This document shows, in pieces, positions 1-64,000 of a stretch of DNA of 64,000 nucleotides. Source of the stretch: Pseudomonas silvicola (GTDB lineage Bacteria; Pseudomonadota; Gammaproteobacteria; Pseudomonadales; Pseudomonadaceae); NCBI RefSeq assembly GCF_026651855.1, contig NZ_CP093280.1:3078001-3142000 (forward strand). The letters are read 5' to 3'. The notes beneath the pieces were generated by a model. It had not been told where the DNA came from and searched no databases. It worked only from the letters and a program-made list of their open reading frames with translations. Each line of letters starts with the position of its first letter. Within the stretch, counting starts at the first letter, position 1. The translations under genes and the position numbers were made by a program.

Positions 1-823
1 GCCCTGTAGGAAATACCGCCCAGAGATCCAGCGGCGGCAGTTGCCAGTCTTCCAGCAGTGGCACCACGTCGCCCTTGGCGAGTTCATCCGCGAACATCCA
101 CTGGGACGTCAACGCCACACCCAGATGCCCGAGTACTGCCGCGCGCACACCCTCAGCGGCACTGACCCGCACCCGCCCGCTCACTGTCACCGACTGCACT
201 GTACTGCCCTGCTTGAAGGCCCAATGCTCACCGCCACCCGCCAGGGCGTAGATAACCGCTTGGTGCTGTGCCAGGTCAGTCGGCACTGAGGGCTCGCCAT
301 GGGTCTGCACGTAAGCAGGCGTGGCCAACACCAGCCGCTGACACTCCCCGATCTTGCGTGCGATCAGGTTGGAGTCCGCCAAAGCTCCCATGCGCAGGGC
401 GACATCGATGCCTTCCTCGACGAGATTGACGGTGCGGTCGTCCAGGACGATATCGATGTTCAGTTCGGGGTGTGCTTCGAGGAAAGCCCCCAGGTGCGGC
501 AGCACATGCAAACGCGCGAAGGTCACTGCCGCGCAGACCCGCAAGGTACCGTGCAGCCCACTGCCTGCACCACGCGCGGCGAGGTCGGCTTCGTGGGCTT
601 CCTCAATGGCACGTTTGGCGCGGTCGTAGTAGGCCGTGCCGGCCTCAGTCGGCGTGAGTCCGCGAGTGGAGCGCAGTAGCAGGCGAACGCCAAGGCGCTC
701 TTCCAGTTGTGCAATGGTTTTCGACACGGCGGGCTGGCCAAGGTTGAGACGCCGCGCGGCGGCAGAAAACGACCCTGCTTCGAGCACACTGACGAAGGTT
801 TCCATTGCAGCCAATCGATCCAT
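1..823 (-). CDS. LysR-family transcriptional regulator, 3' end cut by window edge
   Basis: The frame opens at ATG 823 and stays open to the left edge (274 codons), so the last few dozen residues are missing. The N-terminus (MDRLAAMETFVSVLEAGSFS, then AARRLNLGQPAVSKTIAQLEERLGVRLL) is a classic LysR winged helix-turn-helix at residues 1-60. It is followed by a periplasmic-binding-protein-like effector domain (LNIDIVLDDRTVNLVEEGIDVALRMG). It lies downstream of the SDR gene on the same strand but behind that gene's terminator, so it is probably transcribed separately. The target is unknown. The neighbouring SDR/AhpD pair is an obvious candidate, although LysR genes usually face their targets divergently. 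Family assignment is firm; function is not known. Confidence 0.9.
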   Translation of the reverse strand, partial: MDRLAAMETFVSVLEAGSFSAAARRLNLGQPAVSKTIAQLEERLGVRLLLRSTRGLTPTEAGTAYYDRAKRAIEEAHEADLAARGAGSGLHGTLRVCAAVTFARLHVLPHLGAFLEAHPELNIDIVLDDRTVNLVEEGIDVALRMGALADSNLIARKIGECQRLVLATPAYVQTHGEPSVPTDLAQHQAVIYALAGGGEHWAFKQGSTVQSVTVSGRVRVSAAEGVRAAVLGHLGVALTSQWMFADELAKGDVVPLLEDWQLPPLDLWAVFPTG

Positions 824-859
824 CGTTGTTTCACCTGAAACGGTTAAAAAAGGCATGGC

Positions 860-890
860 AAAAAAACGAGCGAAGCATAGGCTTCGCTCG
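860..890 (-). terminator. Rho-independent terminator after the SDR gene
   Basis: Read on the minus strand, a perfect 10-bp stem (CGAGCGAAGC / GCTTCGCTCG, positions 867-890) with a 4-nt loop is followed by a run of seven T. It sits about 45 bp after the stop of the SDR gene at 936 and before the LysR start at 823, separating the two transcripts. Confidence 0.85.
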
Positions 891-935
891 TAGCGGAAGG
901 GTTATCTCAACGCGGAGGGTACAAAGCAAGCCTTT

Positions 936-1658
936 CTAGAACGCAGCCTTGCCGATTGAAGCACCGCCATCGACGAACAATGTCTGGCCAGTCATGAAAC
1001 CACTGCTCTCTGACAGCAGGAAGGTGATGGCCGCTGCAATCTCTTGCGGCTGGCCAAAGCGGCCCATCGGAACGCCCGAAAGGTAGCGGGCCTCGCCCTC
1101 GCTGCCAGGCGGGTTGTTCGCGCGGAACAAAGCTGTTTCGGTCGGCCCGGGGGCTACAGCATTGACGGTGATACCGGTCGTAGCCAGTTCCAGTGCCCAC
1201 GACCGGGTAAAACTGATCAGCGCAGCCTTGGCAGCAGCATAGGCCGTACGATGGGTGATTCCGAGCACAGTCAGGCTGGAGATGTTGATGATTCGGCCCC
1301 ACTGCCGCTCGCGCATGCCCGGTAAAACGGCTTGAGTGGCCAGAATCGCCGAATGCAGATTCACGCGCATCACCGCATCGAATTCGTTCAGATCCACCTC
1401 GCCCAGCAACTGCGGGCGAACCAGCCCAACATTATTCACCAGGCCGTCAAATGCGTATTGCTCGTTAAGCGTTGCCAGGGCTTTCTCGGTCGCTGCGCGA
1501 TTCTCCAGATCAACCGAGACCAAGGTGCCGGGGAAATCGATGTTCTCCACTTGGCGAGCAATGCCCACAACGCGATGGCCGGCGCCCGCCAGCGCCTGAG
1601 CTAGCGCAAGACCGATGCCTTTGCTCGCGCCGGTGATCAAAAAAGTTCGCGTGGTCAT
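936..1658 (-). CDS. SDR-family NAD(P)-dependent oxidoreductase
   Basis: This 240-aa classical short-chain dehydrogenase has the cofactor motif TGASKGIG at residues 9-16, NNVG (variant of NNAG) near 75, the catalytic Ser in INISS near 127 and YAAAK near 140. The C-terminal VDGG motif is typical of FabG-like enzymes. ATG 1658 is preceded by AGGAG with 5-nt spacing. It lies about 58 bp downstream of the carboxymuconolactone-decarboxylase-like gene, so the two probably form an operon that ends at the terminator near 875. The substrate cannot be read from sequence. The pairing with an AhpD-like protein suggests a small redox or detoxification unit, which is inference. Confidence 0.9.
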   Translation of the reverse strand: MTTRTFLITGASKGIGLALAQALAGAGHRVVGIARQVENIDFPGTLVSVDLENRAATEKALATLNEQYAFDGLVNNVGLVRPQLLGEVDLNEFDAVMRVNLHSAILATQAVLPGMRERQWGRIINISSLTVLGITHRTAYAAAKAALISFTRSWALELATTGITVNAVAPGPTETALFRANNPPGSEGEARYLSGVPMGRFGQPQEIAAAITFLLSESSGFMTGQTLFVDGGASIGKAAF

Positions 1659-1716
1659 GAGTGCTCCTGGTGCCAGCCCATGTCAGGGCTGGCTGAGTGA
1701 TGGTCGGCAGTGTCTT

Positions 1717-2271
1717 TTAGACCGGCTTAGTCCATTCGTTACCTTTCATGAACGGATCGAGCTGAGTGTGCACCAGGTGATTGGTGTAGTTGCTCATGAC
1801 CTTGGTGGCGACGCCCAGAACTACCTCCAGCACGTTGCGGCGGGTAAAGCCGGCTGCCAGGAACGCGTCGATACCTGCGTCGCTGACGAAGCCGCGATCA
1901 CGCACCACCGCTGCTGTGAACACATGCAAGGCTTCCAGGCGAGCATCCGGAATGACACCTCCAGCACGCAATGCAGCAATCACCTCAGGCGCCATTTCGA
2001 TCATCTTGGCCAGCGTGGTATGCCCGGCCATGCAGTAGTGGCAATTGTTTTCGAAGTTGGAGGTGAGGTACACAACCTGCTGTTCGTGCGGGGTCAGCGT
2101 GCTCTTGCCAAACAGATCCCAGAGTTGGCTGTAACCGGCGAGCAGCTCTGGCGATTCAGCCATGTTGCCTTGCAGGTTGGGTACGAAGCTGAAGGCTTTC
2201 TGCACCGCCTCCAGAACAGGCTGGGAGGCAGCAGGGGCGGTGTCGAGGGTGTAACGAGTGAAAGTGGTCAT
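1717..2271 (-). CDS. Carboxymuconolactone decarboxylase / AhpD-like protein
   Basis: This 184-aa all-helical protein carries the AhpD-type motif in NCHYCMAGH (CxxC followed by His three residues later), near residue 75. That motif belongs to the peroxidase-related, alkylhydroperoxidase-like branch rather than the true decarboxylases. The start is placed at ATG 2271 because AAGGAAA lies 5-8 nt upstream. A further upstream in-frame ATG at 2298 lacks this support. It is the first gene of the probable operon with the downstream SDR. The likely role is thiol-based peroxide or organic hydroperoxide reduction; the physiological partner is unknown. Confidence 0.85.
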   Translation of the reverse strand: MTTFTRYTLDTAPAASQPVLEAVQKAFSFVPNLQGNMAESPELLAGYSQLWDLFGKSTLTPHEQQVVYLTSNFENNCHYCMAGHTTLAKMIEMAPEVIAALRAGGVIPDARLEALHVFTAAVVRDRGFVSDAGIDAFLAAGFTRRNVLEVVLGVATKVMSNYTNHLVHTQLDPFMKGNEWTKPV

Positions 2272-2872
2272 CGCAGTTTTCCTTGAGTGGGTCAGCAAGA
2301 GTGCTGGAGCTATCTTGCTGTTCTCGCCAGGGCTGCGGAACGCAGGGAGTGGACATAAGACTCATGCTTCACAGGAATAAAGCAGATCTCGGAGCCAACT
2401 GGTGCGTACGCGGCTCTCGTCGAAGAAATGACGACGGGAGGTCTTATCTTATTACGTTGCGTGACGGGGGCTGAAAGGCTGCACAGGCTCGACTTCTACC
2501 GGTCAAGGTGCTGCCGGTGCAGGGGGCATAACCGATACGAACGTGTGGTCATGTCGAATACAGCCAGTTCGTCAAGCCCATGCAATCCGCCCCTTGGGCT
2601 AGGTGGGTTCGCTGCACGCTTACATCGAAAGCGTGCCGACAGCGCGCATAGCAATGCCGAATCAGCATTGGATCAGCGGTGGCGGCGCCAGCACGCTTGG
2701 GTGGTTTAGGATTGGGCAGGCGTGCCACCCGTAATTTCTGAGCAGTTCAATGCTGAGCATTCTGGGTAGGTGGGTATCTTAAATTCCAAGTTTCTGCTGG
2801 CTCCAAGCAGTGCATCACCAGCTAATGCTCAATATGCCTTCTCCTTCTGTCGAGTGCCGCGCGCCAATCCTG
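2272..2872. other. Intergenic region without recognised gene
   Basis: Six hundred bases between the AhpD-like gene and the DUF4062 gene. It must hold the AhpD-SDR promoter near its left end. Short open frames exist on both strands but none has a convincing ribosome site or recognisable protein sequence. Nothing further can be supported. Confidence 0.5.
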
Positions 2873-3922
2873 TTAGCGGTAGTTGATTTTGCGTTCAAAG
2901 CCATAAAGCACTTCGTCTAACCAAGCGCTAAACGTCGTGTTATTTGCCGGCATGAGAAATCCATGTGCACTCACGGCGTTCACATTTGACATGGGGGCAG
3001 AGACGGAGGAGACATAGCCCACAGGTGGCTCTGCAAATTGGGTATTGCCAATGCCATCAAGCGCGATCTGGTACCACCCAGGTCTGCCTTTGCCTAGCAA
3101 CTGATAAGCCGCGTACGCGGCTGTGCGCACCCGATCGGGCGACACAAACATAAAAGCCAGCCCGTTCCCTTTTTGTTGTATGCCAAGCCTGATCCACTCA
3201 AGGCCGTCATCCTGCTTGCGCCAGCGAAGATTAGGGGTGTGGCGCGCAGGAGCATCCAAGCCGATTGTGGACGCGGTATCGTGTTTGGAAAAACCCTCTG
3301 CCAGCTCGCATAAGCCCGCCTGACACATTTCTACGTACAGAGCGTCTCTCTGCTTATCCTGAGCCCTTAAGGCTCCACGGACGACAGGATGCGGGTAAAA
3401 CGCGAATTCGAGAGTCGCCCCCTGCCCACCGAAACCAGATTCCCTCTCTCGGCCCCCAAGACGATCAACAAAATCCTGTTCAGGAGGAGTCGACTGTTGT
3501 TGTTTTAGCTGGTGGAGCGCTTTGATGATGGCGTCGTATAGCTCGCCTTCATAGGAAAAGGTCTCTCTGAATAGCCCATTCAGGTAGTCGGATACCTCTT
3601 GACGAAACGCCTTTTGCTTTCCTGACGCTTCGACATTCTCAAGGAATGCGAGCACGGGCTTATTCAGTGTTCGCGCACGGCGGTACTCTTGCTGAGTGAC
3701 TGACTCACCGGAGGGTGTCTCAAAACCGTAATCGGCTCCAAGAATCAGCACAACAACGTCAGCCTCCTGTACCTCAGCCATACAGGCTATTTCGGAAGAG
3801 TAGGGCTGGGCACCGAAGGACTCGCACATCCTGGGTGTGTACTGCAGCAGTTCCACCGCTTTCTTGGCTGCAGCACGATAATTCTCATAACCGCGTACAA
3901 CTGAGCTTATGAATATTTTCAC
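2873..3922 (-). CDS. DUF4062-domain protein (possible sensor or defence protein)
   Basis: The 349-aa protein starts with VKIFISSVVRGYENYRAAAK, the signature of DUF4062. The rest of that domain is seen around residues 60-110 (EADVVVLILGADYGF, then SVTQQEYRRARTLNKPVLAFLENVE). This is a Rossmann-like fold usually placed at the N-terminus of signalling or NTPase proteins. The remaining 200 residues match nothing I recognise and have no Walker motif, so it is not a NACHT fusion. The GTG start at 3922 is chosen because the DUF4062 signature begins there and a G-rich ribosome site precedes it; an ATG 45 bp upstream would add residues foreign to the family. It lies beside an orphan antitoxin-like gene in an accessory patch. 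A role in stress or phage response is speculative. Confidence 0.75.
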   Translation of the reverse strand: MKIFISSVVRGYENYRAAAKKAVELLQYTPRMCESFGAQPYSSEIACMAEVQEADVVVLILGADYGFETPSGESVTQQEYRRARTLNKPVLAFLENVEASGKQKAFRQEVSDYLNGLFRETFSYEGELYDAIIKALHQLKQQQSTPPEQDFVDRLGGRERESGFGGQGATLEFAFYPHPVVRGALRAQDKQRDALYVEMCQAGLCELAEGFSKHDTASTIGLDAPARHTPNLRWRKQDDGLEWIRLGIQQKGNGLAFMFVSPDRVRTAAYAAYQLLGKGRPGWYQIALDGIGNTQFAEPPVGYVSSVSAPMSNVNAVSAHGFLMPANNTTFSAWLDEVLYGFERKINYR

Positions 3923-3999
3923 TCTACATCCCCCAATGTCGCTGCTTGGTAAAACGATGATTCGCAAGGCAGTGGTGGCCGTGCAGTCAGCTAGTTTCT

Positions 4000-4191
4000 T
4001 CAGTACTCAGACCGCATCGGCGGAAAGGTGTTGCGCGCCACGATGCATGTCGGGCTCTCGGGATTGTTGAACATGCCCTGCGCGATGAGGGTGCCAAAAG
4101 CATCGAAGAGCACGAACTTTACGGACATCTGAGCACCCGCAGCGGCGGCTCCTGTAGATGGATCGTGAGTTGTATCAGGAACAAAACCCAT
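4000..4191 (-). CDS. Small hypothetical protein overlapping the MbcA/ParS-like gene
   Basis: This 63-residue open frame begins inside the last 17 bases of the upstream antitoxin-like gene in another frame. An alternative ATG at 4128 gives a 42-residue product beginning MSVKFVLFDAFGTLI, which resembles haloacid-dehalogenase motif I (DxFGTL) but is far too short to be an enzyme. It could be a relic, a small coupled partner of the antitoxin-like protein, or spurious. I do not recognise a family. Confidence 0.35.
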   Translation of the reverse strand: MGFVPDTTHDPSTGAAAAGAQMSVKFVLFDAFGTLIAQGMFNNPESPTCIVARNTFPPMRSEY

Positions 4192-4531
4192 GCTCCAACC
4201 GCATGATTAGTGTTAGAGCTACGTCAGTGTGGACATTGATCGGGCTCTCGTCCCCCAGTGCCCGCAACGGCTTGGAGAGCCATCCGATTGCGAGCTCTTT
4301 GTCGCCAAACAGCTTAGTGGCGGCCTCCAGCAATTCGGGATTAATAACTGGCATCGGCTCACCGCCTGAGGGCATTGCGCTCATAGAGTCTTTGATCGCA
4401 GTGGACAGCGTTAACAAGGCTTCTGAAAGACGAGCGTCCTCTCGAAAGTCGCCTGAATTTGGCTGGTGATCCACGCAGTGTCGCAGCAACGATTCAGCGT
4501 CATTTCTGTTCAATTCGAGTTCAATCAGCAT
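4175..4531 (-). CDS. MbcA/ParS/Xre-type antitoxin toxin-binding domain (DUF2384) protein
   Basis: The 118-aa product starts at ATG 4531 behind a strong GGAGGG site (5-nt spacing). Its C-terminal half, from residue 65 on (AATKLFGDKELAIGWLSKP then RALGDESPINVHTD and LIMRLEHGFCS), is the DUF2384 domain of MbcA/ParS/Xre antitoxins, which normally cover the active site of a RES-type toxin. The N-terminal half, rich in Leu, Asp and Glu, is not an Xre helix-turn-helix. No RES toxin (about 150 aa) is encoded nearby, so this is an orphan antitoxin or a domestic paralogue with another role. The downstream small frame overlaps it by 17 bp. Confidence 0.75.
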   Translation of the reverse strand: MLIELELNRNDAESLLRHCVDHQPNSGDFREDARLSEALLTLSTAIKDSMSAMPSGGEPMPVINPELLEAATKLFGDKELAIGWLSKPLRALGDESPINVHTDVALTLIMRLEHGFCS

Positions 4532-5286
4532 GTTGACCCTCCCCAGCCCTAGTGATGTGGAAACCACTTGGGATCAATCGATTGGTCATCATTGTGCCCG
4601 TTCAGGCCGAATCTGGATATTTGATTCTTTTTTGAGGCGCTAAAACCGCTAGAGCCCAACAAAACCGGGGCTTCGGCTGGCACTAGCAGCGATGAGCTGG
4701 CGTTGCCAAAAAGTCAACAAAGCCACCGTTCGTCTGAGATCGAGAAAATAGTCGACCCCCACCCCCTTGAAATTTTTAAACGACGACGGAGTTTTATATT
4801 TGAAGGCAAAGAAAAAGCAGCGGTGACCCAAGCACCGTTTCAAGCAGAGGATCTCATCGGTTTTTGGTTCTGAAATCTGAGCTTCTTGCTTTGATGCTTT
4901 TGAGGGATTTCAAGGAAGCTTAAGTCTTGAATGATGCAAGGCAAGCCGCCAGGCTGGGGAGAAGTCGCCTTTTTTAGCAGCCGGTAGGCTGCTGCTTAAG
5001 CTTTGATTACAAAAAACATCCTTTTTTTTGAAAAAAATCTATATATTGTGTTTTCTGTAAGGATTATATCATTTTTACACTATATATTGTGTTTTGGTTG
5101 GGGTGGATAGCCGGTCACGACAATTGAGTCGGGGCACTTGCAGCCAGTCAGTCCAGTCGGCGCTGCGTGAGACAATAACGCCAGTGCTCTACTCAGGCGT
5201 AAAAATGAGTAAGGTAGAGCTAGCGCTGGGCTCATAAAAATCAACTTGTTTGGTTGATTGTTTTAACCAGTTAGCGAATTGCCAGA
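4532..5286. other. AT-rich non-coding stretch with direct repeats
   Basis: No supported gene. A minus-strand frame at 4649-4843 is Phe/Arg-rich without a family match and is probably spurious. The stretch contains homopolymer A/T tracts near 5010-5040 and the perfect 16-bp direct repeat reported separately. It may be a decayed mobile-element end or regulatory DNA. Confidence 0.4.
5039..5095. repeat. Perfect 16-bp direct repeat, 41-bp period
   Basis: CTATATATTGTGTTTT occurs at 5039-5054 and again at 5080-5095, same orientation, starts 41 bp apart (about four helical turns). It lies in the AT-rich part of the accessory patch, preceded by T and A tracts. It could be tandem protein-binding sites, an attachment-site remnant or part of a promoter. 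No neighbouring integrase was found. Confidence 0.8.
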
Positions 5287-5547
5287 GTGGCAATATTTTT
5301 GCCGTTTGTCGGAGATATTTTGCACTGTTGTGTTTTCTTCAGAGTAGATGTTGTGCCCGGCATGGCTTACTGGCACACTGAGAGTGAAAACTTGGTTTAC
5401 ACAGAATTAGAGAGAGCGTGCGGCATGTTAGTGAAAGCATTCAAGATAGGTACCGAAATTATTGTGATTCCGGCTGAGGAGATTATGTTCGGTGGTAAGA
5501 TCAAGGATTGCTATGAAGTAAAAAAGACTTCGAAGGCTATCGGGTAA
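5287..5547 (+). CDS. Hypothetical short frame, weak support
   Basis: An 86-codon frame with GTG start. The second half (TELERACGMLVKAFKIGTEI then EEIMFGGKIKDCYEVKKTS) reads like a real amphipathic protein segment. There is no clear ribosome site and no family match. The codon use is AT-leaning like the surrounding island. It could be a fragment of a larger decayed gene. Confidence 0.25.
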   Translation: MAIFLPFVGDILHCCVFFRVDVVPGMAYWHTESENLVYTELERACGMLVKAFKIGTEIIVIPAEEIMFGGKIKDCYEVKKTSKAIG

Positions 5548-6171
5548 GAATTGATTATATTTCAGTTCCACATCGCTCTACACGAGCACAGATTGCAAAT
5601 TATATTCAGTCAGGAAACCTGTCTATAGGCTGAAGCTCTTTAGTTGTATTCGCAATTTGGGTGTCGGTATCGCATGTGGACAGGGCGTGTTTAGCCGCAG
5701 CCCCGACGACATCACTGTTCTGTAGAGTCTCGCTTCTGTAACTGCCCATCTGACTTTCTAGATATTCAAGATCTCGCAAGCCGAAACATTCGGCGATAGT
5801 TGTGGTCCTGCATTGCTCAACGAATTTCAAGTCGCTGGCAGCTTAAGAACTTGAGGTCGAAAGCTAGCGCGGTGGCTGTTGTAACATCGGCAACTTTCAC
5901 AAGGCGCGAAAAGTCATAGCATGGGTTAACCATCGCTGAAGCTTCGTTATGCGTGCTCAGGGCAAGGTGTGCCTGTGGCTTCCAAATTCCCGTAGTATTG
6001 ACCTACGGCGCCAGAAAGATTGGCGAACGTGGCTTCGACGTCTTTGAGCATGTTGACGGTTGCTTGTAATTTGACTAGGCCAACTAAGGTGGGTTGGCCA
6101 TTAGACTAAGCGGTGTCGCATCAAATTACGTCTTTTTGGTGCGGGCGGCGTAATGAGAATGTCCTGGCTAG
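5548..6171. other. Non-coding or relic stretch
   Basis: No intact gene is supported. A minus-strand frame at 5606-5830 would need a TTG start with no ribosome site. A second minus-strand frame at 5947-6105 has protein-like sequence but no start, and is listed separately. Confidence 0.4.
5947..6105 (-). pseudogene. Possible gene relic, short protein-like frame without start
   Basis: On the minus strand, 52 open codons run from just after a TAG at 6106 to TAA at 5947. They include LVGLVKLQATVNMLKDVEAT and end in TGTPCPEHA. The composition is that of a normal soluble helical protein, yet there is no start codon until an internal Met. An ATG in the neighbouring frame at the left end hints at a frameshift. 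Family not recognised. It may be the C-terminal relic of a deleted gene. Confidence 0.25.
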
Positions 6172-7104
6172 TCAGGTGCTGGCAGTGTGCATTGAAGAGG
6201 CGTCTGTCGTGTTGCTAACCGGCAGAACAATGATTGAGGAAAGTTTTTGATTGTAGATGTCCAGCCCAGGCCAGTAATTATCGTACTGAGACCAGTCCTC
6301 GGTTATAAAATCTGCTTTCTGCTCGGTACTCAAAGAGCTCCAAATCATGTGGAACCTGTTAGGCCAGCTGTATTCTAAAATAAGAGCGTGTATGAGGAGG
6401 GTCGGAAGTTTCAGTCGTTCAAGCAATTCTAAGGCTGTCGTATGATTTGCATCGTCTCCGTATACAGCATCCATAGCGTTTATAATCACATACGCCTGCT
6501 GGACGGTGTTGAAATAATTTTCCATGCAGGAGCTTTCTGCGTAATTGTACTCTGAAGCGACGTGGTTGGCGTGCTCTTCACTGTTAATAGCGTGGTTCTG
6601 ATTTGATCGGCACGTTTTAGAAATAGAGTTTTTTTGCTCTGTTTGCGAGTCAGGTACTGTTTGGTAGAGGCTTCCAATGATGGATTCAGGCGTCCCGGAG
6701 GAAAGCTGAATATGAGGAAGTAGCGCGCGATTATAAATATCCCAGTGTGGCCAATAGTTGTCGCTAGTTTCGTAGTTCAGCCAAAATGCCACAGATTTTT
6801 CATAGTCGCTGAGATGGTCCCAAACAGTTTCAAATACATGCTTGAGTGATGATGAGGGTGAGATAATCGTCTCGGCAGAAGCTGAATCAAAATGTTCGAT
6901 ATCGATTAAATAATTGATTACTTGTTTCTGCTCGCCACATGATGGAGCATCGGAGGTGTATCCGTTGATGATCGAGCGTCTTAAGCATCCTATTCTTTGA
7001 AATTTAGATAGCTTAACAGTGTCGGACATTGGTTGTTCGAAAGGGGATCTACTCTGGATCTCCGGGTTTTGGTGGCTGGCGCTGCCTGAATAAGAGTCTT
7101 GCAC
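6172..7104 (-). CDS. Unrecognised 310-aa protein with internal duplication; possible secreted effector
   Basis: The start is placed at GTG 7104 because GAGGAG (7112-7117) lies exactly 7 nt upstream; the longer frame to ATG 7158 has no such site. Two homologous blocks are visible, about residues 60-135 and 205-297. Each ends in the motif DNYWPxxDIYN (residues 115-125 and 275-285) preceded by WxxLSxxxK. The first 40 residues are rich in Ser, Pro and Gln with no hydrophobic run, as in many type III secretion signals, but no hrp box was found upstream. The base composition is AT-rich relative to the flanking operons, suggesting transfer. I do not recognise the family; effector function is inference only. 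Confidence 0.6.
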   Translation of the reverse strand: MQDSYSGSASHQNPEIQSRSPFEQPMSDTVKLSKFQRIGCLRRSIINGYTSDAPSCGEQKQVINYLIDIEHFDSASAETIISPSSSLKHVFETVWDHLSDYEKSVAFWLNYETSDNYWPHWDIYNRALLPHIQLSSGTPESIIGSLYQTVPDSQTEQKNSISKTCRSNQNHAINSEEHANHVASEYNYAESSCMENYFNTVQQAYVIINAMDAVYGDDANHTTALELLERLKLPTLLIHALILEYSWPNRFHMIWSSLSTEQKADFITEDWSQYDNYWPGLDIYNQKLSSIIVLPVSNTTDASSMHTAST

Positions 7105-7601
7105 GAAAATACTCCTCAAGTGAGTTATTATTGTTCTCCTGCTCCAAAAGGGAGTCAAGATAAAAGTGTTTATTTTTTTTGTTTTGTTGTTGACCGCTTG
7201 CAGCGTCCTGAATTACTATCAATGTTGGATTGGCTTTTGGCTGCGTTGTACGACACTGCCCCGGAAATCTTCCTTTCTATTAAGTTTTTAAGACGTGAGA
7301 GGGCCGCTGATAACTGCGCTAACGTTTTTCTGATCCGATGGCCCGGTGCTCACCAGTATTCAAAAAATAGCTTCGCTGCTTAACTAACTATCAATCGATG
7401 GGGCCTGAGTTATCGTCTAAGGTGTTGTTATGCCCGAGGGGCGGCGCACATTGCAAAAAACGGCATGCCTGATAACTTACGATATCGTTAAAATACAACA
7501 CGGCACCTCGCTCATTCCGGCAGGATTTGAATGGCTTAGAGCCATGCTCATAATAAAAGATGCGCCATGAGCAGGCTCTTTGGCTTGATACATGGCGTCG
7601 G
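7105..7601. other. AT-rich intergenic region
   Basis: Holds the ribosome site GAGGAG (7112-7117) and presumably the promoter of the 310-aa protein gene, with T tracts near 7170-7190. The right part is downstream of the LacI gene stop. No terminator with a T run and no supported gene was seen. Confidence 0.5.
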
Positions 7602-8639
7602 TCAACCGCTACCCCGTTCAACGATGCAAAACCCCATATCAACTGCGCCTCCTTCAAGATTCTTCCCTTCCACCCTAGCCATTATCTGCGATGCGACCAG
7701 TCGGCCGATTTCCACACCCTCAACCCTGACGGTGGTCAATGCAGGGTTGGCTGCAACTGCAAAGTCCGAGTCGCCAAAACCGATGATCGCGAGCTGCTCA
7801 GGTACCGAGATTCCTTGAGCATTGGCCTCGGCCAGCGCACCTAACGCCACGACATCGGTGGCGCAGAACACGCAGTCCAGATCCGGATGTTGTGTCAGCA
7901 ATTCACGCAAGCCTTCGCGGCCATGGATCATCTTTGAGGGCGATATGAATCCGTGGGTCGGCACGTTCATCGAGGGTGTACCCATGCCCAAGGCGCTGGC
8001 CGCATCGATGAATCCTTGCCCCCTGGCAATGGCGCGTGGGTCGTTGGACGAAGTGATGACAGCAGGACGCTTGCGCCCTTTGTCGTGCAGGTAGCGGGCT
8101 ACTGCGGCTCCCGCGTCGATATGCGAGAAGCCCACCAGCATGTCGATTGGCGAATCGCTCATGTCCCAGGTCTCAACGATGGGAATCCCGCTGGCGCGCA
8201 GGCGATGGCGACCTGCTTCGGATTCCAGCACCCCCATCAACACGATGCCTTCGGGCCGCCGGGCGATCACCGCGTCGATCAAACGGTCTTCCCTGGCCTG
8301 ATCGAAGCTGCGTTGCCCAATGATGACCTGGTACCCGGCTTCGGCGAACGCTTCGGTCATGGCCTGAATGGCGACAATGAAAATGGAGCCTGCTGTGAGG
8401 GCAGGGGACAGGCAAGCGATCAAGCGGCTGCGATTGGATTTGAGACCGCCAGCGAGCAGGTTGGGGACGTAGCCTGCGCTCAATGCCGCTGCCTTGACCC
8501 GCTCCTGCGTTTCGACGGAAACCATTTTGGGGTTGTTCAGCGCCCGTGACGCGGTGATGGTCGAAACGCCTGCAAGCCTGGCGACATCCGCCAGCGTCAC
8601 CGTTCCGGGCCGTTTTGTCGTTGTTTTAAGGTCGTTCAA
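7602..8639 (-). CDS. LacI/GntR-type transcriptional repressor of the sugar-acid locus
   Basis: The 345-aa protein has the LacI helix-turn-helix at residues 14-60 (TLADVARLAGVSTITASRAL then NNPKMVSVETQERV, hinge AAALSAGYVPN). A periplasmic-binding-protein-like sensor domain follows (IVLMGVLESEAGR, CVFCATDVVALGALAEA). This arrangement is typical of GntR/GbsR-like repressors that bind sugar acids. The TTG start at 8639 is preceded by GAGAGG at 5 nt. It is divergent from the dehydrogenase/aldolase operon. Two palindromes with ATCGAT centres in the shared promoter region, and a third before the downstream carrier/PDH operon, are its likely operators. The inducer is probably a sugar acid or a pathway 2-keto intermediate; this is inferred. 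Confidence 0.92.
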   Translation of the reverse strand: MNDLKTTTKRPGTVTLADVARLAGVSTITASRALNNPKMVSVETQERVKAAALSAGYVPNLLAGGLKSNRSRLIACLSPALTAGSIFIVAIQAMTEAFAEAGYQVIIGQRSFDQAREDRLIDAVIARRPEGIVLMGVLESEAGRHRLRASGIPIVETWDMSDSPIDMLVGFSHIDAGAAVARYLHDKGRKRPAVITSSNDPRAIARGQGFIDAASALGMGTPSMNVPTHGFISPSKMIHGREGLRELLTQHPDLDCVFCATDVVALGALAEANAQGISVPEQLAIIGFGDSDFAVAANPALTTVRVEGVEIGRLVASQIMARVEGKNLEGGAVDMGFCIVERGSG

Positions 8640-8723
8640 TCCTGCCTCTCTTCACGCGATTTGCCAGGTGAGAATCCACGGCAATGGCGTGGAGTTTAGC
8701 ACTGCCAATCGTCGGTAAAGATG

Positions 8724-8752
8724 TTGACAGGTAAAAATGATATCGATATCGT
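8724..8752 (+). promoter_or_regulatory. Predicted sigma-70 promoter of the sugar-acid operon
   Basis: A perfect TTGACA -35 box (8724-8729) is followed after 17 nt by TATCGT (8747-8752) as a weak -10. The -10 overlaps the first LacI-type palindrome, consistent with repression by steric block. The first gene starts at 8854. Confidence 0.55.
8738..8751. promoter_or_regulatory. Predicted LacI operator 1
   Basis: TGATATCGATATCG contains a perfect 12-bp palindrome (8739-8750) with an ATCGAT core. Its centre is exactly 21 bp from that of operator 2, two helical turns, which favours cooperative dimer binding on one DNA face. Confidence 0.65.
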
Positions 8753-8758
8753 CCGACC

Positions 8759-8772
8759 TGACATCGATGTCA
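8759..8772. promoter_or_regulatory. Predicted LacI operator 2
   Basis: TGACATCGATGTCA is a perfect 14-bp palindrome in the lacI-type/dehydrogenase intergenic region, just downstream of the predicted -10. It shares the TGAYATCGATRTCA pattern with the site at 12614. Confidence 0.7.
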
Positions 8773-8853
8773 TCAAACAAAAACAACAGCTGTTCGACGT
8801 ATGGCTTTTTGAGCAAACACGCCCTTGGCACTGCTCACCAACGGAGAAATCGC

Positions 8854-9822
8854 ATGACACGAAAAACAATATTGGCGACCCAGCCACTGGACGCCTACGC
8901 CACCGCGGCGTTCACCGACGTCGGTGAACTGATCATTGCCACCGACCTCAGCGAGGCGGGCTTGATCAAGGCTGTCAAAGGTATCGACGCCCTGGTTGTC
9001 AGGGGCGCAGTGCCCATCACCGAAGCCATCATTGAACACGCTCGTCCCACGCTGAAGGTCATTGGCCGTACCGGGGTCGGTTACGACACTATCGATGTCG
9101 CGGCCGCCACGCGCGCAGGTATTGCCGTAATCAACACGCCGGGCGTGGGTTCTCGCGCAGTGGCAGAGGCGGCCATGGCCAACATGCTGGCGTTGTGCAA
9201 ACTGATCACTCATTGGGACCACGAACTCAAGAGCGGCAATTGGAATGCTCGCTACGGCCTGCAGAATCGCGACCTCGATGAGAAGACCCTGGGCATCGTC
9301 GGCTTGGGCCAGATAGGCCAATTGCTGGCCGAGATGGCACGTCCGTTTAACATGACGATCGTCGCCCATGATCCAGGTCTTACGCCTGAGCGCGGTCGTG
9401 AGTTGGGGGTTGAGCTGGTCAGCCTGGAGGATTTGCTGGGGCGTTCGGATTTCGTCTCCCTGCATTGCCCGCTGATTCCACAGACCCGTGGCCTGATCAA
9501 CCGCGAGCGGATGGCCCTGATGAAGCCGGGCGCTTACTTGATCAACCTGGCGCGTGGGGCGGTGATCGAGAGCCTTGACGTGCTTCACGAAGGCTTGCAG
9601 AGCGGTCAACTGGGCGGGGTGGCGCTCGACGTCTTCGACCCTGCGCCACCAGACATCAACCACCCGATCTTCACCTTCAAGAATTGCCTGACCTCACCGC
9701 ATTCGATGGCCACGTCGGAATGCGCTATGAACCGCATCTTCCGTTCGATGACCCGCGACATGCTGGCGGTGCTCAATGGTGAGCCCCCGCAGTTCGTCGT
9801 TAACCCCACCAGCTTGCAGTGA
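8854..9822 (+). CDS. D-2-hydroxyacid dehydrogenase (NAD-dependent)
   Basis: This 322-aa protein of the D-isomer 2-hydroxyacid dehydrogenase family interconverts 2-hydroxy and 2-keto acids with NAD(P). The NAD-binding motif GLGQIG is in TLGIVGLGQIGQLLAE near residue 150. The substrate Arg is in NLARGAV and the catalytic His in SPHSMATSE near the C-terminus. ATG 8854 is preceded by GGAG at suitable spacing; the longer frame from 8737 would run through the promoter and operators and is rejected. It is the first gene of an operon with aldolase, reductase and lactonase, so it probably handles a sugar-acid-derived 2-keto acid or hydroxypyruvate. Confidence 0.9.
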   Translation: MTRKTILATQPLDAYATAAFTDVGELIIATDLSEAGLIKAVKGIDALVVRGAVPITEAIIEHARPTLKVIGRTGVGYDTIDVAAATRAGIAVINTPGVGSRAVAEAAMANMLALCKLITHWDHELKSGNWNARYGLQNRDLDEKTLGIVGLGQIGQLLAEMARPFNMTIVAHDPGLTPERGRELGVELVSLEDLLGRSDFVSLHCPLIPQTRGLINRERMALMKPGAYLINLARGAVIESLDVLHEGLQSGQLGGVALDVFDPAPPDINHPIFTFKNCLTSPHSMATSECAMNRIFRSMTRDMLAVLNGEPPQFVVNPTSLQ

Positions 9823-9831
9823 GGCGCGGAA

Positions 9832-10596
9832 ATGCTCAAAGCCAATAGTTTCAAAGCTGGCCTCGCTCGTGATGAACATCAGTTCGGATTGTGGTGCTCG
9901 CTGGCCAGCAACATCACCACCGAAATCCTCGCCGGTGCCGGGTATGACTGGTTGACTGTGGACATGGAACATTCGCCTTTCGACCTGTTCAGCGTGCTGG
10001 GTCAGCTGCAAGCCATTGCCGCCTATGACGTGGAGGCTTTGGTTCGCCTGCCCAGCGCCGACGCGACGCTGATCAAGCAGTTGCTGGACCTAGGCGCGCG
10101 GTCGCTGGTCTTCCCGAATATCGAAAGTGCGCAACAGGCTGTGGACATCGTTTCGGCGACGCGTTACCCGCCTCACGGTATACGAGGCATGGCGGCGATC
10201 CAGCGTGCCAACCGTTATGGGCGGGTGCCGGGCTACGTGCAGAACGCCGTGAACGACCTGTGCTTGTTGATGCAGGTCGAGTCCGCCGAAGGGGTCGCCC
10301 AGGCGGCAGACATCGCCGGTGTCGACGGGGTCGACGGTATCTTCATTGGCCCGAACGACCTGGCGGCCAGCCTGGGCTTCATTGGTCGTGCCGATGAGCC
10401 TGTGGTGCAGGACGCCATTGCGCAGACTATCGCCGCCACCCGCAGGCAAGGCAAGGCCGTGGGCATTCTCGCACCCAACGAAACGGTGGCCCGGCGTTAC
10501 CTGGACATGGGCTGCTCGATGGTGGGCGTGGGCAGTGACCAAGGCCTGCTCATTCGCGCCGCGGATGATCTGATCGCCAAATTTCGCTCCGCCTAG
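9832..10596 (+). CDS. HpcH/HpaI-family class II aldolase (2-keto-3-deoxy acid aldolase)
   Basis: The 254-aa protein has all family marks: VDMEHSPFD near residue 45, the Arg in ALVRLPSAD, GIRGMAAIQRANRYG, the metal-binding Glu in QVESAEGV and IFIGPNDLAASLG near 170. These enzymes cleave 2-keto-3-deoxy or 4-hydroxy-2-keto acids to pyruvate and an aldehyde; 2-keto-3-deoxyglucarate gives tartronate semialdehyde. The next gene is a tartronate-semialdehyde-reductase-like enzyme, which fits that product. It begins 9 bp after the dehydrogenase stop. The exact substrate is not decided by sequence. Confidence 0.92.
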   Translation: MLKANSFKAGLARDEHQFGLWCSLASNITTEILAGAGYDWLTVDMEHSPFDLFSVLGQLQAIAAYDVEALVRLPSADATLIKQLLDLGARSLVFPNIESAQQAVDIVSATRYPPHGIRGMAAIQRANRYGRVPGYVQNAVNDLCLLMQVESAEGVAQAADIAGVDGVDGIFIGPNDLAASLGFIGRADEPVVQDAIAQTIAATRRQGKAVGILAPNETVARRYLDMGCSMVGVGSDQGLLIRAADDLIAKFRSA

Positions 10597-10650
10597 ACGG
10601 CTCGGCGGCCCTTAGCCGCCACTCAACAAGAACAACTGGAGAACCAGCGC

Positions 10651-11550
10651 ATGACAGAGCAACTCAACCTCGGTTTCATCGGCCTCGGCATCATGGGCAC
10701 GCCCATGGCCGAGCATTTGATTGCAGCGGGTCATCGGCTGTACGTCCAGACCCTGGGGCCTATGCCGCAAAGCGTCGTGGACGCAGGCGCGACCGTCTGC
10801 GCGAATGGGGCGGAGGTGGCGCGCAATGCCGACATTATTTTCATCATGGTGCCGGATACGCCCCACGTCGAAAGCGTGCTGTTCGACCCGCAGGGCGTGG
10901 CTGAAGGATTGGCCGACGGGCGTGGCAAGGTGGTGGTCGACATGAGTTCGATTTCTCCGCTGGCCACCAAAGGCTTTGCCGAGCGCATCCGCCAATTGGG
11001 CGTCGACTACCTCGATGCACCGGTGTCCGGTGGTGAAGTCGGTGCGCGTAATGCAACGCTGACCATTATGGTCGGAGGTGACGAAGCGGTGTTTGGGCGG
11101 GTTCGTCCACTGTTCGAACTGATGGGCAAGAACATTACTCTGGTCGGTGGCAATGGCGATGGTCAGACGTGCAAAGTGGCGAATCAGATCATCGTCGCGC
11201 TGAATATTCAGGCGGTGTCCGAAGCCCTGTTGTTTGCTTCAAAGGCCGGGGCCGACCCGGTGCGCGTGCGGTCCGCGCTGATGGGGGGCTTTGCCTCGTC
11301 GAAGATTCTGGAAGTGCATGCCGAGCGTATGCTCAAGCGCACCTTTGCGCCTGGTTTCCGCATTGACCTGCACCAGAAAGACCTCAATCTGGCCTTGCAG
11401 TCGGCCAAGGCGATGAAGCTGTCGTTGCCCAACACTTCAACGGTGCAGGAGCTGTTCAACGCCTGCAGCGCCCACGGCTTGGGTGATCTGGACCATTCAG
11501 CGCTGTGCCAGGCGGTCGAAATGCTGGCGGCGCACCCGATCGCTCAATAA
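10651..11550 (+). CDS. 2-hydroxy-3-oxopropionate (tartronate semialdehyde) reductase-like dehydrogenase
   Basis: This 299-aa beta-hydroxyacid dehydrogenase has the Rossmann motif GLGIMGTPMAEHL near residue 10. The substrate motif DAPVSGGEVGARNATLTIMV lies near 120 and the catalytic Lys in QTCKVANQII near 173. The family includes GarR, GlxR and 3-hydroxyisobutyrate dehydrogenase. Its position after an HpcH aldolase favours reduction of tartronate semialdehyde to D-glycerate. A small hairpin (10604-10620, GGCGGC/GCCGCC) without a T run lies in the 54-bp gap before it and may stabilise or attenuate the message. Confidence 0.88.
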   Translation: MTEQLNLGFIGLGIMGTPMAEHLIAAGHRLYVQTLGPMPQSVVDAGATVCANGAEVARNADIIFIMVPDTPHVESVLFDPQGVAEGLADGRGKVVVDMSSISPLATKGFAERIRQLGVDYLDAPVSGGEVGARNATLTIMVGGDEAVFGRVRPLFELMGKNITLVGGNGDGQTCKVANQIIVALNIQAVSEALLFASKAGADPVRVRSALMGGFASSKILEVHAERMLKRTFAPGFRIDLHQKDLNLALQSAKAMKLSLPNTSTVQELFNACSAHGLGDLDHSALCQAVEMLAAHPIAQ

Positions 11551-11653
11551 CCACGAGCCAAGGCGCGTTCGCGCGAGCGCGTTGCTGTTCTTTTATAGCG
11601 ATATAAAGGGCTGGCAACGCTGCTTTCACCGGAACGATTCACTGGAGGTGCCC

Positions 11654-12538
11654 TTGAAACCTGAAATCACCTGCCTCGTGCGTGCAGCAGACATGCTCGG
11701 CGAGGTGCCACTGTGGTGTGACCGTACCCGCAAGTTGTGGTGGGTCGATGTGATGCGCCCGGCGCTGCAATCCTACGACCCCGCAACTGGCGAGCACACC
11801 GCGCAGTTCCTCGGCAACGGCTTGCAGCTGGGGGCTATCGCGTTGCGTGAACAGGGCGGCTTTCTGTTGGCGACCAACCACGGTTTTTATCTGTTCGACC
11901 CCGAGCAAGGCGGCGTGCTGGAATTGATCGGCAACCCTGAGGCCGACAAACCGGGTAATCGCATGAACGATGGCCGCTGCGACCGGGCCGGGCGCTTTTG
12001 GGTTGGCTCCATGCACGACATTCGTCGCGAGCCACTGGGCACGCTGTATCGCCTCGATGTCGACACCGGCTGTCAGGCGATGCTAGGCAATATTGTGGTG
12101 CCCAACGCGCTGGCGTGGAGCCCCGACGACAAGACGATGTATTTCGCAGACACGCATTTGCTGGTGATCTGGGCGTTCGATTACGACATCGATGATGGCG
12201 TCATTTCCAACCAGCGGGTGTTCAAGGACTGGAGCCATCAGGCGGGACGCCCAGACGGCACAGCTGTAGACGCCGAAGGTTATCTCTGGAATTGCATGGT
12301 GGGCACTGGCCAACTGGTGCGCATGGCGCCGGACGGCTGTGTTGATCGGGTGATCCAGACACCCGTGCGTAATCCGACCTGTCCGGCATTTGGCGGTGAT
12401 GATTTGAGTACGCTGTTCTTCACCAGTCACACGTTGCGCATGACGCCTCAGGACAGCGTTCAGGAACCTCTTGCCGGGGGGCTGTTCGCGTTGACACCTG
12501 GCGTGAGCGGCTTGCCGGAACCTAGATTTCGCGGGTGA
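11654..12538 (+). CDS. SMP-30/gluconolactonase-family lactonase
   Basis: The product (294 aa from TTG 11654) is a six-bladed beta-propeller of the SMP-30/LRE family that hydrolyses sugar lactones. Metal ligands are visible in LGEVPLW (Glu), NRMNDGRCDRAGRFW (Asn), NALAWSPDD (Asn/Asp) and PDGTAVDAEGYLW (Asp). The TTG start is chosen because GGAGG lies 5 nt upstream and the family begins a few residues before LGEGP. The in-frame extension back to 11483 would overlap the preceding gene. As last gene of the first operon it should supply the open-chain sugar acid. Confidence 0.88.
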   Translation: MKPEITCLVRAADMLGEVPLWCDRTRKLWWVDVMRPALQSYDPATGEHTAQFLGNGLQLGAIALREQGGFLLATNHGFYLFDPEQGGVLELIGNPEADKPGNRMNDGRCDRAGRFWVGSMHDIRREPLGTLYRLDVDTGCQAMLGNIVVPNALAWSPDDKTMYFADTHLLVIWAFDYDIDDGVISNQRVFKDWSHQAGRPDGTAVDAEGYLWNCMVGTGQLVRMAPDGCVDRVIQTPVRNPTCPAFGGDDLSTLFFTSHTLRMTPQDSVQEPLAGGLFALTPGVSGLPEPRFRG

Positions 12539-12613
12539 AGGCAGGGTTGAACGTACCGAACGATTGAAAGAACCAAAACCGGGACGCCGCCCGAGAATCG
12601 GCATGACTTAATT

Positions 12614-12627
12614 TGATATCGATGTCA
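12614..12627. promoter_or_regulatory. Predicted LacI operator 3, before the carrier/PDH operon
   Basis: TGATATCGATGTCA is a near-perfect palindrome in the 126-bp gap before the MFS gene. Its left half matches operator 1 and its right half operator 2 of the LacI-type regulator at 7602-8639, so the carrier-aceE-aceF unit is probably in the same regulon. Confidence 0.65.
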
Positions 12628-12664
12628 CAACCGATCTGACAATAACAACAATCAGGTGACGAAC

Positions 12665-14029
12665 ATGTCCAGCAGCATCGAAAACGAAGCGGCCTACGCC
12701 TCTGCGTTAAACCGCACATCCAATCCCGACAGCAGCGCCAGCACTAACCCTGGCAGTCACAGCTCCAGCAGCGAGCAGGCCAGTGAGATGGCCGGCGACC
12801 ACATCAGCCCGATGGGTCGTCGGGTTCTGATCTTTGTGCTGCTGGCGTGGATTCTCGACGCCGCCGACAGCACCATCTATTCACTCACACTGCCCATGAT
12901 CAAAGACGAGTTCGGCTTGACGCTCGGCCAGATGGGAGCCATCGGTTCGGTGTTTCTGTTCGGCAGCGTGTTTGGGGCTTTCCTTCTGCCCATGCTGGCG
13001 GAGAAGAAAGGCCGCCGTGTCGGTATGGCGGTCTGCATTGGCATCTTTTCTGTGTTCACCGGTTTGATCGGTCTGGCCAACAGCGTGGTGATGCTGGTGG
13101 TCTGTCGCTTCTTTACCGGTGCGGGAGCAGGTGCCGAGTGGCCGATAGGTGCCGCGTACCTCTCCGAAATGGTGCCTGCTAAAAAACGCGGTTTCGCCAT
13201 GGGCATCATGCAGGCGGGTTATCCCATCGGCTACTTCGTGGCCGGAGGCATCTTCGCCTTGGTGGGCTGGCTGGAAATGGGCTGGCGTGCCTGCTACGTC
13301 ATCCTGTTGGTGCCGGGCTTGTTGTGCTTCCCGGTGCTGACCTGGCTCAAGGAAAGCTCCACCTGGCTGAAGAATCGGGGTCAAGGCGCGGCGCTGTTAC
13401 AGCGTAAACCGCTGAACCTGCGGCAATTGTTCGTGGGTAAATACCGTCGTAACACCTTTATCGCGACCGGTTTGCATGTGTTCGGCGCCATTTATTCCTA
13501 TGGCCTGGTGGTCTGGGTGCCCAGCGCCATCATGATCGACTTTCACATGACCAAGGTGCAGGCCGCCCAGTTCGTGATGTTGTCCTGGGGCATCGGCGCG
13601 TTTGGTTATTTTGCCTCCGGCCCGTTGTCCGATCGCTTCGGGCGCAAGCCGATACTGGCGCTGTACACACTGATCGGGCTGGTTGGGGTGCTGTACCTCA
13701 ATTACTTGAAAACCCAGACGGGCGTCGTTCTGACCGACCTGTTCGTCCCTGGCGTGCTGATCGGCATCAGCCTGGGCGTTGCCGCGATCTACATTACCTA
13801 CACCAGCGAAATTTACCCTTCGCATCTGCGCACGGTCGGGCTGGGGATGTCCGTCAGCGTCGGCAAGATGACCGCCGTTCTCGTGCCGGTGTTGTTGGGT
13901 CTGGTGGCCGAGCACTCATCGGTCAGCACCGCGCTGCTGTTTTCGACAGGGCTGGGTTTTCTGATGCTGCCCATCATCATGGCGGGGCCGGAAACCGCCC
14001 GCCGTCACCTTGAAGACATCGTTCAGTAA
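12665..14029 (+). CDS. MFS transporter, organic/aromatic acid:proton symporter type
   Basis: A 454-aa inner-membrane carrier with about 12 transmembrane helices begins after a Ser-rich cytoplasmic tail of some 50 residues. MFS loop motifs are present: EKKGRRVG between TM2 and TM3, and GPLSDRFGRKP between TM8 and TM9. The segment DAADSTIYSLTLPMI resembles the aromatic-acid/sialic-acid symporter group. ATG 12665 has AGGTGA at 5 nt; GTG 12656 lies inside that site. It opens the operon with PDH E1 and E2 and probably imports the pathway substrate. Substrate class is inferred from context. Confidence 0.85.
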   Translation: MSSSIENEAAYASALNRTSNPDSSASTNPGSHSSSSEQASEMAGDHISPMGRRVLIFVLLAWILDAADSTIYSLTLPMIKDEFGLTLGQMGAIGSVFLFGSVFGAFLLPMLAEKKGRRVGMAVCIGIFSVFTGLIGLANSVVMLVVCRFFTGAGAGAEWPIGAAYLSEMVPAKKRGFAMGIMQAGYPIGYFVAGGIFALVGWLEMGWRACYVILLVPGLLCFPVLTWLKESSTWLKNRGQGAALLQRKPLNLRQLFVGKYRRNTFIATGLHVFGAIYSYGLVVWVPSAIMIDFHMTKVQAAQFVMLSWGIGAFGYFASGPLSDRFGRKPILALYTLIGLVGVLYLNYLKTQTGVVLTDLFVPGVLIGISLGVAAIYITYTSEIYPSHLRTVGLGMSVSVGKMTAVLVPVLLGLVAEHSSVSTALLFSTGLGFLMLPIIMAGPETARRHLEDIVQ

Positions 14030-14083
14030 CCGCTAAGAGCGCAAACAGCGCCCGCGTTCCCGATCCGTGAAAGGAGAGCATTC

Positions 14084-16783
14084 ATGAGTAATCTTTTGGC
14101 CGGTAACTTTCCCATTCCGCCGTTCGGTATTTCACCTGACGACCTTGACCCGCAGGAAACCGCCGAGTGGCTGGACGCCCTCGACTCGCTGGTACGTGAG
14201 GCGGGTGGCGAACGTGCTCAGTACCTCTTTGACAAGCTGGCAGACTTCGCCCGTTCACGGGGCATCAAGTCTGCCCGTACCCGCATCACGCCATATTGCA
14301 ACACGGTGCCGGTTGCCGAGCAGCCGCCGTATCCGGGCAACGAGGCGCTGGAAGAGAAGATCAGCGCCGCGGTGCGCTGGAATGCCCTGGCCATGGTGGT
14401 GCGTGCCAACCGTGCCTACGGCGAACTGGGCGGCCATATCGCCAGCTACGCGTCGGCGGCCGATCTTTTCGAGGTGGGCTTCAATCACTTTTTCCGCGCG
14501 GCGGACGACACCCACGACGGTGATCTGGTGTATTTCCAGCCTCATTCCTCTCCGGGTGTCTACGGGCGTGCCTTTCTTGAAGGCTATTTGAGCGAAGAAC
14601 AGCTCAAGCACTACCGCCAGGAGATCACCGGTAAGGGCCTGTGTTCTTATCCTCACCCGTGGCTGATGCCGGACTTCTGGCAGTTCCCCACCGGCTCGAT
14701 GGGGATCGGCCCGATCAACTCTATTTTCCAGGCGCGTTTCATGCGCTATCTGCAGAACCGCAAGCTACTGGACACCGATGCACGCACCGTATGGGGCTTC
14801 TTCGGCGACGGCGAAATGGACGAACCCGAATCCGTCGGCGCGCTGTCGCTGGCTGCCCGGGAAAACCTCGACAACCTGGTGTTCGTCATCAACTGCAACC
14901 TGCAACGCCTGGACGGGCCGGTGCGGGGCAACGGCCGGATCATTGACGAGCTCGAAGCGCTGTTCGACGGCGCAGGCTGGAACGTTATCAAAGTGGTGTG
15001 GGGTTCCGACTGGGATGAGTTGTTCGGTCGGGACAAGACCAACGCCTTGCTCAAAGCTTTTTCGCAGACCGTGGATGGGCAGTTCCAGACATTCTCGGCC
15101 AATGACGGTCAGTACAACCGTGAGCGTTTCTTCGCGCAAAACCCTGAACTCGCCGCGCTGGTGGCGCACCTCAGCGACAGCGACATCGACGGCCTCAAAC
15201 GCGCAGGCCATGACGTACGCAAATTGCACGCGGCATACCGTCAGGCGCGTCAGCATAAAGGCCAGCCCACGGTGATTCTGGCCAAGACCATGAAGGGCTA
15301 TGGCATGGGCGACTCCGGTCAGGGGCGCATGACCACGCACCAGCAAAAGAAGCTTGAGCTGGACGATCTCAAGGCCTTTCGCGACCGCTTTGGCTTGCCC
15401 CTCAGTGATGATGATGTCGAGGCCCTGAGGTTTTACCGGCCCGCCGAAGACAGCCCGGAAATGCAATACATGCATGCCCGGCGCAAGGCGCTTGGGGGCT
15501 ATCTGCCGCGTCGGCGCCAGCAAGCCAGCCAGGCATTGACCATTCCGGCGTTCGATACGTGGGGTAAATTCACCCTGGAAAGCGTCGGGCGTGAAATGTC
15601 CACCACCATGGCCATCGTGCGGATGTTCGGTAACCTGCTTAAAGACAAGGAACTGGGCCCACGGCTGGTGCCGATCGTGGCTGACGAAGCACGCACTTTT
15701 GGCATGGCCAACATGTTCCGTCAGGTAGGTATCTACTCGCCGCTGGGTCAGAACTATGAACCTGAAGACATGGGGTCGATGCTGTATTACCGCGAAGAGG
15801 TCGACGGGCAGATTCTGGAGGAGGGCATCTCCGAAGCCAGTGCGCTGTCATCGTGGATCGCCGCCGCCACGTCGTACAGTGTGCACAACCTGCCCATGCT
15901 GCCGTTCTATATCTACTACTCGATGTTCGGTTTTCAGCGGGTTGGCGACATCATTTGGGCTGCGGCCGACCAACGCGCCAGAGGCTTTCTCATCGGCGCA
16001 ACGTCGGGCAAGACCACGCTGGGAGGCGAGGGCTTGCAACACCAGGACGGCACCAGTCACCTGGCTGCATCAACCATCCCCAACTGCCGCGCCTACGACC
16101 CGGCGCAGGCGTATGAAGTGGCGGTGCTGCTCAATGAGGGCATGCGCGAAATGGGTGAGCGTCAGCAGGACGTGTTCTATTACATGACCGTGATGAACGA
16201 AAACAACCTGCAACTGGAGCGCCCTGCGCACCTGGATGACGCGAGGCTGCGCGACGGCATCATCAAGGGCATCTACCCGATGCAGGACGGCGCAGCGGCG
16301 GTCGAGCTGTTTGGCTCCGGCGCGATTCTGGCCGAAGTGCTGGCCGCGCAAGCATTGCTGCGTGACGACTGGGGTGTTCAGGCGCGGACCTGGAGCGTGA
16401 CCAGTTACGTCGAACTGCACCGCGACGGCATCGATGTCGAGCGCCGTGGCCGCCTGGGTGAGGAGGTCGCGGACAGTTTCCTGACCCGACAGTTGGGAGG
16501 GTCGCGAGCACCGGTGATTGCTGCCAGTGATTACGCCAGGGCATTGCCGGAGCTGATTCGTGCGCAGATTCCGGGGCGTTACGTGACCTTGGGCACCGAC
16601 GGCTTTGGCCGCAGCGACACCCGTTCGGCCTTGCGTGAGTTCTTTGAAGTGGACCGCCAGTCCATTGTCATCGCTGCGCTCAAGGCATTGGTGGACGACG
16701 GCTCTCTGGATGTCGCGGTCTGGCGTGAGGCCCTGGCGCGCTATCAGCTTGGCGCGATGGGGCCAGCGTCCTGGCAGCGCTGA
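14084..16783 (+). CDS. aceE: Pyruvate dehydrogenase E1 component, homodimeric type (cluster-specific copy)
   Basis: The 899-aa protein has the full length and order of the homodimeric AceE: N-terminal TPP domain with GDGEMDEPESVG near residue 245 and the Asn-bearing VFVINCNLQRLDGPV, then central pyrimidine domain and C-terminal domain. It decarboxylates pyruvate and acetylates the lipoyl group of E2. Pseudomonads normally hold aceE-aceF at a separate housekeeping locus, so this appears to be a second copy dedicated to the sugar-acid pathway; this cannot be confirmed from one window. AAAGGAGAG precedes the ATG. It lies 54 bp after the carrier gene; the next gene is the matching E2. Confidence 0.93.
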   Translation: MSNLLAGNFPIPPFGISPDDLDPQETAEWLDALDSLVREAGGERAQYLFDKLADFARSRGIKSARTRITPYCNTVPVAEQPPYPGNEALEEKISAAVRWNALAMVVRANRAYGELGGHIASYASAADLFEVGFNHFFRAADDTHDGDLVYFQPHSSPGVYGRAFLEGYLSEEQLKHYRQEITGKGLCSYPHPWLMPDFWQFPTGSMGIGPINSIFQARFMRYLQNRKLLDTDARTVWGFFGDGEMDEPESVGALSLAARENLDNLVFVINCNLQRLDGPVRGNGRIIDELEALFDGAGWNVIKVVWGSDWDELFGRDKTNALLKAFSQTVDGQFQTFSANDGQYNRERFFAQNPELAALVAHLSDSDIDGLKRAGHDVRKLHAAYRQARQHKGQPTVILAKTMKGYGMGDSGQGRMTTHQQKKLELDDLKAFRDRFGLPLSDDDVEALRFYRPAEDSPEMQYMHARRKALGGYLPRRRQQASQALTIPAFDTWGKFTLESVGREMSTTMAIVRMFGNLLKDKELGPRLVPIVADEARTFGMANMFRQVGIYSPLGQNYEPEDMGSMLYYREEVDGQILEEGISEASALSSWIAAATSYSVHNLPMLPFYIYYSMFGFQRVGDIIWAAADQRARGFLIGATSGKTTLGGEGLQHQDGTSHLAASTIPNCRAYDPAQAYEVAVLLNEGMREMGERQQDVFYYMTVMNENNLQLERPAHLDDARLRDGIIKGIYPMQDGAAAVELFGSGAILAEVLAAQALLRDDWGVQARTWSVTSYVELHRDGIDVERRGRLGEEVADSFLTRQLGGSRAPVIAASDYARALPELIRAQIPGRYVTLGTDGFGRSDTRSALREFFEVDRQSIVIAALKALVDDGSLDVAVWREALARYQLGAMGPASWQR

Positions 16784-16879
16784 ACCTCTGAGCCTCTGAA
16801 GCACTGAGCCGCTACCCACAGGGGTAGCGGATTCCCGGTTAATACAAAAAGGGCGCCTTTGGGCGTCACGGGCGAACTT

Positions 16880-18196
16880 ATGTCTTTGATTGAAGTGACG
16901 GTGCCGGATATCGGCGATTTCAAGAACCTGCCGGTGATCGAGTTACTGGTGGCGGCGGGCGACCGGATTGAAAAGGACCAGACGCTGGCGTCGCTGGAGT
17001 CGGATAAGGCGGTCATCGATATTCCGGCACCTGAGAGTGGCGTGGTTGAAAGTGTCAAAGTGGTGCTGGGCGATCAGGTCTCCAAAGGTACGTTGTTGAT
17101 GACGCTGACGAAGCTTCTGGGCGCGGAGCAGGCGCAGACATCGCCTGCCTCCATTGCTGAACAGACCGCGGCCCCGGCCGAGGCTGCGCCGCCCGTTGCA
17201 GAGGCCCCCGCGCCTGCGCAACCCAGTGCTCCGGCACACTCGCCAGCCTCGGCCTCGATAGGTGAAACCGCACAGGCGAACGCGGTCGTGCACGCGGGAC
17301 CTGCCGCACGCCGGTTGGCACGTGAACTGGGTGTGGACATGGCTGCGGTGGCAGGCAGCGGCCGTCGCGGTCGCGTCAGCCGGGATGATGTGAAGCACTA
17401 CGTCAAAGCCACGTTGGCAAAGCCGTCCGGCCTGGCAAACGGCGACGGCGGGCTCGGTCTGATGGCCTGGCCGCAGGTCGACTTCAGCAAGTTCGGGCCG
17501 GTCGAACGCAAACCGCTGTCGCGGATCAAGGCGATCTCGGGGGCGGCCCTGCATCGCAATTGGGTACGCATTCCGCATGTCACCAACCATGATGAGGCGG
17601 ACATTACCGAGCTGGAAAACTTGCGCCTTCAATCGGCCGATAACCTGGCCAAAACCGGCGCAAAAGTGACGCTGCTGGCGTTCTTGATCAAGGCGTGCAG
17701 CGTGGCGTTGCGCAAGTTCCCTCAGTTCAACGCATCGCTGGAGGGCAATGACCTGGTGCTTAAGCAGTATTGCCATATCGGCTTTGCCGCCGACACGCCC
17801 AATGGCTTGATGGTGCCAGTTATTCGCGATGTCGATCGCCTGGGCGTGGTCGAGATCGCTGCGCAGATCCGTGAGCTGGCGGGCGCTGCCCGGGATGGCA
17901 AACTCAAGCCGGAACAGATGCAAGGCGGCTGTTTTTCCGTCTCGTCGCTAGGCGGCATTGGTGGCGCGCACTTCACGCCCATCATCAATGCGCCGGAAGT
18001 GGCGATTCTGGGCATCGGGCGTGCGGTGCTCAAACCTTCGTGGGTGGGCGACGCCGACAGCGGCCGCTGCGTTCCGCGTCTGCAATTGCCGCTGTCGTTG
18101 TCGTGGGACCACCGTGCGGTCGATGGCAGTGAAGCGGGCCAGTTTCTCACCTGGCTCAAAGGGGCGCTGGAAGACTTCCGACGCATTTCGCTCTAA
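16880..18196 (+). CDS. aceF: Dihydrolipoamide acetyltransferase (PDH E2), single lipoyl domain
   Basis: The 438-aa protein has one lipoyl domain (residues 1-75, lipoylation Lys in LESDKAVIDIPAP) and an Ala/Pro-rich linker. An E1/E3-binding domain follows at about 140-175 (AARRLARELGVD, RVSRDDVKHYV), then a catalytic domain with SWDHRAVDGSEAG (His and Asp of the HxxxDG motif) near 405. It is shorter than the usual pseudomonad E2, which carries two or three lipoyl domains. ATG 16880 is chosen over a TTG at 16859 because the family begins with that ATG. No E3 gene follows, so lipoamide dehydrogenase must come from elsewhere. A 9-bp hairpin (16809-16830) without T run lies in the gap after E1. 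Confidence 0.92.
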   Translation: MSLIEVTVPDIGDFKNLPVIELLVAAGDRIEKDQTLASLESDKAVIDIPAPESGVVESVKVVLGDQVSKGTLLMTLTKLLGAEQAQTSPASIAEQTAAPAEAAPPVAEAPAPAQPSAPAHSPASASIGETAQANAVVHAGPAARRLARELGVDMAAVAGSGRRGRVSRDDVKHYVKATLAKPSGLANGDGGLGLMAWPQVDFSKFGPVERKPLSRIKAISGAALHRNWVRIPHVTNHDEADITELENLRLQSADNLAKTGAKVTLLAFLIKACSVALRKFPQFNASLEGNDLVLKQYCHIGFAADTPNGLMVPVIRDVDRLGVVEIAAQIRELAGAARDGKLKPEQMQGGCFSVSSLGGIGGAHFTPIINAPEVAILGIGRAVLKPSWVGDADSGRCVPRLQLPLSLSWDHRAVDGSEAGQFLTWLKGALEDFRRISL

Positions 18197-18231
18197 CGCC
18201 GCCACGCCTTTCACACACAAGGATAAGAACA

Positions 18232-19611
18232 GTGAACAGCCCACACGTGAACAGCCCGGACCCACAGCTCAATCGTACCCGCATTCGTTATCTGATTCTG
18301 GTGATGATCTTCATCGTCACGGTCTTCAACTACGTCGACCGTGCCACCTTGTCGATTGCCGCGCCCAGCATGCGTGCCCAGTTGGGGTTCGATGCCGTGA
18401 CGATGGGCATTGCGTTTTCGGCGTTCGGTTGGGCCTACACGATGATGCAAATTCCCGGCGGCATCGTCCTGGACCGCTACGGCTCGCGAAAGGTGCTGGG
18501 GGCCAGCCTGATCATCTGGTCGGCGCTGACGTTCCTGCAGGGCTACGTTGACCTGTTCAGCTCGGCCATTGTGGTGCTGTTCATCCTGCGTTTTTTGATG
18601 GGGGTGGCCGAGTCGCCCGCGTTTCCAGCGAACAACCGCCTGACCGTGATGTGGTTTCCGCGTCATGAGCGCGGGCTGGCGACAGCAGTGTTTCAATCCG
18701 CCCAGTATTTTGCACTGGCGGCGTTCACACCGCTGATGGTCGTGCTGCTCAATCAGTTTGGATGGCAGCACGTGTTTTTCTGGACGGGCGGGGCGGGGAT
18801 CCTGATTGGTCTGGTGTGGTTCAAAACGGTTCATGAGCCGCGCCAGGACCGGCGCGTCAACCAGGCCGAGCTCGATTACATCGAGGCAGGCGGTGGCTTG
18901 CCAGGGCTGGGCGAAGAGAAAACGCCGTTCAGTTGGAAACGCATCAAAGCGGTGGGCGCCAACCGCATGATGGTCGGCATCTACCTGGGGCAGTTTTGCC
19001 TGACGTCCATCAGTTGGTTTTACCTGACTTGGTTCCCCACCTATCTGGTGGAAGCCAAAGGCATGACCATGCTGAAAGTCGGCCTGGTCGCCGCGATCCC
19101 GCCCATCGCCGGGTGTCTGGGTGGGGTTGTTGGCGGAGCTTGGTCGGACTGGATGCTGCGCAAGCAGTTCAGCCTGACTGCCGCTCGCAAGCTACCGATC
19201 ATCTGTGGCCTGCTGCTGTCCAGTTGCATCCTGTTGGCCAACTACACCCGAGAAATCGAATGGGTGATCCTGATCATCTCGGTCGCGTTCTTCGCCAAAG
19301 GCGTCGGTAACCTGGGGTGGTGCATCGTCGGCGACGTATCGCCAAAAGAGGCCATGGGCGTGAGCGGCGCGCTGTTCAATTTCTTCGGCAACATTGCCAG
19401 TATCGTCACCCCGATCGCCATCGGCGTGATGGTCAATCAGCTTGGCTCTTTCGAGGTAGCGCTAAGCTACGTGGCGGCCATGGGGATTCTGGGCGCGTTC
19501 GCCTATCTGTTCATCGTAGGCCCGTTAAAGCGCCTGGACCTGGGCGATTTCCAGGACCCTCCTCAAGTTGCACGCAGTTCTCAATCCGATCCGTTGCCGG
19601 GCAATCGTTGA
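18232..19611 (+). CDS. MFS transporter, anion:cation symporter (sugar-acid) family
   Basis: A 459-aa carrier with 12 predicted helices. The N-terminal FNYVDRATLSIAAPSMRAQL and the TM4 region RFLMGVAESPAFPANNRL are characteristic of the anion:cation symporter family that includes glucarate, galactonate and phthalate carriers. GTG 18232 has AAGGA at 8 nt. It lies 35 bp after the E2 gene and is followed by an OprD porin, forming an outer/inner membrane uptake pair. Uptake of an aldarate, aldonate or similar sugar acid fits the enzymes of the locus. The locus thus has two different MFS carriers. Confidence 0.88.
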   Translation: MNSPHVNSPDPQLNRTRIRYLILVMIFIVTVFNYVDRATLSIAAPSMRAQLGFDAVTMGIAFSAFGWAYTMMQIPGGIVLDRYGSRKVLGASLIIWSALTFLQGYVDLFSSAIVVLFILRFLMGVAESPAFPANNRLTVMWFPRHERGLATAVFQSAQYFALAAFTPLMVVLLNQFGWQHVFFWTGGAGILIGLVWFKTVHEPRQDRRVNQAELDYIEAGGGLPGLGEEKTPFSWKRIKAVGANRMMVGIYLGQFCLTSISWFYLTWFPTYLVEAKGMTMLKVGLVAAIPPIAGCLGGVVGGAWSDWMLRKQFSLTAARKLPIICGLLLSSCILLANYTREIEWVILIISVAFFAKGVGNLGWCIVGDVSPKEAMGVSGALFNFFGNIASIVTPIAIGVMVNQLGSFEVALSYVAAMGILGAFAYLFIVGPLKRLDLGDFQDPPQVARSSQSDPLPGNR

Positions 19612-19755
19612 GCCACCTTTATCCATAACAAGAGCGAGTACCGCCATGCTTGACCTCATCGCCCCCGGCTGAGTAGCCGCTGTACCTGACTTGCCTCCAC
19701 AACAAAAACAACAATCGATTCTGGCGCGGCCCCGCGCCAGTGGGGACGCTTTGCC

Positions 19756-21078
19756 ATGAACAAAACTGCTTTCACGCTCCAGCATGCCAGCCTGCTTATC
19801 GCCACCGGCTGCCTCAGCCCGCTGGCCCAGGCGGACTTCATCAGCGACAGCCACGCCACCCTTGCGCTGCGTAACCTGTATTTCAACAGCGACAACCGTG
19901 ATGGCGCCGCAGCACCTTCCAAAACAGAAGAGTGGGCTCAGGGGTTTCTGCTCAATTACACCTCGGGTTACACCGCCGGAACCGTTGGGTTCGGGCTGGA
20001 TGCCATGGGCCTGCTCGGCCTGACACTGGACAGCGGCGCGGGTCGCCATGTCGGCAGTACGATGATTCCATCGTCCGGCGATGGCGCGGCTGATCAGTGG
20101 GCCAGCGCTGGTGCTACCGCAAAGATACGGATGAGCAATACCGAGCTTAAGTACGGCACGTTGTTGCCGAAGATTCCTGTGCTGATGTCGTCGGACGGCC
20201 GCCTGCTGCCGCAATCGTTTCAGGGCGGTCAGGTGCAGTTCAAAGAAATCGATAATCTCACGTTTGTCGGTGGTGCACTGGAGCATGCGACCGGGCGCGG
20301 GTCGACTGATCGCACTGGGCTGGCGGTGCCAGGCGGCACTCAGGCGAGCAACAAGTTCTACTACGCAGGGGCGGATTATAAAGCCACACCTGCGCTCACC
20401 CTGCAGTACTACGTTGGCAACCTTGATGACTACTACACCCAGCATTTCGCCGGTTTGACCCACGTCTGGGCCCTCAATGACATCAGCTCGCTGAGCTCGG
20501 ACCTGCGTTATTTCCGAACCCTGTCCAGCGGCGCCAATGGATCGAGCGCCGGACGTGCCGACGGCTACCGCACCACGGGTTACACCTCAGGGCAGGACGG
20601 TGAGATCGACAACTCGCTGTGGAGCGCAGCGTTTACCTACAAGCTGGGCGGGCACGCCGCGACGCTGGGCTTTCAAAGCCTGTCCGACGGCAGCAATTTC
20701 ATGCAGCTCAATCAGGGTAATTTGCCCGACAAAGGCGCAGGCGGCAGCAGTTTGTACCTGTGGACCGATCGTCTGCTGATGAGCTTCAACCGCGCGGGTG
20801 AGCGCACGGCATTCGGTCAGTACCTGTATGACTTCGCCGCTATGGGTGTGCCAGGGTTGAAGGCCTCGGTTATTTATCTGAACGGCCAGGGTATTCGCAC
20901 CCAGAACGCAGGCGACCAGTCAGAGTGGGAACGCGATATCTCGCTGGATTACGTGATCCAGAGCGGTACGTTCAAGGGCGTGGCGCTGGCGTGGCGCAAT
21001 GGCATGTCGCGCTCGCAAGCCACCCGCGACGGAGACCAGAACCGGCTGATCGTGAGTTACACGTTGGCACTGTTCTGA
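19756..21078 (+). CDS. OprD-family outer-membrane porin
   Basis: The 440-aa protein starts with a Sec signal peptide (cleavage likely after QA in SPLAQADFISDS, residue 25). It then shows the OprD opening LALRNLYFNSDNRDG and alternating amphipathic beta strands ending in a terminal Phe (SYTLALF), the Omp85 insertion signal. OprD-type channels admit specific carboxylates, sugar acids or amino acids. It lies 144 bp after the carrier gene. A 9-bp inverted repeat (21101-21109 / 21124-21132) lies after the stop without a T run. Substrate inferred from locus only. Confidence 0.92.
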   Translation: MNKTAFTLQHASLLIATGCLSPLAQADFISDSHATLALRNLYFNSDNRDGAAAPSKTEEWAQGFLLNYTSGYTAGTVGFGLDAMGLLGLTLDSGAGRHVGSTMIPSSGDGAADQWASAGATAKIRMSNTELKYGTLLPKIPVLMSSDGRLLPQSFQGGQVQFKEIDNLTFVGGALEHATGRGSTDRTGLAVPGGTQASNKFYYAGADYKATPALTLQYYVGNLDDYYTQHFAGLTHVWALNDISSLSSDLRYFRTLSSGANGSSAGRADGYRTTGYTSGQDGEIDNSLWSAAFTYKLGGHAATLGFQSLSDGSNFMQLNQGNLPDKGAGGSSLYLWTDRLLMSFNRAGERTAFGQYLYDFAAMGVPGLKASVIYLNGQGIRTQNAGDQSEWERDISLDYVIQSGTFKGVALAWRNGMSRSQATRDGDQNRLIVSYTLALF

Positions 21079-21270
21079 CCAAAGCGCCGATCGGGCTGTT
21101 CAAGGGTCGTCCGCCCCACGTGGCGACCCTTGTCGGGTAGAAAAAAACGGATAGAAATCGCGGGGTAAGCGGACAGCGTACACAGGGCATGTGGTTCATT
21201 CTGGTGGGGTATTTACCGGCCGTTCCGTAAGGAATCAAGGCTCAATTCCCAGCAGCATGTGAGGTTTCCA

Positions 21271-22041
21271 ATGCCCTATTTCAAATCCAGAGTGATGCGC
21301 AAGGAGCCTGTCGTCGGCACTTTTTGCGGCATCGTCAATGCGTCGGCGGTGGAGCTGACCAGTACCTGTGGCTTCGACTTCCTGTGCATCGACGCCGAGC
21401 ACTCGCCGATTGACCGTGCGGCCGCCGAGGGCATGATCCGTGCGGCCGACGTGCGCGGGGTTCCAGCCATCGTCCGCGTCCCGGGGCTTAACGCTGAAGC
21501 CATCGCCTCCGTTCTGGACTCGGGCGCCAAGGGTGTGTTGGTGCCACGTGTCGGGACTGCCGAGCAGGCATTGGCGGCGGTCAAGGCCACCCGCTACCCG
21601 CCATATGGTGAGCGTGGCGTCGGTCCGGGCCGTGCCGCCGCCTATGGCGCAAGCATTGGTGAATACTTGGGCAAAGCCCATGACGAGCTGCTGCTAGCGA
21701 TCCAGATCGAGACTGCCGAAGGTCTGCAGAACATCGAAGAGATTGCTGCCGTCGAAGGCATCGACGTGATTTTCATTGGCCCGGGCGACCTGTCCGTGTC
21801 GCTTAACGCGATGGGGCCGGAGAACGCTGCGCGTTTGAATCAGGCGATCACCACCATCATTGAAGTCAGCGAGCGCGCCGGCAAAGTCACCGGCATGTTC
21901 CGCATGTCGGCCGATGACGTCAATGACTGGCGCGGGTTCGGTGTGAGCTTCTTTGTCGTGGCCAGCGACACCATGTTTCTGGCCGCTGGTGCACAGGCCA
22001 CGGTCAACGCGTTCAAAGCACGTCTGGGGGAGGGTAAGTGA
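21271..22041 (+). CDS. HpcH/HpaI-family aldolase, second copy
   Basis: This 256-aa protein is a paralogue of the aldolase at 9832 with the same active-site elements: CIDAEHSPIDR, IVRVPGLNAE, GERGVGPGRAAAYG, IQIETAEGL and IFIGPGDLSVSLN. ATG 21271 has GAGG at 6 nt; an upstream in-frame ATG at 21259 has none. Its stop overlaps the next start (TGATG), so it is translationally coupled to a hydroxyacid dehydrogenase. It may act on a second sugar-acid stereoisomer or chain length. Confidence 0.9.
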   Translation: MPYFKSRVMRKEPVVGTFCGIVNASAVELTSTCGFDFLCIDAEHSPIDRAAAEGMIRAADVRGVPAIVRVPGLNAEAIASVLDSGAKGVLVPRVGTAEQALAAVKATRYPPYGERGVGPGRAAAYGASIGEYLGKAHDELLLAIQIETAEGLQNIEEIAAVEGIDVIFIGPGDLSVSLNAMGPENAARLNQAITTIIEVSERAGKVTGMFRMSADDVNDWRGFGVSFFVVASDTMFLAAGAQATVNAFKARLGEGK

Positions 22042-22994
22042 TGTTCAAGGTCGTTAAAACGGATGGCATGCTGCTGACTGAAGCAGAGCAACTGGCGCAA
22101 TTCGGCGGGCTGCCCGTCAACTTCATCGAGGCGACCTGCCTGACCGAAGAGGCGCTGATCGAGGCCTGTGCCGACGCCGACGCGGTGCTCGCCCTGCGTG
22201 AACCGTTCACGGCGCGGGTGATGCAAGCCATGACCCGCTGCAAGATCATCAGCCGTTTCGGCGTAGGGCTGGATACCATCGACGTGCCAGCCGCCACTGC
22301 GGCCGGTATCCGCGTGGCGAACGTGCCGGATTCCAACTTTGACGAAGTCAGCACCCATGCGCTGGCCATGCTGCTGGCCTTGCTGCGCCGGTTGCCACAA
22401 TACAATGACGCCGTGCGTGACGGACATTGGGATGCATTGGGCGGCGGTCAGGGCATTCGCCGCCCAAGTCACATGACGCTAGGGCTGGTGGGGTTTGGTC
22501 GCATTGGTCGTGACTTGGCGCGCAAGGCGGCTGCCGTGGGCTTCCAGGTGTGTGCTTTCGATCCACACATGCCTGCCAGTGTTTTTGAAGAGGCAGGTGT
22601 AAAACAGTTGCCGTTCGAAGCGTTGCTGACCACATGCGATGTGCTGTCTCTGCACGTTCCGCTGATCGAGAGCACAGCCAACCTGCTCGACGCTGAAGCG
22701 TTGCAGAAAATGCGCAAAGGCTCGTACATCATCAACGTGTCGCGTGGCGGTCTGATTGACGAGCCTGCGCTGGCCGCTGCGCTGGCGTGCGGGCACATCG
22801 CCGGGGCTGGCATCGACACCTTGGCCAGCGAGCCTCCGAAAGCGGATAACCCGCTGCTGCTGTCGCCGAACCTGCTGTTGTCGCCTCACGCGGCGCACTA
22901 CTCGCAACAGTCTTACGCTGAAGTCCGCACCAAAGCCTTCGCCAGCGTGGCTGCCGTACTGCGCGGTGAGGAGCCGCTGTATCCGGTGAACTGA
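22041..22994 (+). CDS. D-2-hydroxyacid dehydrogenase (CtBP-like), second copy
   Basis: The 317-aa protein has the NAD motif GFGRIG in LGLVGFGRIGRDLARKA near residue 155, the substrate Arg in NVSRGGLIDE, the Glu of LASEPP and the His in LSPHAAHYSQQ. The group also contains C-terminal-binding-protein-like and phosphoglycerate-dehydrogenase-like members. It is coupled to the preceding aldolase by a TGATG overlap and followed by a strong terminator. Probably it oxidises or reduces the aldol product; this is inference from the pairing. Confidence 0.9.
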   Translation: MFKVVKTDGMLLTEAEQLAQFGGLPVNFIEATCLTEEALIEACADADAVLALREPFTARVMQAMTRCKIISRFGVGLDTIDVPAATAAGIRVANVPDSNFDEVSTHALAMLLALLRRLPQYNDAVRDGHWDALGGGQGIRRPSHMTLGLVGFGRIGRDLARKAAAVGFQVCAFDPHMPASVFEEAGVKQLPFEALLTTCDVLSLHVPLIESTANLLDAEALQKMRKGSYIINVSRGGLIDEPALAAALACGHIAGAGIDTLASEPPKADNPLLLSPNLLLSPHAAHYSQQSYAEVRTKAFASVAAVLRGEEPLYPVN

Positions 22995-23008
22995 CCGTTC
23001 GGCGTTCG

Positions 23009-23043
23009 ATAAAAAACCCCAGGTTCGTACCCGGGGTTTTTTA
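23009..23043. terminator. Bidirectional rho-independent terminator
   Basis: A long stem AAAAAACCCC...GGGGTTTTTT (10-bp arms plus flanking A/T) lies between two convergent genes, the dehydrogenase (+) and the esterase (-). T runs occur on both strands. Confidence 0.9.
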
Positions 23044-23060
23044 TGCGCGCCGTTTGCGTG

Positions 23061-24647
23061 TCAGGCAACCGGGGTCCATTTTGACCACAACTCGCACTCC
23101 GCCGCTTGCAGGTCGTGGCTGATACGCACCTCTTTGTCGAAGACCATGGTGGAGCGCTCCTTGAGCGAATAGGCCGGCCAGTCCAGACCGCCTGCGTGCA
23201 CATTCTTGCCGTGGCGGATGAAGGTCAGCCAGGCTTGATGCATCACCTTGGACAGCCCTTGCGCGGTAGGGCCCATCGGGCCAATGAACGGCGCAGTCGA
23301 GTCGTTCAGATTGTCGAAGGTCAGTGGCAGCTCGGAGCCGTGCACCACCAGATCCTTGAACTTGCCACTATCCGGGGCCAGGTTGAAATTGTAGAGGTAA
23401 CTCCTGGCACCGGTTTTGGCCCGCGCCTGGGCGAGGCGGATGGTCGGGATGAAGTAGGACTCGGCCGTGACGGCCTTGTAGCGCAGGCGTTCGTTGTCCA
23501 GCCCCGGATACAGCTGCGGGTAGTGAGTGTACAGCTGTTGCATTTGATCGAGGGGCATGTTGCCGATGTCCTGCGCGGTAATGGCGCCGTCGCCGTTCTT
23601 CGACGGGCCGTAGAACGCCATCTCGTCCGAGCAATAGCCCAGTAGCAGAGGGATGTCTGCACCGCGCCCCTTGACGACGGCGTCAAAGGGCGCGCTGTCG
23701 AGCACGACGTTATCGATCACTGAGCGGAACGGGAACTTGCGCGGGTACTGACCGACCACGCTGTATTGCGCGGCCAGTAGCGCGTCTCCAGTCGAGGAGA
23801 GCAGGGCTTGAGGGTCTGTTGCGCCGAGGGTCTTCAAGACGCTGTCCGCCAGCTCATGGGCGGTCTGCTGATTGGCAAAGGTGTGTCCGCCGCCGCTTTC
23901 GCTGATCGCTTTGTGGAACAGACCTTTGGCCTGAGGCGCCACCATCAGTGCGATGACGTTCTTCGCCCCGGCGCTCTGACCGCCCACGGTGACGTTGCGC
24001 GGATCGCCACCAAACGCTGCGATGTTGTGTTTGATCCACTGCAACGCTTTGATCTGGTCGAGCAGGCCGTTGTTGCCGCTGCCCTTGTAGGCGTCGCCCA
24101 AGAGTTTGCTGACGTCGAGAAAGCCGAACACGCCGACCCGGTAGGTGATGGACACGAACACGATGCCGTTGGCTGCGAAGTGCTCACCGTCATAGATCGG
24201 CATGGCGCTGGTGCCACCAATATTGCCGCCGCCATGAATGAACACGTAGACCGGGTGTGGACCCGTTGCGCTGGGTGCCCAGATGTTCAGATAGAGTGCG
24301 TCTTCCGAGTATTGAAGGGCGTCCGGAAACAGTGTCTTGGGTCCAAGGGGCTTTTGCAGAGGCGAACTGGCGTAAGCCAGGGCATCTCTGACGCCCGGCC
24401 ACGGCTCGACGTCCTGCGGGGCTTTGAAGCGCAGCGGTCCTACAGGCGGCTTGGCGAACGGAACCCCGAGGAAACGCGTGCTGGTGGCCAGCTTTGTGCC
24501 GCGTACCGAACCGCTGGGCGTGCGCACGATAGGCGTGTCCGTCGCACCGGCGGCCAGCACACGGGTGGCCTCCAGCAGGGGCAGGACGCATGCGGCTTGT
24601 CCTGAAAGTGCTAACAGTCTTCTTCGCGTGAACATCATCGCTGTCAT
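23061..24647 (-). CDS. Type B carboxylesterase with Tat-like signal peptide
   Basis: This 528-aa alpha/beta hydrolase of the para-nitrobenzyl-esterase/acetylcholinesterase group has the nucleophile Ser in TVGGQSAGAKN (GxSxG, near residue 220). A catalytic acidic residue lies in CSDEMAFYG (near 340) and the His in VVHGSELPL (near 435). The N-terminus MFTRRRLLALSGQAA has an RR motif before a hydrophobic run, indicating Tat export. It probably cleaves ester-linked forms of the sugar acid or another extracellular ester before uptake. It is followed upstream by an OprD gene on the same strand, about 80 bp away with a terminator in the gap. Family certain, substrate unknown. Confidence 0.9.
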   Translation of the reverse strand: MTAMMFTRRRLLALSGQAACVLPLLEATRVLAAGATDTPIVRTPSGSVRGTKLATSTRFLGVPFAKPPVGPLRFKAPQDVEPWPGVRDALAYASSPLQKPLGPKTLFPDALQYSEDALYLNIWAPSATGPHPVYVFIHGGGNIGGTSAMPIYDGEHFAANGIVFVSITYRVGVFGFLDVSKLLGDAYKGSGNNGLLDQIKALQWIKHNIAAFGGDPRNVTVGGQSAGAKNVIALMVAPQAKGLFHKAISESGGGHTFANQQTAHELADSVLKTLGATDPQALLSSTGDALLAAQYSVVGQYPRKFPFRSVIDNVVLDSAPFDAVVKGRGADIPLLLGYCSDEMAFYGPSKNGDGAITAQDIGNMPLDQMQQLYTHYPQLYPGLDNERLRYKAVTAESYFIPTIRLAQARAKTGARSYLYNFNLAPDSGKFKDLVVHGSELPLTFDNLNDSTAPFIGPMGPTAQGLSKVMHQAWLTFIRHGKNVHAGGLDWPAYSLKERSTMVFDKEVRISHDLQAAECELWSKWTPVA

Positions 24648-24689
24648 CCAAAGGTAAGTGGGGAAAGTGCGTGGAAAGCTGAGGCAAAA

Positions 24690-24717
24690 CAGGAGCGGCT
24701 GCCAGTTGGCAGCCGCT
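24690..24717 (-). terminator. Hairpin terminator after the second OprD gene
   Basis: Perfect 10-bp stem AGCGGCTGCC / GGCAGCCGCT (24694-24717) with 4-nt loop, followed on the minus strand by CCTGTTTT. It sits directly after the OprD stop at 24726 and before the esterase start. Confidence 0.65.
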
Positions 24718-24725
24718 GAGGAGGG

Positions 24726-26063
24726 TCAGAAAATCTTGATCGGAAGCTCGAGGATCAGGCGCAGTTCATCGGCGTCCTTGCTGAAGTGATCACTGTTGCC
24801 CCGTGCAGTTGCTTGGCGCACGCGGATGTTGAGGTTCTTCGCCGGGCCGCTTTGCACCACGTACCGGGCCTCCAGGTCGCGCTCCCAATGGCGGGAGTCA
24901 GCGCCCCATTTTTTCGCGTAATCGCCGGTCGGATCGGCGTGGCTGCCGTCACCATGGCCTTGCTGGTATTGCGCCTTGAACGACAGGCCGGGAACCCCGA
25001 ACGCTGCCATGTCGACGTCATAGCGCAACTGCCAGACCTTCTCGTTGGGGCCTTGAAACTCTTCCAGTTGCATGGGGGTGTTCAGCGCGTTGGACAGGGT
25101 CGATTTGCCGTCATCGAAACCGACGTAGTCGTATGGTGTGTCACTGTGGTTCTTTTGAATCGCTGCGGTGAAGGTATGCGGGCCGTAGGTATAGGCGCCG
25201 GTCAGCGAGGAGATGAATCCGTTGACCTTGCCTGCCAGTGCGCGGCCGGTGTCCAGATAGCGGTACGCGTTGAACTGGGTTTTGAAGCTTTGCAGCGGGT
25301 CAATGATGAACGTATGGCTGGCGCCGAAATAGTACTGGTTCCAGAAGTCTTCTCCTTGGGAGGCATAGAACGACAAGTCGGTTTGTTTGGACAGTTTGTA
25401 GCGTCCACCGGCGTATTCGTACATCTCCATGGGCCTGCCGCCGTAGGCCGATTTCAATGTGCGCTCGGAGCTGGTGCCAGAGCCGGGCTTGCCTGACGTG
25501 AATCGACCGGCATCCAGCTCGACATCGGGGATGTCACTGCTCAACAGGCGCCAGCCGTGGGCCATTTGCGGTTGCAGGCGCCCTGACGTGTCGGCCCAGA
25601 ACACCGGATTGATCGGGCTGCTGTCGCCATAGCTCAGTTGGGTGCGCGATACGCGTATTTTCAGGTTGGTCCCGGCCGAGCCGTAGCTGGCGTCGGATTT
25701 GCGATCATCACCTATCGGCAGCAATTGGGTGCCCGTGTGGCCGCCACCGCCGTCGAGCTTGATCCCGGCTCGCGCATAGACATCCAGACCGAAGCCGACG
25801 GTGCCCTGGGTGAAGCCGGACTGATACGTCAGCACGCCGCTTTGGGCCCATTCGCGGCGATAGCCGCCTTTGGTGTTACCGAAGTTGTTGCTGTAACCGT
25901 GCACATAGTTACGGTTCATCATGTAGTTACGCAGCAGCAAATCCAGCGAAGCGTCTTCGATGAAGCCTTTGCTGTCCGCTTGAGCGCCCACGGCCAAGGC
26001 CTGGCTCGCCGCACTGATGCCGAAACCCAACAAACCGACGGTGCAGAGAAATTTTGTATTCAT
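24726..26063 (-). CDS. OprD-family outer-membrane porin
   Basis: The 445-aa protein begins MNTKFLCTVGLLGFGISAAS with a signal peptide cleaved near residue 25-30 (QALAVGAQA). It then shows the OprD features GFIEDASLDLLLRNYMMNRN and the middle conserved segment, and ends in Phe (ELPIKIF). The start at ATG 26063 is chosen because the signal peptide begins there; the longer frame has no membrane-targeting logic. It is transcribed together with the truncated MFS gene upstream, an ancestral porin-carrier pair. Possible substrates include aromatic acids or sugar acids; not resolvable here. Confidence 0.9.
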   Translation of the reverse strand: MNTKFLCTVGLLGFGISAASQALAVGAQADSKGFIEDASLDLLLRNYMMNRNYVHGYSNNFGNTKGGYRREWAQSGVLTYQSGFTQGTVGFGLDVYARAGIKLDGGGGHTGTQLLPIGDDRKSDASYGSAGTNLKIRVSRTQLSYGDSSPINPVFWADTSGRLQPQMAHGWRLLSSDIPDVELDAGRFTSGKPGSGTSSERTLKSAYGGRPMEMYEYAGGRYKLSKQTDLSFYASQGEDFWNQYYFGASHTFIIDPLQSFKTQFNAYRYLDTGRALAGKVNGFISSLTGAYTYGPHTFTAAIQKNHSDTPYDYVGFDDGKSTLSNALNTPMQLEEFQGPNEKVWQLRYDVDMAAFGVPGLSFKAQYQQGHGDGSHADPTGDYAKKWGADSRHWERDLEARYVVQSGPAKNLNIRVRQATARGNSDHFSKDADELRLILELPIKIF

Positions 26064-26172
26064 GTTGTCGCCATAAATAAGGGGCAATAGTTCCCCAGGG
26101 TCGCCGGCAGAGCCGACGACACAGCAAGGGTTCAAGGAGCAGACAAAAAGAAGGGGTGAGCTTTGCGGCCGG

Positions 26173-26890
26173 CTATTTTTGTTCGTGGGCCACGACGCGT
26201 TTGTAGATCACCAGCAACATGGCACCCAGCAAGGAGAGGGTCGCGAACATGTACATGGCGGCGGACATGCTGTGAGTGGTGTCCTTGATCCAGCCGACGA
26301 TGTAGGGCGAGAAAAAGCCCGGTACGTTACCCAACGAGGTCACGATGGCGATCACCGCTGCCGCCGTGGTGCCATGGTAGGCGCTGGTGGGCAGATTCCA
26401 GAACACCGGCAATGAGGCCATCAGCCCAAACATCGCAAGGCTCAGGACCGCCATCGACAGCACGATATTGCCATCCACCAGCGGGCTCAGCGCCCAGCCG
26501 ATTGCCGCGATCAGCGACAGGACGATCAACACCGAAGCAGCGTTTTGCTTGCGATCCACGTAAGCGGCGATCACGAACATGGCGATGACAGCCACAGTCC
26601 AGGGAATCGAACTGACCAGGCCGATGCTCAGCGGGTCAGACAGGCCGATGGCCTTGATGATGGTCGGCAGCCAGAACACGAAGCCGAAGAACGACACGCC
26701 ATAGCAGCCATAGATGCCGCTCAACAGCCAGACCTTCTTGCCTTTGAGCACTTCGCGCAGTGGCAGGTCCGAGCTGACTTTCTGCTCTTTGGACAGAACG
26801 TCGGCGAGGGCGGTTTTTTCCTCGGCGGTCAGCCACGAGGAGGTCTGAGGGTCGCGCGGCAGGTAAAACAAGCAGCAGATACACACCGTG
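26173..26890 (-). pseudogene. MFS transporter, 5' half deleted
   Basis: Only about 240 residues remain of a carrier normally near 430 aa. The surviving part begins at FYLPRDPQTSSWLTAEEKTA (the central cytoplasmic loop of the anion:cation symporter group) and contains helices 7-12 through KRVVAHEQK. The first six helices and the start codon are absent. Reading further 5', the frame passes directly into the middle of a LysR gene on the other strand near 26885. With the truncated regulator this shows one deletion that removed both 5' ends and the shared promoter. It lies 109 bp upstream of the OprD start and is presumed inactive. Confidence 0.85.
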
Positions 26891-27466
26891 GCACCCCAGG
26901 TGTCGATCATCTATCGCACATGGCACGCCAACGACTATGCGTTATTGGCCGAAGGTGAAATCGATCTTGCGATGACCATGATGACGGATTCGCCAGCGGA
27001 CTTTCACGGACGGATCATTGGCGAAGATCGCCCGGTATGCTGTATGTCCAGTGAGCATCCGTTAACGGCTGCGTCGCAGATTTCGCTGGACCAATACTTG
27101 TACGCTGCGCATGTCACGATTACCGGGGGAGGGGACAAGGATGGTTTCATCGATACGTGGCTCAAGAAGAAAAATCAGCGGCGGGAGATTAAGCTGGCCG
27201 TTCCGTATTTTACGGCGGCGTTGAGAGTGATAAGTCAGAGCCCCTATCTGCTGACCATACCGGAACACATCGCGATCAAACTGGCTCAGGATTACCCGAT
27301 TGCCTGGCGCGCGCTGGGCTTTGAGCAGTTCACCCACCGTTACTGGATGCTCTGGCACAGTCGGCATCAGCATTCGCCGGAGCAGCAGTGGTTCAGGCGA
27401 TTGGTCCATTCGCAATTCCAGCAGTCTCAATTTCTCTCTCCAGGGCAGGTGCGGCCGAGCTCCTAG
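26885..27466 (+). pseudogene. LysR-family regulator, 5' part deleted
   Basis: The frame holds only the effector-binding domain of a LysR protein (LLAEGEIDLAMTMMTDSPAD, RPVCCMSSEHPLTAASQISL, IPEHIAIKLAQDYPIAWRAL). It resembles the NahR/DntR/LinR subgroup. The helix-turn-helix and roughly the first 110-120 residues are missing, and the frame runs straight into the MFS remnant on the opposite strand. Without a DNA-binding domain it cannot be a functional regulator. It was presumably divergent from, and controlled, the MFS-OprD pair. Confidence 0.85.
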
Positions 27467-27912
27467 CGACAGGTCGGCAAGCCTCATCAGCCCAGGTATG
27501 TCGAGCGTGCATAGTTCCTATGTCCCAGTCGGCGTTATGGTCGGTCACGCTCGGTGATAAGATAAGTTCCACAGACAGCGGCTTATCATGTTAACGCGCC
27601 GCCCGTCACGGACCGACCAACCGGCTAACAGGTTGGCACTTCAAAGAGCGCTCCAGGCGCCCTGTCAATAACGTATTCAGTGAGTGGAACGCCGAGTCGT
27701 GTTTACACTTCGCGATTTCTTCTGCCCGGAGAGTAAGCGTTTTTATTGTGCCGCAACTGCTCGTGCGTATACGAACATCTTGTTGTGGGCAATCAATCAC
27801 CTGACGTCTCTGTTACGCACACATTCTCTCTGCTCGATAGTGCATCGTCGTCAGTTGAAAATATTTTAAGCGTTGCGTCATGGGTCGCACGCCAGATCAA
27901 AGAGGTTTAATC
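27467..27912. other. Intergenic region before the aminotransferase
   Basis: About 445 bp with no supported gene. A 7-bp inverted repeat (TGATAAG 27555-27561 / CTTATCA 27582-27588) and a small hairpin (CCAACC/GGTTGG, 27617-27636) are visible. The aminotransferase promoter should lie in the right half. A ribosome site AGAGG precedes its ATG. Confidence 0.5.
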
Positions 27913-29115
27913 ATGCTCAATAAAGTTGAAGTGTACGCGGGTGATCCTATTTTGTCGTTGCTCGATATGTATCGCCGCGATGAACGTGCCGCCAAAGTTA
28001 ATTTGAGTATTGGCTTTTACTATGATCAAAACGGCAATATTCCCATTCTGGAGTCGGTCACGGCTGCAAAAACACACCTCGATACATTGCCTGCCGTGCC
28101 CAACTTGTATTTGCCAATGGAAGGCACCGCGGACTATCGCACAGCCGTGGAGCACCACCTGTTTGGCGAGCATCACCCTGCGGTTCAGTCCTCGCGCGTT
28201 GCCACTATTCAGGCTGTCGGTGGTTCGGGCGCAATCAAGGTCGGTGCAGACTTCCTGAAGCGTTACTTCCCTGACTCCGGAGTCTGGGTCAGTGATCCGA
28301 CCTGGGATAACCATAACGCGATTTTCCTGGGCGCCGGTTTTGAAGTCCATAAGTACCCTTACTACTCGTGCGCAACGGGCGAACTGGACTTTGACCGCAT
28401 GATGAGCACACTGGCGCACCTGCCAACACAGAGCATCGTGTTGATGCACGCCTGCTGTCATAACCCGACCGGGGTCGACCTGACGAACGAACAATGGGAC
28501 GCGTTCATTTCCCTGGCCAGCTCCAAGCAACTCATTCCATTCCTCGACGCCGCTTATATTGGTTTCGGTGACGGCGTAGAAGAAGACACTTATTCAATTC
28601 GCGCCATGGCGGCGTCGGGTATTACCTTTTTCCTGAGTAACTCGTTCTCCAAGGTGTTTTCTTTGTATGGCGAGCGTGTGGGTTCACTGTCGGTGTGCTG
28701 CACCGACGCCGAAGAAGCCGAGCGTGTATTGGGACAGCTGAAGTCGACCGTTCGTACTAACTACTCCAATCCGCCAAAACAAGGTGCGTTATTGGTGTCG
28801 CAGGTATTGAATGATGTTCAACTTAAATCACTGTGGGAGTGCGAAGTTGAACAAATGCGTGAACGTGTGCAGTCCATGCGCGAGGCGCTGCACGATGCAC
28901 TTCAGGAGCTGTGCCCGGAATACGATGCCGGCTATTTGCTGCGTCAGAAAGGCATGTTCAGCTTCACCGGCCTGACCCCGGAACAAGTGGACCGGATGCG
29001 TGAAGAACATGGCGTTTACTTGATCAAGAGTGGTCGTATGTGCGTCGCAGGTTTGAGCGATGCCAACGTACCGGCCGTGGCCAAAGCTATCGCCGCTGTG
29101 CAGGCCGCCGGCTAA
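27913..29115 (+). CDS. Aromatic/aspartate-type aminotransferase (class I)
   Basis: The 400-aa PLP enzyme shows the aspartate/aromatic aminotransferase pattern: DPTWDNHNAIFLGAGF near residue 130, HNPTGVD near 188, DAAYIGFGDG near 215, PLP Lys in SNSFSKVFSLYGERVG near 250 and the carboxylate-binding Arg in GRMCVAGL near 377. It transfers amino groups between aromatic amino acids or aspartate and 2-oxoglutarate. ATG 27913 has AGAGG at 7 nt; the frame back to 27880 is rejected. The sequence after the Lys (KVFSLYGER rather than the usual KNFGLYGER-like) is slightly divergent, suggesting an accessory TyrB-like copy. A hairpin (GCCCGGC/GCCGGGC, 29123-29147) follows its stop. Confidence 0.88.
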   Translation: MLNKVEVYAGDPILSLLDMYRRDERAAKVNLSIGFYYDQNGNIPILESVTAAKTHLDTLPAVPNLYLPMEGTADYRTAVEHHLFGEHHPAVQSSRVATIQAVGGSGAIKVGADFLKRYFPDSGVWVSDPTWDNHNAIFLGAGFEVHKYPYYSCATGELDFDRMMSTLAHLPTQSIVLMHACCHNPTGVDLTNEQWDAFISLASSKQLIPFLDAAYIGFGDGVEEDTYSIRAMAASGITFFLSNSFSKVFSLYGERVGSLSVCCTDAEEAERVLGQLKSTVRTNYSNPPKQGALLVSQVLNDVQLKSLWECEVEQMRERVQSMREALHDALQELCPEYDAGYLLRQKGMFSFTGLTPEQVDRMREEHGVYLIKSGRMCVAGLSDANVPAVAKAIAAVQAAG

Positions 29116-29283
29116 TGCGTAAGCCCGGCGCTGTCATTGTGCCGGGCGTTTCGTCTCATCTGTTTCATCCGTTTCCCGTTTGCCGCTTTCCAAGGCTCCT
29201 TGGCGGCAGGGGGGCTTCGTTGCTGGTTCCTCATCGTCCAGTAACCAAGCCCCCTTTTTTCTTATTCAACGCTTGAGAATCTC

Positions 29284-30495
29284 ATGGCTGAACAAAAAGA
29301 TCCGGGGCGCCTGATCGTGCTCCTTGCGGCGCTGGCGGCGTTCGCACCGCTGTCTATCGACACCTATTTACCGAGCCTCCCTCAGATTGGTCAGGCACTG
29401 AACGCGGGTGCTTCGTCAGTGCAGATGACCATCGGTGTGTTCCTGCTTGGGCTGTGCCTGGGCATGCTCTGCCACGGCCCGTTATCTGACCGCTTCGGCC
29501 GTCGTCCCTTGTTGTTGGGCGGCGTCATGCTGTACCTCGCGGCCAGTATTGGCTGTATGTTGGTTACTAATATCGAGCAACTGATTGTTCTGCGCTTCTT
29601 CCAGGCGGTGGGTGGGGCTGCTGCTGCGGTACTGGCCCGGGCGATTGTGCGTGACCTGTTTGCGATCAAGGAGGCAGCCAAAGTGTTGTCACTGATGCAT
29701 TTGGTCAGCATGATCGCCACCCTGGTCGCCCCTTTGTGCGGCTCGCTGTTGATGGAACTGGGCGGCTGGCGGCTGATCTTCGTCGGCTTGTTTTGCTTCG
29801 CGGCACTATGCCTGGTGGCTGCGATGTGGCGCATTCCGGAAAGCCTGCCACTGGAGCGACGCAGCGCGTCGGTCGGTAAAGTGTTTAAAGCCTATGGTCA
29901 CATCATTGCGCAGCCGCGGGCTTGGGGCTACATCCTGTGCATGGGGCTGTCGTTCGGTGGCATGTTTGCCTTCATCACCGCATCGCCGTTTGTGTACGTC
30001 GAGTACTTCCATGTGTCACCGCGCACTTATGCCTGGCTGTTCGGCCTGAACATCGCGGGCGTGATTGTCATGACGTTCATCAACGCCCGTGTCGTGACCC
30101 GCGTCGGGCCGCTGAAAATGCTGGCCTCGGGCGCAACGATCGCCGGATTGGCAGGCTGCGCGCTGGCTTTCATTGGCTACACCGGGTTGGGCGGCCTGCC
30201 AGCGATCGTCGCGGCGGTCATCGTGTTCGTCAGCGTGACCGGCATGTTAGGTGCCAACAGCGTGGCCAGTCTGATGGGAATGTTCCCTGACAAGGCAGGG
30301 GCTGCTGCAGCATTGGCAGTGTCCGGGCAATTCGCTGTCGGTGCAGGGTTCAGTGCCGTGGTGAGTACCTGGGCCAACGGCACCCCGATGCCGATGTGCC
30401 TGGGCATGGCGGTTGCGGGCGTCGGCAGCCTTGTGGCGTTTCTGGTCGTCAAGGCGAACCAGAGTGGTGTCGCGGCTCAGCCGTCCGCCAGCTGA
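29284..30495 (+). CDS. Bcr/CflA-family multidrug efflux MFS transporter
   Basis: A 403-aa, 12-helix drug:proton antiporter. The start APLSIDTYLPSLPQIGQAL in TM1 with its Asp, the loop motif GPLSDRFGRRPLLLGG and RFFQAVGGAAAAVLARAIVRD are diagnostic of the Bcr/CflA group. It lies 168 bp after the aminotransferase on the same strand, with a hairpin between, so co-transcription is uncertain. The natural substrate is not predictable; bicyclomycin, chloramphenicol or sulfonamide export is known for the family. Confidence 0.9.
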   Translation: MAEQKDPGRLIVLLAALAAFAPLSIDTYLPSLPQIGQALNAGASSVQMTIGVFLLGLCLGMLCHGPLSDRFGRRPLLLGGVMLYLAASIGCMLVTNIEQLIVLRFFQAVGGAAAAVLARAIVRDLFAIKEAAKVLSLMHLVSMIATLVAPLCGSLLMELGGWRLIFVGLFCFAALCLVAAMWRIPESLPLERRSASVGKVFKAYGHIIAQPRAWGYILCMGLSFGGMFAFITASPFVYVEYFHVSPRTYAWLFGLNIAGVIVMTFINARVVTRVGPLKMLASGATIAGLAGCALAFIGYTGLGGLPAIVAAVIVFVSVTGMLGANSVASLMGMFPDKAGAAAALAVSGQFAVGAGFSAVVSTWANGTPMPMCLGMAVAGVGSLVAFLVVKANQSGVAAQPSAS

Positions 30496-30503
30496 TGTTC
30501 TGG

Positions 30504-30539
30504 GCACGCAAGCGGGTAATTCAGCACCCGCTTGCGTGC
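30504..30539. terminator. Strong hairpin between convergent genes
   Basis: Perfect 14-bp arms (GCACGCAAGCGGGT at 30504-30517, ACCCGCTTGCGTGC at 30526-30539) with an 8-nt loop. There is no T run on either side, so termination is inferred from position between the convergent exporter and dehydrogenase genes. Confidence 0.5.
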
Positions 30540-30552
30540 TGCACTGGGATGA

Positions 30553-32865
30553 TCAAACTCCGGGCATCAGCAGCACCTGCCGGGCGATGATGTCCCGTTG
30601 AACCTCGTTTGCACCGGCGTAAATCGAAACGGGCAGGCTCATCATTCGCGCCCAGTGCAGATCGAAGGTCTCATCTGCCACCTGAATATCGCCAACCACG
30701 CCACCGTATTCTCCGGCGATCTCCACGCAGAATGCTGTCACGCGTTGCAGTAACTCGCCCACGTACACCTTCAGTATGGACGCATTGGCACCGGGATCTT
30801 GCCCGGAACTCGCTACTTGATCGCACACACTCGCGTACAGGCACAGGTAGTCGTGCAGGTCGGTTTCCAGTTTGCCCAACGTGTCGCTGAACCCCTGATC
30901 ACCAGCCAGTTCCAGCCCTGCCAGCAAGTGTCGCGCCAAGCGCAACGCGCTGTTCGCCATCGCCGGATTTCCGAGCCAGATCCGCTCGTGCCCCAGCAAT
31001 GCCTTGGCGATTGTCCAGCCTTCATGCAGTTCGCCCACAAGCTGGGTCGCCGGGACGCGCACCTTGTCGAAAAACACCTCGCAGAATTCACTCTCTGCGG
31101 CAATGTTCGGAATCGGGCGAATGGTGACCCCCGGCGTGTCCAGATCGATGAGCAGGAAGCTGATGCCTTGCTGCTTGCGTTCGAACGTCCCGGTGCGCAC
31201 AAGGGCGTAGATGTGCGTGCAGTCTTCGGCGTGGGTGGTCCAGATTTTTTGCCCGTCAACGATGAAATGGTCGCCTTCGAGGCGGGCCCGGGTGTTCAAA
31301 CTGGCGAGATCAGAACCGGCCCCCGGTTCCGAATAGCCTTGGCACCACAGGTCGTCGCACGCCAGGATGCGGGGCAACAGCTCACGCTTTTGCGCCTCGG
31401 TGCCAAACTTGATCAAGGTTGGACCCAACTGGGTTTCGCCGTTATCGATGATTCGCCCGACGCCTGCGCGCTCCATCTCCTGCTGATAAATCATTTGCTT
31501 GGTAAACGACACCCCCATGCCGCCGTATTCCCGGGGCCAACCCGGCGCTCGCCATCCGTCGCGGGCAAGGCACTTCAGCCATTGCGTCAAGTCATCCCCT
31601 CGCAGGCGTAAATACGGCCGACGGCTGTTTTGCCGTAACGTGGCAGGGTAGTGTTGCGTGAGCCATGTGCGCAGGCGAATACGGAACTGTTCATCGCTCC
31701 ACTGCCTGGGATCTGTCGAGTCGACCTCCTGATGTGTGGCGGCGAGCGGAGCCCTTGGCTGACCGACGTCTGCCTGAAAACGTCGACGGTGGGCCCGGCT
31801 TGATCCCAACCATGCAGCATCCGCATGGGCCGCGCGCAGAAACAGGCCTATGTCGGACTCTTCAGCAAACCCCATGGCGCCGTGCAACTGAATCGCTTGA
31901 CGTGCCACCTCCAGCGCGGTGTCGCCGCAACGTGCTTTGGCTGCACAAATAGCCGACGTCGCAGCGGCTCCATGGGGATGGTCAACGTGACATTCAGCGG
32001 CGTATTGCCAACTGGCGCCGGCCAGCTCGCGCTCGGTGTGCAGGTCGACGCACCGATGCTGCACACTTTGAAATGCGCCGATCGGCCGGTTGAACTGGCG
32101 TCGTTCACTCACGAACTTCAAGGTTCGTTCAAGGCAGCCGCAGGCCTGTCCGGCCAGCAATGCGGCTTGGGCAATGCGGGCCGCTGCCAGGCAATCGGAC
32201 CAGGCGGCGAGTGCGCCGTGCCCCACCAGCAGAGGCTTGCCAAAGAGCAGCGGTGCCCCGCTAAACGTCACGTCAGCCTGTTGGCCGTTCCCGCTGGGGT
32301 AGCGTTCAAGCTCGATCTCTGTCGCGTGTGCGTCGACCGCGACCAGAGCCACTTGATCGTCGACGGTCGCCAGTACCAGAAGGATCGCGTTCTCCGTGCA
32401 AGAAGGCAGGAAACGCTTGCGCCCATACAGCCGGTTGTGCCGAAGCGTGGTCGTGCAGGGCAGCAGATCCATTTGTCCGCAGACCTCCTGCCACGCCGGG
32501 CAGAGCAATCGCTCGCCGCTGAGCAGGGCTTGTGCCAAGGGGCGGGCATCTTCATCGGCCAATGGATTGATCAGGGCCGTAGGCATCACGCAACTGGCCA
32601 CATAGGGTTCTGAAAAAAGGTGCTGACCCATGACCTCGCAGAGTTGAGCCGCGTAACGGATGTCCAGGCCGCTGCCTCCCAGTCCTTCGCGCAGCAGCAA
32701 CCCGCTCCAGCCAAGGTTGCAGAGGCCGGTCCACAACGTGTCGTTAAAGGGCCTTGGCCGGCCAATCCAGCCGCGCAGGTGTGACAGGCTATGGGTGCTG
32801 TGGAGAAAATCATCTGCGCTTTCACGAAGCTGGGTAATGAGGTCTGAATCCTTCTCGTGTCGCAT
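30553..32865 (-). CDS. Fused double acyl-CoA dehydrogenase (FadE34-like)
   Basis: The 770-aa protein contains two complete acyl-CoA dehydrogenase units in tandem. The first (about 15-375) is the more divergent. The second (about 395-768) has the classical CQGYSEPGAGSDLASLNTRA and IWTTHAEDCTHIY signatures and ends AGANEVQRDIIARQVLLMPG. Such fusions are known for FadE34 of mycobacterial steroid side-chain degradation, where two unlike units replace an alpha2beta2 complex. ATG 32865 is preferred because GAGGA lies 6 nt upstream. It is expressed divergently from the isochorismatase-like gene, across a perfect TetR-type palindrome. Likely role: FAD-dependent alpha,beta-dehydrogenation of a bulky acyl-CoA; substrate not known. 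Confidence 0.9.
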   Translation of the reverse strand: MRHEKDSDLITQLRESADDFLHSTHSLSHLRGWIGRPRPFNDTLWTGLCNLGWSGLLLREGLGGSGLDIRYAAQLCEVMGQHLFSEPYVASCVMPTALINPLADEDARPLAQALLSGERLLCPAWQEVCGQMDLLPCTTTLRHNRLYGRKRFLPSCTENAILLVLATVDDQVALVAVDAHATEIELERYPSGNGQQADVTFSGAPLLFGKPLLVGHGALAAWSDCLAAARIAQAALLAGQACGCLERTLKFVSERRQFNRPIGAFQSVQHRCVDLHTERELAGASWQYAAECHVDHPHGAAATSAICAAKARCGDTALEVARQAIQLHGAMGFAEESDIGLFLRAAHADAAWLGSSRAHRRRFQADVGQPRAPLAATHQEVDSTDPRQWSDEQFRIRLRTWLTQHYPATLRQNSRRPYLRLRGDDLTQWLKCLARDGWRAPGWPREYGGMGVSFTKQMIYQQEMERAGVGRIIDNGETQLGPTLIKFGTEAQKRELLPRILACDDLWCQGYSEPGAGSDLASLNTRARLEGDHFIVDGQKIWTTHAEDCTHIYALVRTGTFERKQQGISFLLIDLDTPGVTIRPIPNIAAESEFCEVFFDKVRVPATQLVGELHEGWTIAKALLGHERIWLGNPAMANSALRLARHLLAGLELAGDQGFSDTLGKLETDLHDYLCLYASVCDQVASSGQDPGANASILKVYVGELLQRVTAFCVEIAGEYGGVVGDIQVADETFDLHWARMMSLPVSIYAGANEVQRDIIARQVLLMPGV

Positions 32866-32888
32866 TGCCATTCCTCTGGAAAAAACGG

Positions 32889-32917
32889 ACGTTAGCTGAC
32901 AGTATGTCAGCTAACGT
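32889..32917. promoter_or_regulatory. Predicted TetR operator 1 (perfect 13-3-13 palindrome)
   Basis: ACGTTAGCTGACA, spacer GTA, then TGTCAGCTAACGT: arms fully complementary. It lies 24 bp from the dehydrogenase start and 64 bp from the divergent isochorismatase-like start. It is the best-conserved member of a set of six matching TAGCTGACA-N3-TGTCAGCTA. Confidence 0.8.
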
Positions 32918-32980
32918 TATCTAAGTGTGTTTCTACAATCCCGTTTTTCGTACGCTGAAAGTGCCATCCAGGAGGTGATT

Positions 32981-33595
32981 ATGGTTAGAGGGTTCGAGCG
33001 ATCAAGACGCCCGGCGTTGTTGATCAGTGAATGCCAGCGCGGAGTGATCGACCCTTTGCTGAGTAGTTTTCCCGGCCTTGTCGAGCAGGTGCAGCAACGG
33101 GGCATCCTGCCTCGCATCGGCGTGTTGGCCGACCGCTTTCGCAAGGCCGGCTTACCGGTGATTCACCTGCATGTGGTGCATAAACCTGATTACGCGGACG
33201 TGCCGAAAACCAGTGTGATCATCGTTCGCTCAATCCGGGATCAACGCATGCGTGAAGGGATGGAAGATGTGTTGGCCGTGGATGAAATGCGCCCTCTACA
33301 GGACGACATCGTTCATGCGCGCGGGTTTAGTCTGGTGGCGTTCCACGGTACTGATCTTGATGCCATGTTGCGTCATATGGGCGTGCAGACTCTGGTGCTG
33401 GCCGGAGTTTCGACCAACGTCGCCATCTCCGGTACGGCACTGTGCGGTTCGGATTTGGGTTATCAGGTGTTGATCCCCGAGGACTGTATCGCAGGGGCCA
33501 GCGAAGAGACTCACGCCTTTATCGTGCAAAACCAGTTGCCGCTGTACAGCACAATCACCGACAGCCAGACGCTCATCGATGCGCTGAACGATTGA
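32981..33595 (+). CDS. Isochorismatase-like protein with substituted catalytic residues
   Basis: The 204-aa product starts at ATG 32981 behind GGAGGTG. It has the isochorismatase/cysteine-hydrolase fold: ALLISECQRGV at residue 12, LVAFHGTDLDAMLRHMG near 115 and LAGVSTNVAISGTAL near 140. The usual triad is not seen: the Asp of LxxxDxQ is Glu, and the nucleophile Cys position in GVSTNxx is Ala. It may therefore be a non-hydrolytic homologue, or use other residues. Its 3' end overlaps that of the convergent crotonase gene by 23 bp. It belongs to the TetR-palindrome regulon; its role there is unknown. Confidence 0.8.
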   Translation: MVRGFERSRRPALLISECQRGVIDPLLSSFPGLVEQVQQRGILPRIGVLADRFRKAGLPVIHLHVVHKPDYADVPKTSVIIVRSIRDQRMREGMEDVLAVDEMRPLQDDIVHARGFSLVAFHGTDLDAMLRHMGVQTLVLAGVSTNVAISGTALCGSDLGYQVLIPEDCIAGASEETHAFIVQNQLPLYSTITDSQTLIDALND

Positions 33596-34331
33596 GTACC
33601 TCAGCCAGCAGCGATTGAGTGTGAGGGGAGGCGAGTTGGGCGATGAACACCTCGTTTTCCTCCTCGATCACCGCCCTCAGTTCAGCGAGGATCTGCTTTC
33701 GCATCATCCGCCGAGTCAGTCGCGCGGCTTGGTCGGGGAGTTCGATCAGGCGCTGTGCATGGGTCATCGCTGCGTTGATGCACGCTTGGCCGGTGATGAC
33801 ACATTCGCTGGCCAGCCCCCACTCCAACGCCTGCGCCCCGGAAATGGTTTCACCCAGCACCAGCAAATGCGCGGCGCGGGCATGGCCGAGCAGTTGGGGC
33901 AGGAGCAGTGAGGAGCCGAATTCGGGGGTCAAACCCAGTTTTACGAAAGGGGTACGCAGTTTCGCGTCATGGGTTGTGACGACGTGATCGCAGTGCAACA
34001 ACAAGGTGGTGCCAATGCCAATCGCAGGTCCGCAAACGGCCGCAATCAGCGGTTTATCGAGCTCGATCACGGCATGCATGAAGGTGAATGCAGGGCTTGA
34101 CTGATGAGTGGGCGGCGCCTGAACAAAGTCGTGTAGATCGTTGCCTGCCGTGAAGCATTGCTCGGAGCCTCGCACGATGACTGTCTTGATGTGCGCGTCG
34201 GCGTTGATCTGGCGCAGCCGCTCCGCCAGTTGCAGGTACATCGCATTGGTCAGGGCGTTGAGTTTTTCGGGGCGATCTAGCGTGAGAACCGCGATGCCGT
34301 TCTGCTGCTCATAGCGAATCGGCTCACCCAT
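33573..34331 (-). CDS. Enoyl-CoA hydratase/isomerase-family protein (ECI-like)
   Basis: This crotonase-fold protein (252 aa from ATG 34331) has oxyanion-hole segments CFTAGNDLHDF near residue 65 and CGPAIGIGTTLLLHCD near 105. The single Glu in TPFVKLGLTPEFGSSLLLP near 135 is the pattern of delta3-delta2-enoyl-CoA isomerases. The chosen start begins MGEPIRYEQQNGIAVLTLDR; the longer frame adds non-family residues. Its start overlaps the end of the aconitase-B-like gene by 8 bp, indicating translational coupling. It is third in the operon with the amidohydrolase. Confidence 0.88.
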   Translation of the reverse strand: MGEPIRYEQQNGIAVLTLDRPEKLNALTNAMYLQLAERLRQINADAHIKTVIVRGSEQCFTAGNDLHDFVQAPPTHQSSPAFTFMHAVIELDKPLIAAVCGPAIGIGTTLLLHCDHVVTTHDAKLRTPFVKLGLTPEFGSSLLLPQLLGHARAAHLLVLGETISGAQALEWGLASECVITGQACINAAMTHAQRLIELPDQAARLTRRMMRKQILAELRAVIEEENEVFIAQLASPHTQSLLAEVLNRSAHR

Positions 34332-34623
34332 GGGCAGCGCGTTCCGTTTTGGCCTCAAGCATGCGTTGGGCCGTGGCGGGGCCAATCAGATTGCAGCGTG
34401 GTGAGCCCTCTACGATTGACTGCAGGAAGGCGTGCTTGAGCGCCTGACTGCGAACGTCGTGCCCAACGTGCTGTTCAAACAGGGCTATCAGGACCGGCTC
34501 CTCAAACGCGGGCGGGTGTTCGAGCAGGAGCAGCAATGCCGCGACCTGCTCTGGCGTCAAAGGACGAGGCTGGACACCCTCGCTATCACATTGGGCAAGG
34601 TGGCACTGGTAGTCATAGAGCAT
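34324..34623 (-). CDS. Free-standing aconitase-B N-terminal (HEAT-like) domain protein
   Basis: The 99-aa product aligns from its first residue with the N-terminal domain of aconitate hydratase B. It shares the pattern MLxxYxxHxA...EGxxPxPL...QxAALxxLL, PPAxEE, AFLxxI and GPATAQRML near its end. AcnB itself is about 860 aa; here the catalytic swivel and iron-sulfur domains are absent and nothing upstream or downstream encodes them, so this is a domain on its own, not a truncated gene. In AcnB this segment mediates dimerisation and iron-dependent RNA binding. GGAG lies 7 nt before the ATG. It sits between the amidohydrolase and crotonase in one operon. Its role here is unknown. Confidence 0.8.
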   Translation of the reverse strand: MLYDYQCHLAQCDSEGVQPRPLTPEQVAALLLLLEHPPAFEEPVLIALFEQHVGHDVRSQALKHAFLQSIVEGSPRCNLIGPATAQRMLEAKTERAAHG

Positions 34624-34716
34624 GGTCAGTCTCCTGGACGGTTCTCATCAAGGACTCGCATCTAGCCCTGACGCACAAGAACTGACGGCAGGCGTCGGCC
34701 CTTGTGCGTCGGCTAA

Positions 34717-36051
34717 TCAGGCGTTTTCGGCGGTGAGTTTGCCGTCTTCCTGAGAGACCTTGGTGAACATGGCGATGATGTCGCCGGAGGTCACGCAGCG
34801 GCGTGTTTCGCCTTCAGCCAAGGGCGCCGGGCCACCGTAGGACTTGGCGCTGGTGTCGACATGACGAGCCTGATTGCGAAGCGCCGACACGGTGCAGTTT
34901 TCCCGCCCGCCCATCATGGCGAAGGCATCGAAGCTATACAGGCGCAGCGCGTTGCCGTGGGTGATCTTGTCGATACTGCGCTGTGGCAGCCCTTGCAGTG
35001 AGTTGAGCAGCATGTCTGCCGATTCGGGCCAGATCGTGTCCGAGTGGGGGTAGTCGCACTCGTAGGCGACGTTGTCTTCGCCGATCTCATCGAGGTTTTT
35101 GATGCCGAAGCGGTCGTCGATGAAGCAGGTCAGGAAGTGCTCGCGGAACACCTCGCTCGGCTTCTTCTTGCCAAAGTCAGCGTAGGTCCAGGCCTTGTGA
35201 TGCTCGTGTACAAAATCGGCACGTTCAAGGAAGTACGGAATCCAGCCGATGCCGCCTTCGGACAGCGCGATCTTAAGGTCCGGGTAGCGTTGCAGCGCCT
35301 TGAGGTGCAGCCAGTCGGCTGCCGAATTGACGATGGAAATCGGCATGGTCACGATCCAGGCATCGATCGGTGATTGTTGCGAGGCGTGGGGGGCTTGGGC
35401 GCCTGAGCCGATGTGAATGTTGATCATGACCTTATTTTCGGCGCACACCTTCCACAGAGGTTCCCAGTGCGCATCATGAATGCTGGGTTGGCCCTTCAGA
35501 GACGGGTTGTCCGAGAACGAGATGGCGTGACAGCCCTTGGCGACCACGCGCTTGATTTCCGCGACTGTGGCATTGATGTCCCAGTAGGGCACGATGGCGT
35601 TGGGAATGTTGCGCCCTGGGTAACTGCCACACCACTCATCGATGTGCCAATCGTTGTAGGCGCGTAGTAGGGTCAGCGCGTTTTGTTTGTTGTCGAACTG
35701 ATGAAACAGGCTGCCGTCGAACGTGACGACACTGGGGAAGTTGATCGAGGCCAGCAGGCCATTGGCATTCATGTCCTCGATACGCGCATCGATGTCCCAC
35801 GCGCCTTTGCGCATCTGATCGAAGGAAATGGGTTCGCACCCGTACTCCTCACGTAAGCGGCCGACCACGGCATTGAGACCAATGTTGCCGGCGCGACGCC
35901 CCTCGAAGAGCCAGTAGTCGGCACCGTTCTTGTCCTTCAACACTCGGGGGGCGAAGGCTTTTTGCGCCGTGGTCAGGTGTTGTTCGAACATCGTCGGCGG
36001 CTCGACAATGTGGTCGTCAACGCTCACCAGAATCAGGTCATCCAGTTTCAT
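34717..36051 (-). CDS. Amidohydrolase-family (ACMSD-like) TIM-barrel protein
   Basis: The 444-aa protein opens with LILVSVDDHIVEPPTMFEQHL, the metal-binding DxH of the amidohydrolase_2 group. Further ligand-bearing segments follow: INIHIGSG (His) near 220, ALSEGGIGWIPYFLERAD near 275, and YECDYPHSDTIWPES (Asp) near 340. This group contains decarboxylases and hydrolases such as ACMSD and resorcylate decarboxylase. Close relatives are common in actinobacterial steroid and terpenoid clusters, though their reactions are mostly unproven. It leads the operon with the AcnB-like and crotonase genes, 125 bp downstream of a TetR-type palindrome. A 10-bp inverted repeat (34670-34710) lies after its stop. 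Confidence 0.85.
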   Translation of the reverse strand: MKLDDLILVSVDDHIVEPPTMFEQHLTTAQKAFAPRVLKDKNGADYWLFEGRRAGNIGLNAVVGRLREEYGCEPISFDQMRKGAWDIDARIEDMNANGLLASINFPSVVTFDGSLFHQFDNKQNALTLLRAYNDWHIDEWCGSYPGRNIPNAIVPYWDINATVAEIKRVVAKGCHAISFSDNPSLKGQPSIHDAHWEPLWKVCAENKVMINIHIGSGAQAPHASQQSPIDAWIVTMPISIVNSAADWLHLKALQRYPDLKIALSEGGIGWIPYFLERADFVHEHHKAWTYADFGKKKPSEVFREHFLTCFIDDRFGIKNLDEIGEDNVAYECDYPHSDTIWPESADMLLNSLQGLPQRSIDKITHGNALRLYSFDAFAMMGGRENCTVSALRNQARHVDTSAKSYGGPAPLAEGETRRCVTSGDIIAMFTKVSQEDGKLTAENA

Positions 36052-36175
36052 GCACTGTCTCCATCGCTCAAGCCGTCTCGGGTTCCGCTGGCAGGCGGGC
36101 AGGTTCTGGACGGCTAGGGTTTTTGTTGTATGCGAAGCCCAACGTTACTACTACTGTGAAGCGGGTTCAATACAA

Positions 36176-36196
36176 TAACAGACATAATGTCAGTTA
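36176..36196. promoter_or_regulatory. Predicted TetR operator 2
   Basis: TAACAGACA-TAA-TGTCAGTTA, one mismatch between arms, in the gap upstream of the amidohydrolase operon. Same architecture as the other five sites of the set. Confidence 0.7.
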
Positions 36197-36213
36197 ATGG
36201 GTTGTTGTTGAGC

Positions 36214-37455
36214 TCAGGCAGCGACTGTCGTCGACAATTCCTTGAGACTGACGCACTCGTCACCCAGATGCGTGGCAATGCCCCTGGCAGACGCCTGCAC
36301 CAGCTTTTTGATAGCGGCAAACTCTTGCATGCGGTTAATGCAGTCGGCAGCGATCAGCGTATCGCCGCGTAGATAAAACGCGACGAAGGAGTGCAGGGCA
36401 ATGGAGCCGCGAATCACCACCTGATCGTAACCCTGGCTCAAGCCTGCGATTTGCAGCTTGAGGTCGTATTGGTCCGACCAGAACCACGGCGCTGCAGGCG
36501 GCACAGTGGGTTTTCCGGTCAGGGCCAGTGCAAGGTTGCGGGCGTGTTCGCTGGCGTTGGGAATGGACTCCAGCCGCACATGGCGTTGGTAGCGGCTGCT
36601 GAATCGATTGCAGCAATCGCCCACTGCGTAGACACCGGGCATGACCTGCCCGGTGTGTTCGTCAGCCAGAATGCCGTTATCGATTGGGAGTCCGGATGCT
36701 GCGGCCAATTCAACGTTAGGCTGCGCACCAATGCCCACTAGCATCAGATCGGCAGCGATCCGTTCGCCGGTGGCTGTGACCAGCTCGCAAACATTGCCCG
36801 CATCGTCCAGTTGCACACCGTCCAGCTGTGTATCCAGCCGTAGGTCGACACCTGCGGCACGGTGCACATGGGCATAGAAATGTGACACCTCAGTGGCCGT
36901 AACCCTGGCCAGCACCCGCTCCTGGGATTCCAGCACGGTAACCCTGAGACCTCGCTGCACGGCGGCGGCTGCGACTTCAAGGCCGATGTAGCCGCCACCG
37001 ACAATCACCAGTCGCTGTCCTTCGCGCCACTGGCTGCGCAGGCCCGTTGCATCCTGCACGTGACGAAGGTAGTGCAGGTTCGCAGCGCGGTGTTGCCCCA
37101 AACCCCTCAGTTGCAAGGGGCGAGGGCTGCACCCGGTGGCGAATACCAGTTGGTCGAACTGCAGGGGTGGCTGACCTTCCAGATGCACTTCGCGGTTCGC
37201 GGTGTCGACCCGCAGGGCGCGGGTGTCCAGCCGCAATTCGATACCCGCTTGAGCGTAGGCACTTTGCGGGCGGATTTCGCTCGCCTGCGGATCGCTGGCC
37301 AGCAGAAACGCTTTTGACAGCGGCGGGCGCTGGTAGGGCAGGTGCGCCTCATCGCCAATCAGGACAATGCGCCCTGTATAACCTTGCTGTCGCAATGCGA
37401 TGGCGGTTTCGCTGCCCGCATGACCTGCGCCAATGATCGCCGTCAGATGTGTCAT
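36214..37455 (-). CDS. FAD-dependent rubredoxin/ferredoxin reductase
   Basis: The 413-aa pyridine-nucleotide-disulfide-type reductase starts at ATG 37455 behind GGAGG. It carries the FAD motif IIGAGHAGSETAIALRQQG (residues 6-25), the NAD(P) motif VIVGGGYIGLEVAAAAVQRG near 150 and the second FAD motif GVYAVGDCCNR near 275. The C-terminal domain is like that of putidaredoxin and rubredoxin reductases. It lies 17 bp after a rubredoxin gene, its evident electron acceptor. The pair delivers electrons from NAD(P)H to an oxygenase; none is encoded in this window. Confidence 0.9.
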   Translation of the reverse strand: MTHLTAIIGAGHAGSETAIALRQQGYTGRIVLIGDEAHLPYQRPPLSKAFLLASDPQASEIRPQSAYAQAGIELRLDTRALRVDTANREVHLEGQPPLQFDQLVFATGCSPRPLQLRGLGQHRAANLHYLRHVQDATGLRSQWREGQRLVIVGGGYIGLEVAAAAVQRGLRVTVLESQERVLARVTATEVSHFYAHVHRAAGVDLRLDTQLDGVQLDDAGNVCELVTATGERIAADLMLVGIGAQPNVELAAASGLPIDNGILADEHTGQVMPGVYAVGDCCNRFSSRYQRHVRLESIPNASEHARNLALALTGKPTVPPAAPWFWSDQYDLKLQIAGLSQGYDQVVIRGSIALHSFVAFYLRGDTLIAADCINRMQEFAAIKKLVQASARGIATHLGDECVSLKELSTTVAA

Positions 37456-37472
37456 GGCATCCTCCATTTGGC

Positions 37473-37640
37473 TCAGGCCATTTCCAGCATGGCGAAGTCT
37501 TCTTTGGTGGCTCCGCATTCAGGGCATAGCCAGTCCTCAGGCACCTCGGCCCATGGGGTGCCAGGGAGGATGCCGTCGTCCGGCATGCCCAAGGCTTCGT
37601 CATAAATAAAGCTGCAGAAAAAACATTGCCACTTCTTCAT
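37473..37640 (-). CDS. Rubredoxin
   Basis: A 55-aa protein beginning [20 protein letters not shown] contains both iron ligands pairs, CFFC at residues 6-9 and CPECG near 39-43, plus the conserved [12 protein letters not shown] segment between them. It binds one iron by four cysteines and carries single electrons. It is shorter than the usual gene-finding cut-off. It sits directly upstream of its reductase and downstream of the MaoC and SDR genes in one operon. AlkG-type rubredoxins serve AlkB hydroxylases, but no AlkB is present here. Confidence 0.92.
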
Positions 37641-37701
37641 TGTTCACACCTTGTCGATGCTTGTTGTTATAGAGGCTGCACACACGGTTTTGACCATCGT
37701 T

Positions 37702-38202
37702 TCACGCCAGATTGGCTCGACCTTTCACCAGGCGCAGGGGGCTGTAAACCATGACGACGCTTCCGTCTTGCTTGACCACCTGATTGCGGGTTCGCACCAG
37801 ACCCATACCGGGCCTGCCTTTGCTAGGCCGCGCTTCTATGACTTCAACTTCAACGTGTAGGGTATCGCCTGCGAAGCTAGGCCCCTTGATGTCCATTTCC
37901 ATGTTCAGGAACGCCACGCCAACGCCCTGCAGGGCGGTCTGGAACAACAGCCCCTCAGCGATGCAGAACACCTGCGCGCCCGGAACCAGACGCCCGTCGA
38001 ACCCGGCCTCCTGACGAAATTCTGCATTGGTGAACAGCACTTCGAGCATGCCAGTCACTGATATGAAATTGACGATGTCGGCATCGGTCAGGGTGCGGCC
38101 ATAGGTGCGGAAACGACGGCCGACAGGCAGGTCCTCCCAAGGGAAGCCGGTGCCAATGACTTCCAGCACAGTATTGCTCGACACCTGTTCATTGATCGTC
38201 AT
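37702..38202 (-). CDS. MaoC-like dehydratase (hot-dog fold)
   Basis: The 166-aa protein is a short MaoC-family protein: FPWEDLPVGRRFRTYGRTLTDADIVNFISVTGM at residues 18-50 corresponds to the typical GxxxxxxRTITEADIxxFxxxTGD. GRLVPGAQVFCIAEGLL occupies the position of the HGxxxxxL helix, with Pro-Gly in place of the canonical His-Gly. The ATG at 38202 overlaps the SDR stop as TGATG, so the two are coupled. It may hydrate an enoyl-CoA or act as a structural partner. The longer upstream frame overlaps the SDR and is rejected. Confidence 0.85.
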   Translation of the reverse strand: MTINEQVSSNTVLEVIGTGFPWEDLPVGRRFRTYGRTLTDADIVNFISVTGMLEVLFTNAEFRQEAGFDGRLVPGAQVFCIAEGLLFQTALQGVGVAFLNMEMDIKGPSFAGDTLHVEVEVIEARPSKGRPGMGLVRTRNQVVKQDGSVVMVYSPLRLVKGRANLA

Positions 38203-39104
38203 CACAGTGGGTCCCATGTCGTGAGCTGCGGGGAAGGGATGTTGTCGTAGAACGAGTTTTGCATCGCCGGAATCGCGTGTTCGGCAATGCTCTGTGGTGT
38301 CCAGCCATCGCTGCGGTGCACCGAGCGAATCACCCGTGACTGCGAGAACAGGTAGATTTCGTTGGCGCGCACGCCAAATATCTGCCCGGAAACCCCGCCC
38401 CCGGCATCGCTGGCCAAGTAGACCGCCAGCGGGGCGATCTTGGCCGGCTCCATGGTTTTCAGCTTTTCCATCCGCGCCGCAGCTTCCGGCGTGTCGGTGG
38501 GGACCGATGCTGTCATGGCTGTCCATGCCCAAGGCGCAATGCAGTTCGAGCGCACGTTATAACGGGCCATGTCCAGTGCAATGCTTTTGGACAAACCCAC
38601 AACGGCCATTTTCGCTGCGGAGTAATTGGCCTGGCCGGGGTTGCCAATCAGCCCGCTGGTGGAGGTCATGTGGATGTACGCGCCGCTGTTCTGCTCCTTG
38701 AAGTAACAGGCTGCGGCACGCGCGACGTAGAACGAGCCATTGAGATGTACATCCATTACGGCCTGCCATTCTTCAAGGCTCATCTTAAAAAAGAACCGGT
38801 CCCGGACAATACCGGCGTTGTTCACGACGCAATCGATCCGGCCAAAATTGTCCAGCGCTGCCTGAACAATGTGTTGTGCGCTGTCCCATTGCGACACGCT
38901 GTCGGTGCTGGCAACGGCCTCGCCACCCTGATTGCGAATCTGCGCAACGACCTGTTCGGCAGCGCTGTGGCCGTCGCTGTCCCGGCCAAGATCATTGACC
39001 ACGACCTTCGCCCCTTGCGCCGCGAACCCCAGCGCAAATGCCTTGCCAATACCACTTCCGGCCCCGGTGATTACCACGACCTTACCTTCGACCATACCTG
39101 ACAT
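38202..39104 (-). CDS. MFE-2-like SDR, (3R)-hydroxyacyl-CoA dehydrogenase type
   Basis: The 300-aa protein has TGAGSGIG near residue 12, the long insertion VVNDLGRDSDGHSAAEQVVAQI that distinguishes peroxisomal multifunctional enzyme type 2 dehydrogenases, NNAG near 95, the catalytic Ser in MTSTSGLIGN and YSAAK near 160. It should oxidise (3R)-hydroxyacyl-CoA with NAD. ATG 39104 has GGAGG at 5 nt. It leads the operon SDR-MaoC-rubredoxin-reductase and lies 66 bp from a TetR-type palindrome shared with the divergent TetR gene. The C-terminal 60 residues extend beyond a minimal SDR, as in the MFE-2 group. Confidence 0.88.
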   Translation of the reverse strand: MSGMVEGKVVVITGAGSGIGKAFALGFAAQGAKVVVNDLGRDSDGHSAAEQVVAQIRNQGGEAVASTDSVSQWDSAQHIVQAALDNFGRIDCVVNNAGIVRDRFFFKMSLEEWQAVMDVHLNGSFYVARAAACYFKEQNSGAYIHMTSTSGLIGNPGQANYSAAKMAVVGLSKSIALDMARYNVRSNCIAPWAWTAMTASVPTDTPEAAARMEKLKTMEPAKIAPLAVYLASDAGGGVSGQIFGVRANEIYLFSQSRVIRSVHRSDGWTPQSIAEHAIPAMQNSFYDNIPSPQLTTWDPL

Positions 39105-39170
39105 GCGGACCTCCGATGCTGAAACCACGGCGCGTAAACCGGGTGGGTCGATGATCGTTTCTTTTGTCGA

Positions 39171-39191
39171 TAACTGTCAATATGTCAGCTA
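39171..39191. promoter_or_regulatory. Predicted TetR operator 3 (also autoregulatory)
   Basis: TAACTGTCA-ATA-TGTCAGCTA lies between the divergent SDR operon and the TetR gene. The right arm is a perfect consensus half-site; the left has two mismatches. Its position implies control of the operon and possible autoregulation. Confidence 0.7.
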
Positions 39192-39372
39192 TTGGTCTTT
39201 TTGAATTGATCAGTGTGCTGCACTGCGTAATTTCTGCGGAATCAGCTCTCGCCGCTCCGCGCGGCATTTGGTATAACTGTTGCTTCATCTGTTTTTAGGT
39301 GAGATGTTCCTGTTTTCAGTACGCGCACATTGACAGGTGGCCGGTACAGGTGTGGATCCAGAGGGGCAAACA

Positions 39373-40122
39373 ATGGCTTACGATGTCACGATGAATAAGC
39401 AAGGGCAGGTGCTGGGCCGCAAAGGCCAGGAAACCCGCCACAAATTGATGATGGCAACCCGCAGATTGCTCTTTACCCACCCGCTGGTCGATATCACGGC
39501 GGTCGCGATCGCTAAAGCCGCCGGTACCTCGTCCGCGAGCTTTTACATGTACTTCGACGACGTCCAGGACGTGCTGTACGCCTTGGGGCTGGTGGCCAAC
39601 GAAGACATGGCCGAGGTCGCCAAGTTGCTCGAAACGCCTTGGGCACCCGGAACGTTCGAAAAGGAAGCGCTGGTGCTGATTGAAGCGCTGAATGCGGTCT
39701 GGAGCCGTCATCGGGAAGTACTGCGCTATCGCAATCTGGAAGCGGACCGAGGCGACCCACGCTTCGACGAGTTGCGCATGAACACCTATATCCCGTTCAT
39801 CGAGCGTTTCGCCAAGCTGATCCTGGCCGTCAACCCTGCCGAGGGCGGGCGCAAGCGCGGCGACGCTTACGCAGAAGCAACCGCACTGCATGCCTCCATG
39901 GAGAGGATGGCCGCGACCGACCCCGTGTTGATGGAGCGTGGTTTGGGCGCCAAGCGGGTGAATGCGGCGATTGCGCGAATTATCGCGCAGACTTTGCGGG
40001 GTTCGAATGAAGAGCCGGTTGTGCCCGTCACCACCGCCACACCGGCAGCCGCCAAGGCGCGTCGTGCCAAGGCAACGCCAGAATCTTCAGAGGCTGTTCC
40101 CGCGCCCCAGAATCAAGAATGA
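39373..40122 (+). CDS. TetR-family transcriptional regulator, probable master of the 30-54 kb regulon
   Basis: The 249-aa protein carries an N-terminal TetR helix-turn-helix at about residues 18-65 (GRKGQETRHKLMMATRRLLF, ITAVAIAKAAGTSSASFYMYF). It is followed by a helical ligand domain and an Ala/Pro/Lys-rich C-terminal tail. ATG 39373 follows GAGGGG at 8 nt. It is divergent from the MFE-2-like SDR operon with a 21-bp palindrome in between; five matching palindromes stand before the other operons. It is the only regulator between 30 and 54 kb. The ligand is probably an acyl-CoA intermediate, as for KstR-type regulators; that is inference. Confidence 0.9.
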   Translation: MAYDVTMNKQGQVLGRKGQETRHKLMMATRRLLFTHPLVDITAVAIAKAAGTSSASFYMYFDDVQDVLYALGLVANEDMAEVAKLLETPWAPGTFEKEALVLIEALNAVWSRHREVLRYRNLEADRGDPRFDELRMNTYIPFIERFAKLILAVNPAEGGRKRGDAYAEATALHASMERMAATDPVLMERGLGAKRVNAAIARIIAQTLRGSNEEPVVPVTTATPAAAKARRAKATPESSEAVPAPQNQE

Positions 40123-40141
40123 GCTGAGTGCTGGCGAAAGG

Positions 40142-40984
40142 TCAGTCCAGGGGATCGAAATGCGCGACCCCCTGGCTGAGCACGGGCTGGTCGCGCTCCA
40201 CGGCGTGCAGGCGGAACACAACCTGGCCCGCCGTGATATGCCACAGCTCAAGGCGCATGGTTTCATCGGTGTACATGGGGCCTGCGTAACGCACGGCGAT
40301 TTTCTTCAGTCGTTGCGGGTGATTGTCACAGCTCAGGGCAATCACACCTCGCCCGGCGAGACCAAAACACCCCAACCCACGAATCATGATCTTCTCTGTG
40401 CCTTTGCCGATATTGATGTCGGCGTTCAAGCGAAACGCCGAATGCGGATCCTGCGGCGTTTTGATTTCGATTGTCGCGTCGGCAGCGCGTTGTGGAATCG
40501 GCGCCAGATGTGGTCGGTTGTTTGGTTGCCCGCCGAAGCCGCCGTTACCGCGCAACAACGTACTGACCTCGATACTGGCGATCGGTCCCTGTGCGTCACT
40601 CAATTCTAAGTTCTGGAGCATCTGGGCACCTTTATCGCTGCCCCGGTCGAAAATGTCCGCCACTTTTTGCGTCACCCGTACCCGGCCTGAGCTGGGCAGC
40701 GGCCGATGCAATGCCAGGCTTTCCTGCACGTGTACCAATTGCCGCCAGTCGATACCGGTGGCCGGATCTTGCTGCCAGAACTCACCATCGGCCAAGGCTA
40801 CGGCCGCCATGGGTAACGCCTGCAGCGTGGTGTCCGGACGCAAATACGGTGCGTCGACGGTCGCCCACGCGCTGTCAACGCCGGCACCGAATCCCTTGGC
40901 GAAGTGGACCAGGTCTTGGGTAGTGTAATCTCGATCAATGGGCGGGAAGGGCCAGGCCATCAGTTTTGCGTAGTCAAGCGGCAT
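40142..40984 (-). CDS. MaoC/hydratase-2-like protein lacking the active-site motif
   Basis: The 280-aa protein is a paralogue of the hydratase at 41869, sharing the same length, double-hot-dog layout and N-terminus (MPLDYAKLMAWPFPPIDRDY versus SLDYQKIKDWPLPQTRHTY). Where the neighbour has YRLSGDSNPLHIDP and the following PILHG, this protein reads FRLNADINIGKGTEKIMIRG. The catalytic His and the whole HIDPxFA stretch are missing and the sequence is shortened there. It ends 19 bp from the convergent TetR gene. GGAG lies before the ATG. It may form a heteromer with the intact paralogue, as in ChsH1-ChsH2 of cholesterol catabolism. Confidence 0.88.
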   Translation of the reverse strand: MPLDYAKLMAWPFPPIDRDYTTQDLVHFAKGFGAGVDSAWATVDAPYLRPDTTLQALPMAAVALADGEFWQQDPATGIDWRQLVHVQESLALHRPLPSSGRVRVTQKVADIFDRGSDKGAQMLQNLELSDAQGPIASIEVSTLLRGNGGFGGQPNNRPHLAPIPQRAADATIEIKTPQDPHSAFRLNADINIGKGTEKIMIRGLGCFGLAGRGVIALSCDNHPQRLKKIAVRYAGPMYTDETMRLELWHITAGQVVFRLHAVERDQPVLSQGVAHFDPLD

Positions 40985-41054
40985 CTTGCACTCCGGGGCA
41001 AATGCAGGGCGTTAGGGGAGTGAGCGTTGCCGCCTGAGCGGCAACGCACGACGG

Positions 41055-41855
41055 TCAGGACTGGGCTTTCTTCGCGGCTTCCATCGATGCGCGCATACCC
41101 GCAGCGGCAAGGTCCAGGTGTTCGTGCGTGGACGTACTGAGGATGTGCGTGTCGAAATGCGCCATCAATGAATTGCGAAAGCCCATGATGTCTGCCGAAC
41201 GGTTGATGGAGCGCTTGAGCATGCGGATGCCGATTGGCGGCGCCATGGCGATGCGGTTGGCCATTTCCAGTGTGAATGATTCAAGGTTATCGCGGGGGAC
41301 GACGTGGTTGACCATGCCTAGCTCCTTGGCATCGTTGGCCGACAGACGCTGACCGGTGAACAGGAATTCCTTGGCTTTGCGAATGCCCATCACCCACGGG
41401 TGCATGAGGGCTTCTACCGACGCGGCCGCCAGGCTGTGGGCAACCGGATCACTGAAGAATGCATCATCGGCCGCCACCACCATGTCGCACATATTCGCCA
41501 CCATGAACCCGCCTGCGATACAGGCGCCCTGCACTTGGGCGATGGTCGGCTTAGGGAAATCCCAGATTCGCAGTGCGTTGCCCAGATAGTGCTCGCTTTC
41601 CCAGAGCCAGTGCTGCTCGGGTGAGAAGTCGCCGCGTTTTTCCATGCCATCCATGAGGTCATGACCGGCGGAAAAGTGTTTGCCTTTACCGCCGATGATC
41701 ACGACGCGCACGGCATCGTCTTTGCGGGCAACTTCCAATGCATGGTCCAGCTCTGCCAACAGGTTTTCCGACTCCGCGTTCGCCTGGGCGGGCCGGTTGT
41801 GGCAGATGCGGGCGACGCCGCCGATGACTTCGTAGCTGATGTCTTGGTAGTTCAT
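41055..41855 (-). CDS. Enoyl-CoA hydratase/isomerase-family protein
   Basis: The 266-aa crotonase-fold protein has oxyanion-hole segments HFSAGHDLMDG near residue 65 and QGACIAGGFMVANMCDMVVA near 115. In the third segment it reads FFSDPVAHSLAAASVEALMH then PWVMGIRKAKEFLFTG, a pattern seen in a subgroup without the two canonical glutamates, so hydration by the classical mechanism is doubtful. ATG 41855 has GGAG at 7 nt. It lies 13 bp after the intact MaoC hydratase and upstream of the defective paralogue in a three-gene operon. Confidence 0.87.
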   Translation of the reverse strand: MNYQDISYEVIGGVARICHNRPAQANAESENLLAELDHALEVARKDDAVRVVIIGGKGKHFSAGHDLMDGMEKRGDFSPEQHWLWESEHYLGNALRIWDFPKPTIAQVQGACIAGGFMVANMCDMVVAADDAFFSDPVAHSLAAASVEALMHPWVMGIRKAKEFLFTGQRLSANDAKELGMVNHVVPRDNLESFTLEMANRIAMAPPIGIRMLKRSINRSADIMGFRNSLMAHFDTHILSTSTHEHLDLAAAGMRASMEAAKKAQS

Positions 41856-41868
41856 GTGGGGTCTCCTG

Positions 41869-42738
41869 TCAGGCATCGAATTCAACGTAACCGTTATTGA
41901 GGATGAGTTGATCGCGCTCAACGGCGCGGGCGCGGAAACAGGCCTTTCCAGGGCTGATGCGCCACAGCTCCACGCGCAGGGTTTCACCGGGGAACATGGG
42001 TGAGGCGAAGCGCAGGTTCAGCATGCGCAAGCGATGAGGATCGTCGCCACACAGCAGGCGAATCATCGCGCGGCCGGCCATGCCGTAACTGCTCATGCCA
42101 TGCAGGATGGGCTTGTCAAACCCGGCTCGCCGAGCGAACGCCGGATCGATGTGCAGTGGATTGGAGTCCCCTGAGAGGCGGTAGATCGTCGCCTGTTCAG
42201 GCCTGCTGGGCAGGTCCAGGACCTCATCCGGTGAACGGTCGTCCGGCACGGAGTACGGTTTGGGCTGGTTCTGCGCGGTGCCGCCGAATCCGCCGTTCGC
42301 GCGCATGAACGTTGACCACGATGACGTCGCCAGCAGTTCACCGTCGGCGGCATCGTAGAGCTTGCGCGTCATGTACAGGACCGCACCTTTGCCCGCGCCC
42401 TTGTCGTAGATTTCGTCGACGCTGTCTTGCCCGATGAGCTCGCACTGGGCGGGCAGGGGTTTGTGGAGGGTCAGCGACTGCTCGCCGTGCAGCACTTGCG
42501 TCAGGTCGATGCCCGTTTGCGGATCGGCCATCCAGAACGGCCCGCTCGCCAGAATGCTGGCCATGGTCGGCAACGCTTTGAGACCTTCCTCGTAGACGTA
42601 TTGCAGCTCTTCGGGGGGTAGCGGATTTTGTTGGGCCGCGCCGACGCCCAGCGCGTAAAGAATCGCATCGCGAGCAGCGTAAGTGTGGCGGGTCTGGGGA
42701 AGAGGCCAGTCTTTGATCTTCTGGTAGTCAAGTGACAC
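41869..42738 (-). CDS. MaoC-family (2-enoyl-CoA hydratase 2-like) dehydratase
   Basis: The 289-aa protein has two hot-dog repeats and the intact hydratase-2 motif YRLSGDSNPLHIDPAFARRA near residue 185. It is followed by GFDKPILHGMSSYG, matching the C-terminal hydratase of MFE-2. It adds water to trans-2-enoyl-CoA giving the (3R)-hydroxyacyl-CoA used by the MFE-2-like SDRs encoded nearby. GTG 42738 has GGAG 9 nt upstream. It leads the three-gene operon, 59 bp from a TetR-type palindrome. Confidence 0.92.
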   Translation of the reverse strand: MSLDYQKIKDWPLPQTRHTYAARDAILYALGVGAAQQNPLPPEELQYVYEEGLKALPTMASILASGPFWMADPQTGIDLTQVLHGEQSLTLHKPLPAQCELIGQDSVDEIYDKGAGKGAVLYMTRKLYDAADGELLATSSWSTFMRANGGFGGTAQNQPKPYSVPDDRSPDEVLDLPSRPEQATIYRLSGDSNPLHIDPAFARRAGFDKPILHGMSSYGMAGRAMIRLLCGDDPHRLRMLNLRFASPMFPGETLRVELWRISPGKACFRARAVERDQLILNNGYVEFDA

Positions 42739-42796
42739 TGCCGAGCACTCCTTCTGTTTTATCGTTGTTGTAGGTGTAGCATCGCTCCGATCTTGA

Positions 42797-42817
42797 AAGC
42801 TGTCAAATAGTCAGTTA
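42797..42817. promoter_or_regulatory. Predicted TetR operator 4
   Basis: AAGCTGTCA-AAT-AGTCAGTTA in the divergent gap between the hydratase operon and the SDR-thiolase operon. A half-site TGACAGCTA at 42926-42934, 14 bp before the SDR start, may be a second contact. Confidence 0.65.
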
Positions 42818-42947
42818 TCTGTAGTAGCATCTATCTAAGGACGGTTCTTTCCTTTGCGTTTATCCATGCGGTTAAGCGTTTTGGGGGGGTTAAGAAGCGC
42901 TCCCAGGGATCAGAGAATAACAATATGACAGCTATTGGAGGTTCTGC

Positions 42948-43811
42948 ATGACACTGCTCAAGGGCAAGGTGGCGATCATTACCGGGGCCGGGCGAGGGCT
43001 GGGGGCTGCCCATGCGCGTCGATTGGCGCAAGAGGGCGCGGCGATTGTCGTCAACGACATGGGCCGCGATGAGCGTGGCGAGTACACCGCTGATTCGGTG
43101 GTCGCTTCGATCCGCGAAGCAGGCGGCCAGGCAGTCGCTCACACCCAGGACATTTCTACCGTCGAGGGCGGCCAGTCGTTGCTGGACGCAGCGCTGGCCG
43201 CTTTCGGGCGCGCGGATATCTTGATCAATAACGCCGGTATCTTGCGCGACAAGTCGCTGCTCAAGCTGGACGAGGGTGATTGGGACGTGGTGCTCAAGGT
43301 CAACCTGAAGAGCATGTACGCCGTGACACGCCCGGTGTTCGCGTGGATGAAGGAGAACGGTGGAGGGGTCGTCGTCAATACGTCATCACCCTCAGGCCTG
43401 GTGGGCAACTTCGGGCAGATCAATTACGCGGCGTCCAAGTCGGGGGCCTGGGGATTCTCCAACGTGTTGACCATAGAAGGTGCGAAGTGCGGCGTGCGGG
43501 TCTGGACGCTGGTCCCGACGGCGGTCTCCGCGCTCACCGCGCCGCTGATGGACGCCGCAATGCAAGCGCAGTTGGCGCCGGAGCATGTGGCCGAGGTGAT
43601 GGTGTACATGGTCAGTGAGCTGTCCGGCAGCCGTACCGGGCACTGCCTGTTTGCGTCCGGGCATAGCGTGCGCGAACTCAAGCTGGTATCGGCGCCAGGG
43701 ATCGCAGGTGCGGGTGTCGACCCTGCGTTCACGGCGCGTAGCCTGGCGGCGGCCGAGGAGGCCATTTATCGGCCTGAGCCCACACTGACCGTGATGGATT
43801 TCGCCAAGTAA
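42948..43811 (+). CDS. MFE-2-like SDR, second (3R)-hydroxyacyl-CoA dehydrogenase-type protein
   Basis: The 287-aa protein shows TGAGRGLGAAHARRLAQEGA near residue 12, IVVNDMGRDERGEYTADSVV (the MFE-2 insertion), NNAGILRDKSLLKL near 93, the Ser in VNTSSPSGLVGN and the Tyr/Lys in NYAASK. GGAGG precedes the ATG. It heads a four-gene operon with an SCPx-like thiolase, FolE and FolX. Beta-oxidation of a bulky side chain after the MaoC hydratase is the likely setting. Confidence 0.88.
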   Translation: MTLLKGKVAIITGAGRGLGAAHARRLAQEGAAIVVNDMGRDERGEYTADSVVASIREAGGQAVAHTQDISTVEGGQSLLDAALAAFGRADILINNAGILRDKSLLKLDEGDWDVVLKVNLKSMYAVTRPVFAWMKENGGGVVVNTSSPSGLVGNFGQINYAASKSGAWGFSNVLTIEGAKCGVRVWTLVPTAVSALTAPLMDAAMQAQLAPEHVAEVMVYMVSELSGSRTGHCLFASGHSVRELKLVSAPGIAGAGVDPAFTARSLAAAEEAIYRPEPTLTVMDFAK

Positions 43812-43836
43812 GCGCCCGGTGCGCGTGGAGGTTCGG

Positions 43837-45024
43837 ATGAGCAACAAGACATTGATTGCGGGCGTGGGCATGGTCAAGTTCACCAAGCCTGGCAAGAGTG
43901 CGATGTATGACGAGATGGGCGCCAACGCTGCCAGCGATGCACTGGCCGACGCGGGGATCGAATATTCCCACGTTCAGCAGGCGTTTGCCGGCTTTGTCTC
44001 CGGTGACACCTGCTCCGGTCAGACAGCGGTCTACCGGCTGGGGCTGACCTCCATTCCGGTCATCAACGTGAACAATGCCTGTGCGAGTGGCTCCACGGCA
44101 TTGTTCCTGGCGCGCCAGGCGGTGGCCAGTGGCGCGGTGGACGTGGCGCTGGCGTTGGGTTTCGAGCAAATGAATCCGGGGGCGCTGGCGGGCACTGATC
44201 CGGCATTGCGCACGCCCATTACGGTGCGTCTCGACGCGGCCACCGCGAGCATTCGTGGATGGGACGCCAACGCCCCGGCCGGCCCTCAGTACTTTGGCGG
44301 TGCTGGCGCCGAGTATCTGGAGAAATACCACGTCAGTGCCGACCTCTTTGGGCGTGTTTCTGTCAAGGCGCGCAGCCATGCCATGCGCAATCCGTACGCG
44401 CTGTTCACTGAGCCGCTGACGCTGGAGCAGGTCATGCAATCGCCGCAGATTTTCGGCCCGGTGACGCGCTTGATGTGCTGCCCGCCGACGTGCGGCGCAG
44501 CGGCGGCGGTGGTGGTGTCTGAAGCATACGCGCGCAAGCACGGGCTGAAGAACACCGTCGAAATCGCCGGCATGTCGATGACCACCGACAGCCCCGCCAG
44601 CTTTGAGTCCGGCAGCATGATTGAAGTGGTCGGCGCGGGAATGACGCGCGCCGCCGCTGCCCAGGCCTACGAGCAGGCGGGTATTGGTCCGGATGATGCG
44701 CAGTTGGTGGAGCTGCACGACTGCTTTTCGCCCAACGAAGTGCTCAGTTACGAAGCGCTCGGCTTGTGCCCGGAGGGGGAAGCGGAGCGGTTCGTGTGCA
44801 ACGGCGATAACACCTATGGCGGGCGCATCGTCACCAACCCGTCGGGCGGCTTGCTGTCCAAGGGGCATCCGTTGGGGGCAACAGGGCTTGCCCAGATTGC
44901 CGAGGTGAGCTGGCACTTGCGTGGATTGGCAGGGGATCGGCAGGTGCCTGATGCCCGTGTGGGCGTGCAGCACAACGTAGGGCTGGGCGGCGCCTGCGTC
45001 GTCACCGTTCTCAAGCGTTGCTGA
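43837..45024 (+). CDS. SCPx/lipid-transfer-type thiolase
   Basis: The 395-aa thiolase-fold protein has the nucleophilic Cys in VNNACASGSTAL near residue 80, HDCFSPNEVLSYEALG (the Glu/His region of lipid-transfer-protein thiolases) near 290, the active-site His in SKGHPLGATG near 335 and LGGACVVT near 385. This matches the thiolase part of SCPx and mycobacterial Ltp proteins, which act on branched or steroid 3-keto-acyl-CoA. The presence of the Cys argues for thiolysis rather than the Ltp2-type retro-aldol reaction. GGAGG precedes ATG 43837. It is second in the operon. Confidence 0.88.
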   Translation: MSNKTLIAGVGMVKFTKPGKSAMYDEMGANAASDALADAGIEYSHVQQAFAGFVSGDTCSGQTAVYRLGLTSIPVINVNNACASGSTALFLARQAVASGAVDVALALGFEQMNPGALAGTDPALRTPITVRLDAATASIRGWDANAPAGPQYFGGAGAEYLEKYHVSADLFGRVSVKARSHAMRNPYALFTEPLTLEQVMQSPQIFGPVTRLMCCPPTCGAAAAVVVSEAYARKHGLKNTVEIAGMSMTTDSPASFESGSMIEVVGAGMTRAAAAQAYEQAGIGPDDAQLVELHDCFSPNEVLSYEALGLCPEGEAERFVCNGDNTYGGRIVTNPSGGLLSKGHPLGATGLAQIAEVSWHLRGLAGDRQVPDARVGVQHNVGLGGACVVTVLKRC

Positions 45025-45083
45025 GCGAAGCTCCGGCAGGCGCGGCCTGCCGGGGCCTGGTCCCTGAACGGTAAGGATTGAAC

Positions 45084-45650
45084 ATGCAGGAAGATGATGC
45101 GCTGACCCGGCGTTACAGGGAAATCTTGCTTGAGATTGGCGAAGACCCTCGACGTGAGGGGTTGCTGGATACTCCGAAGCGTGCTGCCAAGGCCATGCAG
45201 TATTTGTGCAACGGTTATGGCAAGACCGTCGAGGCGCTGGTCAACGGCGCGCTGTTTGCGTCTGACACCGACGAGATGATCATCGTCAAGGACATCGAGT
45301 TGTATTCATTGTGCGAACACCATCTGCTGCCCTTTATTGGCAAGGCTCATGTGGCCTACATGCCGACGGGCAAGGTGCTGGGGCTGTCCAAGGTCGCGCG
45401 GATCGTCGACATGTTCGCCCGCCGTTTGCAGATCCAGGAGAACCTGACGCGCCAGATTGCCGAGTCTTTGCGTGACGTTACTCAGGCGGCGGGTGTCGCG
45501 GTGGTGATCGAAGCCCGGCACATGTGCATGATGATGCGCGGCGTTGAAAAGCAGAACTCAGTGATGACGACCTCGGTGATGCTGGGCGCTTTTCGCGAGT
45601 CCAGTAGTACGCGGCAGGAGTTTCTGCAGCTGATTGGAGGCGGACGATGA
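45084..45650 (+). CDS. folE: GTP cyclohydrolase I
   Basis: The 188-aa FolE-type enzyme converts GTP to 7,8-dihydroneopterin triphosphate. Zinc and active-site elements are visible: [20 protein letters not shown] near residue 78, [20 protein letters not shown] near 110 and [16 protein letters not shown] near 150. AAGGA lies before ATG 45084. It is 59 bp after the thiolase stop and overlaps the next gene by ATGA. Housekeeping FolE copies are usually elsewhere, so its place in a catabolic operon suggests induced pterin supply. Confidence 0.95.
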
Positions 45651-46018
45651 AAGCGCTCGGCAGTACCACTGCACGGATCCAGATCAAGAACCTGCGATTG
45701 CGAACCTACATCGGCATCAACGAAGAGGAGATCCGTAATCGTCAGGATGTGGTGATCAACCTGGTGCTCGAATACCTCGCCGATCAGGTGACCCACAGTG
45801 AATCCATCGAACACGCGGTGAACTATCGCACGCTGACCAAGGCGGTGATCCGCCATGTAGAGCGCAACCGTTTTGGACTGCTGGAGCGTCTGGCGCAGGA
45901 AGTGCTGGACGTGCTGATGAACCATCCTCAGGTATCGCTGGCGCAGGTCGAGATCGACAAACCCCATGCCTTGCGGTTTGCCGACTCGGTGTCGGTGACG
46001 CTCTGCGCGATGCGCTGA
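45647..46018 (+). CDS. folX: Dihydroneopterin triphosphate 2'-epimerase (FolX-type)
   Basis: The 123-aa protein matches FolX more closely than Fol[15 protein letters not shown]-like start, [40 protein letters not shown] and [13 protein letters not shown]. FolX epimerises dihydroneopterin triphosphate to the monapterin form, the precursor of tetrahydromonapterin used by bacterial phenylalanine hydroxylase. Its start overlaps the folE stop (ATGA). The reductase FolM, which completes the cofactor, is not among the SDRs in this window. It ends 57 bp from a convergent dehydrogenase gene. Confidence 0.92.
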
Positions 46019-46075
46019 GCCTGGATCTGTGCTGGCCGCTGCAGACCGTTGCGGGTCCGCAGCACTGCCAACGTA

Positions 46076-47125
46076 TCAGTCCAGTGGTCGGGTGACGCGC
46101 TGCCACAGGGTCGCACCCTCTGCGGCCAGGGTGTTACGCCCCAGATACTCCGCCCAATAATGTTCGCTGCCACCCTCGGCACGCCACTGCCACAGCCGAC
46201 GCGTGAAGTAGTGCAAACTGTGTTCATCGGTCACCCCAATGGCGCCGAAAATCTGGTGGGCGATTTCCGTCATGCGGGTCGCGGCACGGCCTGTGAGGCT
46301 CTTGGCGATGGCTGCGCCATATTCCGCGCGATCGGCGTCGATCTGACGGGCTGCGTATAACCCGGCAACCTGGGCTGCTGCCGTGTGTTCCGCTAGCTCG
46401 GCGACGTACTGCTGGATCGCCTGAAATTTGCCCAGTGTTTTCCCGAACTGAATGCGCGTTCCAGCGTACTCCAGACAGAGGTCGAGCACCTGCTCCATGG
46501 CACCGGCCATCTGGATGGCCCGTAATGCCGCCAGATAAGGGCGTAAATCAGCACCCTTTAGCCAAGGCACCGACCGCGCTAGCGTGACCGGCTGACCCTT
46601 CAATTTCAGCGCGCCAGCGGGCATGCGGTCATAGGTTGGGGTAGCGGTTGCCAGTTCGCTGTCGATGCTCACCAGGCAGAGGCTGGGTTGTTCGACCGTG
46701 CCCGCCAGAAGCACCACATGGCGGACTGCTGGTGACCAGGACAGCTGCTGATCCACTCCGTGCACACGCCCCTGGGCATCGAGTTCAAAACGCTCGGCTG
46801 AAAATGTCATCGGGCCGTCCGGCACTGCGATGCCTGCACGGTCGAGCAAACCGCTGGCGATCACGCTTTCGCCCAATGGAATGGGGGCTGCATAGCGTCC
46901 ACACAGGCGCAAGGTCTGTTCCATATCACGCCAGGACATTTCGGCGCCGCCGGTGGATTCGCTGCACATGGCCAAGGGAATGCCCATTGCCACCAGCGAC
47001 TGCCACAGCTCGGTGTCAAACTGTCCTTGTTCACTGGCTACCCAACTGTCACGGGAAACGGCGTCGGCAAACAGCCTGTTCACCTGATGGGCCATCATCT
47101 CGCTAATGTTCATTTCGTCGCTCAT
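46076..47125 (-). CDS. Acyl-CoA dehydrogenase family protein, small subunit type
   Basis: The 349-aa protein is a divergent acyl-CoA dehydrogenase. It has a weak N-terminal domain, no SEPxxGSD signature in the middle, and a recognisable C-terminal FAD region (RIQFGKTLGKFQAIQQYVAE near 235, HQIFGAIGVTDEHSLHYFTR near 300). Shortened, motif-poor subunits of this kind pair with a regular subunit in alpha2beta2 steroid dehydrogenases such as ChsE1-ChsE2. Its start overlaps the stop of the regular subunit gene by ATGA, supporting a stoichiometric complex. Confidence 0.88.
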   Translation of the reverse strand: MSDEMNISEMMAHQVNRLFADAVSRDSWVASEQGQFDTELWQSLVAMGIPLAMCSESTGGAEMSWRDMEQTLRLCGRYAAPIPLGESVIASGLLDRAGIAVPDGPMTFSAERFELDAQGRVHGVDQQLSWSPAVRHVVLLAGTVEQPSLCLVSIDSELATATPTYDRMPAGALKLKGQPVTLARSVPWLKGADLRPYLAALRAIQMAGAMEQVLDLCLEYAGTRIQFGKTLGKFQAIQQYVAELAEHTAAAQVAGLYAARQIDADRAEYGAAIAKSLTGRAATRMTEIAHQIFGAIGVTDEHSLHYFTRRLWQWRAEGGSEHYWAEYLGRNTLAAEGATLWQRVTRPLD

Positions 47126-48282
47126 TTCAGGCCCAGCCCCTTGGCCGTGATACCGCGCAATATTTCCCGGGTGCCTCCGCGCAACGAGAAGCTGGGAACG
47201 GTGTGCACCAGGAACCCCAATAGTTCGCTGAGCGTGTTGCCCTTGACCACCGTGGCGGGAGGGTCCAGCAGTTCGCGCACCAGCTCTGGCATGCGCTGCT
47301 CATGCAGGTTGCCAAGATCCTTGACCAGCGCCGCTTCGCGGGAAGGCGAATGGCCGTCGACCAGTTGCCCGAGTATCGACAATGACATCTCCCTGAGGAT
47401 GACCAGCTCGGCCTCGGCTTCACCCAGTCGCCGGGCTACCATGCGCTCCTGCGGGCCAGCGGCGCGCAAGGCGTCGACCGTCAATGGCAGCAACGGGTAG
47501 GCACTCATGTAGCGATCCGGCTGGCTGCGTTCGAAGGCCAGTTCCGCGCTGGCTTGCGCCCAACCGTCGCCTTCCTGTCCCACCAGCATGTCATCCGGCA
47601 CGAACACGTCGTCAAATGTGACCTCGTTGAAATGAGCCTCGCCGGTCAGGTCTTTGATCGGTCGCACCTCAATCCCTGAGCTGCGCATGTCGATCAAAAA
47701 CTGCGACAACCCTTTGTGTTTTTCTACTTCCGCCGGGCCGCCGCTGCGAAACAACCCGATCATGAAATCGCAGAGGTGTGCGTTGGTGGTCCAGACCTTG
47801 CGCCCGTTGAGGCGCCATCCACCCTCCACGCGACTGGCACGTGATCGCAGGGAGGCCAGGTCGGAGCCTGCGTCAGGTTCGCTCAAGCCAATACAAAATG
47901 ACGCTTCACCTTTGGCGATCATCGGTAGAAACCGCTGGCGTTGCGCCTCGCTGCCGAGTCGCAGCAGCAAGGGCCCGCTCTGGCGATCACCAAACCAGTG
48001 AGCGCCGAGGGGGGCGCCGGCCGCGAGCATTTCTTCGACGACCACATAGCGCTCAAGCCCAGAGCGCTCATGCCCGCCGTATTGACGTGGCCAGGTCATG
48101 CCGATCCAGCCACGCTGTCCGACTTGTCGACTGAATTCTCGATCAAAGCCAGTCCACGAGTGGCCTATTTGCCAGCCGGACCACTGGCTCGATGCGTCCG
48201 CGAGAAAGCGCCTGACGTCCTGGCGCAATGGTTCGAGCCGTGCGGGAATTTCCAGGGGCCTGAAATTAAACAGTGCTGACAT
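47122..48282 (-). CDS. Acyl-CoA dehydrogenase, large subunit type
   Basis: The 386-aa protein has the full architecture: FCIGLSEPDAGSDLASLRSRAS near residue 130, GRKVWTTNAHLCDFMI near 160 and a C-terminal domain ending SLRGGTREILRGITAKGLGL. GAGGA lies 7 nt before the ATG. It is translationally coupled to the smaller, motif-poor subunit gene and together they probably form a heteromeric FAD dehydrogenase. It follows a CoA-transferase gene by 10 bp in a five-gene operon. Confidence 0.92.
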   Translation of the reverse strand: MSALFNFRPLEIPARLEPLRQDVRRFLADASSQWSGWQIGHSWTGFDREFSRQVGQRGWIGMTWPRQYGGHERSGLERYVVVEEMLAAGAPLGAHWFGDRQSGPLLLRLGSEAQRQRFLPMIAKGEASFCIGLSEPDAGSDLASLRSRASRVEGGWRLNGRKVWTTNAHLCDFMIGLFRSGGPAEVEKHKGLSQFLIDMRSSGIEVRPIKDLTGEAHFNEVTFDDVFVPDDMLVGQEGDGWAQASAELAFERSQPDRYMSAYPLLPLTVDALRAAGPQERMVARRLGEAEAELVILREMSLSILGQLVDGHSPSREAALVKDLGNLHEQRMPELVRELLDPPATVVKGNTLSELLGFLVHTVPSFSLRGGTREILRGITAKGLGLK

Positions 48283-48292
48283 GCCCGTTTCC

Positions 48293-49528
48293 TCAAATAA
48301 CGTGGTTGCAACGCAAATCGCTGATCTGCTCAGGGGAGAGGTTCAGCCATTGACTCAGCACTTCGTCGGTGTGCTCACCGACCGTGGGAGGTGCGTAGGT
48401 GTACTGCACCGGAGTCGCTGAAAAGCGCATGGGGCTCGCTGCCGAGCGAATCGTTCCGTTGAGTGGGTGGTGCTGGGTGACGATCGACTCCCTGGCCTTC
48501 ACATGGGGGTCTCGTTCCAGATCGGCCATGTCGTTGATCGGTCCGCACGAGACCGTGTTGGCGTTCAGGTGTTCGATCCATTGATCTTTGCTGCGCCCAC
48601 GCAACGCTTCAGTCAACTGCCGTGACAGCTCGCTACGATAAGCGACCCGTGCGGCGTTCCGCGCGAACCGCGGATCGTCGATCCAGTCTGCGCGCCCGAC
48701 GGCGTTGGCCAGGCGTACAAATTCGCGGTCGTTGAACGTGGCCACCAGGATGTAGCCATCGTCCACCGCGTACACCCCATAAGGCGAGGCGCTGGGGTGG
48801 TCGTTGCCGGTACGGCCCAGTTCCTTGCCGCCGTTGAACCAGGCCGAAAACGTGTTGAGCAACGTCGCCATCTGAGCATCCATCAGCGACACATCGATGT
48901 GCTGGCCGACGCCGCTGGCGTGGCGGTGGTTGAGCGCGCCCAGGACGCCAATCGCCGCGTACAGACCCGCGCAGACGTCCGCGACCGGGATGCCCACGCG
49001 CATCGGCCCTTCGCCGTCTTCGCCGGGGCGGTGGCCGGTGACCGACATGACGCCCGCCATGGCCTGGATCAGGTAGTCATACCCGGACCGCTCGGCGTAG
49101 GGGCCGGTCTGGCCAAACCCGGTGATCGAACAGTAGATCAGGCGTGGATTGATCTTGCTCAGTTCCTCGTAGCCCAGCCCGTAGCGCGCCAGCGTGCCGG
49201 TGCGGTAATTCTCCAGCAGTACGTCACAGCTTTCGGCGAGCTGTCGAATCAGCTCCTGACCTGCAGGCTGCGCGAAGTCGATGGCGATCGATCGCTTGTT
49301 GCGGTTAGCGGCCTGGCTGTAGGTCGACTCTTGATGGGCCTGGCCTTCGGTGCCGCTGATCCAGGGCGGGCCGATGCGGCGAATGTCGTCGCCTTCGCCC
49401 TGGCGTTCTATCTTGATGACCTCGGCGCCCATGTCGCCCAGGATTTGCCCCGCGAAAGGTCCGGCGACCACACGGGTCATGTCCAGCACGCGAATGCCCG
49501 ACAGTGCTTGTGGATGTGGGTTGTGCAT
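48293..49528 (-). CDS. CaiB/BaiF-family (type III) CoA-transferase
   Basis: The 411-aa protein shows the family start LSGIRVLDMTRVVAGPFAGQ (residues 9-28), AEVIKIERQGEGDD, the catalytic Asp in VSLMDAQMATLLNTF near 220, and RYGLGYEELSKINPRLIYCS. It moves CoA between carboxylates and thereby activates the pathway acid without ATP. ATG 49528 follows GAGGG at 8 nt; the track back to 49747 would overlap the SDR gene. BaiF-type members act on bile acids, carnitine, formate or aromatic acids, so the substrate is open. Confidence 0.92.
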   Translation of the reverse strand: MHNPHPQALSGIRVLDMTRVVAGPFAGQILGDMGAEVIKIERQGEGDDIRRIGPPWISGTEGQAHQESTYSQAANRNKRSIAIDFAQPAGQELIRQLAESCDVLLENYRTGTLARYGLGYEELSKINPRLIYCSITGFGQTGPYAERSGYDYLIQAMAGVMSVTGHRPGEDGEGPMRVGIPVADVCAGLYAAIGVLGALNHRHASGVGQHIDVSLMDAQMATLLNTFSAWFNGGKELGRTGNDHPSASPYGVYAVDDGYILVATFNDREFVRLANAVGRADWIDDPRFARNAARVAYRSELSRQLTEALRGRSKDQWIEHLNANTVSCGPINDMADLERDPHVKARESIVTQHHPLNGTIRSAASPMRFSATPVQYTYAPPTVGEHTDEVLSQWLNLSPEQISDLRCNHVI

Positions 49529-49539
49529 GGCGAACGCCC

Positions 49540-50313
49540 TCAGACAGTAATGGTGTAGCCGCCGTTGACCGACAGCACCTGGCCGGTGATGTAGGAGGCG
49601 CCTTCGCTGAGCAGGAAGCCGACAGGCACCGCAACTTCCTCGGGGCTTGCGAAGCGACCGAGTGCGATTTGTTGAAGGTAGGTGTCGAGAAATTTCGGGT
49701 CGCTGCGGACTTTCTCGGTCATAGCGGTTTCCACCATGCCGAAGCACACAGCGTTAGAACGAATGCCATAGCGCGCCCATTCCCGAGCGGCGGTCATGGC
49801 CATGCCGAACATGCCTGATTTCGCGGCAGAGTAGTTGATCTGCCCCAGGCTGCCGCGCCGCCCCGCGTCGGAGGAGATGAACACAATGGCGCCGGGGGCC
49901 TTGTCGCCGCTCTTGGCGCGTTCGATCAAATGCCGCCCCAGCGCCTGGGTGAACAGGAAGGACCCGGTAAGGTGCACCTCCAGTACTTGCTGCCATTGTT
50001 CGAGGGTCATTTTTTCGATCATCGCCGGGCGGCCGATGCCGGCGTTGTTGACCAGACCGTGCACGGCACCGAAGCGGGCGATGGATTGGGTGATGACCTG
50101 TTCGGCAAATTGCGCGTCGACCACGTTGCCCGCGAAAGGCAGGTAGCGTTCGCCCAGTTCTTGCGCAGCGGTCTGCAAGATGCCGGCGTCAAGATCGACC
50201 GCGGCGACGTTCGCACCTTGTGCCAGAACGAACCTGGCAATGGCCAGTCCGATGCCCTGGCCTGCGCCGGTGATGATGATCGTACGTCCCTGCAGGGACA
50301 TTGGATTGTTCAT
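49540..50313 (-). CDS. SDR-family oxidoreductase
   Basis: The 257-aa classical SDR carries TGAGQGIGLAIARFVLAQGA near residue 14, NNAGIGRPAMIEKM near 90, the Ser in VFISSDAGRRGS and YSAAK near 160, and ends SVNGGYTITV like FabG-type enzymes. It lies between the DUF35 gene (19 bp gap) and the CoA-transferase (11 bp gap) in the operon. It probably oxidises a hydroxyl group of a pathway acyl-CoA or free acid; substrate unknown. Confidence 0.9.
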   Translation of the reverse strand: MNNPMSLQGRTIIITGAGQGIGLAIARFVLAQGANVAAVDLDAGILQTAAQELGERYLPFAGNVVDAQFAEQVITQSIARFGAVHGLVNNAGIGRPAMIEKMTLEQWQQVLEVHLTGSFLFTQALGRHLIERAKSGDKAPGAIVFISSDAGRRGSLGQINYSAAKSGMFGMAMTAAREWARYGIRSNAVCFGMVETAMTEKVRSDPKFLDTYLQQIALGRFASPEEVAVPVGFLLSEGASYITGQVLSVNGGYTITV

Positions 50314-50332
50314 GTGTAGGGTCTGCCTTTTG

Positions 50333-50704
50333 TTATTCGAAGTGATCAGGGTCAAACACGACAAAGAACCGCTCGGCGTCGCGGTTGATCCGCGCACGGA
50401 CGCGCTGGCCGATCTTCACGCTGTCTGCGGGTGTGCATTCGACCCGACTCATCATTCGCGGGCCTTCCGCCAAATCCACCAGCACCACGTTGTAAGGTTC
50501 GGCAGGGGGCTTGGGACGGACCACGGTGATGGCGTAAACCGTGCCCAGACCGCTGGCCTGCACCCATTCGAGGTCCAGGGCGCCGGAACCCGGCTCAAGC
50601 GTGCGCGGGTAGAAAAAACAGCGCTGGCTGGCGCGGCTGCGCTGCAGCATGAAACGGCCTTGGGCCAGGTGTTCCTGAAATTCTGCGTCGGGTCGTAACG
50701 GCAT
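50333..50704 (-). CDS. DUF35 OB-fold protein, zinc-ribbon cysteines lost
   Basis: The 123-aa protein matches the DUF35/OB-fold acyl-CoA-binding family: GRFMLQRSRASQRCFFYPRT near residue 15, then LEWVQASGLGTVYAITVV and PYNVVLVDLAEGPRMMSRV. The family normally has a rubredoxin-like CxxC...CxxC ribbon in this part. Here only a single Cys is present, so zinc binding is unlikely. DUF35 proteins partner with SCPx/Ltp thiolases (for example ChsH2 with Ltp2); the thiolase at 43837 in the same regulon is the natural candidate. It opens the operon, 121 bp from a TetR-type palindrome. Confidence 0.85.
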   Translation of the reverse strand: MPLRPDAEFQEHLAQGRFMLQRSRASQRCFFYPRTLEPGSGALDLEWVQASGLGTVYAITVVRPKPPAEPYNVVLVDLAEGPRMMSRVECTPADSVKIGQRVRARINRDAERFFVVFDPDHFE

Positions 50705-50824
50705 ACTTGAAGATCCTTGCCGGTCGGCGCTCAGCATCTGCTGGCGTTATTTAACTGACACCTTGTTGGTAGCTGATAATTGAATCTCAGCTATGTGTGG
50801 CAGTTGTACTTTATTTTTGTAGAA

Positions 50825-50845
50825 TAACTGTCAAACAGTCAGCTA
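50825..50845. promoter_or_regulatory. Predicted TetR operator 5
   Basis: TAACTGTCA-AAC-AGTCAGCTA between the divergent DUF35 operon and the MFS gene. Extra partial half-sites (TAACTGACA at 50752-50760 region and TAGCTGATA/TCTCAGCTA near 50771-50794) suggest more than one bound dimer. Confidence 0.7.
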
Positions 50846-50901
50846 TGACTATGGCGACAATCCAGTTGCCAGTCAAGCGGACCGCAGACAGGAACCCGTC
50901 G

Positions 50902-52152
50902 ATGGACGATTCACGTTTCACTGATTCACTTTGGGCACCGTTGCGCTTTCCCGCGTTTCGCTGGCTATGGCTGGGCGCCCTGGCCATGAACCTGGCAATC
51001 TGGATGCAAAGCGTGGGCGCCGCTTGGGTCATGGTGTCGCTGACGACTTCTCCGTTGCTGGTGGCGCTGGTGCAAACCGCGATCAGCTTGCCCTCATTTC
51101 TGTTTGGACTGCCGGGCGGGGTGTTCGCCGATGTGTTTGACCGGCGTAACTATTTGCTGGTGACTCACAGTGCGATGCTGGCGAGTGCGGTGGTGCTGGT
51201 GATCTGTTGCGCCCTCGGCTGGCTTGGCCCGTGGACGCTGCTGTTTCTGACTTTTGCTTTCGGCATCGGTTTTGCGATGCAAGGCCCGGCCTGGTACACC
51301 AGCCAGGCCGAGTCGGTGCCCATGGCTTTCATGGGTTCTGCGATGGCGTTGTCATCGGTGTCCTACAGCTCGGCGCGCGCGGTTGGTCCGGCGATTGCCG
51401 GGGGGCTGGTCAGCGTTTCGGGCGTGACGATGGTTTTCGCGGCGTGCGGGTTGCTCCTGAGTGGATCCTTGCTTGCGGTCATGACGCTGCGTTCGCCGCC
51501 GCGTGATACGTCGGCACCGGCGCAAACCCTGCGCTCCGGCCTGGCGGGAGCGGTGAGTTTTGCGCGTAACTCGCGGGTGATTCGCGATCAAAGCCTGCGC
51601 ACTGTGGCCTTCGTCGGTGCGGGCAGCGCGCTGTGGGCGTTGCTACCGGTGGTGGCCAGTGAGTCGGCGGGCGCTGGTGGTTACGGCATGCTGTTGGGGA
51701 GCATCGGTGCCGGTACGCTGTTCGGCGCGCTGGTGATCACCGGGCTGCGTCAGCGCATGGGGATCAACGGAATGTTGGCGCTGGCGTGCGCCGCCTACAC
51801 GCTGGGCACAGTGGTCCTGGCATTGATCTCGGACGTGTGGCTGCAAGCCCCGGCGCTGTTTCTGGCGGGGATTGGCTGGATGCTGATTGGCACCAGTAAT
51901 CTGGCAGCCATTCAGATGGCGGTGCCCTCTCATGTGCGGGCGCGTTCTGTGGCGATCTACATGCTGGTGTTTCAGGGGTCGATGGCCATCGGAGGGGCGT
52001 TTTGGGGGCTGGTCGCTATTCAGACTGGTACTCGCATTGCGTTGTTGCTTGCGGCGGCGATGACGGTGTTCGCGCTGTGGGTGATGTACCGACTGGCGAT
52101 CCCGGCGGCATCGTCCAGCAGTGACGCTGCGCTTGAGCCTTCTGCTCGTTGA
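50902..52152 (+). CDS. MFS transporter, EntS/DHA3-like exporter group
   Basis: The 416-aa membrane protein has 12 predicted helices. It begins FPAFRWLWLGALAMNLAIWM, and its loop motif GGVFADVFDRRNYLLVTH is typical of the MFS_3 group with enterobactin exporter EntS. ATG 50902 is preferred because AGGA lies 8 nt upstream, and the nearest alternative ATG at 50845 abuts the TetR palindrome. Regulation together with the catabolic genes suggests efflux of an intermediate or toxic substrate rather than uptake. Confidence 0.82.
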   Translation: MDDSRFTDSLWAPLRFPAFRWLWLGALAMNLAIWMQSVGAAWVMVSLTTSPLLVALVQTAISLPSFLFGLPGGVFADVFDRRNYLLVTHSAMLASAVVLVICCALGWLGPWTLLFLTFAFGIGFAMQGPAWYTSQAESVPMAFMGSAMALSSVSYSSARAVGPAIAGGLVSVSGVTMVFAACGLLLSGSLLAVMTLRSPPRDTSAPAQTLRSGLAGAVSFARNSRVIRDQSLRTVAFVGAGSALWALLPVVASESAGAGGYGMLLGSIGAGTLFGALVITGLRQRMGINGMLALACAAYTLGTVVLALISDVWLQAPALFLAGIGWMLIGTSNLAAIQMAVPSHVRARSVAIYMLVFQGSMAIGGAFWGLVAIQTGTRIALLLAAAMTVFALWVMYRLAIPAASSSSDAALEPSAR

Positions 52153-52163
52153 CCCGCAGAAAG

Positions 52164-52190
52164 AAAAAAAGCCCGCAGCGAGCTGCGGGC
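52164..52190 (-). terminator. Rho-independent terminator after the second amidohydrolase
   Basis: Stem GCCCGCAG/CTGCGGGC with a 4-nt loop (52171-52190), followed on the minus strand by a run of seven T (52164-52170). It sits between the convergent amidohydrolase and MFS genes and may also end the plus-strand transcript weakly. Confidence 0.85.
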
Positions 52191-52219
52191 CAAGAGGAGC
52201 GTGTCGTTAGCGTGGTGTT

Positions 52220-53410
52220 TCAGTCGCGGTGGCCTTCGAGCAGGCCCTTGAGGTTCGTGCTCATGATCAGTTGGGTGTCTTGCGGGCTGAGGTCTTCGAT
52301 GTCCTTGAAGAAATCCAGTGGATGAGTCAGCCCTTCAGGATGCGGCCAGTCGCTGCCAAACAGGATGCGATTGGCGCCGATCAACTCGATGACCTTGGAC
52401 ACTGGGTCTTCGTAGAACGGCGAAACAAAGACGTGTTTGCGGAATGTTTCGACGGGATCGCGCGTGAACGATTTGGGCATTTTCTTGTAGTTGTGCGCCA
52501 GGCGGCCCAGCAGCGGCTCAAGCCAGGATGAGCCGTTTTCCAGTGAGGCAACACGTACGTCCGGGAAACGGTCGAACACACCGTGGCAGATGAGGGCGGC
52601 CAGAGTGTCCGAGATCGCCCGGCCCATCCAGTCCAGGACTTCGCCGAAGACATCTTTTTCGAATGGGCGGAATTCCCCTTTGCCGCCCGCCGTCCACCAG
52701 CGATAGACCTTGTCGTAGCCAGAGTCGGAGACGTGCAGCATCACGAAGATCTTCGCTTCGTTGACGCGGGCCCAGAACGGGTCGAACTCGGTGAAGCCCA
52801 TCGAGCGACCGCCTTTGATCCCGGCCACCGGGGCAGGGCGTATGCCGACGACCCGTGCACCTGACTTAATCACGAACTCCAGCTCTTCGACGGCCTGGTC
52901 AACGTCGTAAAGGTTGATCATCGGCACCGGGAACAGTCGGTTATCCCGGGCAAACCCACAGTCTTCAGCCAGCCATTGGTTAGCGGAGTGGAACAGGGCA
53001 GCAATCGCTTCCGGTTTGTGCGCGAGGCGCTCTTCGATCACCGAACCCAGGGTCGGGATGAACAACCCGGCATGAATGCCTTGCTCGTCCATCACTTTCA
53101 GGTGTGCCTCACCGCTGTAGAAGGCTGGATCGGACGGGATCGGTTCACCGCCAATTTCACGCAGGGACAGTCCCTGCGGGTTGTCGCCGCGGTACCACTT
53201 CTCATGGGAGCCCGGTGCCGCTACGACGTCGAAGGTCGGGTTGGGGATGTAGTCGCTGATGATGCCGCCCACCGCCAGCTTCGTCCGACCGTTGATTTGC
53301 ACGTACTGGAAGTCCTTGCGGAACTCCTTGGGCAGATGCCGCAGGAAGGCTTCCGGCGGCTCGTAAAAATGGCGGTCAACATCGTAGATCGGGTAATTGA
53401 CGGCACTCAT
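52220..53410 (-). CDS. Amidohydrolase-family (ACMSD-like) protein, second copy
   Basis: The 396-aa TIM-barrel protein starts with YPIYDVDRHFYEPPEAFLRH (DxH variant with Arg-His), followed by FVMLHVSDSG (His) near 225, LICHGVFDRFPDVRVASLEN near 270 and ILFGSDWPHPEGLTHP (Asp) near 350. These are the metal-binding strands of amidohydrolase_2. It is only distantly similar to the copy at 34717. GGAG precedes the ATG. It is divergent from an SDR gene across a TetR-type palindrome and is transcribed alone to the terminator. Decarboxylase or C-C hydrolase activity is possible; nothing specific can be claimed. Confidence 0.86.
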   Translation of the reverse strand: MSAVNYPIYDVDRHFYEPPEAFLRHLPKEFRKDFQYVQINGRTKLAVGGIISDYIPNPTFDVVAAPGSHEKWYRGDNPQGLSLREIGGEPIPSDPAFYSGEAHLKVMDEQGIHAGLFIPTLGSVIEERLAHKPEAIAALFHSANQWLAEDCGFARDNRLFPVPMINLYDVDQAVEELEFVIKSGARVVGIRPAPVAGIKGGRSMGFTEFDPFWARVNEAKIFVMLHVSDSGYDKVYRWWTAGGKGEFRPFEKDVFGEVLDWMGRAISDTLAALICHGVFDRFPDVRVASLENGSSWLEPLLGRLAHNYKKMPKSFTRDPVETFRKHVFVSPFYEDPVSKVIELIGANRILFGSDWPHPEGLTHPLDFFKDIEDLSPQDTQLIMSTNLKGLLEGHRD

Positions 53411-53438
53411 GGAATGCTCCTTTTGGTTTTGTTGTTCA

Positions 53439-53459
53439 AAGCTGACGATATGTCAGCTA
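53439..53459. promoter_or_regulatory. Predicted TetR operator 6
   Basis: AAGCTGACG-ATA-TGTCAGCTA in the divergent gap between amidohydrolase (start 53410) and SDR (start 53541); the right arm is the perfect consensus half-site. It is the rightmost member of the set. Confidence 0.75.
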
Positions 53460-53540
53460 ATATCAGGTCGTCAATACCGCTTTCCAAACATTCGACTGGC
53501 CGGTATTGCATCCACCAGAACGCAAAGGGAGTACGAGGTG

Positions 53541-54275
53541 ATGAGTCAAGTCCTAACCACTCGACAGGCTTTGGTCATTGGCGGCACCAGCGGTATCGGG
53601 CAGGCAACGGCCATTGCATTGCGCGACGCTGGCAGTGCGGTTCAAGTGACCGGCGTGAGTGAGCGAGAAGTGATTGAGTGTCAGGAAAATCCGCTGATGC
53701 GCGGGATTGAGGTGGCTTGCCTCGATGTTTCCGACGCCGGTGCGGTCGCGCAGTTGTTCCGCGACCTGGCGCGGCTCGATGTCCTGGTTAACGCCGCCGG
53801 TGTTGGGCGAGGCGCAAGCGAATTTTCAGAGGAAGGATTCCTGCGCACCCTGGAGATCAACCTGACCGGGACGATGCGAGCGTGTTATGCGGCGCATCCT
53901 TTGCTGCAACAAACCGGCGGTTGCGTGGTGAATCTGGCGTCGATGATGAGTTTCTTTGGAAGCCCCACGGCGCCCGCTTACGCAGCCAGTAAAGGGGGCG
54001 TTGCGCAATTGACCAAGAGTCTGGCGCTGGCCTGGGCGGCCGAGGGTATTCGGGTCAATGCGGTCGCGCCAGGCTGGATCGACACGCCCATGACCCGTGG
54101 CATACAGGCCGATGAGGCGCGCAATGCCAGGGTGTTGGCGCGCTCGCCGATGCGCCGCTGGGGCCGTGCACAAGAGGTGGCGGCGGGCATTGTGTTCTTG
54201 TGCTCCCCGGCGGCCTCTTTCATTAACGGAGTCGTGCTGCCCATTGATGGTGGGTATTTGGCCTGTGGTATCTAA
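53541..54275 (+). CDS. SDR-family oxidoreductase
   Basis: This 244-aa SDR reads GGTSGIGQATAIALRDAGSA near residue 12 (TG replaced by GG at the first cofactor glycine site). It has NAAGVG near 78, the Ser in NLASMMSFFG and YAASKGG near 145, and ends VLPIDGGYLACGI. GGGAG lies 9 nt before the ATG. It forms a single-gene unit under the sixth TetR palindrome, with a MarR-type palindrome just after its stop that belongs to the next operon. Substrate unknown. Confidence 0.88.
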   Translation: MSQVLTTRQALVIGGTSGIGQATAIALRDAGSAVQVTGVSEREVIECQENPLMRGIEVACLDVSDAGAVAQLFRDLARLDVLVNAAGVGRGASEFSEEGFLRTLEINLTGTMRACYAAHPLLQQTGGCVVNLASMMSFFGSPTAPAYAASKGGVAQLTKSLALAWAAEGIRVNAVAPGWIDTPMTRGIQADEARNARVLARSPMRRWGRAQEVAAGIVFLCSPAASFINGVVLPIDGGYLACGI

Positions 54276-54278
54276 AAT

Positions 54279-54294
54279 GACAATGTGTTGTCAT
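54279..54294. promoter_or_regulatory. Predicted MarR operator 1
   Basis: TGACAA-TGTG-TTGTCA, extended by A/T pairs on both sides, 102 bp before the phosphotransferase start. Core identical to the palindrome before the MarR gene at 58997-59012, apart from the spacer. A further 7-bp inverted repeat (GTGATGA 54339-54345 / TCATCAC 54356-54362) lies closer to the gene. Confidence 0.7.
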
Positions 54295-54396
54295 ATTGGT
54301 TATGTGGTGCCATAGTTGCGTTGCGCTGTTATCCCGCAGTGATGACAGCGTCTTCTCATCACCACAAAACCCATAACAACAAAAAGGGCAACGCAG

Positions 54397-55497
54397 ATGA
54401 CGCAGAGCCACACACAATCGATGCCAGGAGATGCAGCCGGAGCACTGTCGGATTTTGACGGTTTGCTGGATTGGTCAACGCTGCTGCCCTGGTTTGAACA
54501 TGCCAGGCTGCCGGGTAAGGGGCCCATTCAAAGCGTGCGAGCACTCAGCGGCGGGTCGCAGAACCACTTGTTTCTGATGCAGCGCGAAGGCGCTCGCTTT
54601 GTTCTGCGGCGTCCACCGCGTCATCTGCGGGCACACAGCAACAGCACGATGCAACGGGAAGCCAGGGTGCTGGCTGCGCTCAAAGGCAGCAATGTACCTC
54701 ACCCGGAACTACTCGCGGCCTGTTCTGACGACTCAGTCATCGGCGCCAGTTTTTACGTGATGGAGGCATTGGAAGGTTGCGCGCCCGTCGAGCAACTGCA
54801 AGGGCGCTACGCCACTGACAAACATTGGCGCTGGCAGATGGGCGAAGCGTTCGTCGATGCCGCGGCATCTTTAGGTGCACTGGATTATCAGGCGCTCGGG
54901 TTGGCGGACTTCGGCAAACCCGATAACTGGCACGGACGCCAGGTGGAACGCTGGCGCTCGCAACTGGACAGCTACCGCGAGACGCCCGGCTACGAACTGT
55001 CTGACTTGCACCAGATCGACCGAGTGGGGCAATGGTTGATGGACAACCTGCCCGCGGGTGGGCGCATCGGCATTATCCACGGCGATCTGCAATGGCCCAA
55101 CGTCATGTTTTCCCTCAAGGCTGCGAAGATCACCGGCTTGATCGACTGGGAGCTGTCGACCTTGGGCGACCCCTTGCTGGACCTGGCCTGGGTGCTTACG
55201 TCATGGCGTGAGCCGGGTGATCCGCAAGGCGGCAGCGGCGCCAATCCGATCGTTCGTCCTTGGGACGGGTTCATGAGCCGCGCTGACCTGGTGTCCTTGT
55301 ACGGCCAACTCTCCGGCCGCGATATGAGCAGCATGCCTTGGTACTTCGTGCTGGCCTGTTACAAGTTGGCCTGCCTGCTTGAGGGCACCTATGCCCGCTC
55401 GCTCTCGGGTAAGGCACCCACAGAGATCGGCGTGTACCTGCACGATTACGCCAGTTGGCTGATTCGCAAGGCACATCAACTGATCGCCGACGCCTGA
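54397..55497 (+). CDS. ACAD10/11-like phosphotransferase (APH family)
   Basis: The 366-aa kinase-fold protein has RALSGGSQNHLFLMQREGAR (nucleotide loop, about residue 50), FVLRRPP, the catalytic IIHGDLQWPNVMF near 228 and the metal Asp in GLIDWELSTLGDPLLDLAW near 250. It resembles the N-terminal kinase part of ACAD10/ACAD11 and LvaA of levulinate catabolism, which phosphorylate 4-hydroxyacyl-CoA. It is followed by an acyl-CoA dehydrogenase and SDR, the same combination. It is first in a five-gene operon behind a MarR-type palindrome. Phosphorylation of a hydroxyacyl-CoA is the favoured role; antibiotic resistance is unlikely. Confidence 0.87.
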   Translation: MTQSHTQSMPGDAAGALSDFDGLLDWSTLLPWFEHARLPGKGPIQSVRALSGGSQNHLFLMQREGARFVLRRPPRHLRAHSNSTMQREARVLAALKGSNVPHPELLAACSDDSVIGASFYVMEALEGCAPVEQLQGRYATDKHWRWQMGEAFVDAAASLGALDYQALGLADFGKPDNWHGRQVERWRSQLDSYRETPGYELSDLHQIDRVGQWLMDNLPAGGRIGIIHGDLQWPNVMFSLKAAKITGLIDWELSTLGDPLLDLAWVLTSWREPGDPQGGSGANPIVRPWDGFMSRADLVSLYGQLSGRDMSSMPWYFVLACYKLACLLEGTYARSLSGKAPTEIGVYLHDYASWLIRKAHQLIADA

Positions 55498-55532
55498 ACG
55501 CGCCAGCGCCACTCAACCAAGAGAACATCAAC

Positions 55533-56831
55533 ATGTGGGATTTTGCGACCGACGCCGAATTTCAAACGAAGCTGGACTGGATCGACCGTTTTCTGATTGA
55601 GGAGGTCGAGCCGCTGGACGTGCTCTTTCCTTCGGTCAGCGTGGTATACGACACGCAACACGCCAGATCCCGGGCCATTCTAGGGCCGCTGCAAGACAAG
55701 GTGCGTGAGCAGGGGTTGTGGGCGTGCCACCTTGATCCGCACTTGGGCGGACAGGGTTATGGCCAACTCAAATTGGCGTTGATGAACGAACGCCTGGGCC
55801 GCTCGTTGTGGGCGCCCACGGTCTTTGGGACGGCAGCGCCCGACACCGGAAACGCGGAAATCCTGGCAATGTTCGGGACACCCGAGCAAAAGGCCCGATA
55901 CCTGCAACCGCTGTTGGACGGACGGATCGTTTCGTGTTTTTCCATGACCGAGCCGCAGGGCGGTGCCGATCCACGCGAATTCACCACCCGTGCAATTCGG
56001 GATGGAGACCGCTGGCTGATCAGCGGCGAGAAGTGGTACTCGTCCAACGCCCGTTACGCGTCTTTCATTCTGGTGTTGGCGGTCACTGATCCTGATGCGC
56101 CGATTCAGTCGCGGATGTCGATGTTCATCGTGCCCAAGGAAGCGCCGGGACTGGAAATCATCCGCAATGTGCCGCACATGGGCGAGCGTCTGGAGCTGGA
56201 CGAGGCCACCGAAGGCTACCTGCGTTATAACCAGGTCAGCGTGCCCCTGGACCATATGCTCGGCGCGCCGGGGGGCGGTTTTGCCGTGGCTCAGGCGCGC
56301 CTGGGCGGCGGCCGTATTCATCACGCCATGCGTACGGTCGGTCAGTGTCAGCGTGCGCTCGACATGATGTGCGAGCGCGCATTGAGCCGACGGACGCAGG
56401 GCACGTTGCTCGCGGATAAAACCACCGTGCAGGTGATGCTTGCCGACAGCCAGATCGAGCTGGAGCAATTGCGCCTGCTGGTCATGAAAACCGCCTGGCT
56501 GATTGACCACAGCCACGGAGATCCACGCAAGGCGCGTGGCCATATCGCGATGGTCAAGGTCGCGATGGCGAAAACCTATCTGGAGATCGTGCGGCGTGCG
56601 ATCCACTTGCATGGTTCGCTGGGCGCGACCTTTGAAACCCCATTGGCGTACATGTGGCTGAACGTGCCGACCATGGCCTTGGCTGACGGCCCCACCGAGG
56701 TGCATCAAATCACCGTGGCGCGCGAACTGCTGCGCGCACACAAAGCGGCGCAAACGCTGTTCCCGAGCGAGCACTTGCCGCCAAAAATCGCTGCAGCGCG
56801 CGTGCGTTATGCCCACCTCCTTGAGGATTGA
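55533..56831 (+). CDS. Acyl-CoA dehydrogenase (ACAD10/11-type partner)
   Basis: The 432-aa protein shows CFSMTEPQGGADPREFTTRA near residue 140, SGEKWYSSNARYASFILVLA near 170, GRIHHAMRTVGQCQRALDMM near 275 and LHGSLGATFETPLAYMW near 370. The pattern with YSSNA is typical of ACAD10/11-related enzymes. In that family it removes the phosphate from a 4-phosphoacyl-CoA. ATG 55533 is chosen from the family N-terminus; the frame back to 55455 overlaps the kinase gene. Gap to the kinase gene 35 bp; overlap region with the SDR at its end. Confidence 0.9.
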   Translation: MWDFATDAEFQTKLDWIDRFLIEEVEPLDVLFPSVSVVYDTQHARSRAILGPLQDKVREQGLWACHLDPHLGGQGYGQLKLALMNERLGRSLWAPTVFGTAAPDTGNAEILAMFGTPEQKARYLQPLLDGRIVSCFSMTEPQGGADPREFTTRAIRDGDRWLISGEKWYSSNARYASFILVLAVTDPDAPIQSRMSMFIVPKEAPGLEIIRNVPHMGERLELDEATEGYLRYNQVSVPLDHMLGAPGGGFAVAQARLGGGRIHHAMRTVGQCQRALDMMCERALSRRTQGTLLADKTTVQVMLADSQIELEQLRLLVMKTAWLIDHSHGDPRKARGHIAMVKVAMAKTYLEIVRRAIHLHGSLGATFETPLAYMWLNVPTMALADGPTEVHQITVARELLRAHKAAQTLFPSEHLPPKIAAARVRYAHLLED

Positions 56832-56833
56832 CG

Positions 56834-57583
56834 ATGAACGCCAACACGGGGTTATTCGACCTGTCCGACAAGGTCGTGCTGGTCACGGGGGGCAGTCGCG
56901 GGCTGGGTTACCAGATGGTCAAAGCGTTTGCCGGGCATGGGGCGCACGTGGTCATTGCCAGCCGTAAGCTGGAGGCGTGCGAGCAGGTGGCCGCCGAGGT
57001 GCGCGCGTTGGGGCGGCGGGCGCTGGCCGTCGCCTGCCATGCCGGTCACTGGAATGAAGTCGAGGCGCTGGTCGAAACGGTGTATGCCGAATTCGGGCGC
57101 ATCGACGTATTGGTCAACAACGCGGGCATGTCGCCGGCAGTGCCCACCCATGAAGTGACCGAAGCGCTGTTCGACAAAGTCGTCGGGCTTAATTTCAAAG
57201 GGCCGTTTCGGCTTAGCGCCCTGGTGGCGCAGCGCATGGCCCAAGGCGAGGGTGGTTCGATCATCAATATCAGTAGCACCGGGGGCCTCAGGCCCGCACC
57301 GCAGATCATCGCATACGCGGGAGCGAAGGCCGCGTTGAATGCAATGAGTGTGGGGCTTGCGCAGGAGTATGGCCCCAAAGTGCGAGTCAACACGATTTCC
57401 GCAGGCCCGTTTCTGACTGATATTGCCAAGGCGTGGCCCGCCGAAAGGCGTGAGCGGTGCGACAACGCGTTGGGGCGCCCGGGCCTGCCGGAAGAAATCA
57501 TCACCACGGCGTTGTACTTGGCCAGTCCTCATTCGAGCTACACCACCGGATCACTGATCAAGGTTGATGGCGGCTTGCCGTGA
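56834..57583 (+). CDS. SDR-family oxidoreductase
   Basis: The 249-aa classical SDR has TGGSRGLGYQMVKAFAGHGA near residue 18, NNAGMSPAVPTHEV near 96, the Ser in NISSTGGLRPAPQ and YAGAK near 160, and ends IKVDGGLP. GAGGA precedes ATG 56834; a TTG six bases upstream overlaps the dehydrogenase stop. It follows the ACAD directly. In lva-like operons an SDR in this position oxidises the 3-hydroxyacyl-CoA or a keto group; here this is inference. Confidence 0.9.
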   Translation: MNANTGLFDLSDKVVLVTGGSRGLGYQMVKAFAGHGAHVVIASRKLEACEQVAAEVRALGRRALAVACHAGHWNEVEALVETVYAEFGRIDVLVNNAGMSPAVPTHEVTEALFDKVVGLNFKGPFRLSALVAQRMAQGEGGSIINISSTGGLRPAPQIIAYAGAKAALNAMSVGLAQEYGPKVRVNTISAGPFLTDIAKAWPAERRERCDNALGRPGLPEEIITTALYLASPHSSYTTGSLIKVDGGLP

Positions 57584-57662
57584 ACGGGAACGCTATGACG
57601 GCTATCGGCATAAAGCGCAGATCCCTGCCTGTCATCGGCAAGAAAGGAACGAGGCAGATGCA

Positions 57663-58499
57663 ATGAGCGATTGGCATTATCAGACAGCGGTTGTCACGGG
57701 CGCGGCGAGCGGCCTCGGATTGGCGATGGCGCGGGCGTTCGGACGACTGGGTACGCAGGTTGTGCTGGCGGATTTGCCAGGCGCGCCGTTACGTCAGGCG
57801 GTCGCACACCTGTCGGCTGAAGGGCTGCGCGTGCAGGCGGTGGCAGTGGATGTTACGGACATCGACAGTGTTCAGGCGTTGGCACGGCAAGTGGATGAAT
57901 GGGGTGGTGCCGACGTGCTGTGTAACAACGCCGGCATCACCGGTGATCGCCCCCGGGAGTGCTGGGCGCAGGATCCGGCGAACTGGCGGCGAGTGCTGGA
58001 CGTCAATCTGCTGGGGGTTGTGCATGGCCTTCATGCTTTTGTGCCGCGAATGATCACCAGCGGGCGCCGCTGCCATATCGTCAACACGGCGTCGATGGGC
58101 GCCTTGATTGCCTTGCCGTACATCGCACCTTACATCGCCTCGAAACATGCACTGTTGGCGCTGAGTCAGTCGCTGCGTTTGGAGTTGAAGCAGACGGCTG
58201 CGGATATCGGCGTGTCGGTGCTTTGTCCTGGCCTTGTCAACACCGCAATGACCGGACCGGGACGCGATCATCCTGACAGCCAGTGTGCGGCGCCCAGCGA
58301 TCCGGCTGCCGCGTTCGCACGCCAGGTCGACAACGCCTTGGGCGACGCGAAGGTCTCGGCCGCTGACGTTGCCGATGAGGTGGTCAGCGCCATTTGCAAT
58401 CGCCGGTTTCGAATCATGACCCACCCCGGATCACTCGACCTCGCTCGCCGGCATTGGCAGCAACTGCTGCACCGATCAAACCCTGAGGAATGCCTATGA
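57663..58499 (+). CDS. SDR-family oxidoreductase
   Basis: The 278-aa SDR shows VTGAASGLGLAMARAFGRLG near residue 10, NNAGITGDRPRECW near 85, the Ser in NTASMGALIALPY and YIASKHAL near 160. It has a longer C-terminal region (about 60 residues beyond the last conserved element) than FabG-type SDRs. GAGG lies 8 nt before the ATG. Its stop overlaps the thioesterase start (ATGA). The substrate is unknown; it is the second SDR of the operon. Confidence 0.88.
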   Translation: MSDWHYQTAVVTGAASGLGLAMARAFGRLGTQVVLADLPGAPLRQAVAHLSAEGLRVQAVAVDVTDIDSVQALARQVDEWGGADVLCNNAGITGDRPRECWAQDPANWRRVLDVNLLGVVHGLHAFVPRMITSGRRCHIVNTASMGALIALPYIAPYIASKHALLALSQSLRLELKQTAADIGVSVLCPGLVNTAMTGPGRDHPDSQCAAPSDPAAAFARQVDNALGDAKVSAADVADEVVSAICNRRFRIMTHPGSLDLARRHWQQLLHRSNPEECL

Positions 58500-58930
58500 A
58501 CATGGACACGACATTGCCACAGAACGCCGGATTCAATGCGCTGGCACCCCTGGAGAGCCTGGATAACTACCTGGCGCACCTCGGGATCGTGGGGGCACCC
58601 GAGGTACACGAGGACGGGATGAGCCTGTCTCTGCGTCTGCGACCGATTCACATGAATGGCGGCGCTTCGGCTCACGGCGGCTTGCTGATGACCATGATGG
58701 ACGTCGTGATGGCCTGTTCGACTCACCTGCGCGATAACCGTATGTGCGTCACTGTCGATCTGCAGACCCAGTTTCTGCGCCCTGGAGGTGGTGTCGGTAC
58801 GCTGATTACTGCGCGTGGCAGGCTTCGTGGCGGTGGCCGCACGCTGGTGTTTTGCGATGCGCAAATTCACAACGAGGCCGGTGATCTCCTGGCCATCGGT
58901 ACCGGGACGTTTCGTTTTGTTGGTCGTTGA
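58496..58930 (+). CDS. PaaI-type hot-dog thioesterase
   Basis: The 144-aa protein has the hot-dog helix HMNGGASAHGGLLMTMMDVV near residue 55, with HGG and Asp typical of PaaI/YigI thioesterases, and QTQFLRPGGGVGTLITARGR near 90. It hydrolyses acyl-CoA, probably to release trapped CoA. The ATG at 58496 has AGGA at 6 nt and overlaps the preceding stop. It is last in the MarR-controlled operon. Confidence 0.88.
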   Translation: MNMDTTLPQNAGFNALAPLESLDNYLAHLGIVGAPEVHEDGMSLSLRLRPIHMNGGASAHGGLLMTMMDVVMACSTHLRDNRMCVTVDLQTQFLRPGGGVGTLITARGRLRGGGRTLVFCDAQIHNEAGDLLAIGTGTFRFVGR

Positions 58931-58990
58931 ACGCTGCGCAGCTGCGCTTCGCGTGTGCGTTGTCCTGATCTGAGCATTTCGTCAGGCGTC

Positions 58991-59018
58991 AATAGATGAC
59001 AATCTATTGTCATCTATT
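58991..59018. promoter_or_regulatory. Predicted MarR operator 2 (perfect 13-2-13 palindrome)
   Basis: AATAGATGACAAT, spacer CT, ATTGTCATCTATT: arms fully complementary. It lies 16 bp before the GTG start of the MarR gene, so it probably mediates autorepression. Core TGACAA-N4-TTGTCA recurs at 54279. Confidence 0.8.
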
Positions 59019-59033
59019 GAGAGGAGAGCTCAC

Positions 59034-59534
59034 GTGAACGATCTACCCGTGAATGAGGGGCGGCTGGCATTTGACCGGTCTGTGCACACAGAGCAAGGGG
59101 CGCGGGTCGCCGAGTTGGTGGACGAAATTTTGCGGCTGCATGGCCGCGTGTTGAGCGTCAACAAAGCCTCGTCCCTGGGCAGTTCGGCCCAGGCGATTGT
59201 GTTGGCGGCGATTGTCGTTGCACCACAACCGCCTACCGTGGCCCGCATTGCACGCAGCCTCGGTCATGCACGCCAGGGCATTCAGCGAATCGCTGACGTC
59301 ATGGCGCAGCAGGGTTTGCTGGTGTATGCGGACAATCCGCATCATAAAACCTCGAAGCTGCTGATAGCGACCGAGCAGGGCAAGGAGGCGTACGCACAGG
59401 CGAACCGGGAAAGCGCACAGTGGACCGATCGGGTGGCTTCAGGGCTGAGTGCAGCCGAACTTGAACAGACGCTGGGCGTGCTGCGCCGGGTGCGGCGTAA
59501 TCTCGAACAAGATCATGTCGAGGGCTTTAGCTGA
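59034..59534 (+). CDS. MarR-family transcriptional regulator
   Basis: The 166-aa protein starts at GTG 59034 behind GGAGAG; the earlier TTG at 59007 lies inside the operator. The winged helix-turn-helix reads SAQAIVLAAIVVAPQPPTVA, RIARSLGHARQGIQRIADVM and LLVYADNPHHKTSKLLIATEQG (residues 52-120). It is followed 50 bp later by a crotonase gene. Two matching palindromes, before itself and before the phosphotransferase operon, define its likely regulon. The ligand is probably an acyl-CoA or acid of the pathway. Confidence 0.9.
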   Translation: MNDLPVNEGRLAFDRSVHTEQGARVAELVDEILRLHGRVLSVNKASSLGSSAQAIVLAAIVVAPQPPTVARIARSLGHARQGIQRIADVMAQQGLLVYADNPHHKTSKLLIATEQGKEAYAQANRESAQWTDRVASGLSAAELEQTLGVLRRVRRNLEQDHVEGFS

Positions 59535-59584
59535 TCACGTGTTGACGTGCGGGTGTCAACCTTACAGGAACTCAGGAGTTATCC

Positions 59585-60352
59585 ATGTCCGTACTGCTTA
59601 GGCGGCGAGAGCGCAGCATTGAAATACTCACCCTCAACCGGCCAGAGCGGCGCAATGCGCTGAACACTGAACTGATGTTTGAGTTGGGGCAGGCGTTGCA
59701 GGAAATCGCCCTTGATATCGACGTTCGTGCGGTGGTGCTGACGGCCAGTGGCGAGCAGGCGTTTTGCGCCGGAATGGACCTGGAGGCATTTGCATCGGCT
59801 GAGCAGGGCGCAGGCGTGAAGTCCCACCCTGGGTTTGATTTGCTCGTGCAGGGTCGCTTTCCCAAGCCGGTGATTGCGGCGGTCAACGGTTCCGCAGTGG
59901 CTGGGGGATTCGAGCTGATGCTGGGCTGTGATCTGGCGATTGCCGCACGGCACGCGCGATTCGGCCTGCCGGAAGTACGCAGCGGGCTGTTTCCGGCCGG
60001 CGGTGGTGTATTGCTTCCCGCCCGCATACCGCTGGCGCTGGCGCTGGAGATGGGGTTGACCGGCGCACTGATCGACGCTGACAGGGCACTCCAGTTGGGC
60101 TTGCTGAACCAGGTGGCCGACGCGGGCCTGGTACTGGACGCGGCGCTGGAATTGGCTCTTCAGATCGCCCGTAACGCTCCACTCGGTGTGGCCGCCACCA
60201 AACAGTTGATGTGGCGTTGCGCTCGGGAAGGCATGCAGGCGGCAAGCGCACAGATTGCAGAGCACGTCGCGACCGTGTTCAACAGCGAGGATGCCGGGGA
60301 GGGGGCGAGGGCGTTTGTCGAGAAACGCCCCGCCCAGTGGAAGGGCTGTTGA
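59585..60352 (+). CDS. Enoyl-CoA hydratase/isomerase-family protein
   Basis: The 255-aa crotonase has LNRPERRNALNTELMFEL near residue 18, the oxyanion segments AFCAGMDLEAFA near 62 and NGSAVAGGFELMLGCDLAIA near 105, and the Glu of FGLPEVRSGLFPAGGGVLLP near 135. The second canonical Glu position is not obvious, as in isomerases or other crotonases. CAGGAG lies 6 nt before the ATG. It probably shares a transcript with the MarR gene. Confidence 0.9.
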   Translation: MSVLLRRRERSIEILTLNRPERRNALNTELMFELGQALQEIALDIDVRAVVLTASGEQAFCAGMDLEAFASAEQGAGVKSHPGFDLLVQGRFPKPVIAAVNGSAVAGGFELMLGCDLAIAARHARFGLPEVRSGLFPAGGGVLLPARIPLALALEMGLTGALIDADRALQLGLLNQVADAGLVLDAALELALQIARNAPLGVAATKQLMWRCAREGMQAASAQIAEHVATVFNSEDAGEGARAFVEKRPAQWKGC

Positions 60353-60403
60353 GTTGAAACCGCGCTGCTTGCAGGGTACAGGCAGCGTCGGGCCAGCAAT
60401 TAC

Positions 60404-61258
60404 TCAGGTGAGGGGTGTTGGGCTATGGCGCTCCAGAAACGCCAGAATGGCGGCATTGAAGGCATCATTGCGATCACCGGCAACCATGTGCCCCGCACCT
60501 TCCACATCGACGAACTCAAGCTGCGGAATCAGCGCTTTGAGCGCCTCAACGCCCTCCAGGCTGACCACCTCGCTTTGCTGACCGCGAACCAGCAATGTGG
60601 GGATATCGATACGTCCTGCGGCGTTTTGCATTCGGGCGCTGACGAGGGCGACGCGTTTCGAGTGATCGCCACTGATGAAGCGCGGATCCCAGTGCCAGTA
60701 CCAGCGGCCGTTGTCACGCAGGCGCAGGTTTTTCTCAAGGCCCTTGGTTTCGGTGCGCTTTGCCCGGTTGGGGTTATAGGCATCGACGGCCAGACTGGCC
60801 TCTTCCAGGCTGGCAAACCCGTCGGCATGGCGGGTCATGAAGTCAAGGATATGGGCGATGCCTTTAGGTTCGAGCTGCGGCGTAACGTCCACCAGCACCA
60901 GCGCCGCCGCAATGCCAGGGTGCTCGGCACACGCGACCAACGAGTGCACGCCGCCCATCGAGGCGCCAATCAGTACCGCAGGCGCGGGCAACGTGTCGAT
61001 CACCGCGAGCAGATCGTCCATTTGCGCCTGAAGGCTGTAATCGCCATCCGCCAACCACTGCGATTCACCGTGCCCTCTGGCGTCAAGCGAGATCACGCGG
61101 TAGCCACGCTCCGCCAGCGCGTCATGGGCACGGGACCACGAATGGCGCGTTTGTCCGCCGCCGTGGAGCAACATCACGGGCCGCCCTGAAACCGGCCCAC
61201 TGATGTCTGCCGCGATGGCGTTGCCGCTGGCACCTGTGAACCACTGTGTTGTTTTCAT
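60404..61258 (-). CDS. Alpha/beta hydrolase
   Basis: The 284-aa protein starts at ATG 61258 behind AGGAGG. It has the oxyanion motif LLHGGGQTRHSW near residue 30, the nucleophile Ser in VLIGASMGGVHSLV near 98, the acidic residue in the LLVRGQQSEVVS strand near 222 and His in VEGAGHMVAGDRND near 250. It could cleave an ester, lactone or C-C bond in the pathway. It is divergent from an MFS gene with AT-rich DNA in between that contains one MarR-like half-site. Confidence 0.88.
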   Translation of the reverse strand: MKTTQWFTGASGNAIAADISGPVSGRPVMLLHGGGQTRHSWSRAHDALAERGYRVISLDARGHGESQWLADGDYSLQAQMDDLLAVIDTLPAPAVLIGASMGGVHSLVACAEHPGIAAALVLVDVTPQLEPKGIAHILDFMTRHADGFASLEEASLAVDAYNPNRAKRTETKGLEKNLRLRDNGRWYWHWDPRFISGDHSKRVALVSARMQNAAGRIDIPTLLVRGQQSEVVSLEGVEALKALIPQLEFVDVEGAGHMVAGDRNDAFNAAILAFLERHSPTPLT

Positions 61259-61394
61259 TTCCTGCCTCCTTTGGTCACCTCCCATGGTGATCTGTAAGCC
61301 GTCAGGAAATCAATAAATAAAACAGTGTCATTTATTTGATCGTCGTGTTTAAAATCCAGCAAGCCTGAAAAATACAATAAAGGAGGCATTGTCC

Positions 61395-62726
61395 ATGTCG
61401 AATACCCCGCGTACGTTCAGCTCTCGTTTATCCATTGATTTGACCGAATTTCGTCGCGGCTGGCGAATTCTGCTGCTGGCCCTCATTGGTATCGGTACAT
61501 CGGTCAGTGTCGCTCCGCTGTATTCGTTCGGCACGCTCGTAGTGCCTTTGCAGCAGGCGTTTGGCTGGACCCGGGAGCAGATTCAACCGGGCATTGCCTT
61601 TCTGTTCGGGTTCTCGGTCATCTCGGTGCAGGTGGCCGGATGGCTGATCCGGCGTCATGGCGTGCGCCCGGTGGCGCTCGTGTCACTGCTTGCCCTGCCG
61701 CTGGGTTACCTGACGATCACCTTGAATCAAGGCTCCATCTGGCAGTTCTATGCCGGCTATACGCTGCTGGCGTTTGCCGGACTGGGCACCACGATGGTGA
61801 CCTGGACCCAACTGGTCAACCTGTGGTTTGACCGCAATCGCGGGCTCGCATTGGCAATCATCCTGTGCGGCACGGGCCTGTGCGCGTTGGTCATGCCGAA
61901 TCTGATGAGCTGGGCGATCGAGCGTTGGGGCTGGCGCGCCGGGTATTGGACGCTTGCGGTCTTGCCATTGCTGGTGACATGGCCGCTGACGCGCCTGTGG
62001 CTTAGCAGCGAGTCACCGGCGCCGCTGGTCGCGACGACCGATCAACCGGTCACCTCGCAACTGCCTGGGCTGCCCCTGCGCGAGGTCATGCGCAGTAAGC
62101 GCTTCTGGCTGTGCAACGTGGCGCTGACCCTGGCAACCGTGTCGATGATCGGAATGGTGACGAACACCGTGCCTATGCTGCGCGACCGCGGCATGTCCGC
62201 CGCCGACGCGGCCAGTGCATTCAGCGTTTACGGTCTGTCGTTGATCCTGGGGCGCGTGCTGGTGGGCTATCTGGTGGATCGCCTATGGGCGCCGGGTGTC
62301 GCGTTCGTGGTAATGCTGATGCCCGCCATTGGCTGCTTTCTGTTTTACAGCGCCGACAATCACATCGGTACATTGATGCTGGCCTCGCTGTTGGTCGGTT
62401 TGGGGGCGGGGGCCGAACTGGATATTGCCGCGTTCCTCATGGCCCGTTACTTCGGGATGCGCGAATACAGCCGCGTGTTTGCCATGCACATGGGGATCAT
62501 CGGGCTGATGAGCACATTGGTGCCGTTCTTTTTTAGCTATCTCTACGCCACCAGCAGTTCCTACGCACCGCTGATGGTCTTTTGTATGATCAGTTTTACA
62601 TCAGCTGCCGTGCTGCTGCCGTTGCTGGGGCGCTACCCGACGTTTGCCAACCCTGCGGCGGATGTGCCGCCTGCGCCTGAATCATCTGCGGGCTTTGTCG
62701 AGGGTTCGCTGAGGGTCGGGCAGTGA
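61395..62726 (+). CDS. MFS transporter, monocarboxylate/OFA type
   Basis: The 443-aa carrier has 12 predicted helices. It starts with an RGWRILLLALIGIGTSVSVA TM1, YSFGTLVVPLQQAFGWTREQ typical of the monocarboxylate/oxalate-formate antiporter group, and RGLALAIILCGTGLCALVMP in TM5. ATG 61395 has AGGAGG at 8 nt. Its stop overlaps the thioesterase start (GTGA), so the two are coupled. It probably imports the acid handled by the surrounding acyl-CoA enzymes. Confidence 0.88.
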   Translation: MSNTPRTFSSRLSIDLTEFRRGWRILLLALIGIGTSVSVAPLYSFGTLVVPLQQAFGWTREQIQPGIAFLFGFSVISVQVAGWLIRRHGVRPVALVSLLALPLGYLTITLNQGSIWQFYAGYTLLAFAGLGTTMVTWTQLVNLWFDRNRGLALAIILCGTGLCALVMPNLMSWAIERWGWRAGYWTLAVLPLLVTWPLTRLWLSSESPAPLVATTDQPVTSQLPGLPLREVMRSKRFWLCNVALTLATVSMIGMVTNTVPMLRDRGMSAADAASAFSVYGLSLILGRVLVGYLVDRLWAPGVAFVVMLMPAIGCFLFYSADNHIGTLMLASLLVGLGAGAELDIAAFLMARYFGMREYSRVFAMHMGIIGLMSTLVPFFFSYLYATSSSYAPLMVFCMISFTSAAVLLPLLGRYPTFANPAADVPPAPESSAGFVEGSLRVGQ

Positions 62727-63595
62727 CGCCAATGCCTACCTGCACGCAGCCACTTGCCGACGTCGCAGACGGGATCAATCGTCTGCTGAGTGTCGAGCGG
62801 TCAGGCAAGGGACGGTACGTGGCCTCTGAGCACGATACCAACTTGAATGGGCGGGTGTTTGGCGGCCAACTGTTGGCTCAGGTGTTACTGGCTGCGCAGC
62901 ACGAGAGCGAGGGGCTGCCCGCGACGCTGCATGCGTTGTTTTTGCAGGGGGCCGAGCCTACGCAACCGTTGCACTACGACGTCGAGATCTTGCAGAAAGG
63001 ACGGCGATTTACCAGTTGCCATGTGCGTGGTCACCAGTTCGGTAAGCGGGTGGTGGATGCACAGATCACGTTTCAGCAACCGATGGCAGGGTACGAGCAT
63101 GCAGTGGCCGCGCCTGAGGTCGCCGACCCTGAGACGTTGTTGCCGTTGTCACAGCTTTGCGATGCTCAGGGTAACAGCCTGGCGTGGCTGGCCAAACCTG
63201 GACTTGAACTGAGGTTGCTGGACAGCCCCGACGGCCTGGCCTATCCGAGTGCGCAGCCCTCCCTTCGTTACTGGGTCAAGCTGGCTCTGCCACTGGATGA
63301 TCAAGCGATGCACTACGCCGCGTTGGCGTACCTGAGCGATTACTGGATCAACGGCGCTGCCATCGGCCACCACGTGCCGCTGTTGGGCGCGCGTGAGGCG
63401 CTGTACGTGGCCAGCCTGAATCACTCGTTGTGGTTTCATCGACCCTGTGTTGCCGATGACTGGATACTGTTTGTGTGCGACAGCCCTAGCCTGCAATGCG
63501 GCAGGGGGCTGACGTGGGCACGTCTCTACGATCGCCAGAGACGGTTGCTGGCATCGATCTCGCAGGATGCACTGATCGGTCCTCGAACCTCATGA
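62723..63595 (+). CDS. Acyl-CoA thioesterase II (TesB-like)
   Basis: The 290-aa double hot-dog protein shows NLNGRVFGGQLLAQVLLAAQ near residue 38, GRRFTSCHVRGHQFGKRVVD near 93, the catalytic Asp in YAALAYLSDYWINGAAIGHH near 205 and NHSLWFHRP near 235. It hydrolyses a broad range of acyl-CoA. GTG 62723 has GAGGG at 7 nt and overlaps the carrier stop; an ATG 9 bp further is the alternative. It is closed by a strong terminator. Confidence 0.9.
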   Translation: MTPMPTCTQPLADVADGINRLLSVERSGKGRYVASEHDTNLNGRVFGGQLLAQVLLAAQHESEGLPATLHALFLQGAEPTQPLHYDVEILQKGRRFTSCHVRGHQFGKRVVDAQITFQQPMAGYEHAVAAPEVADPETLLPLSQLCDAQGNSLAWLAKPGLELRLLDSPDGLAYPSAQPSLRYWVKLALPLDDQAMHYAALAYLSDYWINGAAIGHHVPLLGAREALYVASLNHSLWFHRPCVADDWILFVCDSPSLQCGRGLTWARLYDRQRRLLASISQDALIGPRTS

Positions 63596-63601
63596 AATGA
63601 A

Positions 63602-63630
63602 ACGGCCCGCATCAGCGGGCCGTCTTTTTT
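63602..63630 (+). terminator. Rho-independent terminator after tesB-like gene
   Basis: Perfect 9-bp stem ACGGCCCGC/GCGGGCCGT with 4-nt loop (63602-63623) followed by C and six T (63625-63630). It lies between the thioesterase and the convergent acyl-CoA ligase gene. Confidence 0.9.
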
Positions 63631-63631
63631 G

Positions 63632-64000
63632 TCAGCGCTTCTGTAACTGAAACCCGGACTTTTCGCGGTCCCAAGTGCCAGCGGTGACTCCTTCGTCACG
63701 CAGTTGGAACTTGTAGACGCGACCCAATGGGCTTTTCGGCAGTTCGGTGCGGAACTCGATGTAGCGGGGTACGGCGTAATACGGCATTTCGTCGCTCGCC
63801 CACCGGCACAGTGACTCGCTGTCCAGACTGCTCTGAGGTTTAAGGGTGATGGTGACTTTCAGCTCATCCTCGCCCAGATCAGACAACACGGCATGGGCGG
63901 CCACTTCGTCGACCTGAGGATGGCGCAGGAACGCTCGTTCCACCTCGAAGCTCGATATGTTTTCACCGCGCCGACGCAGGTAGTCCTTCTTGCGGTCGAC
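63632..64000 (-). CDS. AMP-forming acyl-CoA ligase, C-terminal part (5' end beyond window)
   Basis: The frame is open from the right edge to the stop at 63632, giving the last 122 residues of an ANL-superfamily acyl-CoA synthetase. The hinge motif DRKKDYLRRRGENISSFEVE (A8) is followed by the C-terminal domain and ELPKSPLGRVYKFQLRDEG. In the last motif the usual catalytic Lys position is Arg (GRV), as I recall for some CaiC-like ligases. It should form the acyl-CoA substrate from free acid and ATP for the adjacent pathway. Confidence 0.88.
   Translation of the reverse strand, partial: VDRKKDYLRRRGENISSFEVERAFLRHPQVDEVAAHAVLSDLGEDELKVTITLKPQSSLDSESLCRWASDEMPYYAVPRYIEFRTELPKSPLGRVYKFQLRDEGVTAGTWDREKSGFQLQKR

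Follow-up and report, generated by a model that had tools for sequence, protein, structure and literature searches.

A single type of palindrome recurs across a large catabolic gene cluster of Pseudomonas silvicola, and probably serves as the operator of one regulon whose autoregulated repressor would be TetR1, a protein predicted here from sequence to bind it. The original prediction, made from the window (the whole stretch of DNA that was analysed, 64,000 nucleotides), had taken six such palindromes as an operator common to a single catabolic regulon, and the neighbouring TetR protein as its binder. This remains the best-supported reading, by the conservation of the sites at orthologous promoters, their co-occurrence with a TetR orthologue, and the presence of such a site in the promoter of the TetR gene itself in most orthologues. 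The earlier estimate of about 20 controlled genes needs correcting, however: 14 promoter regions together hold 17 operator-like sites, which spread over ~76 kb and ~70 ORFs and continue for ~45 kb beyond the window. They cover about three times the span proposed, and the six window sites are about a third of the set (Table 1).

Table 1. Operators, regulators and neighbouring genes of the proposed TetR1 regulon (window positions unless prefixed C1)
Feature	Position	Strand	Context
TetR1, proposed repressor of the regulon	39373..40122	+	TetR_C_38 above cut-off; TetR_N just below
Operator 1	32889..32917 (core 32893-32913)		between acyl-CoA dehydrogenase (30553-32865, -) and isochorismatase-like gene (32981-33595, +)
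Operator 2	36176..36196		124 bases upstream of amidohydrolase 1 (34717-36051, -)
Operator 3	39171..39191		between SDR (38202-39104, -) and TetR1 (39373-40122, +); proposed autoregulatory site
Operator 4	42797..42817		between MaoC-type hydratase (41869-42738, -) and SDR (42948-43811, +)
Operator 5	50825..50845		between OB-fold protein (50333-50704, -) and MFS transporter (50902-52152, +)
Operator 6	53439..53459		between amidohydrolase 2 (52220-53410, -) and SDR (53541-54275, +)
AcnB N-terminal-domain protein	34324-34623	-	
Ferredoxin reductase	36214-37455	-	
Rubredoxin	37473-37640	-	
MaoC-like protein	ORF 37702-38532, start uncertain	-	name from our own reading
MFE-2-type hydratase, enoyl-CoA hydratase, MaoC-type hydratase operon	40142..42738	-	behind operator 4
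SDR, lipid-transfer/thiolase-like protein, folE, folX operon	42948..46018	+	behind operator 4
folE	45078-45650	+	
folX	45647-46018	+	
Two acyl-CoA dehydrogenase-like proteins, CoA-transferase, SDR, ChsH2-type OB-fold protein	46076..50704	-	behind operator 5; SDR at 49540 identified by our own reading
Second palindrome TGACAATGTGTTGTCA	54278..54293	.	upstream of phosphotransferase gene (54397); proposed MarR site
Second palindrome TGACAATCTATTGTCA	58997..59012	.	upstream of MarR gene; proposed MarR autoregulatory site
MarR-family regulator	59007..59534	+	strong orthologues in the nine TetR1 genomes; own palindrome here
DUF1302, DUF1329, RND transporter set	C1:3169195-3175944		behind operators 90912/91049

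All six palindromes were located where they had been placed, in counts far above chance, and the shared 3-base spacer and TGTCAG-type right arm bear out as a spacer of three bases and GTCAG in 6/6. Five of the six match TAGCTGACA-N3-TGTCAGCTA with at most three mismatches, a number never reached in 100 dinucleotide shuffles (mean 0.01, maximum one); the sixth, at 42797, fits the relaxed pattern WARCWGWCRNNNWGTCAGYTA, which was derived from the six window sites themselves. At operator 1 the palindrome is 29 bases long, with perfect 13-base arms. Genome-wide and with at most two mismatches, the pattern occurs at 20 distinct places, 16 inside C1:3110893-3186900 (76 kb) and four in the other 8.57 Mb, versus 12 places for the reversed control pattern, none of them in the cluster; the pattern being defined by the six window sites, the independent part of this count is the 10 places in the 44 kb beyond the window. 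Many equally good matches inside unrelated genes, named at the outset as evidence that would speak against the regulon, were looked for in this genome-wide search and not seen. At up to three mismatches the pattern has 108 hits, fewer than the reversed control's 163, and therefore only better matches are informative. The consensus from 94 sites is TARCTGWCA-N3-TGWCAGYTA, 21 bases in length.

The sites had been described as lying in promoter regions, mostly between divergent genes, and five of the six in the window do so, the exception being operator 2, which stands in tandem between two minus-strand genes. All 17 sites of this genome face a predicted gene start at no more than 125 bases on the nearer side, one touching the start, and distances to the flanking starts, which were picked by script, range from 0 to 262 bases. 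A -35/-10-like pair (at most three mismatches) overlaps 10 of the 17 versus 76 of 300 low-GC control windows, a count on which the TGACA within the operator itself also bears; overlap of operators with promoters is only suggestive. Two sites each are found in three intergenic regions (75872/75988, 90912/91049 and 101569/101701). The sites at 71746, 75988 and 101701 are weak (scores 16.4-17.8), and the best match at the gene pair 60404/61389 scores only 13.0.

Operators 2, 3, 4 and 6 are retained at orthologous genes in all six relatives whose regions were fetched, with nearly fixed gaps (112-123 at operator 2, 52-53 to the hydratase at operator 4, 31-33 to the amidohydrolase at operator 6). 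Operator 1 has an orthologous site in G112 (17.6) and G223 (16.4), both of the fetched regions that hold its genes; no counterpart of its gene pair was found in the other four regions. A counterpart of operator 5 scoring at least 15 is present in three of the six (G146, G112, G223), and no site of that score was found at the counterpart position in G131, G060 and G288. Scanned with a matrix built only on the six window sites, the six regions yield 91 sites of score at least 15. Of these, 87 fall outside coding sequence, although non-coding DNA makes up just ~16%, even when the opening 40 codons of every ORF are counted as part of it; shuffling the bases of each region three times gave 0-0.33 sites. 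TetR1 orthologues are encoded in nine of 298 family genomes, this one included, and only these nine have five or more close sites (5-13 with at most one mismatch, against 0-3 in the other 289), a co-occurrence that cannot distinguish TetR1 from the rest of the cluster's genes. TetR1 was also found in five of 249 genomes drawn from the genus and, among 398 drawn phylum-wide at E 1e-25, in its own genome only. In 30.8 kb of a Sphingopyxis plasmid that carries a related SDR, no match reaches a score of 11.

The TetR1 protein carries a C-terminal PF19352 (TetR_C_38) domain at 29.8 bits (cut-off 23.9) and an N-terminal PF00440 match at 23.3 bits versus a cut-off of 24 (E 5.5e-5); the stretch of residues 48-69 within the DNA-binding region does not vary among eight aligned sequences. 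A site lies upstream of TetR1 in 12/12 orthologues outside this genome, scoring 24.7-29.0 in 8/8 orthologues and 21.5-29.1 at 4/4 further loci from the genus search (L093-L096). Betaproteobacterial TetR1 genes likewise have an upstream site in 4/4 (scores 15.4-22.5), and because one Massilia copy stands in tandem behind an amidohydrolase, its site can serve only the TetR gene. The Azospirillum gene (51% identity) shows no site of score at least 11 within 450 bases upstream, and its cluster has sites; in G060, TetR1 is preceded by its site at a distance of 537 bases. A TetR1 paralogue in this genome (C1:4378380, 36% over 180 residues) has no site of score at least 11 in its 3.5-kb locus. TetR1 had been called the single TetR regulator, which holds within the window, but the cluster encodes two more TetR proteins downstream. 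A MarR gene is also present inside the window.

We envision that a TetR1 dimer would bind TAACTGACA-N3-TGTCAGTTA-type operators both in the promoter of its own gene and in 13 further promoter regions, and that RNA polymerase would be blocked by operators on or beside core promoters. The inducer may be the substrate itself, though a CoA thioester derived from it is more likely; inducer-bound TetR1 would release the DNA, and the pathway genes, presumably in every operon between the sites, would be made together. Derepression would switch on outer-membrane and RND transport genes, CoA ligases, several acyl-CoA dehydrogenases, hydratases, thiolase-like proteins, a 3-ketosteroid 9-alpha-hydroxylase-type Rieske protein, rubredoxin with its reductase, and folE-folX. 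The MarR regulator may control a phosphotransferase branch inside the cluster via a palindrome of its own. The substrate is possibly alicyclic (terpenoid- or steroid-like). Steroid degradation proper was considered and rejected: the cluster encodes a Rieske protein of 3-ketosteroid 9-alpha-hydroxylase (KshA) type, but no ring-cleavage dioxygenase gene was seen on reading the ORF lists, and the substrate is therefore not called a steroid. Family libraries were run on 34 of the ~71 ORFs. The AcnB-like gene is indeed related to AcnB, yet amounts to a 99-residue, free-standing aconitase B N-terminal domain.

This arrangement resembles that of KstR in mycobacteria, a TetR repressor whose own promoter holds a palindrome and for which the published account gives 16 and 31 other intergenic motif instances in two species, many between divergent genes, and 74 and 83 genes predicted to be controlled (PMC1995591). 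TetR1 shares the regulator family, the site in its own promoter and the many intergenic, often divergent sites, while the operator differs in length and arms, KstR's being TnnAACnnGTTnnA in that account (PMC1995591) and the one here TARCTGWCA-N3-TGWCAGYTA. The recurrence of one motif at numerous promoters within a large catabolic cluster, a feature of the KstR-like mode of action, is likewise seen here. Comparison of TetR1 with solved structures returned EthR, DesT and others, with no chain named KstR among the 39 matches up to E 1, some of them generically named, and a profile search for KstR homology gave nothing at 1e-5. TetR1 would work like KstR, yet is not a KstR by sequence. PsrA, FadR, LiuR and AtuR, TetR repressors of fatty-acid and branched-chain catabolism, are like TetR1 in lying near their target genes and in serving acyl-CoA-type metabolism, but have other operators and smaller regulons. 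The DUF1302, DUF1329 and RND transporter set of the cluster is matched in kind by AmeABCD of Castellaniella defragrans, which is a monoterpene exporter there; in the accessible part of that report no link to this regulator was seen (PMC6394551).

The strongest rival to TetR1 is the MarR protein, which might bind the 21-base palindrome with TetR1 as a passenger; we regard this as unlikely. MarR orthologues (65-72% identity) occur in all eight other genomes with TetR1 and sites, beyond which only two weak matches (35-36%) appear in 298 genomes, and MarR is matched in 12 of 13 TetR1 genomes or records tested; the pAB510b record, however, comprising plasmid sequence only, has TetR1 and sites and no MarR match. 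A different palindrome, TGACAA-N4-TTGTCA, sits directly upstream of the MarR gene, with at most one mismatch in seven of nine pseudomonad genomes and with two and three in the remaining two. The window's 132-kb region holds exactly two copies of it (at most one mismatch), one at MarR and one before the phosphotransferase gene, which in five relatives directly follows MarR, while no 21-base site of score at least 11 is found at the MarR gene in this genome (scan threshold 9). In Herbaspirillum (L073) and Azoarcus (L074), on the other hand, no MarR-type palindrome was found within one mismatch, and 21-base matrix matches (14.2, 20.3) precede the MarR gene or a gene run ending with it. MarR's own palindrome argues against MarR as the binder in pseudomonads, less so in these two Betaproteobacteria. 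Both palindromes have TGACA/TGTCA arms, spaced by 6 in the MarR palindrome versus 3, and a Massilia match of the 21-base matrix (15.2) overlaps a MarR-type palindrome; for these reasons cross-binding is possible.

TetR2 (C1:3154805-3155425) and TetR3 (C1:3184983-3185546) lie inside the cluster and belong to a family that binds such palindromes, but either is a very improbable binder, disfavoured by distribution and the absence of an own site: TetR2 is matched in 8 and TetR3 in 6 of the 13 TetR1 genomes or records (two being plasmid records only), the latter at merely 41-43% identity; no palindrome common to the genomes was seen upstream of TetR2, and TetR3 closes the run of genes on its strand, the next gene lying on the opposite one. 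That TetR1 itself acts as an activator or dual regulator, as the paired sites and the spread of distances to flanking starts might suggest, is quite unlikely, given that several sites overlap promoter-like hexamers and that TetR-family activators are rare. Chance or a dispersed repeat would fit the three-mismatch search, in which the pattern is no commoner than its control, but has almost no probability in the face of the shuffle counts, the genomic clustering and the conservation at orthologous promoters.

A regulon of this kind would give a rare catabolic cluster of ~70 ORFs in Pseudomonas relatives a wiring diagram that can be tested; in the open-access papers searched we recognised no description of the cluster, its substrate or its operator. 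The operator could be used as a genome-mining tag and biosensor part, and derepression of TetR1 would be a direct route to the substrate; for regulation generally, the system would represent a Gram-negative counterpart of the KstR design and no new principle. More tentatively, the regulon might carry its own pterin synthesis, such that a degradation pathway shared by three proteobacterial classes would need a tetrahydropterin as cofactor and might include a new oxygenase type formed by the co-conserved rubredoxin and PF10118 protein; we hold this doubtful. Among the six pseudomonad relatives examined, folE lies within the cluster in 6/6 and folX in 5/6. In Massilia and Herbaspirillum, folE is a unit of its own, and the operator-like sites immediately upstream of it are shared with an operon that runs the other way.

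All six palindromes of the original prediction were found (operators 1–6, starting at 32889, 36176, 39171, 42797, 50825 and 53439), each with the 3-base spacer and with GTCAG in its right arm, as had been described. Five are flanked by divergent genes, in keeping with the claim that most would be, and the one at 36176 lies between two minus-strand genes. Five of the six fit TAGCTGACA-N3-TGTCAGCTA at ≤3 mismatches, a number reached in none of 100 shuffles (mean 0.01 matches); the sixth fits only a relaxed pattern that was itself derived from the six sites. At 39171, 42797 and 50825, the operator departs from perfect symmetry in such a way that the minus strand reads TTGACA, which looks like a −35 box built into it.

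The sites are concentrated in a single part of the 8.65-Mb genome, in which the window occupies C1:3078001-3142000 (C1, the contig). At ≤2 mismatches the pattern occurs at 20 distinct places, 16 of them in C1:3110893-3186900, of which only ten are independent because the six window sites shaped the search pattern. Four places lie elsewhere; the many equally good matches inside unrelated genes that would have spoken against a regulon were not seen. The reversed control pattern occurs at 12 places genome-wide and at none in this interval; at ≤3 mismatches the genome-wide count is not higher than that of the reversed control. Scored with a matrix from the six operators, a 132-kb region that includes the window contains 17 sites of ≥15, all within 32893-108900 in window numbering carried on past its end (C1 position minus 3078000) and all facing a predicted gene start, the nearer one at most 125 bases away. 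They fall into 14 promoter regions, of which three hold a pair of sites. Against the proposed figure of about 20 controlled genes, the site span holds about 70 ORFs (counted by hand). A strong site of its own is absent from some operons; for the 60404/61389 gene pair the best match scores 13.0.

Conservation in relatives extends this picture. Orthologues of TetR1, the proposed repressor (39373-40122), with 67–78% identity were found in eight other genomes among 298 drawn from the family, and we compared regions from six of them (G131, G060, G146, G112, G288 and G223). A gene-by-gene comparison of four relatives shows broad synteny of the cluster. Of the 91 sites scoring ≥15 in the six regions, 87 are in non-coding DNA, a class that makes up about 16% of the sequence; base shuffling (three per region) yielded 0–0.33 sites of that score. 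Operators 2, 3, 4 and 6 are retained in all six at near-constant distances to genes (operator 4, 52–53 bases before the hydratase; operator 6, 31–33 before amidohydrolase 2). Operator 5 is kept in three of the six, and operator 1 in both regions where its gene pair was found. With both orientations pooled, 94 sites of score ≥17 from seven genomes give the consensus TAACTGACA-N3-TGTCAGTTA, in which A2, T5, A7 and G6, together with the columns that mirror them, are strongest. Among the relatives are Pseudomonas taiwanensis, P. pseudonitroreducens, P. capeferrum, Stutzerimonas and Halopseudomonas; beyond the pseudomonads they include Herbaspirillum autotrophicum and an Azoarcus MAG and, on plasmids, Massilia putida and Azospirillum sp. 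B510.

The distribution of sites follows TetR1. The nine genomes that carry it have 13, 6, 7, 6, 5, 5, 5, 6 and 6 matches at ≤1 mismatch (both strands counted), and the other 289 family genomes have at most three. A site lies upstream of TetR1 in 8/8 family orthologues (at a distance of 238–310 bases in seven of them and of 537 in G060, against 181 in the own genome), in 4/4 further genus-search loci (L093-L096) and, at scores of 15.4–22.5, in 4/4 betaproteobacterial TetR1 genes. One Massilia copy stands in tandem behind an amidohydrolase, so that the site there can serve the TetR gene only; the M. putida plasmid has two paralogues (L071:1623-2444 and L071:20001-20825), each with an operator-like site upstream. 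Azospirillum is the exception: its cluster holds sites of 21.6 and 19.8, with none found at the TetR gene. TetR1 residues 48–69 are invariant in eight aligned sequences (seven orthologues and that of the window). A distant paralogue resides elsewhere in the genome (C1:4378380-4378907, L038), with no site found at that locus.

Binding of the 21-base palindrome by the MarR regulator (59007-59534, +) instead of TetR1 is improbable in our view. Strong MarR orthologues occur in the same nine genomes (two more matches are weak, 35–36%), and co-occurrence therefore does not discriminate against it; however, MarR has a different palindrome, TGACAA-N4-TTGTCA, just upstream, at ≤1 mismatch in 7/9 genomes and at two and three mismatches in the remaining two. 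This element is kept before MarR in most pseudomonad relatives and occurs in the 132 kb only twice, the second copy preceding a phosphotransferase gene (see table). In five compared relatives (all except G223) there is a single copy before MarR, with the phosphotransferase gene directly after it. The arrangement reads as a nested circuit in which MarR would govern the phosphotransferase branch. Against this, the palindrome is missing within one mismatch from G223 and was not found in the MarR-bearing Herbaspirillum and Azoarcus stretches, and the 21-base matrix has a match of 15.2 in Massilia that overlaps the MarR-type element. That TetR2 or TetR3, encoded downstream in the cluster, binds the 21-base palindrome is very hard to credit: they are absent from 5/13 and 7/13 genomes or records tested, and no palindrome common to different genomes was seen upstream of TetR2.

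We retain TetR1 as the probable repressor, which on its operators would occlude the promoter. A −35/−10-like pair (≤3 mismatches) is overlapped by 10/17 sites vs 76/300 low-GC control windows; this only suggests occlusion, since the operator itself contains TGACA. An inducer would be expected by analogy with KstR-type regulators. The mycobacterial KstR regulon is described as having the palindrome in the kstR promoter and 16 and 31 other instances, with 74 and 83 genes (PMC1995591). The TetR1 regulon would work in the same way, whereas TetR1 by sequence, and its operator, are unlike KstR. A newly recognised instance of a known, KstR-like design is well supported, and what most merits following is the substrate and the pterin genes of the cluster.

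Features of the cluster and of the MarR-type palindrome
Feature	Position	Strand	Remark
MarR-type palindrome	58997-59012		upstream of MarR
MarR-type palindrome	54278-54293		before phosphotransferase gene (54397)
folE-folX	45078-46018	+	inside catabolic cluster
Aconitase B N-terminal domain	34324-34623	-	free-standing, 99 residues; PF11791, 50.6 bits
PF10118 'metal-dependent hydrolase'	C1:3149778-3150659 (L025:8778-9659)		
Phosphotransferase and acyl-CoA dehydrogenase pair	54397-57583		

Family-library searches covered 34 of the cluster's some 71 ORFs, and the others are named by reading. Together the ORFs comprise CoA ligases, paired and fused acyl-CoA dehydrogenases, MFE-2 and MaoC hydratases, SDRs, lipid-transfer/thiolase-like proteins with OB-fold partners, CoA-transferases, two amidohydrolases, an epoxide hydrolase, a KshA-type Rieske protein, a PF10118 protein, rubredoxin and its reductase, folE-folX and a set of transport genes (DUF1302/DUF1329/YCF48/MMPL). 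We infer a substrate that is hydrophobic and alicyclic and resembles a terpenoid or steroid. The phosphotransferase–dehydrogenase pair resembles the LvaA/ACAD10-11 route for 4-hydroxyacyl-CoA, and the stretches from Massilia, Herbaspirillum and Azoarcus also contain the phosphotransferase. The PF10118 protein, 77–82% conserved in six relatives and sharing the cluster with rubredoxin and its reductase, might, speculatively, be an oxygenase so far unrecognised. Six of six relatives have folE in the cluster and five have folX; in Massilia (L089:16337) and Herbaspirillum (L073:13077) folE is directly preceded by operator-like sites common to a divergent operon. Homologues of the aconitase B domain (33–41%) lie elsewhere in the regions of G223, G288, G060 and G131, and three of these homologues are close to operator-like sites that score 15.2–17.7.

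Follow-up and report, generated by a model that had tools for sequence, protein, structure and literature searches.

A palindrome in divergent promoter regions as the predicted operator of a TetR-family regulator of a 78-kb catabolic island in Pseudomonas silvicola

A single palindrome recurs in the promoter regions of a 78-kb locus of Pseudomonas silvicola (C1:3108553-3186801, approximately 70 genes), and it is very probably the operator through which one TetR-family protein encoded there, here termed TetR1, controls this island. We assign this reading a probability of about 0.85, which applies to operator, TetR1 and island and not to the substrate. The assignment of the palindrome to a regulon of the TetR protein at 39373-40122, made in the original prediction, is well supported by sequence comparison: a site is conserved at the regulator's own promoter in 11 of 11 loci, sites accompany homologues on plasmids, and motif and regulator co-occur across 298 genomes. 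Site distribution, conservation, co-occurrence and domain content were read directly from the DNA. The extent of the regulon had been underestimated, at about 20 genes with a single TetR regulator; the locus holds about 70 genes over 78 kb, among them three for TetR proteins and one called MarR-like from its sequence alone.

The six palindromes first described were all found at their positions in the window (the whole 64-kb stretch of DNA analysed, to which coordinates refer unless prefixed C1). All are intergenic, and by our gene calls five of the six are flanked by divergent gene pairs, the exception being 36176-36196 in a gap between two same-direction genes. The first is a perfect 29-bp palindrome (32889-32917) with a 21-bp core at 32893-32913. 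A search of the window for TAGCTGACA-N3-TGTCAGCTA with up to three mismatches returned five matches against 0.01 expected from 100 shuffles; the site at 42797-42817 has four mismatches to the consensus, yet reaches 28.1 bits with a weight matrix trained on other species. This matrix was built from 27 sites (19 distinct) of other species only, taken from nine of the 11 named loci, leaving out L020 and L021, which are near copies of L018. By the same matrix, nine more sites of at least 16.5 bits lie downstream outside the window, so that the count of six is too low and reflects where the window ends. The predicted sites are:

32889..32917: predicted operator 1, between the divergent acyl-CoA dehydrogenase fusion and isochorismatase-like genes, 24.2 bits
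36176..36196: predicted operator 2, upstream of 'amidohydrolase' 1 (AmH1) in a co-directional gap, 31.5 bits, position kept in 11/11 named loci
39171..39191: predicted, autoregulatory operator 3, between an SDR gene and the TetR1 gene, 29.6 bits, kept in 11/11 named loci
42797..42817: predicted operator 4, between divergent MaoC and SDR genes, 28.1 bits, kept in 11/11 named loci
50825..50845: predicted operator 5, between divergent OB-fold and MFS genes, 27.4 bits
53439..53459: predicted operator 6, between 'amidohydrolase' 2 (AmH2) and an SDR gene, 21.0 bits
61314..61334: tentative weak operator-like site, between divergent alpha/beta-hydrolase and MFS genes, 14.8 bits, below the two best matches of the 320-kb control described below (16.9 and 15.6 bits)

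Across the 8.65-Mb genome, the consensus with up to three mismatches occurs at eight places, all within a 76-kb stretch (C1:3110893-3186900), while the reversed-pattern control gave no match in the whole genome. A looser pattern found five places outside the locus, with the control matching as many as the real pattern, and the short core CTGAC-N5-GTCAG with one mismatch gave 286 matches genome-wide versus 169 for its control; the inner core by itself is not specific. With the matrix, 14 matches of at least 17.2 bits were found in the locus, intergenic by their midpoints (at window-relative position 75872 the site overlaps a start codon by one base, its first), whereas a 320-kb control of 16 stretches from elsewhere in the genome (L044-L059; the 2-kb L043 was left out) had none of 17 bits or more and a best score of 16.9. 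Many equally good matches in unrelated genes were looked for genome-wide and not seen. A global regulator was likewise rejected, because the strong matches all lie in one locus.

The placement of the sites follows gene orientation. Above 9 bits, where several locus sites are weak (9.5-14.8 bits), they occupy 12 of 12 divergent, none of 12 convergent and four of 46 co-directional gaps of the 78-kb locus; above 15 bits, the respective numbers are 11, 0 and 3. This is the reverse of terminator placement, on which grounds we rejected the reading of the palindromes as repeats, terminators or structural elements as hardly credible. The site at 32889-32917 was indeed picked up as a terminator-like hairpin (minus strand, with a T run), but none of the other three sites within 32800-43000 was, and terminator-like matches in that interval are at the chance level (10 versus 9.3). 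At three syntenic promoters the arms are 0.87-0.94 pairwise identical and the flanks 0.27-0.51 (10 distinct rows of 12); given that the arms are kept while the flanks differ, the sites are unlike copies of a mobile repeat.

The link between palindrome and TetR1 emerges from comparison with other genomes. The palindrome lies 182 bp before the TetR1 gene in the window, and TetR1 orthologues have a site upstream in all 11 named loci. Among 298 genomes of the genus, the motif is present in five of five with TetR1 versus three of 293 without it (hypergeometric 3e-9, or 1e-7 with the own genome left out), and the three stray motif-bearing genomes also lack AmH1 at E<=1e-100. These lines of evidence overlap, in that L017 comes from G128, one of the 298 genomes (the contig positions are identical), and L018, L020 and L021 are near copies among the named loci. 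A contig check covered the genomes of six of the 11 named loci and two plasmids: in the six related genomes, sites with no or one mismatch fall on one contig each, the one with the site before TetR1, except for one site on another contig in G300. A homologue on a Massilia plasmid (60% identity) has cluster sites of 20.5-22.9 bits (reversed control up to 4.8), and one on an Azospirillum plasmid (48%) a cluster site of 21.1 bits (control up to 10.4), although this best site lies about 3.6 kb from the TetR gene, outside its promoter. No relative was found in the viral contigs searched.

That the motif instead belongs to TetR2 (C1:3154802-3155425) or TetR3 (C1:3184995-3185549), with TetR1 controlling something else, we consider very unlikely. 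The motif-bearing locus encodes both of these TetR proteins, TetR2 is preceded by a weak site (10.2 bits), and it occurs in four of the 298 genomes, all motif-bearing and the same as four of the five with TetR1, so that co-occurrence by itself does not single out TetR1. However, in genome G085 the motif occurs with a TetR1 homologue (49%) while TetR2 is absent at E<=1e-30, two of the four genomes matching TetR3 (G122 and G210) lack the motif, and TetR1 has a strong site kept at its own promoter in every named locus, a feature looked at for TetR1 only.

The assignment to TetR1 agrees with what is predicted of the protein. TetR_C_38 matches at 29.6 bits, above its cut-off of 23.9, and TetR_N at 23.2 bits, just under its cut-off of 24. 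The AlphaFold model (mean pLDDT 87.4), for which the input was TetR1 with 46 of its 142 homologues at E<=1e-3 (120 of them listed), has the TetR-family fold with an N-terminal helix-turn-helix and a predicted all-helical ligand domain; its best fold match is EthR, with the acyl-CoA-binding DesT and FadR lower in the list. An orthologue of KstR was ruled out, as the operator differs and an NCBIfam scan (E<=0.001) returned only BetI at 20.9 bits.

The genes next to the sites were called with a simple script of our own for products of at least 60 aa, so the figure of 70 is approximate and the 55-aa rubredoxin falls below the limit; about 40 of the 71 locus genes were searched against Pfam, NCBIfam or PDB, and the others named from sequence. 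In the window they are:

30553..32871, minus strand: fused two-part acyl-CoA dehydrogenase (best PDB match Tcur3483, then 4x28)
32927..33595, plus strand: isochorismatase-family protein (ORF; caller start 33044; domain search)
33573..34331, minus strand: enoyl-CoA hydratase family protein (family search)
34324..34623, minus strand: 99-aa protein with the aconitase-B N-terminal domain only (domain search)
34717..36051, minus strand: AmH1, Amidohydro_2 protein, probable DitZ/PtmU3-type diiron monooxygenase (312 bits to DitZ, 104 to PtmU3)
36214..37455, minus strand: ferredoxin/rubredoxin--NAD reductase (family search)
37473..37640, minus strand: rubredoxin, 55 aa (PF00301, 72.8 bits)
37702..39104, minus strand: MaoC-type hydratase and SDR (domain search)
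39373..40122, plus strand: TetR1, TetR-family regulator and proposed repressor, 249 aa (TetR_C_38; ORF from 39337)
40142..42738, minus strand: MaoC-type hydratase, enoyl-CoA hydratase, MaoC-type hydratase (domain search)
42948..46018, plus strand: apparent operon of SDR (MFE-2-like), SCP2-thiolase, folE and a folB/folX-family gene (domain search, synteny)
46076..50704, minus strand: apparent operon of two acyl-CoA dehydrogenase parts, CoA-transferase III, SDR and ChsH2-type OB-fold protein (second dehydrogenase part and SDR named from sequence)
50902..52152, plus strand: MFS transporter (domain search)
52220..53410, minus strand: AmH2, Amidohydro_2 protein, possible second binuclear-metal enzyme
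53541..60352, plus strand: SDR, phosphotransferase-like (domain search), acyl-CoA dehydrogenase, two SDRs, thioesterase-like, MarR-like, enoyl-CoA hydratase (all but the phosphotransferase named from sequence)

A gene previously called AcnB-like does match aconitase B, but only through the N-terminal domain in a 99-aa protein. Two others, previously taken for amidohydrolases, retain the metal-site residues seen in diiron monooxygenases of the PtmU3/AibH2 type, and we regard them rather as candidates for that enzyme class. AmH1 has D12, H14, H213, E265, D333, H336 and D338, kept in 119-120 of the best 120 of 7994 homologues, and AmH2 keeps these residues with E at the last position. For the metal-ligand positions other than the acidic one after DxPH, we rely on alignments and on general superfamily motifs. 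An acidic residue after DxPH marks the diiron monooxygenase type, according to the accessible text of PMC7782822. AmH1 is thus a probable DitZ/PtmU3-type diiron monooxygenase and AmH2 possibly a second binuclear-metal enzyme. With PtmU3/AibH2/DitZ (PDB 8uyr), AmH1 shares the DxH, H, E, DxxH and acidic columns, a likeness to DitZ taken from sequence and the PDB entry name; among the papers listed in a literature search, none dealt with the DitZ protein. Redox genes adjoin AmH1 (rubredoxin 37473-37640, reductase 36214-37455), as redox partners are likewise encoded next door in the PtmU3/AibH2 type (PMC7782822, accessible text). The AibH1H2 partner is a Rieske ferredoxin, whereas the putative partner of AmH1 is a rubredoxin.

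From these observations we infer binding and repression as follows. Every divergent promoter region would have a TetR1 dimer on its operator copy, a weak copy in one of the 12 cases, and the island would be held off, the TetR1 gene included. The site appears to overlap a -35-like hexamer, with TTGACA or CTGACA in the arms, and would therefore block RNA polymerase; the arms are asymmetric in the sites at 39171, 42797 and 50825, where TGTCAA reads as TTGACA on the minus strand. The site at 39171-39191 gave a promoter-like match, but the overlap is weakly supported because promoter-like matches in 32800-43000 are not above chance (2 versus 3.1 expected from shuffles), and given that the promoter-like scan of this interval gave no convincing -10 boxes, we claim overlap with the hexamer only. 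Release of the dimer by a pathway ligand would switch on the whole island together; analogy suggests that this ligand is probably either a free acid or a CoA thioester. The island would then import a bulky acid and degrade it as CoA thioesters, putatively with two-part acyl-CoA dehydrogenases, MaoC and crotonase hydratases, SDRs, SCP2-type thiolases, OB-fold partners and CoA ligases, and with oxygenases of two kinds, a Rieske protein of the KshA type and candidate diiron proteins resembling PtmU3 and DitZ, the latter supplied by rubredoxin and its reductase.

Judged from distant resemblances of the enzymes, the substrate is probably an acid of polycyclic terpenoid- or steroid-like structure. 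A diterpenoid resin acid or other polycyclic terpenoid acid is possible, if open to considerable doubt. AmH1 is nearest to DitZ and related to PtmU3, a diterpenoid beta-hydroxylase, and the DUF1302/DUF1329/YCF48/MMPL set resembles AmeABCD of a monoterpene degrader. However, DitZ is only a cousin of AmH1 (312 bits versus 757-946 for the best 120 of 7994 homologues), and neither a DitA-type ring-hydroxylating dioxygenase nor DitC nor the P450 DitQ was recognised among the approximately 40 of 71 locus genes searched and the translations read, while DitQ and DitA catalyse early steps of the pathway as published (accessible text of PMC13063091); the transport set is also known from other regulons of the solvent type (PMC6449761, accessible text). 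A classical steroid, testosterone or cholate, degraded by the 9,10-seco route under the same regulon, appears unlikely to be the substrate. A KshA_C Rieske protein at the locus end matches PF19298 with 97.4 bits, above the cut-off, with KshA as best PDB match, and the solved structures nearest to the acyl-CoA dehydrogenase fusions, 4x28 and Tcur3483, are enzymes of the cholesterol side chain. Metapseudomonas resinovorans, a species with a testosterone-growing strain (PMC4810484, accessible text), encodes a close homologue of TetR1. Yet the best match in the genome to a BphC-type extradiol enzyme (HsaC/TesB), with TIGR03213 as the one model used, reached 56 bits versus a cut-off of 366, no KstD-like gene was recognised in the locus from gene naming alone, and the name of DitZ, nearest to AmH1, points to diterpenoids. 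The steroid was kept as a rival because this single ring-cleavage test is weak.

More broadly, and tentatively, TetR1 may represent a subfamily in gamma-, beta- and alphaproteobacteria in which one TetR, with a site in every divergent promoter, governs a 70-gene island for an undescribed polycyclic-acid pathway, where rubredoxin-driven amidohydrolase-fold diiron monooxygenases would oxidise CoA thioesters beyond ordinary beta-oxidation; this would be a proteobacterial counterpart of the KstR regulon. Approximately 70 unassigned catabolic genes would thereby be grouped into a single unit open to experiment, with a specific protein proposed as its switch and an exactly defined operator, which could serve as a marker for pathway genes in other genomes, and the TetR1 ligand, once found, would point to the substrate. 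Among the papers listed in literature searches, mostly without subscription papers and judged by title or opening of the abstract, none reported TetR1 or its operator, and the matches listed for the operator letters as a text query were all unrelated by title.

Several known systems, compared here through the accessible parts of the cited papers, share features with the island. The dit cluster of Pseudomonas abietaniphila and Paraburkholderia xenovorans is also a large polycyclic-acid cluster in Pseudomonas (PMC10710418, PMC13063091), but no DitA, DitC or DitQ homologue was recognised here among the genes searched; the terms TetR and DitR are absent from the accessible text of the former paper and ditR from that of the latter. 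AmeABCD of Castellaniella defragrans (PMC6394551) likewise combines genes for DUF1302, DUF1329, COG4447 and RND proteins in an island for terpene catabolism, there for monoterpenes and with export proposed. EdcR of Caenibius tardaugens (PMC8700777) is a TetR repressor of a proteobacterial steroid catabolic cluster, differing in its operator (TnnCnnTACnAnTnGTAnnGnnA), its two operons and its TetR_C_11 domain. In bile-acid-degrading Proteobacteria, regulation is described as largely unknown and KstR homologues as absent (PMC8399759), a gap that a conserved large TetR regulon would fill if the substrate is steroid-like. The closest parallel is the mycobacterial KstR regulon (Rv3574; PMC1995591), with a TetR repressor, a palindromic operator, autoregulation, many sites between divergent genes and 74-83 lipid-catabolism genes. 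Its 14-bp operator is TnnAACnnGTTnnA, compared with TAACTGACAnnnTGTCAGTTA here, and the present system has a different TetR, a Pseudomonas host and strong sites confined to one 78-kb locus. The TetR1 regulon thus appears, from its sequence features, to be of a known kind, a new example of a KstR-like catabolic regulon.

All six palindromes of the original prediction were found in the window. That at 32889-32917 is perfect and 29 bp long, and the other five have arms of the type TAACTGACA-N3-TGTCAGTTA with 3-bp spacers. Up to three mismatches to the consensus are found in five of the six, compared with 0.01 expected per window, and the remaining one has four. The window corresponds to C1:3078001-3142000. 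Across the whole genome (8.65 Mb, three contigs), the consensus with at most three mismatches occurs at eight places, all within contig positions 3110893-3186900, versus none for the reversed control. A second pattern gave seven places, all within the same interval, and one control match. A looser third pattern matched at 19 places, 14 in the locus and five outside, with 15 matches for its control; all five outside places had three mismatches, while the ten places with one or two mismatches lay inside the locus. The short inner core by itself is unspecific (286 genome-wide matches vs 169 for the control). Their distribution is restricted to a single locus, a catabolic stretch of 78 kb extending past the window.

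A weight matrix trained on the own sites was first run over 200 kb including neighbouring sequence, and a second one was trained on 19 distinct sites from other species, which kept the own sites out of the training. With this second matrix, the following sites were scored (window-relative positions):

32889-32917, 36176-36196, 39171-39191, 42797-42817, 50825-50845, 53439-53459: the six window sites, 21.0-31.5 bits
65346, 68471, 71746, 75872, 78741, 90912, 91049, 101569, 108880: further sites, 16.5-25.8 bits
39274, 42914, 61314, 75988, 77539, 101701: weaker sites, 9.5-14.8 bits

The control consisted of 320 kb drawn as 16 stretches from other parts of the genome; its top score was 16.9 and the next 15.6. 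Good matches within unrelated genes, named beforehand as counter-evidence, were looked for, and by midpoint none of the matrix sites lies inside a called gene.

Between the acyl-CoA dehydrogenase fusion (contig position 3108553) and the KshA-like Rieske gene (3186801), our own gene-calling script found 70 genes with 93% of the span coding, so that the predicted "about 20 genes" under control give way to a locus count of about 70. Sites above 9 bits occur in 12/12 divergent gaps (11/12 above 15 bits), in none of the 12 convergent gaps of the locus, and in 4 of the 46 co-directional gaps (three above 15 bits). The leftmost site (window position 32893) precedes the fused dehydrogenase and the rightmost (contig position 3186880) the Rieske gene, both being the ends of the locus. 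Placement in divergent but never in convergent gaps is the behaviour expected of operators and contradicts a reading of the palindromes as terminators or random repeats.

The link to TetR1, the TetR gene at 39373-40122, was followed through its 142 homologues (E<=1e-3). In all 11 named loci of Pseudomonas, Stutzerimonas and Halopseudomonas (67-82% identity), three of which (L018, L020, L021) are near copies of each other, a site lies upstream of the orthologue, and two more occupy syntenic places at the promoters of AmH1 (an Amidohydro_2 protein, 34717-36051, minus strand) and of MaoC/SDR. Pairwise identity at the three promoters was 0.94, 0.94 and 0.87 in the arms, versus 0.27-0.51 in the flanks. 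Among 298 same-genus genomes, TetR1 was present in five (E<=1e-40) and the motif with at most one mismatch in eight, including all five; the other three (G144, G178, G209) also lack AmH1, and their matches look like chance. In six related genomes, matches with no or one mismatch fell on one contig each, except for one match in G300; at three mismatches scattered ones turned up, in controls too. In G085, whose TetR1 homologue is 49% identical, one site lies about 70 bp from the AmH1 homologue and a second of 23.9 bits before the TetR match. Two related TetR genes (L032:1623-2444 and 20001-20825) are found on a Massilia plasmid (60% homologue), and an operator-like site precedes each of them. 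On an Azospirillum plasmid (48% homologue), sites occur within the cluster and none at the TetR gene; the mismatch search applied to the six related genomes gave a single match in this record, at three mismatches. Two homologues, one of TetR and one of AmH1 (L031 (G085), G127:C1:6059506-6060831), have a single in-frame stop each in their translated matches. The own genome is larger than all 297 others compared (largest 7.5 Mb), and its estimated contamination is 8.04%.

The description of TetR1 as the single TetR regulator is right within the window but not for the locus, which contains two more, besides a MarR-like gene:

contig 3154802-3155425: TetR2, TetR_C_7 domain
contig 3184995-3185549: TetR3, TetR_C_24 domain
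window 59034-59534: MarR-like gene, inside the locus

TetR2 is present in four of the five TetR1 genomes and in no other of the 298, and TetR3 in two TetR1 genomes and two motif-free ones. Judged from sequence, TetR1 fits best as candidate regulator of the motif because of the site at its own promoter and the arrangement in G085. TetR2, TetR3 and the MarR-like gene are possibly switches of sub-pathways.

Repression is the usual mode of the TetR family, and by analogy TetR1 would act as a repressor. The operator arms hold CTGACA or TTGACA, the latter being the -35 consensus and present on the minus strand at 39171, 42797 and 50825. A TetR1 dimer on the operator would hide this -35-like element. 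One promoter-like match lies at 39180-39151, the region having two such matches in total versus 3.1 expected. The predicted TetR1 model (mean pLDDT 87.4) is closest in fold to EthR, with DesT bound to palmitoyl-CoA and FadR lower down, which makes an acyl-CoA or hydrophobic compound a plausible ligand.

About 40 of 71 locus genes were searched by family or structure, the rest being assessed from translations. The island encodes two-part acyl-CoA dehydrogenases, MaoC and crotonase hydratases, SDRs, SCP2-type thiolases with OB-fold partners, CoA ligases, CoA transferases, an old-yellow-enzyme type reductase, a KshA-type Rieske protein and a DUF1302/DUF1329/YCF48/MMPL transport set. The nearest solved structures of the dehydrogenase fusions are 4x28 and Tcur3483, which we take to be steroid side-chain enzymes. 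In odd company within this CoA catabolic island stands a pterin-making pair, folE and a folX/folB-family gene (45084-46018), downstream of a thiolase and apparently in one operon with it. Of the 11 named loci, nine retain folE (L020 stops short of it, and L019 is without it there) and five gave a folX match, so the pair is frequent rather than fixed.

Both predicted amidohydrolase genes are present, but their metal-site residues are those of the diiron monooxygenases PtmU3 and AibH2, described as having an amidohydrolase fold (PMC7782822), which makes them candidate oxygenases. Eight columns were checked, covering the metal-ligand positions plus a Glu beside them, and all are conserved in AmH1, in AmH2 (52220-53410, minus strand) and in 119-120 of 120 AmH1 homologues listed out of 7994 scored matches, such homologues being very common. 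AmH1 is nearest to DitZ (312 bits), followed by PtmU3 (104 bits), and AmH2 to the uncharacterised 4dzi (322 bits), matching PtmU3 weakly (69 bits). PtmU3 is reported as a beta-hydroxylase of diterpenoid biosynthesis acting on CoA-ligated substrates (PMC7782822). Adjoining AmH1 are a reductase (36214-37455) and a 55-aa rubredoxin (37473-37640), the latter flanked by the reductase and a MaoC hydratase. This neighbourhood suggests the electron chain of AmH1, with the rubredoxin as its likely redox partner. Other "amidohydrolases" in such clusters may also be oxygenases.

Our best guess for the substrate is a terpenoid- or steroid-like acid. Against the classical steroid route, the best BphC-type extradiol match reached 56 bits, which is not strong, in one incomplete test; against the known dit route, a likewise incomplete test recognised no DitA or DitQ among the roughly 40 of 71 genes searched and the translations. 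Metapseudomonas resinovorans, which carries a TetR1 homologue, favours neither route, since growth on testosterone is reported for one strain (PMC4810484) and 10/24 dit genes together for the species (PMC10710418).

A literature search by title or abstract start found no report of TetR1, the operator or the island. The kind of regulon is known already from mycobacterial KstR, in which one regulator governs 74-83 genes through a palindrome, of 14 bp (PMC1995591) compared with 21 bp here.
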